Of a DNA stretch of 35,966 bases, positions 1 to 35,966 are shown in pieces. A program made the translations under genes and the position numbers. Within the stretch, counting starts at the first letter, position 1; the number at the start of each line of letters is the position of its first letter. The DNA is from a virus. The stretch lies in the IMG/VR virus record IMGVR_UViG_3300031629_000027, positions 1 through 35,966 of that record, one strand, 5' to 3'. A model generated the notes under the pieces. That model searched no databases. It was given only the letters and a program-made list of their open reading frames with translations, and was not told the DNA's origin.

Positions 1-43
1 AAGAGTACCTGTAGAAATAACTGCTGCTGTTCTGATAGTGTTC

Positions 44-268
44 TCATAAAGTCTCGTTCTTTCTTTTGTTAAATAGGGCAATAGCCATTGTGATCTGTTT
101 GAATGTGTAGCGTTTGCCTGTCCTTTCGTGTAATGCTTCTCTTACGTAGTACGTAGTAGAGTGAGGCAGGTCTGCTTGCATCAATTTGTTCTGATTGAGC
201 ATCTTGTACATCTTTTCAAGAAGCATATCATCAGTTCGTGTATTCATTACATCCGTTGATTCAATCAT
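44..268 (-). CDS. Small leftward protein, possible regulator
   Basis: A 74-residue charged protein of no family I recognise. The central stretch, with STTYYVREAL and then RYTFKQITMAIALF, looks like two or three helices and could be a small DNA-binding fold, but no clear helix-turn-helix can be assigned. It is the only convincing gene on the left that runs opposite to the early genes. A near-consensus promoter (277-304) ends only about 8 bases before the ATG at 268, so with this start the mRNA would be nearly leaderless. A second in-frame ATG at 247 would give a leader of about 23 bases but only a poor ribosome site. Position opposite the early operon, close to a palindrome, is typical of phage repressors or transition regulators; that role is inference. 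The gene is real with moderate certainty. Confidence 0.6.
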   Translation of the reverse strand: MIESTDVMNTRTDDMLLEKMYKMLNQNKLMQADLPHSTTYYVREALHERTGKRYTFKQITMAIALFNKRKNETL

Positions 269-276
269 GTTATACA

Positions 277-304
277 GTTATATCCATTTTAAGTTAAATG
301 TCAA
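277..304 (-). promoter_or_regulatory. Leftward sigma70-like promoter
   Basis: On the minus strand there is TTGACA, a 16-base spacer and TATAAC. The predicted start point falls only one or two bases before the ATG of the gene ending at 44. The decamer GATATAACTG is shared with the other leftward promoter at 565-593. Confidence 0.65.
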
Positions 305-338
305 GCATTATTTTACAATTCAAAGTAATTAGTTCAAA

Positions 339-354
339 TTACAATACATTGTAA
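339..354. promoter_or_regulatory. Palindromic operator candidate
   Basis: TTACAAT and ATTGTAA form perfect 7-base arms around AC. An extra half-site TTACAAT lies at 313-319. The pair sits just upstream of the -35 box of the leftward promoter at 277-304, the usual position for a dimeric regulator. The bound protein is unknown. Confidence 0.45.
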
Positions 355-456
355 GTGTTGGCGATTTGGGATTTGGAGTGTGGCACCTTAGGTGTTGGCG
401 ATTTAGCCAACTAGAGGCTACCAGTTAAGGTGTTTGGCAGATAAGCCATTTAGAGG
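355..456. repeat. Degenerate tandem repeats with inverted repeats
   Basis: GTGTTGGCGATTTAG at 392-406 and GTGTTTGGCAGATAAG at 430-445 begin two related units of about 25 bases, both ending in TAGAGG. A shorter relative starts at 355 (GTGTTGGCGATTTGG). Each unit holds a small inverted repeat (TTGGC/GCCAA at 395-410, TGGC/GCCA at 435-448). They could be iterons or protein sites of an origin. Confidence 0.45.
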
Positions 457-564
457 AAGGTACTTTAAGTGCTTTTTCCTTTACTAGGGGCAGTTAGTTA
501 AAGGCATTTAAGTGCTAGGAGGTAATCTCCTTATATGAACACCTTAAGTGAAACTAACAGATCA

Positions 565-593
565 GTTATATCATGTGGTATTGAAATTGTCAA
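565..593 (-). promoter_or_regulatory. Second leftward sigma70-like promoter
   Basis: On the minus strand there is TTGACA, a 17-base spacer and TATAAC, within the decamer GATATAACTG that also forms the -10 of the promoter at 277-304. It would give a long leader of about 290 bases running through the repeat region to the leftward gene. Confidence 0.55.
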
Positions 594-664
594 GCTCTAT
601 TTATTAGCATGTCGCATTTAAGTATGAACATGTCCCGTGTGAACCTTCTATGTTGCACCTATCC

Positions 665-705
665 TGTGGATAAGTCTGTGTGTATGTGGATAACTATGTG
701 TATAA
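665..705. other. Cluster of DnaA-box-like sequences
   Basis: TGTGGATAA, the reverse complement of the consensus DnaA box TTATCCACA, occurs exactly at 665-673 and 685-693. A one-mismatch copy, TGTGTATAA, lies at 697-705. Three boxes in 41 bases in a gene-free region make this a candidate replication origin that would recruit host DnaA. AT-rich sequence on both sides could serve as an unwinding region. Confidence 0.5.
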
Positions 706-743
706 CTCTTGTGTTTCACGGAAAGTGGTTTACAGTCCTATTT

Positions 744-1016
744 TCACCTTCTGTGTATTAGCACATATATATAACGCCAATAGTGGGGGTGGCCCCTGGT
801 GGCGGTGGTCAGACTATCTGATCGACTTTGCAGGATACTAGCCCAAAATAAAGTTGTAGCACCTATTATAGGCAAATAAAAAACGTGTTTAGCGCCATTG
901 CATACCTTATATGCTGTATATGGTAAATGATTAGCTAACATGTATACCTTCAATGATTGTTTGCTGTGGCTATATATGAGAATGAAAGCAAATAGCAGAG
1001 TATTGACTACAAACAT
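744..1016 (-). CDS. Possible small membrane protein (uncertain)
   Basis: An open frame of 90 codons with a hydrophobic N-terminus (FVVNTLLFAFILIY) and a second hydrophobic patch (YLPIIGATTLFWASIL). I recognise no family, and the ribosome site is weak (GGGG three bases before the ATG). Support comes mainly from context: the only reversed copy of the 24-bp element (1070-1093) lies 53 bases ahead of this ATG, in the same orientation relative to the gene as the other copies are to theirs. The frame may still be chance in an AT-rich control region. Confidence 0.3.
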   Translation of the reverse strand: MFVVNTLLFAFILIYSHSKQSLKVYMLANHLPYTAYKVCNGAKHVFYLPIIGATTLFWASILQSRSDSLTTATRGHPHYWRYIYVLIHRR

Positions 1017-1069
1017 CTACCCCATCATTTAACCTGTACAGATATACCCCACCAATGGCGTGCACATTC

Positions 1070-1093
1070 TACTGTACACCATGATGTACACTA
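1070..1093 (-). repeat. 24-bp element, reversed copy (E0)
   Basis: Read on the minus strand, it has the TAG lead, arms TGTACAT and GTGTACA around CATG, then GTA. It is the only copy pointing left and stands between the rightward promoter at 1142 and the doubtful leftward gene at 744-1016. Confidence 0.8.
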
Positions 1094-1141
1094 GCCAGAC
1101 AATAGCCATTTAAATTATTTACACTTATTTTAAAATAGTTG

Positions 1142-1170
1142 TTGACTATAAGTTACACTTACTGTATTGT
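1142..1170 (+). promoter_or_regulatory. First rightward early promoter
   Basis: TTGACT, a 17-base spacer and TATTGT. The spacer contains TTACACTT, a word also found at the -35 regions of the promoters at 3288 and 5235. A further TTACACTT lies upstream at 1119-1126. It would start the mRNA of the gene at 1230. Confidence 0.55.
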
Positions 1171-1229
1171 TCACTCATCGACTAGCAAACAGCGGTTTGC
1201 AGCGATTAACTCATACAAGGTATTACATT

Positions 1230-1811
1230 ATGTCTAAGCCAAATAAAGCACAAAACAATGCAACAAACGAAGTAGTAGTTGAAAGTGTAGTTGATAATGT
1301 AAATGCGGGTTCTAAGCAAGAAAAGCCTAAGCAAACACAAACTGAAAAGGTGCACGCTGTTTTAAATGAAGCGACAATTCAATACAATGCTATTGTCGAA
1401 AGTGGGCAAGAGAACCTTGTAACACTTCGCAAAATAGGTGAAATACTAATTGGATTGCGTAAAGGTTTCAAGTCAGATAAATTGTTCGGGCAGTTTATTG
1501 CAGAGAGTTCACTCAATGTAATGACTCGCAGAGATCGTGCCGATGCCGTATGGTTAGCTAATAACTGGAAAACAGTTCAAAAATTCAAGGTAGCTGAGGG
1601 AATGGCAAGTGCAAGTGCAAACTACCTACGCAAGAAAATGACGGAAAAGAATCGTGCGGAAAAAGAAAAGAAAAATGGCGGAAAAGCGAAAGGCGGTACA
1701 ACAAAAATGACCGCAGAACAAATTGTCGCAGCGATTGCAAAGCTATCTACCGACAATGATTATACGACCTTGCAAGTGATAACCTTGCTACAAAATAGCT
1801 TGAAAGGATAA
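1230..1811 (+). CDS. DUF3102-like protein, possible DNA-binding regulator
   Basis: 193 residues. The stretch from about residue 60 to 115 (LRKIGEILIGLRKGFKSDK, then FGQFIAESSLNVMTRRDRAD) resembles the DUF3102 pattern found in phage and plasmid proteins, in which a 'when to start' helix pair is followed by a helix-turn-helix-like segment. The N-terminus is Asn/Lys-rich and disordered; a Lys/Gly-rich linker joins a short C-terminal helical part. The ATG at 1230 was chosen over an upstream TTG because AAGG lies ten bases ahead. It is the first gene of the rightward early operon, and a 24-bp element follows 16 bases after its stop. A first early gene of this type is a reasonable candidate for the protein that reads the repeated elements, but nothing in the sequence proves that. 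Confidence 0.75.
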   Translation: MSKPNKAQNNATNEVVVESVVDNVNAGSKQEKPKQTQTEKVHAVLNEATIQYNAIVESGQENLVTLRKIGEILIGLRKGFKSDKLFGQFIAESSLNVMTRRDRADAVWLANNWKTVQKFKVAEGMASASANYLRKKMTEKNRAEKEKKNGGKAKGGTTKMTAEQIVAAIAKLSTDNDYTTLQVITLLQNSLKG

Positions 1812-1827
1812 GCTAAACCTTACGGGT

Positions 1828-1851
1828 TAGTGTACACCATAGTGTACGCTA
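1828..1851 (+). repeat. 24-bp element E1
   Basis: TAG, arm TGTACAC, spacer CATA, then a degenerate arm GTGTACG ending CTA. It is 73 bases ahead of the gene at 1925, one of the longest such distances. Confidence 0.8.
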
Positions 1852-1924
1852 GCCTGTCTTTGAAATAGCATTGAATAGCAGTGTTATTTTTAAGACAACC
1901 AATTAATCAAATGAGGTATTCACT

Positions 1925-2107
1925 ATGAGTATGCAAGACATCCATAAAAGACGGGCAGCAAGGCACCAAATCATTCGCAGGAGACGTTTAAATCGCAACC
2001 CCATGCCAGTGTATATGTCACGCTCGTTTGCAGTGCTAGCACTCTTAACTGTCGCTGCTGTCGCACAATATGCCATGGTTCAATACTTAATTCATTTTGT
2101 TATATAA
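1925..2107 (+). CDS. Small basic protein with C-terminal membrane segment
   Basis: 60 residues. The first half is strongly basic (HKRRAARHQIIRRRRLNR). The second half is one hydrophobic helix (SFAVLALLTVAAVAQYAMVQ) long enough to span the inner membrane, which would leave the positive part in the cytoplasm. GAGG lies nine bases ahead of the ATG; a second in-frame ATG is two codons on. Flanked by 24-bp elements on both sides. No family recognised. Small early membrane proteins of phages often act on host functions or superinfection, but that is only a general expectation. Confidence 0.6.
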   Translation: MSMQDIHKRRAARHQIIRRRRLNRNPMPVYMSRSFAVLALLTVAAVAQYAMVQYLIHFVI

Positions 2108-2110
2108 TTT

Positions 2111-2134
2111 TAGTGTACACCATAGTGTACAGTA
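2111..2134 (+). repeat. 24-bp element E2
   Basis: Full match: TAG, TGTACAC, spacer CATA, GTGTACA, GTA. It ends 11 bases before the ATG at 2146, and the ribosome site (AGAGGTG) begins right where it stops. Confidence 0.85.
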
Positions 2135-2145
2135 GAGGTGATTTT

Positions 2146-2346
2146 ATGAGTGATAATAAAAAGCTATTGTTCCAATTAGAAAACGCAGTGATTGCAATGG
2201 AAGGCAAACAGCTGAGGTTCAATACATATGGTGGCATGGTGTTGACTGATAGATCTGTTGAGATAGCAGCATTGAATGATAGGATAGCAGCTATTGATTG
2301 GACTCAAGCTGAGATCAATCACAATGAGGCGCAGTATGATTGCTAG
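2146..2346 (+). CDS. Hypothetical small early protein
   Basis: 66 residues, soluble, no family recognised. The start is ATG 2146 because AGAGGTG stands at a good distance ahead and the longer frame would run back through the 24-bp element E2. Its stop codon TAG at 2344 is the first three bases of the next element (E3), so gene and element are interlocked. The sequence (LFQLENAVIAMEGKQLRF, then EIAALNDRIAAIDW) suggests mainly helices with a possible short coiled coil. Confidence 0.6.
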   Translation: MSDNKKLLFQLENAVIAMEGKQLRFNTYGGMVLTDRSVEIAALNDRIAAIDWTQAEINHNEAQYDC

Positions 2347-2367
2347 TGTACGTCATGGTGTACACTA
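2344..2367 (+). repeat. 24-bp element E3
   Basis: TAG, a diverged left arm TGTACGT, spacer CATG, arm GTGTACA, then CTA. Its TAG is the stop codon of the gene at 2146, and its last two bases overlap the -35 box of the promoter at 2366. Confidence 0.75.
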
Positions 2368-2394
2368 GACAAGTGTAAGTTATTATGGTATTAT
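2366..2394 (+). promoter_or_regulatory. Early promoter overlapping element E3
   Basis: TAGACA, a 17-base spacer and TATTAT. The -35 runs into AAGTGTAA, the inverse of the ACACTT word at other early promoters. Overlap with E3 would let a protein on that element block RNA polymerase. Confidence 0.5.
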
Positions 2395-2426
2395 AGTTTC
2401 AGTAAATTAAATCAGGAGATTTTATT

Positions 2427-2633
2427 ATGATGTTATTTTTATACCCAAGTAAAAAAGTATTAAAGGAAAACGTAGGCAAGCAATTGCGCTTCAGGGAAAC
2501 CAGCATGTTCGGTGCAGAGTATCGCAGCACAGGTAAATTTGTTGGAGCTAACCGACCTACTCATACAGGTATGGGGCGTGAGTTCTTTGCCGAAGTAACA
2601 ATGGTTGATGATCTTATAGTCAAGGTCAAGTGA
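2427..2633 (+). CDS. Hypothetical small early protein
   Basis: 68 residues, no family recognised. A compact, probably beta-rich sequence (KQLRFRETSMFGAEYRSTG, then FFAEVTMVDDLIVKVK). AGGAG lies nine bases ahead of the ATG at 2427. It has its own promoter (2366-2394) and is followed seven bases after the stop by a strong intrinsic terminator, so it forms a one-gene unit inside the early cluster. That insulated arrangement is unusual for such a tightly packed region. Confidence 0.65.
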   Translation: MMLFLYPSKKVLKENVGKQLRFRETSMFGAEYRSTGKFVGANRPTHTGMGREFFAEVTMVDDLIVKVK

Positions 2634-2639
2634 GTATAT

Positions 2640-2667
2640 GGGGTGGCTATTATGTCACCCCTTTTTT
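2640..2667 (+). terminator. Intrinsic terminator
   Basis: GGGGTG (2640-2645) pairs with CACCCC (2656-2661) across a 10-base loop, and six T follow directly. A classic rho-independent terminator, one base upstream of element E4. Confidence 0.85.
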
Positions 2668-2668
2668 C

Positions 2669-2692
2669 TAGTGTACACCAGAGTGTACAGTA
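2669..2692 (+). repeat. 24-bp element E4
   Basis: Full match with spacer CAGA. It begins one base after the T-tract of the terminator and ends 23 bases before the ATG at 2716. Confidence 0.85.
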
Positions 2693-2715
2693 AGAATTTT
2701 ATTGGGGGTTTTGTT

Positions 2716-2889
2716 ATGCATCAACACGGCTATTACATTGTAGACTCTGCGGGATATATTCTATTAACTATAATCTCGCAAAATACTAACCGAAGTTTCG
2801 ATGATGAGGCTGCTCTTTCAGTGAGTCCATTACTGCCAGTAATTGCAGCTCAATACGGGTTGGATAATGTTTTTTATACAGGGGATTAG
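2716..2889 (+). CDS. Hypothetical small early protein
   Basis: 57 residues, no family recognised. The start is the ATG at 2716, with GGGGG eight bases ahead; a longer frame beginning at 2638 would run through the terminator and element E4 and is rejected. The sequence (YYIVDSAGYILLTIISQN) suggests a small beta-sheet protein. No promoter consensus is seen between the terminator at 2640-2667 and this gene, so either read-through or activity of the element must supply its mRNA. Confidence 0.55.
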   Translation: MHQHGYYIVDSAGYILLTIISQNTNRSFDDEAALSVSPLLPVIAAQYGLDNVFYTGD

Positions 2890-2891
2890 TC

Positions 2892-2915
2892 TAGTGTACA
2901 CCAGAGTGTACAGTA
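2892..2915 (+). repeat. 24-bp element E5
   Basis: Full match with spacer CAGA. The ribosome site AAGGGG starts at the very next base, and the ATG follows 13 bases after the element. Confidence 0.85.
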
Positions 2916-2928
2916 AGGGGTATTAAAT

Positions 2929-3273
2929 ATGTATATACATAACGGGGATTTGCCTAGCTTAGTTCTGACTGAGTTAGAATACGCAATGGAAAGGTATCGC
3001 ATTTGTTATGAGGGCAGGGGGCTTAGTCCTGTATATGATCAATCCTCTGCTTTTCAGTATCAATTTGAAGCGGCCCGACAATTACGCAGGGTATGTATGC
3101 TAGAGGGCAACATGAAATTTAGAAACTACAATAGCAGGGATGTGGTGGACTTGGTACATCTGGCACATAAGATGTGCAGGAGGGGTGAGCTAGTTAAATT
3201 AATTAGGTGTGGCTGTGAGGATGGCTGCAATAATTGTGAGGGAATGTCTAGTGTACACCAGAGTGTACAGTAA
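2929..3273 (+). CDS. Hypothetical early protein with Cys-rich end
   Basis: 114 residues, no family recognised. Mostly helical (LVLTELEYAMERYRICYEGRG, then FEAARQLRRVCMLEG). Near the end a cysteine cluster (CGCEDGCNNCEG) could bind zinc or form an Fe-S site. The reading frame runs straight through the 24-bp element E6, which encodes the last residues and ends at a TAA formed by the element's last two bases and the next base. So this tail (SSVHQSVQ) may be an accident of element placement and the working protein may effectively end after the cysteine cluster. AGGGG ahead of the ATG supports the start. Confidence 0.6.
   Translation: MYIHNGDLPSLVLTELEYAMERYRICYEGRGLSPVYDQSSAFQYQFEAARQLRRVCMLEGNMKFRNYNSRDVVDLVHLAHKMCRRGELVKLIRCGCEDGCNNCEGMSSVHQSVQ
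3249..3272 (+). repeat. 24-bp element E6, inside a coding end
   Basis: Full match with spacer CAGA. It lies wholly within the last codons of the gene at 2929. A consensus promoter follows 16 bases later, and the next gene starts 82 bases on. Confidence 0.85.
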
Positions 3274-3287
3274 GAATACTGTTACAC

Positions 3288-3316
3288 TTGACACTTACAC
3301 TTAGCTATGTTATAAT
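3288..3316 (+). promoter_or_regulatory. Consensus early promoter with ACACTT repeats
   Basis: TTGACA, a 17-base spacer and TATAAT, a perfect sigma70 match. Three ACACTT repeats (3284-3289, 3291-3296, 3297-3302) cover the -35 box, pointing to a regulator that competes with polymerase. Confidence 0.85.
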
Positions 3317-3354
3317 AGCTACTTCAATCGGGAACTTAATAGGGAGGCAGGGCC

Positions 3355-3585
3355 ATGAGTACAAGCAATTACACGTTTGATATTGATGTGGAATCATGGG
3401 AGCTAAGGGTTGATGTGTCTGTATCAGGGGGATACCTCCCTGCTAGTATGGATTCTCCTGCTGAGGCTCCTGAAATTGAGTACATTATTACGCACGTTTT
3501 AGAGTATGGGTCGTTCGATGACATATCCGATGATGATGTATGGTCGGCTGTCTGTGGTAAGTTAGAGGATCTAAGGGAAGGCTAG
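3355..3585 (+). CDS. Acidic hypothetical early protein
   Basis: 76 residues, very acidic towards the C-terminus (SFDDISDDDVWSAVCGKLEDLREG), beta-rich at the start (YTFDIDVESWELRVDVSVSGG). No family recognised. GGGAGG stands ahead of the ATG, and the consensus promoter at 3288-3316 sits directly upstream, so this gene should be strongly expressed early. Small acidic early proteins of phages are often inhibitors that mimic DNA or bind host polymerase or nucleases; nothing here identifies a target. Its TAG stop at 3583 is the first three bases of element E7. Confidence 0.65.
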   Translation: MSTSNYTFDIDVESWELRVDVSVSGGYLPASMDSPAEAPEIEYIITHVLEYGSFDDISDDDVWSAVCGKLEDLREG

Positions 3586-3606
3586 TGTACACCACAGTGT
3601 ACAGTA
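3583..3606 (+). repeat. 24-bp element E7
   Basis: Full match with spacer CACA. Its TAG is the stop codon of the gene at 3355; the next ATG is 25 bases downstream. Confidence 0.85.
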
Positions 3607-3631
3607 GAAAATTAAACCAGAGGGTTTTGTT

Positions 3632-4351
3632 ATGAAATTGTTAGACACAAGCGGTGGCAACACCAAGTTAGCCAAGAACAATAAGGATCTTACATTACGG
3701 GTAGCAGGGTGCAGCCTTATGCCAGACAAAAAAGTATGCCCCATGCAAATTATTGCTGACTGTTGGGGGCCATGCTTACAAGCGGCAGGTCGTGGGGGAT
3801 TCGATGGGGTCAAGGCTGCAAGGCAAGCTAGGACTGATTGGTATCACTCTGATAGGCAGGGGTTTATTGCTCAACTCAAGCATGAGCTAGGGAATTTTCT
3901 CAAGCTATGCAAAAAGAATGGGGTCGAGTGTTGGGTACGCCTCAATGTATTGTCTGATGTACAGTGGGAGCTAGCCACTAATGGTAGTATACCGCAATCA
4001 TTCCCTGAGATTAATTTCTATGACTACACCAAGGTAGCCAAGCGACTGACTAAAATGCCTCGCAATTATCGGCTCATGTTTTCATACAGTAAGGCACCCA
4101 AGTATCAGGGTGAGGTACAAAAGGCATTGCTTACTGATGTGCCTATGAGCGTGGTATTTTATGGGCCTTTCCCTACTACCTTTATGGGCAAGGAAGTTGT
4201 CGATGGTGACAAGTCAGACATTCTTAACCTTGATGCAAGGGGTAAGGTTGTTGCACTCAAGTACAAGGTTGCCAAGGGTAAGGGCATTGACCCTGCTGAC
4301 CATATGTTTGTGGTCAATACTCATATGATACCTACTGTACAGGTAGCGTAA
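3632..4351 (+). CDS. Gp88-family phage protein
   Basis: 239 residues. The order of motifs matches the Gp88 family, known from mycobacteriophage L5 gene 88 and found in many phages: an N-terminal 'LLDTSGGNTKLAK' region, a cysteine-rich segment (C27, C36, C44, C48) around CWGPCLQAAGRGGF, then KAARQARTDWY, WVRLNVLSDVQWE, INFYDYTKVAKR and YRLMFSYS. The family is widespread but its biochemical role is not established; the cysteines may bind a metal or Fe-S cluster. The start ATG 3632 has GAGGG ahead. It stands alone between elements E7 and E8, as do many of its neighbours. Family assignment is fairly sure; function is unknown. Confidence 0.8.
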   Translation: MKLLDTSGGNTKLAKNNKDLTLRVAGCSLMPDKKVCPMQIIADCWGPCLQAAGRGGFDGVKAARQARTDWYHSDRQGFIAQLKHELGNFLKLCKKNGVECWVRLNVLSDVQWELATNGSIPQSFPEINFYDYTKVAKRLTKMPRNYRLMFSYSKAPKYQGEVQKALLTDVPMSVVFYGPFPTTFMGKEVVDGDKSDILNLDARGKVVALKYKVAKGKGIDPADHMFVVNTHMIPTVQVA

Positions 4352-4357
4352 TCATTC

Positions 4358-4381
4358 TAGTGTACACCAGAGTGTACAGTA
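4358..4381 (+). repeat. 24-bp element E8
   Basis: Full match with spacer CAGA, six bases after the stop of the Gp88-like gene and 22 bases ahead of the ATG at 4404. Confidence 0.85.
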
Positions 4382-4403
4382 AAACTTTTAATAGGGGTAA
4401 GCC

Positions 4404-4556
4404 ATGACTGTAATGACTAGGAAGCAAATGAAAGCGGTGACCAAGGCACAGGCTGCTGCTAAGAATAAGGTAGGGCGTAGGAAAATGACTGTGCGTAGGG
4501 CCATTGAAGATATAGAACTGCAACGGGCAATGAAAAAACAGGAGGTATGGGTATGA
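4404..4556 (+). CDS. Very basic 50-residue protein
   Basis: 50 residues, extremely basic (KQMKAVTKAQAAAKNKVGRRK, split by no acidic residues), ending in a short mixed helix (RRAIEDIELQRAMKKQEVWV). Such composition suggests nucleic-acid binding, but there is no recognised motif. AGGGGTAA lies ahead of the ATG, and element E8 is directly upstream. The stop TGA overlaps the ATG of the next gene (ATGA at 4553), which indicates translational coupling and supports the reality of both frames. Confidence 0.6.
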   Translation: MTVMTRKQMKAVTKAQAAAKNKVGRRKMTVRRAIEDIELQRAMKKQEVWV

Positions 4557-4810
4557 ATTTACTAGAGAAATTAAGTCCGTACATGTATGACAAAGTGGCT
4601 GTTGAGGAAATCACAAGTAGACATTTTGGTATGACACCTCGGGGTGAGGCTATGCCACAGACCATTGAGGAATGGAAGCATCTAGTAGACCTAGACGAGG
4701 TGGCTATGCGTAAGATGGTCAAGGAAATTGGTGACCTAAAGAGTAAGGTTGCTAGTCTTAGCCAGAAGGTAGCTAGTCAACAGATTAAATTAGATAGGGG
4801 TGACCTATGA
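4553..4810 (+). CDS. Hypothetical protein with C-terminal coiled coil
   Basis: 85 residues from the ATG at 4553. This start has GGAGG (4541-4545) seven bases ahead and overlaps the previous stop; the upstream ATG at 4547 would sit right against the ribosome site. The C-terminal half (MRKMVKEIGDLKSKVASLSQ) has a clear heptad pattern of a coiled coil, so it probably forms dimers or higher oligomers. The N-terminal part (SPYMYDKVAVEEITSRHFG) is not recognised. It is the middle gene of a three-gene unit 4404-5238 joined by ATGA overlaps. Confidence 0.65.
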   Translation: MNLLEKLSPYMYDKVAVEEITSRHFGMTPRGEAMPQTIEEWKHLVDLDEVAMRKMVKEIGDLKSKVASLSQKVASQQIKLDRGDL

Positions 4811-5238
4811 GAGTTCAAGTGTATCGTAATCTACACAATGGGTTGATCAGCATACAAGATCTGAGTACAGGCTTGGTGCTAGGCCATGCTTATGCTGTTG
4901 ATCTGGAAGAGGCTACCTTTATTGTAAGGGAGGCAGGTAGGCAGCAGGTTATAAGGGAGCAGCGTAAGAATGTACACGCCTTTGTACGGGGTAAGGTTGT
5001 CGATGTTGTTAACTTCCAGCCCTTCAAGGGTAGGGGTGCGACCCTTTACGATGATATACCTTATGAACCAGATATATATAGTAGGCTACAGCGAGGCAGT
5101 ATGGTGGGGGGTACTACTACTAAGGTCAGCTACAATCCATACAAGGCTCCACACTTTGTAACGCCAGAGGGTGACGAGGTGGACTATGCTAACCTATGTA
5201 CTGTCCAATCCAATGGGGTGATACAGTGTTACACTTGA
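4807..5238 (+). CDS. Conserved phage protein of unknown function
   Basis: 143 residues. The pattern VYRNLHNGLISIQDLSTGLVLGHA at the start, then REAGRQQVIREQRKNVHAFVRG and VSYNPYKAPHFV is one I recognise from many tailed-phage genomes, where it is annotated only as hypothetical. Probably beta-rich at both ends with a basic helix between. The ATG at 4807 overlaps the stop of the gene before (ATGA). The stop codon TGA at 5236 lies inside the -35 box of the next promoter (5235-5263), so the end of the gene doubles as regulatory DNA. Confidence 0.7.
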   Translation: MRVQVYRNLHNGLISIQDLSTGLVLGHAYAVDLEEATFIVREAGRQQVIREQRKNVHAFVRGKVVDVVNFQPFKGRGATLYDDIPYEPDIYSRLQRGSMVGGTTTKVSYNPYKAPHFVTPEGDEVDYANLCTVQSNGVIQCYT

Positions 5239-5263
5239 CAAGTGTAGTTAACCTGTGTATAAT
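5235..5263 (+). promoter_or_regulatory. Consensus early promoter with 17-bp operator palindrome
   Basis: TTGACA, a 17-base spacer and TATAAT, a perfect sigma70 match. The -35 is the centre of a perfect palindrome at 5230-5246: TACACTTG, A, CAAGTGTA. This is the clearest operator in the window. Confidence 0.85.
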
Positions 5264-5305
5264 AGTAATCAGTAATCGAGGGCAGGAGTTCTTGCCTTAT
5301 AATCC

Positions 5306-5329
5306 TAGTGTACACTGTAGTGTACAGTA
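5306..5329 (+). repeat. 24-bp element E9
   Basis: TAG, TGTACAC, spacer TGTA, GTGTACA, GTA. Here the spacer extends the pairing to 8 bases per arm. It lies 42 bases downstream of the -10 box, so it is inside the transcript, and 21 bases ahead of the ATG at 5351. Confidence 0.85.
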
Positions 5330-5350
5330 GAAACTAAAGAGGAAGTAATC

Positions 5351-5536
5351 ATGAAAACAATCTATCGTAAGCGAGTATCTAAAATGCGTGTTGGTATCAG
5401 CAATGGCCCATGCTTTGTGGGGTTCCACTATGGTCTGCGCTCATTCTATGTAGCCAAGGTTCCTAACACCCGTCTAGCCACGGGATACCTCAAGGGTATC
5501 ACTGACGTAAAGGGTAAGGTAGAAGTACGTACCTAG
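5351..5536 (+). CDS. Small basic early protein
   Basis: 61 residues, basic, probably all-beta (RVGISNGPCFVGFHYGLRSFYVAKV). No family recognised. AGAGGAAG lies ahead of the ATG. It follows the strongest early promoter and element E9, so it should be well expressed early. A short GC-rich hairpin (5543-5562) follows the stop. Confidence 0.6.
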   Translation: MKTIYRKRVSKMRVGISNGPCFVGFHYGLRSFYVAKVPNTRLATGYLKGITDVKGKVEVRT

Positions 5537-5542
5537 TAACAC

Positions 5543-5562
5543 GCCTCCTGTAACAGGGAGGC
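5543..5562 (+). other. GC-rich hairpin between genes
   Basis: GCCTCCT pairs with GGGAGGC (one G-T pair). No T-run follows, only an AT-rich stretch, so it is more likely an mRNA processing or stabilising hairpin than a strong terminator. Confidence 0.4.
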
Positions 5563-5591
5563 AACACTAATTTTAATTTGGAGTAGTACCT

Positions 5592-6452
5592 ATGAACGCA
5601 TTAGTAAAAAACTTTGGTAACATCGTAGCACTTCCTGATCATCTAAACTTTGACCCTCAACGTGAGCAGCAGACTCGTAATGGGGTGGTAGTTGACGGCA
5701 AATGGTGGACTGTTAACCCATTAACAGACGAGGTGATAGGAGATGGTAAGCGTAATCATTCGCCTAAGAACTTTGCGTTGATGTGGGATAGCCTACGGGA
5801 AGGCTTGCACCACTCTGGTTTACAGACGGGTGATGCATCCACCACCTTTCGTACCTACAACGGGACTGCTGGACTACGAGCAGAGATTACCCTACCCAAT
5901 CATGACTTCAATCATGCACTAGGGGAGGCATCGTGCTTAAAGATTCGGTATGTGGATAGTCATGATCAATCCTCCAAGCTATCTATTGGGGCTATGGTGA
6001 TGCGGCTTACGTGTCTCAATGGGCAGGTAAGTATGCGAGAAAATACCAGCCTCTCTCAGCTACACACCTTGAGTTATAATCCTGAGCGTATAGGTAAGGT
6101 CGCCTCTCAGTGGCCTACGTATTTGCTGGAGGACTGCGCTGATATGAAGCGTATGCGTACCTTACGGGTCAGTAGGGAGGTAGCTATACACTTTTACTCT
6201 ACCTATGTAGCGTCCAATAAGACTCGCACTGGCCCTGTAGTTAACAAGGCTCTGCTTGAGCGCATCATGGGCATACATGATTCTTATAAAGGTCTTAATG
6301 ATACAGTGTATCGCATGTACAATGTGCTAACACATATGAGTACACATGTTGAATCCAAATCTTGTAGCACTAAGAAACAATTAGTAATGGAAGATAAGAT
6401 CAGCTCTATAATTAAAGGTGATGCGTTCAAGGAATTAGTAGCATACGCCTAG
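5592..6452 (+). CDS. DUF932-like phage protein
   Basis: 286 residues. The segment CLKIRYVDSHDQSSKLSIGAMV followed by RLTCLNGQVSM matches the core of the DUF932 family (phage/plasmid-like proteins), in which an ordinary beta sheet is followed by 'S.D...A...G..v.vC.N'. Family members occur in many phages and plasmids; their role is not known with certainty. The Thr/Arg-rich N-terminal part and helical C-terminal part (VNKALLERIMGIHDSYKGLND) fit the usual length. GGAG stands nine bases ahead of the ATG. The TAG stop at 6450 is the start of element E10. Confidence 0.7.
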   Translation: MNALVKNFGNIVALPDHLNFDPQREQQTRNGVVVDGKWWTVNPLTDEVIGDGKRNHSPKNFALMWDSLREGLHHSGLQTGDASTTFRTYNGTAGLRAEITLPNHDFNHALGEASCLKIRYVDSHDQSSKLSIGAMVMRLTCLNGQVSMRENTSLSQLHTLSYNPERIGKVASQWPTYLLEDCADMKRMRTLRVSREVAIHFYSTYVASNKTRTGPVVNKALLERIMGIHDSYKGLNDTVYRMYNVLTHMSTHVESKSCSTKKQLVMEDKISSIIKGDAFKELVAYA

Positions 6453-6473
6453 TGTACACTGTGGTGTACAGTA
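6450..6473 (+). repeat. 24-bp element E10
   Basis: TAG, TGTACAC, spacer TGTG, GTGTACA, GTA. Its TAG is the stop codon of the DUF932-like gene. A second hairpin (6480-6499) lies between it and the next ATG, 51 bases away. Confidence 0.85.
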
Positions 6474-6479
6474 GAAATA

Positions 6480-6499
6480 GACCCCATTAACGTGGGGTC
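6480..6499 (+). other. Hairpin between element E10 and next gene
   Basis: GACCCC (6480-6485) pairs with GGGGTC (6494-6499) over an 8-base loop. No T-tract follows. It would lie in the leader just upstream of the ribosome site AGGAG at 6512. Confidence 0.4.
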
Positions 6500-6524
6500 A
6501 CAGTGGTTTACAGGAGTAAGAGTA

Positions 6525-6782
6525 ATGAACGTCACAGTAAGTAATACTAACGGGGTAAAGGACAACAAGAGTTATGTACGTGTGTATGTTAACTCCGTTA
6601 AGGTAGCAGAGGTATCACCTAGCAGACGCAACCCGTTAGGTTACATGCGTCAGTACAAGAACTCTAAGTATTGGGGTGAGGTACGTGTGCAGTTAGAGTG
6701 CTGTGCCTTGGCAGGTATGTTTACTCTCAAGGAAGTGGACAACATAATGAGTGAGGTTAAGGGGGTTAGCAATGGAAGTTGA
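6525..6782 (+). CDS. Hypothetical small early protein
   Basis: 85 residues, no family recognised. The ATG at 6525 is chosen because AGGAG lies eight bases ahead; an upstream GTG at 6492 falls inside the hairpin at 6480-6499. The sequence begins with a predicted beta hairpin (SYVRVYVNSVKVAEV) and ends with a helix (TLKEVDNIMSEVKGV). The stop overlaps the next gene by 11 bases, so the two are translated together. Confidence 0.6.
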   Translation: MNVTVSNTNGVKDNKSYVRVYVNSVKVAEVSPSRRNPLGYMRQYKNSKYWGEVRVQLECCALAGMFTLKEVDNIMSEVKGVSNGS

Positions 6783-6984
6783 ATCAAGTAACAGTTGGGT
6801 GGGTAATACAGTTAACTTTGTATTAGAGGGAAGTATCTATCTTAGGTTACACTCTACGGGTAATGAATATGTCCCTCATGGTACTACCATATGGTACAAG
6901 GCTTCTCATAAGGGTGGGTTTCACCATGTAATAGATGATACTAAACTTAATGCAGCATGGGATAAGCATGAAAACATTCAATGA
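6772..6984 (+). CDS. Hypothetical small early protein
   Basis: 70 residues, no family recognised. Starts at ATG 6772 within the end of the previous gene, with GGGGG eight bases ahead; a longer frame from GTG 6751 lacks a ribosome site. Beta-rich, aromatic (NFVLEGSIYLRLHSTGNEY, WYKASHKGGFHHVI). Its last 17 bases overlap the start of the integrase gene, so the integrase is probably translationally coupled to it. Confidence 0.6.
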   Translation: MEVESSNSWVGNTVNFVLEGSIYLRLHSTGNEYVPHGTTIWYKASHKGGFHHVIDDTKLNAAWDKHENIQ

Positions 6985-7858
6985 TCTATCTGCTGAGTAT
7001 GTGGAATCCTATGACTTCAATGCCTGTAAGTCTGGCACTCAACGTGACTACCTATACTGGGCAGTGCGTCTGGGTAGTGTGCCTATCAATGGTGTACTGT
7101 TTGGATTCCATGATGTGGAAAAGATCAACACGCCTATGGCACAGAAAGCCTACGAGTACCTACTAAACAGTGGGGTATCAATGGCTAACCATGTGGTAGG
7201 CTTAGGGTCTATAGTCTTTGGTCATAGTATACGGCTAGGCACTGTGAACCATAACCCCTTCACTCACATCAAGCGTAGGTCTTCGGCTCACCGCAAGGTG
7301 GTGTGGTCTGAGCAGGACATAGGGGACTACCTCACTACTGCGTACAGTCAGTTCAAGTGGCGTAACGTAGGACTGATAACTCAGATGTCATACGAGTGGT
7401 GCCAACGTCAAGGTGATATGCGACTACTGAAATGGGAGCAATATGATCTGGAGTCTGGTATACTTACACTTGAGCAGAGCAAGCGAGGTGCAGAGGTTAC
7501 CTTACCAACGTCAGTAGGACTACAGGCTATGCTAAAGAAACAGCATGAAGACTTTGGGTTCCAGAAGTGGATAGCCCCTAGACCAAGGCCAGTGGGTAGT
7601 TTGTATCAGCCCTACTCTATGCGAGGTCTATCAGTACAGGCTAAGGTAGTAAGGGATGCGTCAGGTATCTCAGATCTATTACAGATCAGGGACATGCGTA
7701 GGACAGGCACAGTGGAAATGGTAGAGGCAGGGGTAGACTTACCTCAGATCATGTCAGTGACAGGTCATGCCAATCCTGCCAGTGTTAAGCCTTACATGAA
7801 GAACACATTAAAATCATCCAGCATGGCTATGCAAGCCAGATGGGACAGCAAAGAATAG
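6968..7858 (+). CDS. int: Tyrosine recombinase / integrase
   Basis: 296 residues from the ATG at 6968; an in-frame ATG at 6935 would add 11 residues but has no ribosome site. The catalytic domain shows R147 (WCQRQGD), K172 (EQSKRGAEV), R244 in RDMRRTG, H267 in VTGHANP and the nucleophile Y276 (KPYM). The first residue of the usual HxxR box is Arg here (R241), a substitution seen in some tyrosine recombinases. The N-terminal 110 residues form the core-binding domain. It would integrate the phage DNA at a short host site or resolve genome ends, but no attachment site can be named from sequence alone. Position inside the early operon, rather than next to a repressor, is odd for a temperate phage; it recalls marine podoviruses that carry an integrase yet grow lytically. 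Confidence 0.85.
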   Translation: MKTFNDLSAEYVESYDFNACKSGTQRDYLYWAVRLGSVPINGVLFGFHDVEKINTPMAQKAYEYLLNSGVSMANHVVGLGSIVFGHSIRLGTVNHNPFTHIKRRSSAHRKVVWSEQDIGDYLTTAYSQFKWRNVGLITQMSYEWCQRQGDMRLLKWEQYDLESGILTLEQSKRGAEVTLPTSVGLQAMLKKQHEDFGFQKWIAPRPRPVGSLYQPYSMRGLSVQAKVVRDASGISDLLQIRDMRRTGTVEMVEAGVDLPQIMSVTGHANPASVKPYMKNTLKSSSMAMQARWDSKE

Positions 7859-7918
7859 CCTAAGAGTTAATACAGAGGGGGGTAGGACGGATGTTTAGTC
7901 TTTGCCCATAGCAACAGT

Positions 7919-7947
7919 AGGGGTAGGTAACGTAGTGTTATACCCCC
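7919..7947. other. Strong hairpin downstream of integrase
   Basis: GGGGTA (7920-7925) pairs with TACCCC (7941-7946), and TAAC (7928-7931) pairs with GTTA (7937-7940) inside it. It lies in the only gene gap around the integrase (7859-7972). It could be a processing hairpin, a weak terminator, or part of an attachment site. Confidence 0.45.
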
Positions 7948-7972
7948 ATCTATATTTAATGGAGTAATGAGT

Positions 7973-8197
7973 ATGAAGTTTTATACAGTGTATGAGTGTG
8001 AAGGGTATACTTTTAAGTGGTATGGTGACTGCATCATTGATGTGTTCAAGCCTGTTAAGGATGCTCGTAAGAAACCAGCATCAGCCTATAAACAGATTGA
8101 GTTCTATGAGGAAGCGGATAATCAGATAGTAAAAGTTGTATGCCTTGAATGGCTAGTAGAGGAAGGTGTAATAACAGGAACGGGGATGTACCTATGA
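7973..8197 (+). CDS. Hypothetical small protein
   Basis: 74 residues, no family recognised. GGAG at 7961 is eight bases from the ATG at 7973 but only two from the ATG at 7967, so 7973 is preferred. Aromatic and charged (MKFYTVYECEGYTFKWYGD), with a helix at the end (VVCLEWLVEEGVITG). The stop overlaps the next start by ATGA. Confidence 0.6.
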   Translation: MKFYTVYECEGYTFKWYGDCIIDVFKPVKDARKKPASAYKQIEFYEEADNQIVKVVCLEWLVEEGVITGTGMYL

Positions 8198-8397
8198 AAG
8201 CAGAACTAGACGAGTCAGCACAGGTGTGGACACCGATGATTATAAAGATCACTTTGGAAACAGAGAATGAGTACATGGCATTGCGTAACATCTACTCTGT
8301 ACAGGAGGTCACCTCACTGGATGCTGAGCATAGGGTACGTGATCGTAATGTACTCACAGGCTTAGTCAATGCCTTAGTTAAGGCAGTGGGTAAATAA
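8194..8397 (+). CDS. Hypothetical small protein
   Basis: 67 residues, no family recognised. The ATG at 8194 overlaps the previous stop (ATGA) and has GGGGA ahead. It has a beta strand with a charged helix (IIKITLETENEYMALRNIY) and a C-terminal helix (VLTGLVNALVKAVGK). Last gene before the promoter of the replication module. Confidence 0.6.
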   Translation: MKAELDESAQVWTPMIIKITLETENEYMALRNIYSVQEVTSLDAEHRVRDRNVLTGLVNALVKAVGK

Positions 8398-8405
8398 TTT
8401 AGTGG

Positions 8406-8435
8406 TTGACGGGTGTTTCATTTACATGCTACACT
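8406..8435 (+). promoter_or_regulatory. Extended -10 promoter for the replication module
   Basis: TTGACG, an 18-base spacer and TACACT preceded by TG one base earlier (extended -10). It lies 31 bases upstream of element E11 and would drive the primase operon. Confidence 0.55.
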
Positions 8436-8465
8436 CCGTTACCCCCACCGCCAGTGTAACATAGC

Positions 8466-8489
8466 TAGTGTACACCACAGTGTACAGTA
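8466..8489 (+). repeat. 24-bp element E11
   Basis: Full match with spacer CACA, the last well-conserved copy. It ends 10 bases before the primase ATG, and its final bases lead directly into the ribosome site AAGAGGTG. Confidence 0.85.
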
Positions 8490-8499
8490 AGAGGTGAGT

Positions 8500-9267
8500 A
8501 TGAACATACGACAGCACGTAATAGACTTGGAGTTACCCGTAGGTCACTCAGTCAGAACCAACTGCCCTGTATGCCATAGGAAGAATACCTTTGGTGCATC
8601 CAATGATATGGGTATCCTCAAGTGGCAATGCTTTAGCGCATCATGTAGTACGAGAGGTATAGGTGAGACTAACCTATCTGCTATGGACATAAGAGCGTTG
8701 ATGAATCAGGCAGGTATCAGTGGGGAGTTATCACCCATTGAGTTGCCTATCAGTGTGACTAGAACCTTACCTGACGAGGCAGTATCATGGCTCCACTACT
8801 GGGGCATACATGGTGTAGGTACACACTACTGGGACATTAAAGATAGCAGGGTAATATTCCCTGTGGTTAAGAATCATATACTGTATGATGCAACGGGTCG
8901 TACATTGAACAAGGTAGTCACACCTAAATGGAAACGATACGGAGGCTCTGGCTTACCATTCGTAGTAGGTGAGGGCAACGTAGCAGTAGTGGTAGAAGAT
9001 GCTATCAGTGCCAGTGTGTGTGCCTCTGAGGGGTATGTTGGTGTAGCCCTACTAGGTACTAACCTAATGGAGAGCCATGCACTATCCTTGCTCAAGTATG
9101 ACAAGGTGATTGTAGCACTAGACCCTGATGCCTCTATGAAATCCTTGGCCCATGTTAAGGAACTACGTAGGCACATACGGAAAGCAATTGCATTGAAGTT
9201 AGATGATGATATAAAGTACCGCCTTGATGTTGATCTTAATAAACTTAGGAGTATGGCTAATGAGTGA
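8500..9267 (+). CDS. DNA primase (zinc ribbon plus TOPRIM)
   Basis: 255 residues. An N-terminal zinc site (C22, C25, C44, C49, starting NCPVCHRKNTFG) is followed by a TOPRIM domain with E166 (VVVEDAISA) and D208/D210 (VALDPDAS), the metal-binding residues of primases. It matches the primase half of T7 gp4; the helicase half is a separate gene at 12035, as in SIO1-like phages. It would lay down short RNA primers at the replication fork. The ATG at 8500 is used; a GTG two codons upstream lies within the ribosome site. Gene end overlaps the next start. Assignment is firm; whether it acts alone or bound to the helicase is inferred. Confidence 0.88.
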   Translation: MNIRQHVIDLELPVGHSVRTNCPVCHRKNTFGASNDMGILKWQCFSASCSTRGIGETNLSAMDIRALMNQAGISGELSPIELPISVTRTLPDEAVSWLHYWGIHGVGTHYWDIKDSRVIFPVVKNHILYDATGRTLNKVVTPKWKRYGGSGLPFVVGEGNVAVVVEDAISASVCASEGYVGVALLGTNLMESHALSLLKYDKVIVALDPDASMKSLAHVKELRRHIRKAIALKLDDDIKYRLDVDLNKLRSMANE

Positions 9268-9892
9268 CTACACTATAACTCCTGTAACTAGGGATGATTG
9301 CAAGCCATTCATACTAGACATTCACTATGCTAAGAGGTGGCCCAGTGTCTCTTATAGGTATGGCTTATTCAAGGGGGAGGAACTGGTAGGTGTAGTTACC
9401 TATGGTACTCCAGCATCCTCTGGACTTAGGGCTGGCATAGCAGGTGATGCACATAAGGGTGAGGTGCTTGAACTTAACAGGCTATGCTTGAAGTACAACG
9501 TAAAGAATGAGGCATCCATGTTGGTGGCTAAGAGTCTGACCATGCTACCTAAAGGTAGGATCGTAGTATCTTTTGCTGATGGTTCACAGGGTCATGTAGG
9601 GTACGTTTACCAAGCATGTAACTTTACCTATCATGGCCTTAGTGCCAAGCGCACTGATTGGAAGGTCAGAGGTAAGGAACATCTGCATGGCATGACTATA
9701 GCTGACGAGTTCAGAGGTGTAGCTAATCGTAGCCAAGCATTGAGGGATAAGTATGGTGATGATTTCTACTCAGCACCTAGACCAAGGAAGCATAGGTACA
9801 TTTTTCTGGTAGGCAGCAAGACTTATAAGCGTGTGGTTACTAAGCACATTAAGTATAAACAGGAACCCTACCCCAAGGAGGTAGCAGTATGA
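9260..9892 (+). CDS. Mom-like DNA modification protein
   Basis: 210 residues. Several motifs match the Mom family of phage Mu and its many phage relatives: IHYAKRWPSV (H22, Y23), GLFKGEELVGVVTYG, EVLELNRLCL and SFADGSQGHVGYVYQACNF (residues 104-122), then GLSAKRTDW. Mom is an acyltransferase-fold (GNAT-like) protein that changes adenine bases to a carbamoylmethyl form and so protects phage DNA from many restriction enzymes. Here it is co-transcribed with the primase and overlaps its stop, with AGGAG eight bases from the ATG, so modification would be made as DNA is copied. The basic C-terminus (RYIFLVGSKTYKRVVTK) may contact DNA. The family assignment is fairly sure; the chemical product in this phage is unknown. 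Confidence 0.8.
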   Translation: MSDYTITPVTRDDCKPFILDIHYAKRWPSVSYRYGLFKGEELVGVVTYGTPASSGLRAGIAGDAHKGEVLELNRLCLKYNVKNEASMLVAKSLTMLPKGRIVVSFADGSQGHVGYVYQACNFTYHGLSAKRTDWKVRGKEHLHGMTIADEFRGVANRSQALRDKYGDDFYSAPRPRKHRYIFLVGSKTYKRVVTKHIKYKQEPYPKEVAV

Positions 9893-9996
9893 ATAAAATA
9901 ATGGAGTTCTTATATGGTGCAGGTTATATATGTTGCATTGCCGTAGCATTCTATGTAACACTTGTGATTGTGGATAGCATAATAGGAGGTAGGTAA
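9889..9996 (+). CDS. 35-residue single-span membrane peptide
   Basis: Thirty-five residues, mostly one hydrophobic segment (YICCIAVAFYVTLVIVDSII) after a short start MNKIMEFLYG. It is coupled on both sides: ATG overlaps the previous stop (ATGA), and its TAA overlaps the next ATG (TAATG). A strong AAGGAGG lies ahead of the ATG. It is two genes upstream of the SleB-like wall hydrolase, so a pinholin or lysis-helper role is possible; regulation of host membrane functions is equally possible. No family recognised. Confidence 0.65.
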   Translation: MNKIMEFLYGAGYICCIAVAFYVTLVIVDSIIGGR

Positions 9997-10232
9997 TGAG
10001 TACTAAAACATTGGAGGCACTGGGCAAGGTGTTCACATCTGAGGTGATAGATGCATTTCTTAGGGAGGGCTTAGTAGATTACTATGAGGTGGTTTCTTCC
10101 TTCTGTAAGGATAAGACTGCAACCGATGCGGAACTGGATAGGAACGAGAAGATGCAGAATGCCTTGACCATAGTGATTGAGGACTTCATGACACCTGATG
10201 AATTTAAACAATGGCTTAAGGATAGAACGTAA
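9996..10232 (+). CDS. Hypothetical acidic protein
   Basis: 78 residues, helical, no family recognised (EVIDAFLREGLVDYYEVV, then ALTIVIEDFMTPDEFKQWLKD). GGAGG lies six bases ahead of the ATG, which overlaps the previous TAA; its own TAA overlaps the next ATG in the same TAATG way. It stands between the membrane peptide and the wall hydrolase, always translated with both. Confidence 0.65.
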   Translation: MSTKTLEALGKVFTSEVIDAFLREGLVDYYEVVSSFCKDKTATDAELDRNEKMQNALTIVIEDFMTPDEFKQWLKDRT

Positions 10233-10645
10233 TGCTTAGTGCTGTGATGTGCCTTGCCTTGAACCTTTACTTTGAGGCGAGGGATCAGCCAGTGGTAGGG
10301 CAGTTAGCCGTGGGCTACAGCACCATGAACAGAGTTAAGGACGAGCGTTATCCTGACACTGTTTGTGGTGTAGTAAAGCAAGCCCAGTATTCATCTTGGG
10401 ATAGTAAGAATCCCATACGGCATCGTTGCCAGTACTCATGGTTTTGTGATGGAATGTCTGACGAGCCTAAAAATAGTAAGGCTATGCTGGAAGCTACAAT
10501 CTTAGCGGCTAACATATACTATGGCAGGGTGACCGACATATCAGATGGGGCTACACACTACCATGCAACGTGGATTGAGGCTCCATACTGGACAGAACAA
10601 ATGACTACTGTGTTCACGATAGATGAACATATATTTTATAGATAG
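10232..10645 (+). CDS. SleB-like cell wall hydrolase (endolysin candidate)
   Basis: 137 residues. The start CLALNLYFEARDQPVVGQLAV, then YSTMNRV, YPDTVCGVV, QYSWFCDG and GATHYHA..PYW match the SleB / Hydrolase_2 family, whose members cut peptidoglycan glycan strands. The glutamate in YFEAR is the expected catalytic acid. It has no signal peptide or membrane segment, so it would need a holin, or the small membrane peptide at 9889, to reach the wall. It is encoded within the replication operon, far from the second wall enzyme at 32710, so the phage has two unrelated peptidoglycan hydrolases. Lysis is the likely job, with a role in entry as alternative. Confidence 0.82.
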   Translation: MLSAVMCLALNLYFEARDQPVVGQLAVGYSTMNRVKDERYPDTVCGVVKQAQYSSWDSKNPIRHRCQYSWFCDGMSDEPKNSKAMLEATILAANIYYGRVTDISDGATHYHATWIEAPYWTEQMTTVFTIDEHIFYR

Positions 10646-10653
10646 GAGGCAGC

Positions 10654-10944
10654 ATGTCTACAAAGAATGATGTTACGAAAGTACCACCTATTGGGGAAGA
10701 CACTAGGCCAAAGGATTGGGTGAAGCTAGGTCTTAGTCCTAGTACTGTGGTGGTGGATATGGATTCTACTAAGGTACTACGTAGTAAAATGGTTCAAGCT
10801 TTGTGCGATTACAAGGCAGCTTATGATAACTCTGAAGCATTAACTCCAGAGGAAGACCCTGAGTTACAAAGACTATACTATGCATATTCAGATTTGTATA
10901 ACGAGTACATGGATAGGCTCGATAGATCGGAGGAATATGTATGA
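10654..10944 (+). CDS. Hypothetical acidic helical protein
   Basis: 96 residues, no family recognised. The N-terminal half is Pro/Asp-rich (KVPPIGEDTRPKDWVKLG), the C-terminal half is a pair of charged helices (YKAAYDNSEALTPEEDPE, LYYAYSDLYNEYMDRLD), probably a helical hairpin. GGAGG lies ahead of the ATG. The stop overlaps the next start by ATGA. Confidence 0.6.
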   Translation: MSTKNDVTKVPPIGEDTRPKDWVKLGLSPSTVVVDMDSTKVLRSKMVQALCDYKAAYDNSEALTPEEDPELQRLYYAYSDLYNEYMDRLDRSEEYV

Positions 10945-11219
10945 GCATTGTATTCAAACCTAAGATCCCTAAAGACTTCTCTGACTTACTCCCTGTTAAG
11001 GTAGTAAAGGTAGCAGAGCCTAAGTACAAGCCCCGATGGTGGACAGCAGAGGAGAAGGATCAGCTTGTGGAACTACGTGCAATGGGAGTATCCTTCCATG
11101 ACTGTGCCTCTATACTTAGGAGAGGTCAGGGTAGCATTGCCCACATACTAAAGGCATATGAATTACATGGTGCCATATGGAACCTTCGTCAAGCTAGCAT
11201 AGATAGGATAATGAAATGA
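10941..11219 (+). CDS. HTH protein (Myb/GcrA-like), paralog 1
   Basis: 92 residues. After a distinctive start MSIVFKPKI, the segment WWTAEEKDQLVELRAMGVSF and then HDCASILRRGQGSIAHILKAY has the shape of a three-helix Myb/SANT or GcrA-like DNA-binding domain. It is the first of two tandem paralogs; the second (11216) begins with the same nine residues, encoded by nearly identical DNA, then diverges. The ATG overlaps the previous stop and GGAGG stands seven bases ahead. A role as transcription regulator of the phage is likely; which sites it binds is unknown, but the repeated elements of the early region are an obvious candidate. Confidence 0.7.
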   Translation: MSIVFKPKIPKDFSDLLPVKVVKVAEPKYKPRWWTAEEKDQLVELRAMGVSFHDCASILRRGQGSIAHILKAYELHGAIWNLRQASIDRIMK

Positions 11220-11551
11220 GTATTGTATTCAAACCAAAGATAGGTGATCACCTTCGTAAGTCACCCGACCAAAGGGTTGATACCTTTAGCAAGGAAGAGA
11301 TAGCTGAGGTTATACAGCTACGGGCTAGGGGTACTTCTTATACAGAGTGTGGCAGAATACTATCTAGGGCTAAGGGAAGCATAGGTAGTATGATTCATTA
11401 CTATGATCTGCAAGACGAGATTGCTACAGCTAAAGCTTTACTAAATGTCCATACATCACCATGTATAGGTGTGTGTAAGTTGGATAAGTATGGTGTATGC
11501 AAGGGATGTAATCGTACCATGTCAGAAATATCTAATTGGGTGGTATCATGA
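11216..11551 (+). CDS. HTH plus DUF1289-like fusion, paralog 2
   Basis: 111 residues. The N-terminal two thirds repeat the layout of paralog 1 (FSKEEIAEVIQLRARGTSY, then TECGRILSRAKGSIGSMI). The C-terminal part SPCIGVCKLDKYGVCKGCNR with C83, C87, C95 and C98 and the ending TMSEISNW match the DUF1289 pattern of small bacterial proteins. The cysteines could hold a metal or Fe-S cluster and act as a sensor. A DNA-binding domain joined to a DUF1289 module is unusual and not one I know. The gene overlaps both neighbours by ATGA, so it belongs to the replication operon. Confidence 0.72.
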   Translation: MSIVFKPKIGDHLRKSPDQRVDTFSKEEIAEVIQLRARGTSYTECGRILSRAKGSIGSMIHYYDLQDEIATAKALLNVHTSPCIGVCKLDKYGVCKGCNRTMSEISNWVVS

Positions 11552-11940
11552 CAGATCATTGGGGGTGTCCTCACGAAAAAGTACCTGACCCCAAGGTCAC
11601 TAGCGTTACTGGAGTAGTGGATTTAGAATTGTATGACTGTGAGGTGGAAGAGATAGCTAAGGCTATACTACATAACGACATGGTTCGCACATGGCACAAG
11701 ATGCAGTCGGGTGATGGGCCATCCAACGATGCACATAGGTTGCGTGTGTATGTTAAACTAAGGCGTTATGCAGATAGGTGTGATCTTATCTTTGATGATT
11801 GGTACTGCCATATCAATGACAAATATATCTATGCTATGGCAACAGGAAGCTGGCGTGTGGATGGTCGCAAGAAATGGTACAAGTCTAAGAGTCCTGAACA
11901 CTTCATAGAAAACTATGTACTTAAATCCCCATTTGATTAG
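11548..11940 (+). CDS. Hypothetical protein
   Basis: 130 residues, no family recognised. The start ATG 11548 overlaps the previous stop and has GGGTGG ahead. It carries scattered Cys/His at the N-terminus (HWGCPHEK) and several Trp/Tyr-rich patches (RCDLIFDDWYCHINDKYIY, SWRVDGRKKWYKS), suggesting a small alpha/beta fold. It ends the first replication sub-operon; the gap after it holds the diverged element pair (11951-12015). Confidence 0.6.
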   Translation: MTDHWGCPHEKVPDPKVTSVTGVVDLELYDCEVEEIAKAILHNDMVRTWHKMQSGDGPSNDAHRLRVYVKLRRYADRCDLIFDDWYCHINDKYIYAMATGSWRVDGRKKWYKSKSPEHFIENYVLKSPFD

Positions 11941-11950
11941 TAGCTTTGGG

Positions 11951-12015
11951 TAATATACTATGGTGTATAATACGCATTAAAATATATACTATAGTGTATA
12001 CTGTAGTATACATTG
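11951..12015 (+). repeat. Pair of diverged 24-bp elements before the helicase (E12)
   Basis: The copy at 11992-12015 has arms TGTATAC and GTATACA around TGTA: both arms carry the same mirrored change from the standard copies. A weaker copy starts at 11951 (TAATATAC, TATG, GTGTATA). The pair ends 19 bases before the helicase ATG. A TATAAT at 11966-11971 could also be a -10 box, though no -35 is obvious. Confidence 0.55.
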
Positions 12016-12034
12016 TTAATTATAAGGAACAAAT

Positions 12035-13261
12035 ATGGAACTCGCACTACTAAGAACGCTCATGGATAAAGACTTTCATGACGATCACAAGGGCATACGC
12101 TGCCCAAACAATATCTTTAGTAAGGATGGTCGTAAGGTCAAGGCTACTATTGATACCGCTATCACCACATATGGTAGGTCGGTTACGCCTATAGAGGTGG
12201 AGGCATTGTTCTTCTCCAAGAACCCTACACTAACCACAGCACAGAAGGATTCTTTTCAAACTATCTTTGATCAGGTGGACAATGAAGTTGTAATGGGGGT
12301 GGACATAGCCAGTGATGTACTGTCAGATATGTTCCGACAACAGGTAGGAGAAGAGGTAGCTAACCTTGGCTTTGAATACGTCAATGGTGAACATGCATCC
12401 CTTGAACCTCTACGTGCTATCCTTGAGAACTACAATGAAGACTTCACACCTAACCTATCCGTTGAGTGGGCTGACATTGATATGGATGCGCTGCTTAAGA
12501 AGTGTGACCTTGAGGCTCAGTGGACATTCAACCTACCTACATTGGCACGTAGGGTGGAGGGAATCAATGGTGGTCACCTTATTATGATAGGTGCTAGACC
12601 TGAGACAGGTAAGACTTCAAGCCATGCGTCATTCATTGCTGGCCCTAAAGGTTTTGCAGAGCAGGGCGCACAGTGCTTAGTCTTATGTAATGAAGAGGCA
12701 GTACATAGGGTAGCAGCACGTTACCTCAATGCATCCACAGGTATGACACTAAATCAGATACGTGACAATCCTTCGGCAGCTACAGCTAAGTACCAGCGTA
12801 TCAAGGATAATGTTAAGTTCATTGATGCCACAGGTAAGGACATGACATGGGTAGAGTCTGTCGTTAAATCTTATACACCTGATGTTGTTATACTAGACAT
12901 GGGTGATAAGTTTGCTAGGCTTAATGGTGCTGCCCGTGAGGACATGATGCTCAAGTCAAACGCTATCTATGCCAGAGACATTGCCAAGCAGTATGGGTGT
13001 GCCGTGTTCTATATGTCACAGCTAAGTGCAGAGGCAGAGGGTAAGGTTAATCTTAATCAATCTATGATGGAAGGTTCAAAGACAGGCAAGGCATCTGAGG
13101 CTGACCTCATGTTATTGATTGCTAAGAATCCTCTACTTGGGGAAGATGATACCTCGGAAGATCCCATGCGCCACATCAACATAACCAAGAACAAACTAAC
13201 AGGATGGCATGGCAAGGTGACTTGCATGTTAGACGGGAGGATTGCAAGGTATGGTGTTTGA
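12035..13261 (+). CDS. DnaB-type replicative helicase
   Basis: 408 residues. A Walker A motif GARPETGKTS (186-195) is followed by a glutamate pair in LCNEE (220-221), and Walker B VVILDMGD with D288. These define the RecA-like fold of DnaB / T7 gp4 helicases, which unwind DNA 5' to 3' as hexamers. The primase half is a separate gene at 8500. The N-terminal 180 residues are not clearly related to known domains and may be the primase- or loader-contact part. AAGGAA lies ahead of the ATG. The end overlaps the endonuclease VII gene. Assignment is firm at the family level. Confidence 0.88.
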   Translation: MELALLRTLMDKDFHDDHKGIRCPNNIFSKDGRKVKATIDTAITTYGRSVTPIEVEALFFSKNPTLTTAQKDSFQTIFDQVDNEVVMGVDIASDVLSDMFRQQVGEEVANLGFEYVNGEHASLEPLRAILENYNEDFTPNLSVEWADIDMDALLKKCDLEAQWTFNLPTLARRVEGINGGHLIMIGARPETGKTSSHASFIAGPKGFAEQGAQCLVLCNEEAVHRVAARYLNASTGMTLNQIRDNPSAATAKYQRIKDNVKFIDATGKDMTWVESVVKSYTPDVVILDMGDKFARLNGAAREDMMLKSNAIYARDIAKQYGCAVFYMSQLSAEAEGKVNLNQSMMEGSKTGKASEADLMLLIAKNPLLGEDDTSEDPMRHINITKNKLTGWHGKVTCMLDGRIARYGV

Positions 13262-13685
13262 TCAAATAGAATTATTTATTGAGGACATAGAACTATACGC
13301 TGCACACCCTGCATGTGAGGACACAAAGGTATGCTCCAAGTGTAATCATACTCTACCTGTGACAGACTTCAGCCCAGTAGGTAAGGGAGGTTATGTACGG
13401 CATGAGTGTAGAGCCTGTAGTAATGAGTTAACTAGAGTGCGTAAAGGGCTTAAGGAATTACATGGTCAGCCACCTGAGGGGTACGAATGCCCAGTGTGCT
13501 TATGTGATGAAGAGAGGGCTGCTACTGGTGGGCCTAGTAACTCCGCTTGGGTTCTTGACCATGACCATGAGACAGATGATTTCAGGGGCTGGCTATGCCA
13601 TAGGTGCAACAGAGCATTAGGTTGTTTCCATGATGACGTTGCACGAATGAAGAGAGCAATTAAATATTTAAGGGGTAAGCTATGA
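13251..13685 (+). CDS. Recombination endonuclease VII (HNH/His-Me type)
   Basis: 144 residues. The core has C80/C83 (YECPVCLC), DHDH at 103-106 (WVLDHDHETDDFRGWLC) and C116/C119 (LCHRCNRALG), the pattern of T4 gp49-type endonuclease VII: four zinc cysteines around a beta-beta-alpha metal nuclease centre. An extra zinc-ribbon-like part (C28, C31, C53, C56) precedes it. It may resolve branched DNA during replication or packaging. The ATG at 13251 lies inside the helicase end with GGGAGG ten bases ahead. T7-type endonuclease I (18119) is also present, so two different junction or branch nucleases coexist. Confidence 0.82.
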   Translation: MVFDQIELFIEDIELYAAHPACEDTKVCSKCNHTLPVTDFSPVGKGGYVRHECRACSNELTRVRKGLKELHGQPPEGYECPVCLCDEERAATGGPSNSAWVLDHDHETDDFRGWLCHRCNRALGCFHDDVARMKRAIKYLRGKL

Positions 13686-15739
13686 TTACTGTATTGGATG
13701 TAGAGAACACCACCTGTAAGAGAGATGGCAAGCAGCACTTTGACCCCTTTGAGTCAGAGAACGAGTTGGTTATGATAGGTATGCTATCTGAGAGTATGCG
13801 TTATTACTCGGATGAAACTGTAGTTACCTTCACTCATTCGGATGAACCACCCACTTGTAATGGCAATATAATAACGCAGAACATATTAGATGCCACCACC
13901 CTACTGGTCTGTCACAATGCAGTGCATGACCTTACGTGGATATGGGAATGTGGATTCAGGTATGACGGAAAGATATACGACACTATGTTAGGTGAGTACA
14001 TACTTAACAAGGGTGTCAAGTCTCCTCTTAACTTAGGCTTTGTATCTGCACAGTATGAACTGGAAGAGCAGAAGCTTGATACTATGTCCGACTACTGGAA
14101 GTCTGGTACATCTACAAAGGACATTCCCTTTGATGAACTGGACGAGTACCTACGCTACGACTTGCGCTCTACTCTTGGTGTCTACAAGAAACAGATGGCA
14201 AGGTTTGCCAATGACGAGAACAGTAGTATGCAGTCTGTACTAGATCTTACTATGGATACTTGCTATGAACTGGCACTGATCTATAAGCGAGGCATCAAGG
14301 TAGACATGGTAGAGTTGAACAAAGTAAAGACTGAGTTTGAAGAAGAGAGGGCTGAACTATCAGAGGAACTAAATGAGTTCGTAGCTGAGCTGATGGGTGA
14401 TGCACCACTAAACATTAACTCACCAGAGCAGCTATCCGCATTGGTGTTCTCCCGTAAGCCTGTAGATAAGAAGTTGTGGGCCTTGAGTGTTAACGTATTC
14501 ATGTCTGACTCTGCATTCAAGGATGCTATGAAGTCTCAGTGTGGCCCTGTCTATAAGACTAAGGCTAGCAAGTGTGTCATATGCAATGGCACTGGCATGG
14601 TTCAGCATCTTACTAAGAAGGGTACACCCCGTAAGAACAAGAACATCTGCAAGGCTTGTGATCGTAAGGGGTATATACTAAAGAACACTAAAGAACTGGC
14701 TGGCCTTAAGTTCACACCACCCAAGGCTACATGGGCTAGTGCTAGTGGCTTCAGTACAGGTAAGGGAATCCTTGAGACACTTGAGGCTACAGCTAGAGGC
14801 AAGGGCATGGAGCGTGAGGGTAACTTCTTAAAGAAGCTGCGTAGACTTAACGCTATTGAATCATACCTATCCTCCTTTGTAGGTGGCATAGAGAAGTACA
14901 CCAAGGCAGATGGTATGCTGCATGTACAGCTAACTCAGCACATTACATCTACAGCTAGGCTGTCAGGTCGTAACCCTAACATGCAGAACATGCCAAGGGG
15001 TGGTACTTTCCCTGTTAAGCGTGTGTTCATATCACGATGGAAGGGTGGCAAGATAATGGAGGCTGACTTTGGGCAGCTAGAGTTTCGTGTAGCTGCGTAC
15101 CTATCTCAGGATAAGGTAGCTATCAAGGAAGTCATTGAAGGATTTGATGTACACCAATACACGGCAGACATTATAACTAATGCAGGACAGGCAACAGGCA
15201 GACAGAATGCTAAGATGCATACCTTTGCCCCGTTGTATGGAGCATCAGGCTATGGGCGTACACCAGCAGAGGCAGAGTATTATACTCACTTCATGCATAA
15301 GTATCAGGGTATATGTGATTGGCATAAGCGTTTAGCAACAGAGGCTTTGTCAGAGAGGAAGATTACAACACCTTCAGGTAGGCAGTTTGCTTTTCCTGAT
15401 GTGTCAAGAAGGCGTGATGGTACAGTAACTAACTTTACCATGATAAAAAACTATCCAGTTCAGTCATTTGCTACGGCAGATATAGTGCCAGTTGCACTGC
15501 TGATGATGGAGGAAACGATGAAAGAGAGAGGTCTAATATCTTGCATAGTTAATACAGTTCATGATAGTATGGTGATAGATGTACACCCTGACGAGCAGAC
15601 AGAAATGTTGGCAGTAGTAACTGAAGTAGAGAGTAAGTTAGTAAGCACAGTAAATAAGCTGTGGGATATTGATTTCAACTTACCTCTATCACTAGAAGCT
15701 AAGATGGGTAACAACTGGTTAGATCAAGTAGATTGCTAA
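13682..15739 (+). CDS. polA: Family A DNA polymerase
   Basis: 685 residues. An N-terminal 3'-5' exonuclease starts with DVE (5-7) and continues with HNAVHDLTW and YLRYDLRST. The polymerase domain has motif A DFGQLEFR (from D462), motif B R507..K511..F515 (RQNAKMHTFAPLYG) and motif C VHDSM (H627, D628). F515 corresponds to E. coli Phe762, a position linked in marine phages to replication fidelity and lifestyle. An unusual insert with a zinc-ribbon of DnaJ type (C298, C301, C323, C326) lies between exonuclease and palm. Nearby genes supply primase, helicase, SSB and nucleases. The start overlaps the previous stop. It is the replicative polymerase. Confidence 0.93.
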   Translation: MITVLDVENTTCKRDGKQHFDPFESENELVMIGMLSESMRYYSDETVVTFTHSDEPPTCNGNIITQNILDATTLLVCHNAVHDLTWIWECGFRYDGKIYDTMLGEYILNKGVKSPLNLGFVSAQYELEEQKLDTMSDYWKSGTSTKDIPFDELDEYLRYDLRSTLGVYKKQMARFANDENSSMQSVLDLTMDTCYELALIYKRGIKVDMVELNKVKTEFEEERAELSEELNEFVAELMGDAPLNINSPEQLSALVFSRKPVDKKLWALSVNVFMSDSAFKDAMKSQCGPVYKTKASKCVICNGTGMVQHLTKKGTPRKNKNICKACDRKGYILKNTKELAGLKFTPPKATWASASGFSTGKGILETLEATARGKGMEREGNFLKKLRRLNAIESYLSSFVGGIEKYTKADGMLHVQLTQHITSTARLSGRNPNMQNMPRGGTFPVKRVFISRWKGGKIMEADFGQLEFRVAAYLSQDKVAIKEVIEGFDVHQYTADIITNAGQATGRQNAKMHTFAPLYGASGYGRTPAEAEYYTHFMHKYQGICDWHKRLATEALSERKITTPSGRQFAFPDVSRRRDGTVTNFTMIKNYPVQSFATADIVPVALLMMEETMKERGLISCIVNTVHDSMVIDVHPDEQTEMLAVVTEVESKLVSTVNKLWDIDFNLPLSLEAKMGNNWLDQVDC

Positions 15740-15758
15740 TAGCAAAGAGGAATATAGT

Positions 15759-16628
15759 ATGAGTGAAGTAGCTTTAAATCAAGTAAGTCAAGAAGAGTTA
15801 ATGCGCCTAACAGGTATGTCTAACATGTCAAAGGGGGGTGGTTCTAAGAACAAGCTGCCCCGTCTACGTATGTGGCATACCCCGTTGATGGGTGTCGTTG
15901 ATATTGATGGCAAGAAGAAAAAGATGGAGGTAGTAGAGGCAGGTCAGTATCGTTTGGAAATGCCAGACGGATCATTTGCGTATGCACCAGAGGCTAACCT
16001 AGCCCTCTTCGTTAAGAGTCTTATGTACAAGCGTTACATATCTGACCCTGCTAACAGCCGCTATGTTAAGACTTTAATGAATGATGATCTTAACGCAGAC
16101 TTAAAGGACACTGATGGTGGCTTCAACTGCGGCAAGCCTAATGGTTTCATTGAGGATTGGAACTCAGTACCACAGGAAACTAAGGATCTTATCAAGTCCG
16201 TTAAGCGTGTACGTGTATTGTTTGGCGAGATTGATATGGTCGGGGCAGTCAATGAGAAGGGTGACCCTATTGATGTACCTACTACACCATTTATCTGGGA
16301 GGTAGATAATCGTGAGGCATTCAAGACCTTTGAGGAAATGTTTAAACGACTATTTGATAAAGGCCGTTCGTTTGTTCAGCATAGTATTAATGTGAAGGGA
16401 CTAGAACGCAAGATGAATAATGGTCAGTCCTACTTTGTACCTGAGGTAGACGTTGATTGGGCATCCGACTTACCTATTACAGAGCATCTTATGCAGATGT
16501 TCCGTGACAGTAATGAATGGATAACCCAGTACAATGACTACATCAACTCAGAGTTCACTGCCAAAGCGGTAGAGACTTTGAACAGTGCAGATGAAAGTCT
16601 AGTTAATGAGTTTATAGATGTGGAGTAA
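15759..16628 (+). CDS. Probable ssDNA-binding protein
   Basis: 289 residues. No sequence motif proves its role, but position between the polymerase and a RecB/Cas4-like nuclease, the size, aromatic residues spread through the centre and the acidic tail (NSADESLVNEFIDVE) match the single-stranded DNA-binding proteins of similar marine podoviruses. An acidic tail is the usual partner-contact element of SSBs. The N-terminus (SNMSKGGGSKNKLPRLRMW) is Gly/Lys-rich and flexible. AGAGGAA lies ahead of the ATG. Alternative: another replication accessory protein of unknown kind. Confidence 0.6.
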   Translation: MSEVALNQVSQEELMRLTGMSNMSKGGGSKNKLPRLRMWHTPLMGVVDIDGKKKKMEVVEAGQYRLEMPDGSFAYAPEANLALFVKSLMYKRYISDPANSRYVKTLMNDDLNADLKDTDGGFNCGKPNGFIEDWNSVPQETKDLIKSVKRVRVLFGEIDMVGAVNEKGDPIDVPTTPFIWEVDNREAFKTFEEMFKRLFDKGRSFVQHSINVKGLERKMNNGQSYFVPEVDVDWASDLPITEHLMQMFRDSNEWITQYNDYINSEFTAKAVETLNSADESLVNEFIDVE

Positions 16629-16630
16629 GC

Positions 16631-17485
16631 ATGAACATACACGAATTAATGGTACAAAAATATCTTAATAGTGTAGTGGCAGGAGAGGGTGGCATGAGCC
16701 GCCCTGTTCTTGACTTCATGGTTAACGATGTTAAATTAGCGTTAGAAAAGCAACTCGTAGACAAGCGTAACCCAGACTTTAGGTTGCGTATGTCAAACAT
16801 AGGTCGTTCTTATTGCCAGCTTTGGTTTGATAAGAACCAGCCAACAGATGCTTTACCTTTTCCAAACAGCTTCTTGATTAACATGATCCTCGGTGATCTT
16901 GTTGAAGCGATCATGAAAGGTATCCTCACTGAGGCTGGTGTAATATGGCAGGATGGTGAACACTTAAAGCTTAACTTAGGTAAGCATGTTATCAATGGTA
17001 CGCCTGACCTTATCATTGATGGTGCTGTATGGGATATTAAATCCTGTAGTCCGTGGGCTTATGCAAACAAGTGGATAGACTTTGCTACTGTTAAGGATCA
17101 TGACTCCTTTGGTTATGTAGGACAGCTAGTAGGGTACAGTAAGGCGTTAGACTTAGACGCAGGTGGTTGGATAGTTATCAACAAAGCAAATGGTCAGTTC
17201 AAGTTTATAACTGCTGACGGCATTGATATGCAAGCGGAGTTAGATATACTAGAGGCTAAGGCTAATCGTATAGTAGATGATGCAGACTTTGAAAGATGTT
17301 ATGAACCTATCAAAGAAACATTCCGTAAGGTAGAGACAGGTAACCTAAAGCTAGGTATTGAGTGCGGCTTCTGCCAGCACAAGTACAAGTGTTGGGAGAC
17401 TTTAGTAGAACGCCCATCCATACCATCTAAGGCTAAGGTTCCTGCAATGGTTAACTACATTCACATAGTAGAGGAAGCAGCATGA
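16631..17485 (+). CDS. PD-(D/E)XK exonuclease (Cas4/RecB-like)
   Basis: 284 residues. The catalytic pattern is GTPDLII (D126), then DIK (D135, K137), followed by a QLVGY motif typical of RecB-family nucleases. A cysteine cluster at the end (ECGFCQHKYKCW), together with the early YCQLWF, looks like the Fe-S site of Cas4 and AddB. It probably digests DNA ends during recombination, host DNA breakdown or end processing, the role of T7 gp6-type exonuclease. It begins two bases after the SSB stop and ends in an ATGA overlap. Confidence 0.8.
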   Translation: MNIHELMVQKYLNSVVAGEGGMSRPVLDFMVNDVKLALEKQLVDKRNPDFRLRMSNIGRSYCQLWFDKNQPTDALPFPNSFLINMILGDLVEAIMKGILTEAGVIWQDGEHLKLNLGKHVINGTPDLIIDGAVWDIKSCSPWAYANKWIDFATVKDHDSFGYVGQLVGYSKALDLDAGGWIVINKANGQFKFITADGIDMQAELDILEAKANRIVDDADFERCYEPIKETFRKVETGNLKLGIECGFCQHKYKCWETLVERPSIPSKAKVPAMVNYIHIVEEAA

Positions 17486-17856
17486 TTGACATGACGGAGA
17501 ATGACTTCGGTGTATTAGTACGTCCTACAGAAGGTACGGAGGATGATGAATCCTACGGCACTATGGAAGTTTCTGTGTTCAGTAACCTCATGCCTAATAT
17601 ATCGGATGATACCCACGCTAGATACATGTTCTTAGCATATAAGATGGCTGCGTTACTCTCATTCTGTAATGATAACCCTGACTTTGATGATATGCTAGAA
17701 GAATACACTCACAACTTAATAGAGGAAGAGGGCTTGGGTACTTCAGTATTAGAAGAGGAAGAGAAACCTTTTACTGATGCTAGAGCTAAAGTAACCAGCA
17801 CGATTGGTAATGTTATAACACTTAACTTTAACACTAAATGTGAGGGGGAAGGGTAA
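17482..17856 (+). CDS. Acidic hypothetical protein
   Basis: 124 residues, strongly acidic (EDDESYGTMEV; EEYTHNLIEEEGLGTSVLEE). No family recognised. The start overlaps the nuclease stop (ATGA), with AGGAAG ahead; another in-frame ATG is three codons on. The middle (ARYMFLAYKMAALLSFCND) is a hydrophobic helix, not long enough to be sure of membrane insertion. An acidic partner beside a nuclease could be an inhibitor or cofactor; that is a guess. Confidence 0.6.
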   Translation: MIDMTENDFGVLVRPTEGTEDDESYGTMEVSVFSNLMPNISDDTHARYMFLAYKMAALLSFCNDNPDFDDMLEEYTHNLIEEEGLGTSVLEEEEKPFTDARAKVTSTIGNVITLNFNTKCEGEG

Positions 17857-18122
17857 TGAATGTAGTACCAGAGTTAGCGGCTAACCTTGATGATGCACTA
17901 GAGGATTTAGTTAATCATCCCAACCACTATAAGTCGGAGGGGGTTAGTGGAGTAGAATGCATTGACGCTATACATTCAGCATTAAGTGCAGAAGAGTTTC
18001 AAGGTTTCTGCAAAGGCAACATAATCAAGTACACATGGAGGGCTAACAAGAAGCAGGATGCACGTACTAACCTAGAGAAGTGCCGTTGGTATATCAATAA
18101 GCTACTGGATAACCTAGTATGA
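17856..18122 (+). CDS. DUF3310 protein
   Basis: 88 residues. The sequence VNHPNHYKSEGVSGVECIDA, then FQGFCKGNIIKYTWRANKK and LEKCRWYINKLL matches the DUF3310 family found in many phages, often labelled nucleotide kinase-like. The family function is not settled, but it travels with nucleotide and replication genes, as here between a nuclease and endonuclease I. TAATG links it to the gene before; the ATGA at 18119 links it to the next. Confidence 0.82.
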   Translation: MNVVPELAANLDDALEDLVNHPNHYKSEGVSGVECIDAIHSALSAEEFQGFCKGNIIKYTWRANKKQDARTNLEKCRWYINKLLDNLV

Positions 18123-18664
18123 GATACCCTATTAAGAAGGAGAAGAAACCTAAGCACCGCAAGGTAACGCCTAGCATACTAGGTAAAACCTGTGGACTAA
18201 AGTGTAAGGTCATACCACCAGAACCTTACCAATCATGGAGTGATTACCTTGCCATGAATCGTGACCAGCCTAAGCCTTACCGATCATGGTTAGAGTTTAG
18301 GTTGTTTGCTGATGGCCCTATGAAGGATATAGCTTACGAACCCATCAAGGTGGACTATGAGGTCGTAGAGAATAGGAAGTACACACCCGATGGGGTGATG
18401 GGTAACGTATGGTTTGAAGTCAAGGGGAGATTCAGAACACGACATGAAATGGACAAGTACATTCATGTGCGTAGATCAAACCCAATGGCTGTCATAGTAT
18501 TTGTACTGCACTCAGAGAACGTAGCACTTCCTGGCGCACAGAAGCGTAAGAATGGTACACGTAGATGCATGGAGGATTGGCTGCTAGAGAATGACTTTGC
18601 CTATACTTATGAGAGTAAGATGGAACACTTCATGAAGAACTTTAATGAGGTAAATAGTGCTTGA
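18119..18664 (+). CDS. T7-type endonuclease I (Holliday junction resolvase)
   Basis: 181 residues. The catalytic layout equals T7 gp3: E59 in SWLEFR, D91 in YTPDG, and E100/K102 in WFEVKG, with a helix of Arg/Lys residues after it (KYIHVRRSNPMAVIVFVLHS). The enzyme cuts branched DNA; in T7 it also helps degrade host DNA. A basic N-terminal arm of about 35 residues, longer than in T7, could add DNA binding. It is the last gene of the second replication sub-operon, and a promoter lies directly after it. Family assignment is firm. Confidence 0.88.
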   Translation: MRYPIKKEKKPKHRKVTPSILGKTCGLKCKVIPPEPYQSWSDYLAMNRDQPKPYRSWLEFRLFADGPMKDIAYEPIKVDYEVVENRKYTPDGVMGNVWFEVKGRFRTRHEMDKYIHVRRSNPMAVIVFVLHSENVALPGAQKRKNGTRRCMEDWLLENDFAYTYESKMEHFMKNFNEVNSA

Positions 18665-18688
18665 CTTTTATCCTAAAATCAGTATAAC
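18661..18688 (+). promoter_or_regulatory. Promoter for the micropeptide and RNR
   Basis: TTGACT, a 16-base spacer and TATAAC, beginning inside the endonuclease I stop codon. It would start a separate mRNA for the 20-residue peptide and the RNR. Confidence 0.55.
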
Positions 18689-18719
18689 TATATGACCCTA
18701 TAACTTGAAGGACACAAAA

Positions 18720-18782
18720 ATGCAGTACGCAGTAACAGTAACTCTCCTAGTAGTATTCGCACTAATGTACATAAAGAACTAA
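18720..18782 (+). CDS. 20-residue hydrophobic micropeptide
   Basis: A 20-codon frame, MQYAVTVTLLVVFALMYIKN, that is almost a pure membrane helix ending in positive residues. GAAGGA stands seven bases ahead of the ATG. It sits between a good promoter and the RNR gene, with only nine bases to the next start. It could be a membrane-acting micropeptide or a leader peptide that controls RNR translation. Too short for any family match; reality is supported by ribosome site and composition. Confidence 0.5.
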   Translation: MQYAVTVTLLVVFALMYIKN

Positions 18783-18791
18783 AGGCACACT

Positions 18792-20642
18792 ATGGAAACA
18801 TCAAATCAAATACTGAGTGACATAACAGTATTCTCTAAGTACGCTAAGTACGTACCAGCCCTACAGCGTAGGGAAACATGGGAAGAGTTAGTCACCCGTA
18901 ACAAAGAAATGCACATGCGTAAGTATCCTCACATGGTTGAAGACATTGAAGATGCATACAAGTTTGTGTATGAGAAGAAAGCCTTACCATCTATGCGCTC
19001 ACTACAGTTTGGTGGCGCACCTATAGAGTTAGCACCTAACCGAATCTTTAACTGTGCTTACCTACCAGTGTCAGAGGTTGAAGCCTTTAGCGAGACTATG
19101 TTCTTACTACTAGGTGGCACAGGTGTAGGCTATTCAGTACAGCGTCACCACGTTACTCAGCTACCTGAAGTGCGTGGCCCTAAGAAGCGTAAGCGTAGGT
19201 TCCTAGTATCAGATAACATTGAAGGTTGGGCAGACGCAGTGAAGGTACTGATGGAGTCTTACTTCCACGGACAGATGCAGGTAGACTTTGACTATCGTGA
19301 CATACGCCCCAAGGGTGCTATGTTGATTACCTCTGGTGGTAAGGCACCTGGCCCTCAGCCATTGAAGGATTGTATTCATCAACTAACTAAGGTGCTAGAC
19401 AATGCACTAGGCCGTAACCTTAGTACATTAGAAGTGCATGACCTTATGTGTTACATTGCAGATGCAGTACTTGCAGGTGGCATACGTAGGGCAGCATTGA
19501 TCTCCCTGTTCAGCATGGATGATCTTGATATGATGTCCAGTAAGGCAGGTGAGTGGTACGTAGACAACCCTCAGCGTGGTCGTGCTAACAACAGTGCTGT
19601 TATCCTACGGCATCGTGCTACCAAGGATGATTTCCTTAAGTTGTGGGATCGTGTTGAGGCTAGCGGATCAGGTGAGCCTGGGGTCTACTTCAGTAATGAT
19701 AAAGATTGGGGGACAAATCCATGTTGTGAAATCGGGTTACGCCCATACCAGTTCTGCAATTTAGTTGAGCTAAACGTAAGTGACATAACCTCACAGGAGG
19801 ACTTGAATGAAAGATCTAAAGCGGCTGCTCTTATCGGTACGCTGCAAGCTGGATACACTGACTTCCATTATCTCAGGGATGTATGGAAAGAGGCCACGGA
19901 GCGTGATGCTCTTATTGGAGTCGGTCAAACTGGAATTGGCTCTGGCGTTATACTATCCTATGACCTCGCTGAAGCGGCTGAGATTGTTAAAGAAGAGAAT
20001 GAGCGTGTTGCTGGCCTTCTTAATATTAATGTCAGTGCTAGGTGTACTACTGTCAAGCCATCAGGCACCTCTAGTTGCGTACTTGGTACAAGTAGTGGCA
20101 TCCATGCTTGGCATAATGATTATTACATTCGTAGACAGAGACTAGGAAAGAATGAAGCACTCTATCAACACCTAGCCAAGCACCACCCTGAGTTAATAGA
20201 GGACGAGTACTTTAACCCATATCATCAGGCTGTAGTAGAGATACCCCAGAAGGCTCCTGAAGGCTCCATACTACGCACTGAGAATGCGTTAGATCTACTG
20301 GAACGTGTACGTCTATTCAACACAGATTGGGTTCAGGTAGGCCATAGAGAAGGGCAGAACTCACACAACGTAAGCTGCACTATCTCTGTCAAGGATGATG
20401 AATGGCCTGACGTAGGCGAGTGGATGTGGAAGAATCGTAACACCTTCAATGGTATTGCGGTACTACCATACAACGGAGGTACATATACGCAAGCTCCCTT
20501 TGAGGACATCACAGAAGAACGATTCAATATGTTAGAGAGTAGTCTTAATAGCATTGATCTGACTAAGGTGATAGAAGCGGAGGACGAGACTGACCTATCA
20601 GGTGAGGCAGCATGTGCAGGAGGTGCATGTGAAATCCCTTAG
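18792..20642 (+). CDS. nrdJ: Class II (B12-dependent) ribonucleotide reductase
   Basis: 616 residues. It reduces ribonucleotides to deoxyribonucleotides for phage DNA synthesis, using adenosylcobalamin instead of an iron radical subunit. The active site shows C88 (FNCAYLP), N309-P-C311-C-E313 (the NPCxE motif with the thiyl cysteine) and C322, with the same 11-residue spacing between the last two cysteines as the Lactobacillus leichmannii enzyme (C408/C419). The end has the swinging redox pair C608/C613 (CAGGACEIP). It is shorter than the 739-residue L. leichmannii enzyme. No separate B subunit gene is near, as expected for class II. From about 19800 to 20045 the codon use differs from the flanks (see findings). 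The terminator at 20692 follows. Confidence 0.92.
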   Translation: METSNQILSDITVFSKYAKYVPALQRRETWEELVTRNKEMHMRKYPHMVEDIEDAYKFVYEKKALPSMRSLQFGGAPIELAPNRIFNCAYLPVSEVEAFSETMFLLLGGTGVGYSVQRHHVTQLPEVRGPKKRKRRFLVSDNIEGWADAVKVLMESYFHGQMQVDFDYRDIRPKGAMLITSGGKAPGPQPLKDCIHQLTKVLDNALGRNLSTLEVHDLMCYIADAVLAGGIRRAALISLFSMDDLDMMSSKAGEWYVDNPQRGRANNSAVILRHRATKDDFLKLWDRVEASGSGEPGVYFSNDKDWGTNPCCEIGLRPYQFCNLVELNVSDITSQEDLNERSKAAALIGTLQAGYTDFHYLRDVWKEATERDALIGVGQTGIGSGVILSYDLAEAAEIVKEENERVAGLLNINVSARCTTVKPSGTSSCVLGTSSGIHAWHNDYYIRRQRLGKNEALYQHLAKHHPELIEDEYFNPYHQAVVEIPQKAPEGSILRTENALDLLERVRLFNTDWVQVGHREGQNSHNVSCTISVKDDEWPDVGEWMWKNRNTFNGIAVLPYNGGTYTQAPFEDITEERFNMLESSLNSIDLTKVIEAEDETDLSGEAACAGGACEIP

Positions 20643-20670
20643 TGGCATAGGTATTGCATTGTACTACTGT

Positions 20671-20690
20671 ACTGTCAAGGATTAGACAGT
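20671..20690 (+). other. Small hairpin before the terminator
   Basis: ACTGTC (20671-20676) pairs with GACAGT (20685-20690) over 8 bases. Directly precedes the main terminator and may stabilise the 3' end of the RNR mRNA. Confidence 0.4.
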
Positions 20691-20691
20691 A

Positions 20692-20727
20692 AAAAGCCCC
20701 ATTGCTGTCAAGAGCTTTGGGGCTTTT
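20692..20727. terminator. Bidirectional intrinsic terminator
   Basis: AAAAGCCCC and GGGGCTTTT flank an 18-base loop with an inner GCT/AGC pairing. T-runs exist on both strands, so it can end the rightward replication operon and the leftward virion operon, which converge here. Confidence 0.9.
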
Positions 20728-20740
20728 CTTTGGGTGGAGT

Positions 20741-21223
20741 TTACTTCTTCTTAGGTTTAACCTTAGTTTTTAATTTGGTGTTGTACACATCCCCTTTATA
20801 CGGAAATGTTTTAACCCCTTTGACCCTCGCTGCTGCAAATGCTTTTTCAAAAGGAGACATTCCTTTATTAACAGGAGAAGTAGGTTTCTCTGACTTACCT
20901 TTGGTTGGTGGGCCTACCTTAACAGGCTTCTTCCTATTTGCAATTTTATCTGCAACATATAATGCACCGCCAACCACAGCCGCTTCTTTGCGACCCGTGT
21001 TTTTCATACGACCAGAGGTTTGTGTGTGCCTACCTATTTCATAATTAGTCTTCTGGCCTTCATTAGGTTTCTGAAGTGCCCTCTTCTCATTCTTTATTGC
21101 CTGTTTCGCTGCTGTTATGGATCTCTTAGTGAACTTCTTAATAGCCATAGCAATTCCTTTTGAGGCAATGTATCGGGCTACTACGGGTGCTGCTGCTACT
21201 ATTAATGGTACGACTACTGGCAT
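20741..21223 (-). CDS. Basic protein with phage C-terminal motif
   Basis: 160 residues, very basic, with a hydrophobic start (PVVVPLIVAAAPVVARYIAS) and a long Lys/Arg-rich middle. The end SPFEKAFAAARVKGVKTF followed by KGDVYNTKLK is a motif I know from the C-termini of many marine phage proteins, where it is of unknown function. AAGGAAAG stands ahead of the ATG at 21223. It is the last gene of the leftward virion operon. The hydrophobic N-terminus plus basic body could suit a packaged DNA- or membrane-contacting protein. Confidence 0.65.
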   Translation of the reverse strand: MPVVVPLIVAAAPVVARYIASKGIAMAIKKFTKRSITAAKQAIKNEKRALQKPNEGQKTNYEIGRHTQTSGRMKNTGRKEAAVVGGALYVADKIANRKKPVKVGPPTKGKSEKPTSPVNKGMSPFEKAFAAARVKGVKTFPYKGDVYNTKLKTKVKPKKK

Positions 21224-21241
21224 AATTACTTTCCTTATTAA

Positions 21242-23905
21242 TTAAACAATATCCCAAATGGATTTCTCTTTAGGTACTAAACCACCAACATCAAACTTAG
21301 GTGTCAGTTCCTTGATTGCATTGGCGGCAGGTAGTCTATTCTCTTTATAGTTAACTGCTGTTTTATTGCTAGCGTGTCGGCCTGGCTTGGCTAGTTTCAG
21401 ATCCTTTAGTTTAACCGCTAGTTTATTTATGAGGTCTGCCTTTGCTGGAGGCAGTGACTCTGCCAAATACTCTAAAGCTACGGACACATTAGCGTCACTT
21501 CTAGGTAAACTACCCCCTGTTAACTGATCCAGCATACCAATATAAGCACCTCTTGATCCTCTACCTTTGTTGTTCTTTATAGTACCTGCAACTTCTTGCA
21601 GTGCAAGTTTCCATTCTTTGTAAGCAGCATTAGCCATTTGAGGTGGCAAAGGTTTACTGCGAGTGGGGTTAGGTGCATCTACCCTAGCTGTCTGCAATCC
21701 ATGATTTTTTCCTACATCATTAATAGCCTGAGTAATCTTACGCATACGTGTCTGTGTATCGTCCACTTCCCAATCTACATTAAAGTGATCCTTAAGGTTT
21801 ATCATCCTTATCATCTTAGTATTATCACCCCCCTTAACAGTAAGTGGTTCTAAACCAGCATAGCCCCTGTCTTCATCGGGGTTAAACATTTCATTATTTC
21901 TGGATGTCTTCATACTAGGATTCAGCATACTATCAGTTCTACTATCCTTTAACCCATACTTATTTACTGACTCCGTACCTGAGAATCTAAACTGATCATC
22001 CACTGTATCAGCATATTGCTTTAGCATCTCAGGATTATCACTTATATTCTTTAAGTTCATCTTGTTTGCTTCTGTGATAGCTGACTCACCTTCAAGGTGC
22101 ATACTTTGGGGTAGCCTTGTAGCACGATAGCCTTCACCACCTGTGACACCCAAGTCAAAGTACCTAGCTTTTGCTCCCTCTCTTAATCCTGAGGTTGTAG
22201 CATTGTCTAGTCCTGTATCATCGTATACTTTTGCTGGCATATTGCTAGAGGAGTAGTGGTAGTCAGCCGCATTCATAGTATCATAGTATACGTTAGCAGG
22301 ATTCCTTCCACCGAATGCTTCTTGATAGCCTAAGAAGTTAGGGCTGTCAGTAAAAGAACTAGCCCCTATTCCCAATTCTTGGTGAGGCGTACCATAAAAT
22401 ACACCTTCATCATCTACTTTAGACTCATAGTAATCCTGTGTGTTTAGAAGCTTTCTGTCACCACCTTCCCTAGTTTTATCAGCCGCTTTATTCTTTTGAT
22501 TTACAGACCAATCCTTTTCCCCTTTAAGTATTTCTACGTCAGGTCTATTGGCATACTTCTTCTGCATCCTTTTATACGCTTTGGCTTCACTCTTTAATAA
22601 TGCTGCCATCTCTGCTGCTGCACTGGGGTCATTCAAGTCCATGCTACGATAGTACCCACCAAATTCTTCAAGCACATCCTCCACTAGACCTACCCGATCT
22701 GTGTGGTTGGGATTGTCAGGACTCCACTCGTCAAAATCTGATGGTTCCTTACTTGCTTTAAGCCGTGGGTTCTCTAGGTCTATGTTGCCCTGAGCATCTG
22801 AAAACTTATGTATGGGATACAAGGTACGACCTTCTAGTGTTTCCTCGTAACCTCTAAGGCTACCTGTCTTATCACTATAGTCTTTTCTTGATGCGTTATA
22901 CCTACCTACTACGGCACGATCCTTTATTAATTTATAATATCTATAAGCATCATCAATGTTATTCGCAGTAACCTTAGGACGTTTGAACTTAGTTAATGCT
23001 TGCTCTAAAACAATAATGGGTATATCTTTTAAATCATCGTTCCTCTGTGCCATAAATTTTAACACTTGGAACTCTGCTTCTTTGTTACGCATTAGGTGGG
23101 ATAAAGATTTATCAGGTGCTATGAACCCATCATGTATGCCACCCTCGTAGTCAGATAGATTTCTAATGGTTGGGTCTTGTTTGATTACTTGCTGTAAACG
23201 CTCGTCTACCTCTGCGTCTAGGACTTCTGGTGTGGGTGTAGCAGACCTAACAGGTGGTTCATCAACAACTTTCTGCATAGTAGCTGCTGGTGATGGGGCA
23301 TCAACCGCTTTGGCACCTGCTGTGGCAAGCTGCATGTTACTCTCGGCAGAGTTTAGAATACTACTCAGTGCCTCAGGGGTTATGGCATCTACATCTGTAT
23401 TAGGAGTACCTATACTGGCTATCTTCTTAGCTTTCATAAGAGGTATAAGTTCACTAGCATCCAGCACATTCTCTAACGTAAACTTTGCTTCGTCAGACAA
23501 GGTATCATAGCCATTCTTTGCCGCTTGAACTATGATGTCCTGCACTAGTGCCATGTTCTCTGTTCTGTTTTCTTTATAGAAGTCTATACCTGCACCTATA
23601 CCTTCACCTACCTTGCCAAGTATGTACTCACCAGCAGCCGCACCCTTCTCAGTACGAGGCTCATAGTTAAGCCAATCACCATACTGATCTTTCCTTTTCT
23701 TTAGTTCTTCAAGGCTATCACCAGACACCGCTTGATCTACTAGAGACATAGCACCACTTATGGCAGGGCCAAAGAAACCTGACACTGTATCTGCTACAAC
23801 ATCTGCACCAGCTACTACATCATCCAGACCCATACCCCAACCTTCTTTCTTAAGGCTTTCAGCGTAGGGCTTCATCTCTGCGTTGTATATGTCTTCCCTA
23901 TCCAT
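21242..23905 (-). CDS. Large internal virion / ejection protein candidate (887 aa)
   Basis: 887 residues, no recognised domain. The N-terminus has small hydrophobic, Gly/Ala-rich stretches (VVADTVSGFFGPAISGAMSL), the centre is charged and helical, and the final third has YGTPHQELGIG and a series of Tyr/Asn-rich segments vaguely like ADP-ribosyltransferase-type folds, which I could not confirm. Position after the 724- and 1149-residue genes in one operon, with TAATG-type spacing, suggests an internal or ejected virion protein. GGCGGG-type ribosome sites are weak; it starts at the ATG that overlaps the end of the gene before. Confidence 0.55.
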   Translation of the reverse strand: MDREDIYNAEMKPYAESLKKEGWGMGLDDVVAGADVVADTVSGFFGPAISGAMSLVDQAVSGDSLEELKKRKDQYGDWLNYEPRTEKGAAAGEYILGKVGEGIGAGIDFYKENRTENMALVQDIIVQAAKNGYDTLSDEAKFTLENVLDASELIPLMKAKKIASIGTPNTDVDAITPEALSSILNSAESNMQLATAGAKAVDAPSPAATMQKVVDEPPVRSATPTPEVLDAEVDERLQQVIKQDPTIRNLSDYEGGIHDGFIAPDKSLSHLMRNKEAEFQVLKFMAQRNDDLKDIPIIVLEQALTKFKRPKVTANNIDDAYRYYKLIKDRAVVGRYNASRKDYSDKTGSLRGYEETLEGRTLYPIHKFSDAQGNIDLENPRLKASKEPSDFDEWSPDNPNHTDRVGLVEDVLEEFGGYYRSMDLNDPSAAAEMAALLKSEAKAYKRMQKKYANRPDVEILKGEKDWSVNQKNKAADKTREGGDRKLLNTQDYYESKVDDEGVFYGTPHQELGIGASSFTDSPNFLGYQEAFGGRNPANVYYDTMNAADYHYSSSNMPAKVYDDTGLDNATTSGLREGAKARYFDLGVTGGEGYRATRLPQSMHLEGESAITEANKMNLKNISDNPEMLKQYADTVDDQFRFSGTESVNKYGLKDSRTDSMLNPSMKTSRNNEMFNPDEDRGYAGLEPLTVKGGDNTKMIRMINLKDHFNVDWEVDDTQTRMRKITQAINDVGKNHGLQTARVDAPNPTRSKPLPPQMANAAYKEWKLALQEVAGTIKNNKGRGSRGAYIGMLDQLTGGSLPRSDANVSVALEYLAESLPPAKADLINKLAVKLKDLKLAKPGRHASNKTAVNYKENRLPAANAIKELTPKFDVGGLVPKEKSIWDIV

Positions 23906-26900
23906 TACTTTAATCCTCTAGCAATCTTGACACCTATAGAAAATATCCTATCCTCTTCTATAGTAGATGAAGCATTTCCATTCTTCGGTATAAGAGAAGG
24001 GGTTTGTGCTTTAATCATGAGCCATTTTTCATTGGCTATACCTCTGTCCCTCTGAGACACTTTTTTCCAAGCAGCCCGTTCAACTGCGGAGAACCCCCTG
24101 TCTCCCCTAGTCTCTTCCGCTTCATACGTGGCAAAAGCTTTTGCAATAGTTTTAGCCTTGGTTATTTGTTTGTCTAGTTGTTTCTTTTTATCTGCTGTGC
24201 TACGATTTTGATACACTCCAGAATTAAGTAGGTTAGTAATCAATTCATTCAATGGGCCACTAAGATACTTGTTTACAATACCATCATACTGCTTATCTCC
24301 TGTGTTAGCCCCCATCTGCCATATCTTAAATCCATACTTCTCTAATTCATTCTCTACTTGAGTGGGTATAGATGTGGGTTGAACACCCATAAGCTGTGGA
24401 GTAATTGCAAAGTCACTCAACTGATCTCCACCTCTAGTTATGTCAGCCTTTGTAGGTAGACTCTGTGACCAGTATGGAACGCCCCTTTGTATTTCATTTA
24501 TGGTTCTTGTAACGGCCCTATCTAAGAAGCCCTCACCTGTCTGTACGTTAGGGTCACGTACCTTGGATTCTTCATCATCGAAAGCACTCATTACATCTTG
24601 AACAACTTTAGCAGGGGTCATGTACTGACCGAATATAGAACCTACCCACTTGCCTACCATATCTCCCATGTCTTCTGTGGACATTTGATCTACGCCCATG
24701 TCGGATAGTTCAGAGAACATTCTAGCAGATCCAGCAAAGGGGGCTTTTTGTAGTCCGACAATACCCTGACCAAAATCTGACATACTAAACTCTGACATGC
24801 GCCCCTCTTGAAACTTAACCATTGCGTCTGCCACAACTAGATAGCCAGGAAGAGGAAACAGTGCTGCTATATTTGTAGTAGATCCATTTTCATTACGCAT
24901 TAATAGTGGGCTAGTATCTTGGTTCTCCTTTCGATACTTAATTGCTGCGTACAATGCGGCAGTACCAACTACAGTTCTACCAAACTCGTCTGCGGCTTCT
25001 TTCTTTAAACGCTCAGATGCTGGATTGTCTGCTAGTAATAGCTTCTTATACTGTCTATACCTATTAGCTGTGCTGAAAATATTTAGTGGACTATACTTAT
25101 ACTGAAAGTTTACAGCGTTCATCATAAACCTAACAAAAGGAAACTCAGAAGTAGCAACAAAGGGTAGGTTCTCTACAAACGCCAGAGTAGTTTTAGCTAT
25201 AGTACTTTGTGCAGGTGCAGAGAAGGTAGCTACCAACGCATCATCAATAGCCCTCTTAACTACGGGGGCAGGTATCTGCTTGTTAGCCGCAAGTATAGCC
25301 TTTGAATCTAATCCAATTAACTTAAGCTGCCGTTCTATACTATCCACGAATACACCAGAGCGCATGAACTGATCTTGTGCAATGTTAAGACTGTTAAGCG
25401 CACGTACACCAGAGGCTAGTGAACTAGTACCTGCTTCGTTAGTGGTTCGTAGTAGTATGTGTTGTAGCTTTGGGTGAGGTGCGAGTATAGCCTCAGATAA
25501 TACTTTGCTATCTCCATACATTATTGTTTTATAAAAGAGACTAAAAGAGTTTTTAACTACATCCTTAACACCATCTGCTGTACCCTTAACAGAGAAATTA
25601 CCAACGGCAGCAGCCTTAGCAGCCCTGCCTATACCTGATATACTTTCTACTAGCAACCTTTGCCCTGTCTCTAAGCCTATGTATCCACTGGCACTAGCTA
25701 CGTTACGTACAGTAGTAACAGGCATAGAAGTCATAATGGCTCTTCGGTTCCTGTCCCAATTCTTTGCACCCTCAAGTAGTTTCTTACCCCAAGACCAGTT
25801 ATCCATGTCCTCCGCAAATTTAGGATCAAACATTTTCATCTCTTCTGGAGTTAGATTCTTAGCCTTTGTTATATTGCGACCAATAACAGATGCAACTTGC
25901 ATATACGTTCCACTAGCTTCAAAGGAGGATCGGGTCATCTGTGCAAATTCTTCCCTAGTAATACCTACTTCTTTAAAGGTTACCTCCATCTCGTCCACGA
26001 CCCTCTTTAGGTCTTTAATAGCTAAGGTTGATCCCTCTAATAGAGGCTCAAGCTGTTCTATATTCTGCTTATTCATAACATTAGCTATGACATCTAGTAA
26101 CCCATCAGAAAGTTTTTCATTATCCATAATCCTTAAATCAGGAACAACTTCCATTAGTTTACCTGCCATTTGAAGTGCTTCTTTACTGGTAGCATTCTTT
26201 AGTATGGCTTCTGCCATTTCACCAGATGGTGTATCACCTGCTAGTAATTCCTTTGCCCTCACTGGGTCAAATATAGTCTGTCTCTTACCCATGCCCTCTG
26301 CAAAAGACTCCGCAGCTATCTGTGCTTGTATGTCTACAGTAGCCGACCTACTATTCTGCTCTACTCTCCTTTCAGATAGCTCCTTCTTAAGGCTAGTCTG
26401 GTAGTCTACATTATTAGCACCCTGCTTTAGACTAGCCACGTTAAATGCGGAGCCTAAACCACCACTAAGAACACCCATAGCAGCAATCATGCGCCAATCT
26501 TTCTCTTTTATCATGTCAGCACGTTGCTGTACTGTCTGTAAGGCACCCTCTTGAATAGCACCTACCAAAGTATCAGTAGCACCAGACAGTGCCAGCTTAC
26601 CTGCGTTAGCTTTGATAGCATCACGTAGAAGTATCTGGCCTACCATACGACCACCAACAATCTTTAAGCCTAGTCCAGCACCTATGGTAGCCACGTTAGT
26701 GGGGTCTAGTACAGAGGCATAGATGTAGTCTTGTACAGCACTCCAAGCATCACCTCCACCTTCAGAGAAAGCCCCAGGCATCTCTTTATAGGCAGTGTAT
26801 AGGGCAGCAAAGTTATCTTTAGCCGCTTCCCCTTTCTCTCCCTTAGCCTGACCTAGCCATGAAATACCTGTACCTGTAGAGTATAGGTTAGTCTCTAGCC

Positions 26901-27354
26901 ACCTCATGTGAGTGAAGTATCTTTCTGCGTAGTCCTCTTCTGATTCGTCAGCTTGTCTAGCACCTGACTTACCATCTCTTCCTACAAGATATTGTTGGAT
27001 ACTATTCTGAACAGCAGGTAACTCAAAGAACTTGTTGGTTATAACATCAACCTTTTCTAGTTTGTCTCTGGCAGTATCTCCCAAGAAGTCCTCACCTATT
27101 TCTTTGGGAGGTGTACTATCAAAGCTAGGGTAAAATGTATCCTCTTCAACTGCCTCCATAGGTATTGATTCTGCAAGGTCAGTCTCTACCCCATCGGTAA
27201 AGCTAGGGTAGAATGCATTTTCGTCTTCAACAACTTCCTCAGCAACTTCTTCCTCTGGAATTATTTCATCTTCAAGTATTACTTCTTCCCCCGTAAAGCT
27301 AGGAAAGAATGAATCTTCCTCTTCTAACGGACTCTGCCTTAAGTTACTTGCCAT
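23905..27354 (-). CDS. Large internal virion protein, T7 gp16-like position (1149 aa)
   Basis: 1149 residues, the largest gene. An acidic N-terminal arm carries three copies of the short motif F-F/Y-P-S-F (residues 16-20, 48-52, 74-78) embedded in Glu/Asp. Then come Ala/Gly-rich hydrophobic stretches (ATIGAGLGLKIVGG, MGVLSGGLGSAFNVA) that could line a membrane pore, and a long helical body. In operon order it follows proteins of 162 and 724 residues, as T7 gp16 (1318) follows gp14 (196) and gp15 (747), so a DNA-ejection conduit protein is likely. No lytic transglycosylase motif, as found in T7 gp16, is visible. The gene starts in an overlap with the 724-residue gene. Confidence 0.65.
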   Translation of the reverse strand: MASNLRQSPLEEEDSFFPSFTGEEVILEDEIIPEEEVAEEVVEDENAFYPSFTDGVETDLAESIPMEAVEEDTFYPSFDSTPPKEIGEDFLGDTARDKLEKVDVITNKFFELPAVQNSIQQYLVGRDGKSGARQADESEEDYAERYFTHMRWLETNLYSTGTGISWLGQAKGEKGEAAKDNFAALYTAYKEMPGAFSEGGGDAWSAVQDYIYASVLDPTNVATIGAGLGLKIVGGRMVGQILLRDAIKANAGKLALSGATDTLVGAIQEGALQTVQQRADMIKEKDWRMIAAMGVLSGGLGSAFNVASLKQGANNVDYQTSLKKELSERRVEQNSRSATVDIQAQIAAESFAEGMGKRQTIFDPVRAKELLAGDTPSGEMAEAILKNATSKEALQMAGKLMEVVPDLRIMDNEKLSDGLLDVIANVMNKQNIEQLEPLLEGSTLAIKDLKRVVDEMEVTFKEVGITREEFAQMTRSSFEASGTYMQVASVIGRNITKAKNLTPEEMKMFDPKFAEDMDNWSWGKKLLEGAKNWDRNRRAIMTSMPVTTVRNVASASGYIGLETGQRLLVESISGIGRAAKAAAVGNFSVKGTADGVKDVVKNSFSLFYKTIMYGDSKVLSEAILAPHPKLQHILLRTTNEAGTSSLASGVRALNSLNIAQDQFMRSGVFVDSIERQLKLIGLDSKAILAANKQIPAPVVKRAIDDALVATFSAPAQSTIAKTTLAFVENLPFVATSEFPFVRFMMNAVNFQYKYSPLNIFSTANRYRQYKKLLLADNPASERLKKEAADEFGRTVVGTAALYAAIKYRKENQDTSPLLMRNENGSTTNIAALFPLPGYLVVADAMVKFQEGRMSEFSMSDFGQGIVGLQKAPFAGSARMFSELSDMGVDQMSTEDMGDMVGKWVGSIFGQYMTPAKVVQDVMSAFDDEESKVRDPNVQTGEGFLDRAVTRTINEIQRGVPYWSQSLPTKADITRGGDQLSDFAITPQLMGVQPTSIPTQVENELEKYGFKIWQMGANTGDKQYDGIVNKYLSGPLNELITNLLNSGVYQNRSTADKKKQLDKQITKAKTIAKAFATYEAEETRGDRGFSAVERAAWKKVSQRDRGIANEKWLMIKAQTPSLIPKNGNASSTIEEDRIFSIGVKIARGLK

Positions 27355-29528
27355 TATTTTTTACTCTTAGCTATGAACGCACGTAGGTCTGCAATGTTTG
27401 CCATATGTTTGTCTTGAGTAGCATCCCGTAAGTCTGTTACATCAAAATTCAAAAGCACTGCTAGAAGGTTAGCAGCTTCTTTAGCCCTGCCCTCTTTGAA
27501 TATAGCAATCTTCGCTTTCGTTGAACTGAGTATGATACTAGATTTAGCGGTTTTGTTGCCTGAGTTAAACGCTGCTTCCTCTATCGGCTTTTTATACACA
27601 TAAGGTGCTAACTTACTTTCGGCAGCAGAAGTTATGGGATCAAAATTAATCAATCCCGAAAATGCATTTGCTGTTGCTTTAGCAGCCTTAACTATAGCAG
27701 GAACTGCCTTATCTTCTATGGCTTTTCCTAAGAACCCTGCCTCAGGTTTAGCTTTGGTTGTCTTATTTGCCTTGTTATAATCGTCTGCCAATTGTCTACC
27801 AGTGTATACCCCTGATGTACCATTTTGATTTGTTACCCTATACTTAGCTTGTAGGTCTAACTTGTCATTTGTTATTGCGGCCTTAAGATCCTGAGGGCTA
27901 ATATCTATAGTAGTAGAGGCAGCAGGAGTAGCAGTAGCAGTAGCAGTAGTAGCATCAGTAGTAGCATCAGTAGTAGCATCAGTAGTAGCATCAGCATTGG
28001 GGGTAACTACTGCATTGGGGGTAACTACTGCACTAGTACTCTGTTGAAATCCCGTAGAGTCATTCTCTGAATCCGCATCAGCAGCTTTTTGCGCTATAAG
28101 TTCATCCATCTCGGATTGCAACCTAGCCATCTTTTCTTCTCTAGTTTCATTTTCAGGGACAGAAGGTGTTGCACCTACTAGCCCGTCTTGTCTATCAACA
28201 GGGTCAAGCGCACCTTTAAGCAGTTGATAAGCCATAGTATCTATTCCCTGCTTTGACATAAGCGCATTCCATGAGTTATACGCTGTCAATTTAGCATTTT
28301 CAAATACTGCTATATGATCATCAGTGGCTTTGTCATTAAGTTTTAGTTGGCGACTACCATCAGGGTTAATTGACCACTTGTGTATGGCATCCTCCCCTGC
28401 TGGATATATTTTTTCAATCTCTTTAACAACAAGATCATTGTATAGCTGCCTTAGTGTAGAATGTGTAACACCTTTAATAGCATCATCACTTCTCTGCGCT
28501 CCAAAATAGATGGCAGCATTTGTCTGAGAAGATAATAATTCAGATTCTAGCCTAGCTATTTCACCAATATTGGGGTCTAAAGAATTTGATTCCTTACTAA
28601 TTGCATTAGCTATGAAAATTTGCTGCTCTTGGTAGCTAGTAGGTGAACCTGCATCCCTAGCGTTTGCTGCTAGTATTTGAAGGTTGTAGTCTAGTTGCGC
28701 CTTTAAGTCTTTGCCGCTATCTCTTAACTGATATTTAAGCCCTATAGATTTAGCTTTTCTTCCTAAATCCGCAATGGCCTCGTCTTTTTGTTTCCATTCA
28801 AATTCAGTTGAACCCTGTGATGTTGCTTGCCTTAAAGAGGCTGTGTTTGCTGTAGTATTTTCCCTACTGACAACAGCACTTTGCAAATTAGATATTGCAA
28901 CAACGTCACCTGCCATGCGTACAAAGCCTTGAGCCACTACATCTCGGTCATACTGAACTTCATTGTTAGATGCAGCTAGAATATTACCAACATCCTGACC
29001 CGTAGATCCTCCTGCTAGATTTGCACGACTATGTATTGCTTGCTTACGTGCTTCATCTCCCCCACTAAACATACCACCAAGTATGCTAGTGTCTTTAACT
29101 ACAGGCATAGACTTGTAGGGATCTCCCGTGGCATATGTACCCATGATTGCTTTGTCCAAGTAGTCTTCCCATGCCATGCCTGTAGGCTTATCGCCAGTTA
29201 CACCTACTAATGCATTAATGTCTACTGATTTCCCTGTCTTACTTTCTTTATCTTGTACAGACTTCAAGAAAGCTTGCCCATCAGCAAGACCAGTATCTAG
29301 TACTAAACTAACTTGATCATCAGACAGTCCCCGTTGCTTGAGGTTACGACCAAGGAACATTAAATCTTTGCGTTCTTTCTTACGCTCGTCCATAACATCT
29401 AACCCACGGGAGATGCTAAAGTCCAAGTACTTATCTGTACGACTATCAAAGTCTTTACGTTGTTCTGTAACTACATCTGCCAATCCTTTTGCAGCACCGC
29501 CAACAAAGGCACTAAAATTAAATCCCAT
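27354..29528 (-). CDS. Internal virion protein, T7 gp15-like position (724 aa)
   Basis: 724 residues, helical (ERKKERKDLMFLGRNLKQRG; ARKQAIHSRANLAGG), with a low-complexity linker of Thr/Ala/Asp near residues 500-540 (TTDATTDATTDA) encoded by exact tandem repeats. No enzyme motif seen. Size and place in the order 162-724-1149 parallel T7 gp14-gp15-gp16, which make the internal core and the ejection tube. It overlaps the start of the 1149-residue gene and follows the 162-residue gene with a one-base overlap. A virion role is likely; direct proof is absent. Confidence 0.65.
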   Translation of the reverse strand: MGFNFSAFVGGAAKGLADVVTEQRKDFDSRTDKYLDFSISRGLDVMDERKKERKDLMFLGRNLKQRGLSDDQVSLVLDTGLADGQAFLKSVQDKESKTGKSVDINALVGVTGDKPTGMAWEDYLDKAIMGTYATGDPYKSMPVVKDTSILGGMFSGGDEARKQAIHSRANLAGGSTGQDVGNILAASNNEVQYDRDVVAQGFVRMAGDVVAISNLQSAVVSRENTTANTASLRQATSQGSTEFEWKQKDEAIADLGRKAKSIGLKYQLRDSGKDLKAQLDYNLQILAANARDAGSPTSYQEQQIFIANAISKESNSLDPNIGEIARLESELLSSQTNAAIYFGAQRSDDAIKGVTHSTLRQLYNDLVVKEIEKIYPAGEDAIHKWSINPDGSRQLKLNDKATDDHIAVFENAKLTAYNSWNALMSKQGIDTMAYQLLKGALDPVDRQDGLVGATPSVPENETREEKMARLQSEMDELIAQKAADADSENDSTGFQQSTSAVVTPNAVVTPNADATTDATTDATTDATTATATATPAASTTIDISPQDLKAAITNDKLDLQAKYRVTNQNGTSGVYTGRQLADDYNKANKTTKAKPEAGFLGKAIEDKAVPAIVKAAKATANAFSGLINFDPITSAAESKLAPYVYKKPIEEAAFNSGNKTAKSSIILSSTKAKIAIFKEGRAKEAANLLAVLLNFDVTDLRDATQDKHMANIADLRAFIAKSKK
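27951..28029. repeat. In-frame tandem repeats in the 724-residue gene
   Basis: AGCATCAGTAGT is repeated 3.7 times (27951-27994), followed by an 18-base unit GCATTGGGGGTAACTACT twice without a mismatch (27994-28029). All in frame, coding for a Thr/Ala/Asp linker. Such repeats can vary in number by replication slippage. Confidence 0.9.
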
Positions 29529-30016
29529 TACACTTCCCTCCGAGCCATTAATCCTTGTTCTGGTGCAGCCTCTACAGCTTCTATAGGCTCTTCTTTTTCT
29601 TCTACTTCGGTGTCCATGTAACTAGAACCAATGTCTTCCATTGCTTTGCTAATCTGTTTCTTACTGATAGTAGATTGTTTCTCTGTACCAACTTTATACT
29701 TAATACCTAATTTGTCACTTACGTTAGTCATGAACTCAACTAGCACAGGAGCAGCTAAGGTGGACACATCTAATGTATGTGAACCCTGCATGTTGCCCAC
29801 AGTAAGAAGTAAATCCACAGCAGCAGTAATGGGTACTCCCTCGTCAATACTTTCATAGAGTTCTATACTAGAGTCCATGTCTGAAAGTTTAGGCAAGTAG
29901 TAATCTAATACTTCTTCCACTGTATTATATTGGGGTGGCTGTTCCCAAGGGTATGCTCCCACCTCGCCTGTTAATGACTGACCAGGAATGGGGGCATCGA
30001 ATAGTTGTTGATCCAT
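29528..30016 (-). CDS. Virion protein candidate, T7 gp14-like position
   Basis: 162 residues. Its start LFDAPIPGQSLTGEVGAYPW, with EQPPQYNTVEEVLDYYLPKL, is a pattern I recognise from several marine phages, where it is annotated as a structural or hypothetical protein. The rest has an Ala/Val-rich helical middle (LAAPVLVEFMTNVSDKLG) and a charged tail. It precedes the 724- and 1149-residue proteins in the same order as T7 gp14, gp15 and gp16. The real start is the ATG at 30016, two bases after the previous stop. Confidence 0.65.
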   Translation of the reverse strand: MDQQLFDAPIPGQSLTGEVGAYPWEQPPQYNTVEEVLDYYLPKLSDMDSSIELYESIDEGVPITAAVDLLLTVGNMQGSHTLDVSTLAAPVLVEFMTNVSDKLGIKYKVGTEKQSTISKKQISKAMEDIGSSYMDTEVEEKEEPIEAVEAAPEQGLMARREV

Positions 30017-30018
30017 TT

Positions 30019-30195
30019 TTAAAGCCTCTTATTACGTAGTCTACTGACATAACCAGCTACTCGGTTCTGTACTGTATCCTCGTCTTCTTGTTGTTTCGTT
30101 TTTCTGCCACCCATTAAACCTGTATCTGGGATAACAACTCTATCCTTCTTAAGTAATGGCTCTAATCTACGTGATGCCTGTGCTGCTATTTTCAA
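30019..30195 (-). CDS. Small basic protein with TTG start
   Basis: 58 residues from a TTG at 30195 (read as Met): it has AGGAG seven bases ahead, while no ATG in the frame has a ribosome site. Strongly basic (ASRRLEPLLKKDRVVIPDTG, MGGRKTKQQEDED). I recognise the segment PLLKKDRVVIPDTGLMGG from other marine phages without a known role. It starts 14 bases after the 637-residue gene ends. A structural accessory or DNA-contacting virion part is possible. Confidence 0.6.
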   Translation of the reverse strand: MKIAAQASRRLEPLLKKDRVVIPDTGLMGGRKTKQQEDEDTVQNRVAGYVSRLRNKRL

Positions 30196-30208
30196 AATGT
30201 ATCTCCTA

Positions 30209-32122
30209 TTATGCAGTTTTCTTGGCAGGTGTGTCATTTCCAAGCCAACCACCAAGTACAGTACCACCTAATCCTGTGGTAAGTAGCGTAACAATAGAGC
30301 TACCTAAATCTCCAGAAGACTTAGCATCAGCCGCTATACCTGCAGCCCTTGCCGCTTGTTCACCTTCTAATACTGTTATGGCTAGTTTGGCTATACGATC
30401 CCTTTCATTGTCACTTGTAGTGTATACCCAATCCATTTCATCCCTATGTTCCTGCCATAGGTTATTGTAAGCTACATTACTTATATCTAGTAGAGCCTTT
30501 GCATTTACTTCATTGGCTCTATTTATAGCGGCAGTGTCTGCTGTAGCAATCTGCCTACGCCATTGTGCATTGGACTGATTAATAACTAAGCTATTCTGTG
30601 CATTGAACTGCTCTCGTTTATTCTTAACCTCTGCATTGAACTTGCTAATTGCATTAACCTCACCTGCATTGAACTGAGATATAGCTGTAGTTTGCATAGC
30701 GTTAGCCTTGGCTACGTCTGCTTGTAGATTAGCAAAGAACTGATCTGTCTGATTCTCTGACTTAGCGTTAAACTGCTGACTAGCATTCTCTGCCGCAGCA
30801 TCACTAAGCATACTATTAATACGAGCTTGGGACTTATACACAATAGTCTGTTGTTCATTTGCTAGGTTAGCCATATCCATATCTAGGAATGACCTTGCAT
30901 TTTGTACTTGTGCTTGCTGTCTATTGTTTAAATTAGTTATGTCTACTTGTGACAATGCTGCTGCTTCTGCCATAACCATTGCTTGACTGTTAGTTAAGTT
31001 AGCCAAGTTAGTTGTGTTAGCTATGTTAGCATTCTCCATAGCAATCTGCTGGTCTGCGGTAAACTGCATGTTAGCTACAGCACTTACCTTCTCAGAATTT
31101 CTAACCCGTGACTGAAATGCTTGGTCAAATTCAATGCCCATAAACTCTGCACGTTGTTGTGCAGCCAGCATGGATCTCTGTTGTCTATTATTAAGGTTAG
31201 TCATGTCAAAGGAGGCATACGTCTGTGCATCAGCAGTAGCGATAGGCAAAGAAGACTCTAAAGCTGCTTGTATGAGTGCCTGACCTGCCATACTAGATGA
31301 ACCAATACCACGGGCAGCCATCTGTGCAGTCACGTTACGCATAGCCCCTGCTGCCCATGCTGGTGTACTACCTTCATCAAAGGAGGTCATCAAGGTAGCA
31401 AGCTGCCCTTGTACAGTAGCCCGTGAAGATGGATCTGCTTGTGCTGCTGTAATAGTTTCAGTAAAGGCTGCTGCCTTAGCTGCATCTGCAACAGGATTAA
31501 CTAACTCGCCACCTTCAAGAGTACGTGTGGGTGCGCCCTCTACTTGAACAGCAGTTCCTTGTGCAGCATCTAAGGTGCTTACTGATGTACCCACCTGTTG
31601 TGCCGCAGCTATCTTTGCATTCTCAGCAATAGTTCCTTTAGCCGCATTGACATCAGACAGTGAAGTAACCACAGCAGGTGCTGTAGTTGCTGTAGTAGCA
31701 GTACTAGTTCCAGCAGTGGTGGGTGCTACAGCCTGTGTAGAAACCGCATTGGTAGCGGCAGCAGTAGGGGAAGTAGGGGATATAGAAGTACCTATAGTAC
31801 TAACATTTTGATCAGGGGTAGTTCCAGTAGCAGACACTTGTGCAACAGAACCTGTAGGTAGCCTTGGCTGTAAGCTTTGATTCAAAGTTGTTTGGCCTAG
31901 TGTAGAGTCAGCAGTAGTGACTATACCTTCTGGAGGTGTAACCGCACCACCCACTGCATAGCGTTTAGTAACAGCACCATTCAAAGAATTAAACTTACTC
32001 ATAGCATTAGGATTGCCATTTAAGTAATCTTCAAACTGCTCCATGTCACCTGTATGCCCCAGCTTAGAAGCTATACGCTTCTTCTGATCATCACTGTAAC
32101 CTGTAAATTGTTGTTGAGGCAT
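30209..32122 (-). CDS. 637-residue virion protein with long hendecad coiled coil
   Basis: 637 residues. The N-terminal 60 residues form a small conserved head (TGYSDDQKKRIASKLGHTGD), then comes a Thr/Ala/Ser-rich linker (about 65-200). From about residue 309 to 551 an 11-residue repeat runs in one unbroken register: a helix-polar Asn stands every 11 residues in 14 of 23 repeats, with units such as QFNAGEVNAIS, KFNAEVKNKRE and QFNAQNSLVIN. This is the signature of a right-handed coiled coil. The end has Gly-rich hydrophobic residues (LLTTGLGGTVLGGWLG). The promoter at 32235 drives it as first gene. Its job is unknown; a scaffold, tube or spike-like part is likely. Confidence 0.7.
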   Translation of the reverse strand: MPQQQFTGYSDDQKKRIASKLGHTGDMEQFEDYLNGNPNAMSKFNSLNGAVTKRYAVGGAVTPPEGIVTTADSTLGQTTLNQSLQPRLPTGSVAQVSATGTTPDQNVSTIGTSISPTSPTAAATNAVSTQAVAPTTAGTSTATTATTAPAVVTSLSDVNAAKGTIAENAKIAAAQQVGTSVSTLDAAQGTAVQVEGAPTRTLEGGELVNPVADAAKAAAFTETITAAQADPSSRATVQGQLATLMTSFDEGSTPAWAAGAMRNVTAQMAARGIGSSSMAGQALIQAALESSLPIATADAQTYASFDMTNLNNRQQRSMLAAQQRAEFMGIEFDQAFQSRVRNSEKVSAVANMQFTADQQIAMENANIANTTNLANLTNSQAMVMAEAAALSQVDITNLNNRQQAQVQNARSFLDMDMANLANEQQTIVYKSQARINSMLSDAAAENASQQFNAKSENQTDQFFANLQADVAKANAMQTTAISQFNAGEVNAISKFNAEVKNKREQFNAQNSLVINQSNAQWRRQIATADTAAINRANEVNAKALLDISNVAYNNLWQEHRDEMDWVYTTSDNERDRIAKLAITVLEGEQAARAAGIAADAKSSGDLGSSIVTLLTTGLGGTVLGGWLGNDTPAKKTA

Positions 32123-32234
32123 ATATATAGACTCTCTTATTGATTGTATTGATTAGGAAGGGAAGTAGACACTGAGAGTGTGGTAACCTTATAGTATATA
32201 TTCTATATGTATCACGGGGGGTGGGGGTTTCACT

Positions 32235-32263
32235 AGAGTAGCATATAGATTAAGATATGTCAA
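32235..32263 (-). promoter_or_regulatory. Leftward promoter of the virion operon
   Basis: On the minus strand there is TTGACA, a 17-base spacer and TACTCT with TG one base before it (extended -10). It lies between the holin-like gene and the 637-residue gene, inside the only sizeable gap (32123-32266) of the leftward operon. The leader also has C-rich (32216-32227) and AT-rich stretches. Confidence 0.7.
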
Positions 32264-32266
32264 ACA

Positions 32267-32707
32267 CTATTTTAGTTTAATACCACCTAACTTCCCTGAT
32301 ACTAATTTTGTAAGTAACCCACGCATACCAAACTTAACTACGTATACACCGATAACTAAGTACTGATACCAATCAGGCATAACAGCAAAGGATTCAAATG
32401 CTGCTGTAACTTCTGCTTGATACCCTAAGAAGGATGCTGCTATAGGAACTAGTAGTAGGGCAATCATAACCTCGTCTAAAAAAGACTTGTCCATTTGCTG
32501 CATAGCTACTAGATCTAAATTAAAATCTTGTGTCTGTCCATCATCAGCCAACTTGTTAGCTGCCCTAGCCCCTGCTGTCTTAACATCAGCGTCTGCCTGT
32601 ATTCCTACAATGGCTGCTGCTGACTTAGCTTTAGCTACTTGGTTCTTACCTTCTAAGTATGTCTTACCAATACTCGCAATGGGGTTTAAGAAACTTAAGA
32701 AACTCAT
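32267..32707 (-). CDS. Holin-like membrane protein
   Basis: 146 residues with two clear hydrophobic helices (EVMIALLLVPIAASFLGYQ at about 79-97; YQYLVIGVYVVKFGMRGLL at about 113-131) after a charged helical N-terminus. This order resembles the three-span holin type seen in several phages. It directly follows the M15 peptidase gene, with two bases between them, the usual place for a holin that would release the endolysin. Assignment as holin is inferred from shape and neighbour. Confidence 0.6.
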   Translation of the reverse strand: MSFLSFLNPIASIGKTYLEGKNQVAKAKSAAAIVGIQADADVKTAGARAANKLADDGQTQDFNLDLVAMQQMDKSFLDEVMIALLLVPIAASFLGYQAEVTAAFESFAVMPDWYQYLVIGVYVVKFGMRGLLTKLVSGKLGGIKLK

Positions 32708-32709
32708 AG

Positions 32710-33099
32710 TTAATCCTTTAGTTCAAAGTGAGGCATATCTTGCCATGACTTCCACAGCCCACCCCACTTTAGTTTATAACCTAACTGGGCTGATGCCTGT
32801 AGCATTGAAGATGCTATGAGTGCTAGATGTAATTTATCCCAAGAAGCTTTCCCGTCAACGTAAGCGTACACATCAAGTGCTTTTCCTGATTGGTGGTAGG
32901 ACTTGTTGTTGACCCCATCTGCTTTGGATACTCCATCTTCAAACAGCTTGGCTTGATCCTCGGTTGATCGCAAGCCACCAGTGCTAGGAATACCAAAATC
33001 AATATTAGAAAGCGTAATAGCGAGATCCGCAATTGCAATAAGTCTTCCATCTACACCTGCCAAATTATTAATACTGTTCTTACCTAGTTTAAAACTCAT
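32710..33099 (-). CDS. M15-type peptidoglycan peptidase (endolysin)
   Basis: 129 residues. HQSGKALDV with H69 and D76, and PHFEL with H124, are the three zinc ligands of the M15 (VanY/L-Ala-D-Glu peptidase) fold, as in phage T5 endolysin. It cleaves peptide bridges of the wall. The start ATG 33099 has AAGGGGAAG ahead. No signal peptide, so it depends on the holin-like neighbour. With the SleB-like enzyme at 10232, it is the second wall hydrolase of the phage. Confidence 0.85.
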   Translation of the reverse strand: MSFKLGKNSINNLAGVDGRLIAIADLAITLSNIDFGIPSTGGLRSTEDQAKLFEDGVSKADGVNNKSYHQSGKALDVYAYVDGKASWDKLHLALIASSMLQASAQLGYKLKWGGLWKSWQDMPHFELKD

Positions 33100-33102
33100 G
33101 TA

Positions 33103-33183
33103 TCACTTCCCCTTGGAACAATTTCTACACACCTTATGTCCTGATTCAACATCATGTGATCCACATATTTTGCATATAGTCAC
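33103..33183 (-). CDS. 26-residue zinc-ribbon micropeptide
   Basis: A GTG-started frame of 26 codons with two CxxC pairs (CKIC at 4-7, CRNC at 19-22) and nothing else, so it could fold around one zinc. GTG overlaps the stop of the gene before (GTGA), which is typical coupling. It ends three bases before the M15 gene start. Too small to assign; may be chance, but a four-cysteine pattern in a frame this short is unusual. Confidence 0.45.
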   Translation of the reverse strand: MTICKICGSHDVESGHKVCRNCSKGK

Positions 33184-33359
33184 TTAAACATACCACCTTC
33201 CATGAATAACCAAATAGCTGCAGCACCTGCACCAATTATCCACATAAGTTTCTTAGTTACAGATTTACCTACAGCAAGATAGAAACGATCATAGGCTTTA
33301 TCAGCAGCCAGTTCCGCTATCTCATTCTTTTCTTCCTGTGTTAACTTACGTTCATTCAT
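33180..33359 (-). CDS. Small membrane protein
   Basis: 59 residues: an acidic helical start (MNERKLTQEEKNEIAELAAD), a basic patch (VGKSVTKKL), then a hydrophobic helix (MWIIGAGAAAIWLFMEGG) near the end. No signal peptide. It begins one base after the previous stop and lies in the block of small genes beside the lysis enzyme. A holin, antiholin or spanin-like part is possible; no family recognised. Confidence 0.65.
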   Translation of the reverse strand: MNERKLTQEEKNEIAELAADKAYDRFYLAVGKSVTKKLMWIIGAGAAAIWLFMEGGMFK

Positions 33360-33360
33360 T

Positions 33361-33789
33361 TTACAAAGTCCCTTTTATATAAATTAACACACCGACAAAT
33401 GCAGCTAGAAAAAGCATAGTTAGTAGCGTTACTAAAAAACCTGTTTCTACATTACTCTTTATCTTTTTGTTTCTTACTCTTTGTCTTGCTGCTTCTGTTT
33501 TCTGCTTCTTAAAAAACTCATCTCTGAATTGCTGATACTTGTAGTACCCAAGAAGTCCTTGTTTATTTAACATAAACTCTAGTTCTTTTTCTTGCCTCTC
33601 TATCGCTTGCTTTGCTTGGTAAGCTGCTAGTACATCTCCTGTACCCATCTTAGCTTTCTGCTGAATAGATTGACTTGCGCTAAAGTACTTGGTTAAAGCT
33701 GAACCAGCATCTGCTATCTCTTTACCATTAGATAGGGTCTGTTTAATAACTTGAAAGGCAGCATTCGCAATGGCTAGTTCCGCTAACAT
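33361..33789 (-). CDS. Coiled-coil protein with C-terminal membrane anchor
   Basis: 142 residues from the ATG at 33789, because AAGGAGG is eight bases ahead of it but only two ahead of the ATG at 33795. The middle is a long charged helix (AIERQEKELEFMLNKQGLL; KKQKTEAARQRVRNKKIKS), and the end is a membrane helix (FLVTLLTMLFLAAFVGVLIY). No family recognised. Spanin-like topology is imaginable, but there is no lipobox or signal peptide. Confidence 0.6.
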   Translation of the reverse strand: MLAELAIANAAFQVIKQTLSNGKEIADAGSALTKYFSASQSIQQKAKMGTGDVLAAYQAKQAIERQEKELEFMLNKQGLLGYYKYQQFRDEFFKKQKTEAARQRVRNKKIKSNVETGFLVTLLTMLFLAAFVGVLIYIKGTL

Positions 33790-33965
33790 ATCCATACCCT
33801 CCTTGTGTATTCTTGGGGAATCCCATAAGGCTCCCTAGATGGTTGCACTACGAGGTACTCTGCATTTACTGTGTGGGTGGTAGGTTCAATTAATAGCCTC
33901 TGACCTTCAGGTGCAAGGGTAGGAGCTACGTGTATAGGGTATAGCTCTAAAGGGCTAGACCACAT
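33783..33965 (-). CDS. Hypothetical Pro/Tyr-rich small protein
   Basis: 60 residues, rich in Pro, Glu and Tyr (LELYPIHVAPTLAPEGQRLL; QPSREPYGIPQEYTRR), no family recognised. The ATG overlaps the previous TAA (TAATG), with GAGAGG ahead, and the end overlaps the next gene by 7 or more bases. Coding is supported mainly by this coupling. Confidence 0.5.
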   Translation of the reverse strand: MWSSPLELYPIHVAPTLAPEGQRLLIEPTTHTVNAEYLVVQPSREPYGIPQEYTRRVWIC

Positions 33966-34192
33966 TAAATGCCTCTCATATCTTTAACACAAAAGACTGT
34001 AGTAGTTTTTTCAGCTTCTACTTTAACTACTGAATACCCAACCATAGGGCTAACCACAGGCTCGTAGCCTCCTATCGTACCTACACGTAATAACTCTTTT
34101 CTACAGTTATCTAATGTACTGTAGCTGGACATTATCATGGGTACTTGAGGTTCACCACTGGCAATCATTGTGGCTAACATAATTAACCACAT
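33965..34192 (-). CDS. Small exported protein candidate
   Basis: 75 residues. A hydrophobic N-terminus (MWLIMLATMIASGEPQ) looks like a signal peptide, though it lacks the usual positive start, with a possible cut after Ala-Ser-Gly. Two cysteines (NCRK and VFCVK) could form a disulfide in the periplasm. It is joined on both sides by TAATG overlaps. Periplasmic or outer-surface role is inferred, with superinfection exclusion or lysis as options. Confidence 0.6.
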   Translation of the reverse strand: MWLIMLATMIASGEPQVPMIMSSYSTLDNCRKELLRVGTIGGYEPVVSPMVGYSVVKVEAEKTTTVFCVKDMRGI

Positions 34193-34359
34193 TACTTAGA
34201 CTTTTGAGTTGGCTTCATTGATGCACCACAGTTTACCATGCCACCTTTGGCATAACCCATAGTCTTCTTAGCCATACCACCATGCTTGTATCCAGACTTA
34301 GAATGATCTGAATCTTTCATCATAGTTCCATCTGGCATTTTGTGATAACCTTTTTTCAT
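34192..34359 (-). CDS. Lys/Gly/Met-rich small protein
   Basis: 55 residues, MKKGYHKMPDGTMMKDSDHS at the start, then Gly/Lys/Met-rich repeats (YKHGGMAKKTMGYAKGGMV). This composition occurs in short genes of marine phages near the tail and internal-protein region, role unknown. AGAGGAAG lies ahead of the ATG, and the stop overlaps the next ATG. Disordered and basic; it may bind nucleic acid or act as a virion decoration. Confidence 0.65.
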   Translation of the reverse strand: MKKGYHKMPDGTMMKDSDHSKSGYKHGGMAKKTMGYAKGGMVNCGASMKPTQKSK

Positions 34360-34397
34360 AACAACTTCCTCTTACTTTCTATACTTAGCTTTTGCCA

Positions 34398-34676
34398 TTA
34401 CCACTTCACCTTATCTGCCCAGTATGCTGCACTTAACTTACCCTTAGCAATGTTCTTACCATGCCTAGCCTTGAAGGACTTACGCTTGGCTTTCATCTTA
34501 TCTGACTCACCTGCCTTGGGCTTACCTGCTGTGCTTGCACCCTGCTCACCAAAGCGGATCATCTTAATTTCAGATCCTTCTTTGGCTAGTACTACGTGTG
34601 ACTTTGTAGGATGCTTAGGAGTACGCTTAGGCTTGTTGTAGCCAGAGAAGGTTTCGCCTCTGTACTCTATGGTCAT
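34398..34676 (-). CDS. Conserved basic phage protein
   Basis: 92 residues. The words KPKRTPKHPTKSHVVLAKEG, IKMIRFGEQG, KAKRKSFKARHGKNIAKG and SAAYWADKVKW recur in many tailed phages, where the family is described only as hypothetical. Very basic, likely a single small domain. The ATG overlaps the stop of the tail-fibre assembly gene (ATGA), so it is made with it. Virion or assembly role likely but unproven. Confidence 0.7.
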   Translation of the reverse strand: MTIEYRGETFSGYNKPKRTPKHPTKSHVVLAKEGSEIKMIRFGEQGASTAGKPKAGESDKMKAKRKSFKARHGKNIAKGKLSAAYWADKVKW

Positions 34677-35113
34677 ACAATCGCTGCCCTAGCTGTTGCC
34701 CTAGCTAAAGTTATCGCTTCTGGCACTGCCTCTGCTGTTTCTGCATGGCGAGTGACGTACCAATCGGTACTGTTTAGGTATGCTTGGCTGGTTTCGTTGA
34801 GTTCTGCTTGGGTGTTAGATGCTATCTCCGCATCCGTAAATGCAACTGCTACTTTAGTTATTCCCGTAGCTAATGCACCTAGAGATTCCACAGTTACTTC
34901 TTCTCTCACATTGTAAGCAACGCCCCGATTGTCTTCAATGTAGGCCCACTCTGAACCCGTTAGAACTACAGCGTAACCTTCCCTTGCACTAAGGGGCGCA
35001 GTTGTTGTTGCATTAGCTGGTACTAGGAATTGACCATCTTCCATAGGGTTTGGAGAGGCTGTAGAAGTGCTAATGTATTCACCTGTACTTTCTACATAGT
35101 TATAAATTTCCAT
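34673..35113 (-). CDS. Tail fibre assembly-like protein
   Basis: 146 residues. The start at ATG 35113 has AAGAGGTG ahead; a GTG two codons upstream lies in the ribosome site. The pattern IYNYVESTGEYISTSTASPNP, then LVPANATTTAPLS and AYIEDNRGVAYN is the beginning of the tail fibre assembly (T4 gp38/Lambda Tfa-like) proteins, which help fold or cap tail fibres. The C-terminal part is an Ala/Thr-rich helical region. It directly follows the collar-domain tail gene, the usual partner. Confidence 0.72.
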   Translation of the reverse strand: MEIYNYVESTGEYISTSTASPNPMEDGQFLVPANATTTAPLSAREGYAVVLTGSEWAYIEDNRGVAYNVREEVTVESLGALATGITKVAVAFTDAEIASNTQAELNETSQAYLNSTDWYVTRHAETAEAVPEAITLARATARAAIV

Positions 35114-35122
35114 GATCACCTC

Positions 35123-35701
35123 TTAGAATTTAATGATTATCATTCGGTTAGTATTACGAACTCTAGTTTCTACGCCAGTGCGAGGTGCGCCATTTGTTCC
35201 GTCTGAAGTGGGGTCACGGACGTTACTGTGAGCATCCGTACCGCCAGTGCCTCCAGTTGTAGAGGGGTGTTGATTATAGGAATTACCTATTGTGCCACCA
35301 TAGTTATAAAGTCCAGCATGTCTGTGTCCTTGAATTTGGTCTAGCTGTTTACTACCTACAACGTCACCTGTAGTTCCGTCACCTCGGTTTGTACGAGCCG
35401 CCCTGCCGGGGTCATTAGCTGAACCATGCGCCCAGCCTCGGATAAACTCACCTCTAGCATCTGGTAGAGTAAATGTAGTGCTTGATGCACTGCCGTAAGT
35501 AACACCTATGACAGCAAACAAAGCAGCGTATGTTGACCTAGATAATGAAGCACCATTCTCTTCAAGCCATCCAGTAGGGGGTGTATCCGTAGCCCATGTC
35601 GCCTCAGTTCCCGTAGGCACACCTGCTACATTATCCAATGCGCTTGATAGTACATCACCATCTGATTCTAATAAGACAGATAAGTTTCTTGCCTTGGTCA
35701 T
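35123..35701 (-). CDS. Tail fibre protein with collar domain
   Basis: 192 residues. The tail-collar domain is clear: GWLEENGASLSRSTYAALFA, YGSASSTTFTLPDARGEFIR and GWAHGS, then a Gly/Asn/His-rich loop region (HRHAGLYNYGG) and the terminal NRMIIIKF typical of phage collar proteins. It would be the receptor-contact tip or part of the tail fibre. GGAGAG stands ahead of the ATG. The short size suggests the main fibre shaft is on another gene, beyond the right edge. Family assignment is firm. Confidence 0.85.
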   Translation of the reverse strand: MTKARNLSVLLESDGDVLSSALDNVAGVPTGTEATWATDTPPTGWLEENGASLSRSTYAALFAVIGVTYGSASSTTFTLPDARGEFIRGWAHGSANDPGRAARTNRGDGTTGDVVGSKQLDQIQGHRHAGLYNYGGTIGNSYNQHPSTTGGTGGTDAHSNVRDPTSDGTNGAPRTGVETRVRNTNRMIIIKF

Positions 35702-35710
35702 GTTACTCTC

Positions 35711-35966
35711 CTATTCTGGCGCAGAGGCAGAGGCAGCTAAATTAGCAGCGTAAGCGGATACAACAGCATCAGTATGCACTAGTGAACAGATAGCCTGTAC
35801 TTCTGCACTCTCTGCTGAGTAGTCTTGTCCTGCGATGATAACGTGTCTGTGGAATCCAGAGGATAGTTCAACACCATCTTCTAGTACCTTAGTGCAGGTG
35901 CGTACTTGCACTGCCTTAAACTCGCCTAATACTTCAATCTTGTCCTGTGTTACTTCTTTGGTTAAC
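35711..35966 (-). CDS. Conserved phage protein, 5' end beyond the window
   Basis: The frame is open through the right edge, so only the last 85 codons are visible. The sequence LTKEVTQDKIEVLGEFKAVQ, then VRTCTKVLEDGVELSSGFHR, ends with an Ala-rich tail (YAANLAASASAPE). Related words are common in marine phages beside tail-fibre genes, function unknown. A GTG at 35911 also lies in frame but there is no reason to start there because the homologous part begins earlier. Likely a virion-associated protein. Confidence 0.6.
   Translation of the reverse strand, partial: LTKEVTQDKIEVLGEFKAVQVRTCTKVLEDGVELSSGFHRHVIIAGQDYSAESAEVQAICSLVHTDAVVSAYAANLAASASAPE

Follow-up and report, generated by a model that had tools for sequence, protein, structure and literature searches.

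Dispersed palindromic sites that change together with one early gene, a candidate regulator, in an HMO-2011-type phage and its relatives

In a viral DNA of 35,966 nucleotides (IMG/VR record IMGVR_UViG_3300031629_000027; the whole stretch is called the window here), a short inverted repeat recurs around the early genes. In this study, we ask what these repeats do and which protein would act on them. By its sequence, the window is an HMO-2011-type phage: its family A polymerase is 52-56% identical to those of HMO-2011, CRP-1, CRP-345 and others, and the HMO-2011 gene order of family A DNA polymerase, DnaB helicase, primase and integrase is present. A megablast search of the window against named phages gave no match. 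The palindromes change together with one fast-evolving gene, gene 1, indicating that they are probably the scattered binding sites of an undescribed repressor.

Results

The dyad consensus TAG-TGTACAC-N4-GTGTACA-GTA is represented by 12 copies within 1070-8489 of the window. The pattern scan confirmed the oriented 24-bp repeat of the earlier note, including the coordinates of its 11 rightward copies and of the leftward one at 1070. With up to 3 mismatches allowed, TGTACACNNNNGTGTACA gave 17 matches in the window against 2.7 expected by chance (100 shuffles, largest 8), and exact matches to TAGTGTACACNNNNGTGTACA numbered nine, all forward, with none for the reversed-pattern control. The leftward virion half was correctly described as free of copies, its sole match being a 3-mismatch one at 23193. 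Each copy is a 7+4+7 inverted repeat, with flank asymmetry confined to the outer TAG/GTA. The match at 4971 was rejected as a true copy; it lies within coding sequence and looks like chance. Gene 1 and the copies are as follows:

1070..1093, minus strand: dyad copy 1, in reverse orientation (TAC-TGTACACCATGATGTACA-CTA), about 140 bp ahead of gene 1
1230..1811, plus strand: gene 1, first rightward early gene, encoding a 193-aa orphan protein, the candidate cognate DNA-binding regulator
1828..1851, plus strand: dyad copy 2, 16 bp past the gene 1 stop, with symmetric ends TAG...CTA
2111..2134, plus strand: dyad copy 3, ATG 2146 lying 11 bp downstream
2344..2367, plus strand: dyad copy 4, with arm TGTACGT, overlapping the upstream ORF stop and the -35 of promoter 2366-2394
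2669..2692, plus strand: dyad copy 5, ATG 2716 lying 23 bp downstream
2892..2915, plus strand: dyad copy 6, ATG 2929 lying 13 bp downstream
3249..3272, plus strand: dyad copy 7, overlapping the 3' end of ORF 2929-3273, with a perfect sigma70 promoter (3288-3316) downstream
3583..3606, plus strand: dyad copy 8, its TAG doubling as the stop of ORF 3355-3585, ATG 3632 lying 25 bp downstream
4358..4381, plus strand: dyad copy 9, ATG 4404 lying 22 bp downstream
5306..5329, plus strand: dyad copy 10, with a perfect sigma70 promoter (5235-5263) upstream and ATG 5351 lying 21 bp downstream
6450..6473, plus strand: dyad copy 11; L022 and L101 have a AGGTGTCC-type site at the equivalent intergenic spot
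8466..8489, plus strand: dyad copy 12, in a leader past the promoter-like 8406-8435, ATG 8500 lying 10 bp downstream

An intrinsic-terminator-like hairpin was also seen at 2640-2661, just ahead of copy 5.

The flanks TAG...GTA had been said to give every copy a direction; this holds for 10 of the 12, and CTA ends make the copies at 1828 and 2344 symmetric. Placement 10-25 bases before an ATG applies to seven of the 12 (eight counting the GTG at 6492) and fails for the rest, the distance being 59-82 bases for the copies at 1828, 2344 and 3249, with a promoter inside the gap at 2344 and 3249. The pair at 11951-12015, previously read as diverged copies, is a separate element: L022, which is a relative with another repeat and no TGTACAC element, has it nearly unchanged at 8268-8335.

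Close relatives of the window carry different dyad families in equivalent kinds of places. The types include:

TGTACT-N4-AGTACA: L098
AGGTGTCC-N6-GGACACCT: L101 and L022
TTGACGGAATTCAGTCAA: L102 and L132
GTYGGGGAYRTCCCCRAC: L097
TGWCGAA-N2-TTCGWCA: 24 contigs

Within a dyad type, arm changes are mirrored among relatives, as the earlier note had asked of a true site; at the spot of copy 12, the L098 ortholog is TGTACTAGGTAGTACA, with mirrored arm changes. Absence of the element from relatives had been named as a refutation, and the close relatives L019 and L022 do lack it, yet what stands there instead belongs to the same system. Only the window lineage keeps a strict orientation. The layout around gene 1 is constant: in relatives, a dyad precedes the gene by 160-520 bp, a second falls within it or directly behind it, and more follow downstream, between promoter and start codon. 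The same arrangement surrounds HMO-2011 gp74 and CRP-345 gp01, and the cultured phages CRP-1, CRP-345 and HMO-2011 all carry gene 1 paired with a dyad family. On the longer contigs, dyads occur solely near gene 1, within about 6 kb.

Every dyad type tracks gene 1. In the gene 1 tree, all 11 dyad types fall in single clades, and the 10 changes between them are the minimum. Gene 1 identity between dyad types is only 29-46%, against 83-94% for integrase and 76-96% for primase. Integrase was present in nine of nine tested contigs with gene 1; it was set aside as an unlikely dyad binder, being conserved across unrelated site types. The presence of gene 1 was associated with a dyad family of three copies (P = 2.8e-5, 77 contigs) in a table that undercounts, since a site with one degenerate position escapes a count of exact arms. 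Twelve contigs with gene 1 were scored there as without dyads, and the six gene-1-negative contigs with dyads include L177, which is HMO-2011 itself and whose gene 1 lies outside the stretch used, and L094, which has an HMO-2011-type site. CRP-2, CRP-207 and CRP-603, the sampled isolates without a gene 1 match, showed no dyad family. The sequences show directly where the sites are and how they are laid out, that they are confined to the early region, and that they diverge together with gene 1.

The cultured-phage members of gene 1 are CRP-1 gp01, CRP-345 gp01 and HMO-2011 gp74, which were detected in the named phage records by profile only, tblastn giving no match. Profile searches of 29 gene 1 members against Pfam, PHROGs and PDB returned no family, and no prophage was confirmed when the gene 1 profile and the integrase were searched against 84,980 bacterial and archaeal genomes. 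The predicted structure has a helical core (37-150) and a separate C-terminal helical pair (162-192). Two AlphaFold models compared with PDB and viral libraries gave no convincing fold match; the best viral match was an unnamed phage protein (E 0.0065).

Across types, most promoters (eight of 11) were found upstream of the site, between -32 and -57 bp. A strong promoter precedes eight of 110 dyads by 30-60 bp (null mean 1.47, null maximum 6). Several of the promoters near dyads have a perfect TTGACA, and several window dyads have no recognisable promoter nearby.

Discussion

We consider it likely that the dyads are phage-specific operators of the gene 1 product, an orphan regulator that would control both itself and the early genes. 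The earlier note had offered a DNA site for a dimeric regulator as one of two models, and the differing dyads of relatives, the mirrored arms and the tracking of one gene all argue for it. We infer from these patterns that the gene 1 product, which is probably a dimeric repressor, binds the dyads, dimerises, represses and takes part in lysogeny. A dimer would sit on the inverted repeat, each arm taking one subunit. With a site upstream of gene 1 and another just after or inside it, gene 1 would control itself, and the remaining sites would act in the leaders and short intergenic gaps of early genes. The bound protein would most likely stop or block host RNA polymerase just past strong sigma70 promoters and between early genes; such roadblock or stoperator-like repression could bring about early shut-off and, in integrase-bearing phages, immunity or lysogeny control. 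Several observations count against this reading: gene 1 belongs to no known DNA-binding family and its models gave weak structural matches, several window sites have no recognisable promoter close by, the few arm changes of the window lineage would be compatible with G.U pairing in RNA, most window-type elements point the same way although a simple symmetric operator could do without a direction, and gene 1 lies inside the early operon rather than forming a separate leftward repressor gene.

The second model of the earlier note, an mRNA leader hairpin with a 7-bp stem and 4-base loop that controls translation or RNA decay from early 5' leaders, is improbable. The window element does fold (-9 kcal/mol, z -3.75), sites stand in leaders 10-40 bp ahead of the SD and ATG, and the window lineage shows few arm changes, which on the sense strand leave G.U pairs. 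The hairpin model is disfavoured by the 24 of 87 TGWCGAA copies that lie within the coding part of gene 1, by the occurrence of both orientations beside rightward genes, and by pair 3, which is broken without compensation in 32 of the 87 copies (T-T, A-A or C-A); the position 3 pairs are T-A 46, T-T 24, T-G 9, A-A 7 and C-A 1, and never A-T. An Rfam search gave no match. We give as little credence to recombination boundaries or a small mobile palindrome, with repeats marking exchangeable gene cassettes and no regulator involved. In its favour, L011 is missing a single unit that runs precisely from element to element (window 2137-2343) and carries another gene between two copies, at 2718-2889; in L019 and L022, the 8466 spot is taken by HNH genes. 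These cassette events are explained by homologous recombination between short repeats, however, and the obvious recombinase, the integrase, keeps 83-94% identity across phages whose repeats are unrelated; mobile DNA would leave unexplained why gene 1 is tracked so strictly and why the layout around it is constant.

Two further readings keep gene 1 as the binding protein, and both are very unlikely. If the dyads were centromere-like or DNA-compaction sites, a ParB-like gene 1 product would act in partition or nucleoprotein assembly by clustering the early region. The clustering near gene 1 fits this, as does one weak structural match to Spo0J/ParB (1vz0, Z 4.5) with the first gene 1 model, but the match is absent with the second, deeper model, no ParA was found among the scanned early-region proteins (a subset of ORFs), and the sites are placed between promoters and start codons. 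If they were activator sites, at which the gene 1 protein switches early promoters on, the copies at 2344 and 3249, just upstream of promoters, would be well placed; against this, promoters mostly precede the site, and those with perfect TTGACA need no activator.

The operator reading leads to a wider proposal, on which we are evenly divided: an undescribed repressor family would use 4-12 scattered palindromic operators to run early genes and immunity in HMO-2011-type phages and related ones, and close relatives would switch the regulator and all sites together, giving heteroimmune groups on a shared genome. In the sea, HMO-2011-type phages rank as one of the dominant groups; many have an integrase, and CRP-3 was shown to integrate (PMC9038755, PMC6918029); neither study names a repressor for them. 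A candidate regulator and putative binding sites can now be named in cultured phages (CRP-1 gp01, CRP-345 gp01, HMO-2011 gp74), making lysis-lysogeny control in this group directly testable. The relatives also form a natural series for how a regulator and a dozen scattered sites shift specificity together.

We take the proposed system to be a new form of phage regulation by dispersed operators. KorB/O_B of IncP plasmids and ParB/parS also use palindromes of about 13-16 bp, scattered both close to the regulator gene and far from it. Here, the sites differ between close relatives, the 29 gene 1 members showed no Pfam match, and no CTPase domain was seen.

The earlier note likened the repeat to stoperators and start-associated sequences; the likeness stands for dispersed intergenic sites and oriented placement before starts, and not for site symmetry, sequence or length. 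Cluster A mycobacteriophage stoperators (L5/Bxb1 type) also form many sites across short intergenic regions, with a phage-group-specific sequence that follows the regulator and an early region with strong promoters, and the placement downstream of promoters here would fit their elongation stop. Stoperators lack symmetry, and their repressor binds as a monomer (PMC9283540, PMC6550527), whereas the window site is an inverted repeat and the candidate protein belongs to no known family. SPBRE of the Bacillus phage SPbeta is likewise a repeated element at promoter and intergenic regions; it was seen first, and the master repressor MrpR, which has a tyrosine-recombinase fold, was later found binding at about ten promoter regions (PMC10516654). 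Here, the sites change and the recombinase-like gene hardly does, and the candidate regulator is predicted to be a small helical protein. The SAS and ESAS of Cluster K mycobacteriophages are also oriented repeats immediately upstream of early starts, and in ESAS, 17-bp arms form an inverted repeat around a spacer that varies (PMC3203893). The window site differs in sequence and length from SAS (13-bp GGGATAGGAGCCC) and from the imperfect 17-bp inverted repeats of ESAS; no linked regulator gene is known for either (PMC3203893), whereas here a linked gene tracks the site type.

An oriented inverted repeat in the early region

A pattern scan of the window showed 12 copies of a 24-bp hyphenated inverted repeat, TAG-TGTACAC-NNNN-GTGTACA-GTA, and no convincing copy in the virion half. 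With up to three mismatches allowed, 17 matches were found against 2.7 expected; the nine exact copies shared one direction, and the reversed-pattern control gave 0. These results bear out an earlier sequence-only note, which had described a dispersed, oriented repeat missing from the virion half. Its view that the flanks give each copy a direction fails for copies 1828 and 2344, whose ends are symmetric, and holds for the others; an ATG 10-25 bp after the end, claimed for most copies, follows 7 of the 12.

Features of the window
1070-1093, leftward: one copy of the element
1230-1811, rightward: gene 1 (193 aa), the first rightward early gene
1828-8489, rightward: 11 copies of the element
4971: intragenic match to the element
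9224-9892: Mom-like DNA modification protein (phrog_1384, E 2e-54)
11951-12034: tandem AT-rich dyads (TATATACTATAGTGTATACTGTAGTATACA) ahead of the DnaB gene, possibly an origin or helicase operator

Megablast of the window, a 35,966-bp virus record, against named phages gave no near relative. The polymerases of HMO-2011, CRP-1, CRP-345 and related isolates share 52-56% identity with that of the window, which further codes for DnaB, a primase, a Cas4-type exonuclease, RNR and a tyrosine integrase.

Dyad families in related phages

The related contigs L013 (99.8% identical) and L011 share the window's element and have it at the same junctions between genes. In L011 the unit between two elements at window 2137-2343 is deleted and the gene at window 2718-2889 swapped, with breakpoints at repeats, which is best read as recombination between copies. 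The element is absent from L019/L097 and L022, whose polymerases are 93-94% identical; in its place the early region of each relative has its own dyad family.

Early-region dyads of related contigs
L098: TAG-TGTACT-N4-AGTACA-GTA
L101 and L022: AGGTGTCC-N6-GGACACCT
L097: GTYGGGGAYRTCCCCRAC adjoining TACCCTTTAGGGTA, neighbouring dyads forming a composite element at 7604-9505 (contig also listed as L160)
L102 and L132: TTGACGGAATTCAGTCAA

The earlier note had proposed checking whether arm changes are mirrored. Within a type they are, since own-type sites stand at equivalent spots: L098 has TGTACTAGGTAGTACA where the window has its 8466 copy, and the spot of the 6450 copy is taken in L022 and L101 by a site of their own type. 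The L101 site at 4481 joins half-sites of two different types. At the 8466 spot, L022 has a single site of another type (AGGTGTACGATGTTTATCACCT, 3667-3688), and HNH-type endonuclease-like genes, assigned by eye rather than by profile, are inserted there in L019 (4544-5025) and L022 (3665-4210).

The dyads at 11951-12015, which the earlier note took for a diverged pair of the same element, proved otherwise: they are nearly identical in L022 despite its other element type, and so do not follow gene 1. L023 and L030 have diverged versions of the tandem dyads, and the degree of conservation is independent of element type.

Gene 1 follows the element type

Five phages that each have a different element are 83-94% identical in integrase and 76-96% in primase, but just 29-46% in gene 1. 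A gene 1 protein profile retrieved 45 viral contigs. On the gene 1 tree, each element type represented by at least two rows forms a single clade, and the 11 types need 10 changes, the minimum possible, where shuffles need 18.7. In a set of 77 contigs, the presence of gene 1 was associated with a three-copy dyad family (p = 2.8e-5). The sequences show gene 1 and the sites diverging together. TGWCGAA-N2-TTCGWCA sites, mostly in 3-5 copies and often flanked by TAG/GTA as in the window, occur in 24 of the profile-found contigs on the tree. Among isolates, CRP-345 and CRP-1 have gene 1 homologues (gp01; 43 bits) and early-region TGTCCAA-N2-TTGGACA sites, and HMO-2011 gp74, a weak homologue (18 bits), sits between two AGTCCGACAGCGGACT copies; neither homologue nor dyad family was found in CRP-2, CRP-207 and CRP-603.

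Repeats were also seen in other contigs. In a GP88-related phage group (L115 946-1404, L116 509-967, L114), GTTTCC-N3-GGAAAC dyads at gene starts flank a 152-aa gene positioned like gene 1, with no clear sequence similarity. In L065 (126-2393), five copies of ATTTACTGGTAAAT flank a 247-aa first gene in the same layout, its similarity to gene 1 not significant. Several copies of AATTGTCAAACAATT-like repeats in L012, a 93-kb viral contig, are unrelated to gene 1.

Site layout and the nature of the site

Nearly all gene 1 loci with enough flank have one site 160-520 bp upstream of gene 1, a second within its 3' part or directly after, and then further sites; in longer contigs (27-58 kb), sites are restricted to the early region close to gene 1. 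Across types, about half of the sites are followed, 10-40 bp on, by a start codon that has a ribosome-binding site. For 8 of 110 sites, the -10 of a strong sigma70 promoter stands 30-60 bp upstream of the site; at random gene starts 1.47 would be expected, and none of 500 trials gave more than 6.

Both a DNA site for a dimeric regulator and an mRNA hairpin had been proposed. The window element is predicted to fold well as RNA, and the few substitutions in the arms within its lineage result in G.U pairs. However, 24 of 87 distinct TGWCGAA copies are embedded in the reading frame of gene 1, copies are found in either orientation, and at the third pair the bases are T-A in 46, T-T in 24, T-G in 9, A-A in 7, C-A in 1 and never A-T. 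Because of these intragenic copies, orientations and pair counts, the pattern, judged from sequence, is that expected of independent half-sites of a DNA-binding protein, not of an RNA stem.

A candidate regulator

In the model of the gene 1 protein, residues from about 37 to 150 form a confidently predicted helical core, and two C-terminal helices stand apart from it as a pair. Pfam, PHROGs and PDB profiles matched no family. Spo0J/ParB came up once as a weak structural match (Z 4.5) but not with a second model, and we do not argue for ParB-family membership from it. Most likely, the gene 1 protein would bind the dyads as a dimer, act on its own gene via the sites that flank it and, at sites in leaders and between genes, block RNA polymerase and so repress early transcription. 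An integrase was present in 9 of 9 contigs tested, and gene 1 with its dyads could be the immunity system of integrase-bearing phages, with a putative role in lysogeny.

Papers on HMO-2011-type phages (PMC9038755, PMC6918029) mention no repressor or palindromes. The proposed arrangement resembles stoperators and SPBRE/MrpR in its dispersed operators, but here the site is an inverted repeat and the candidate regulator comes from an unnamed family.
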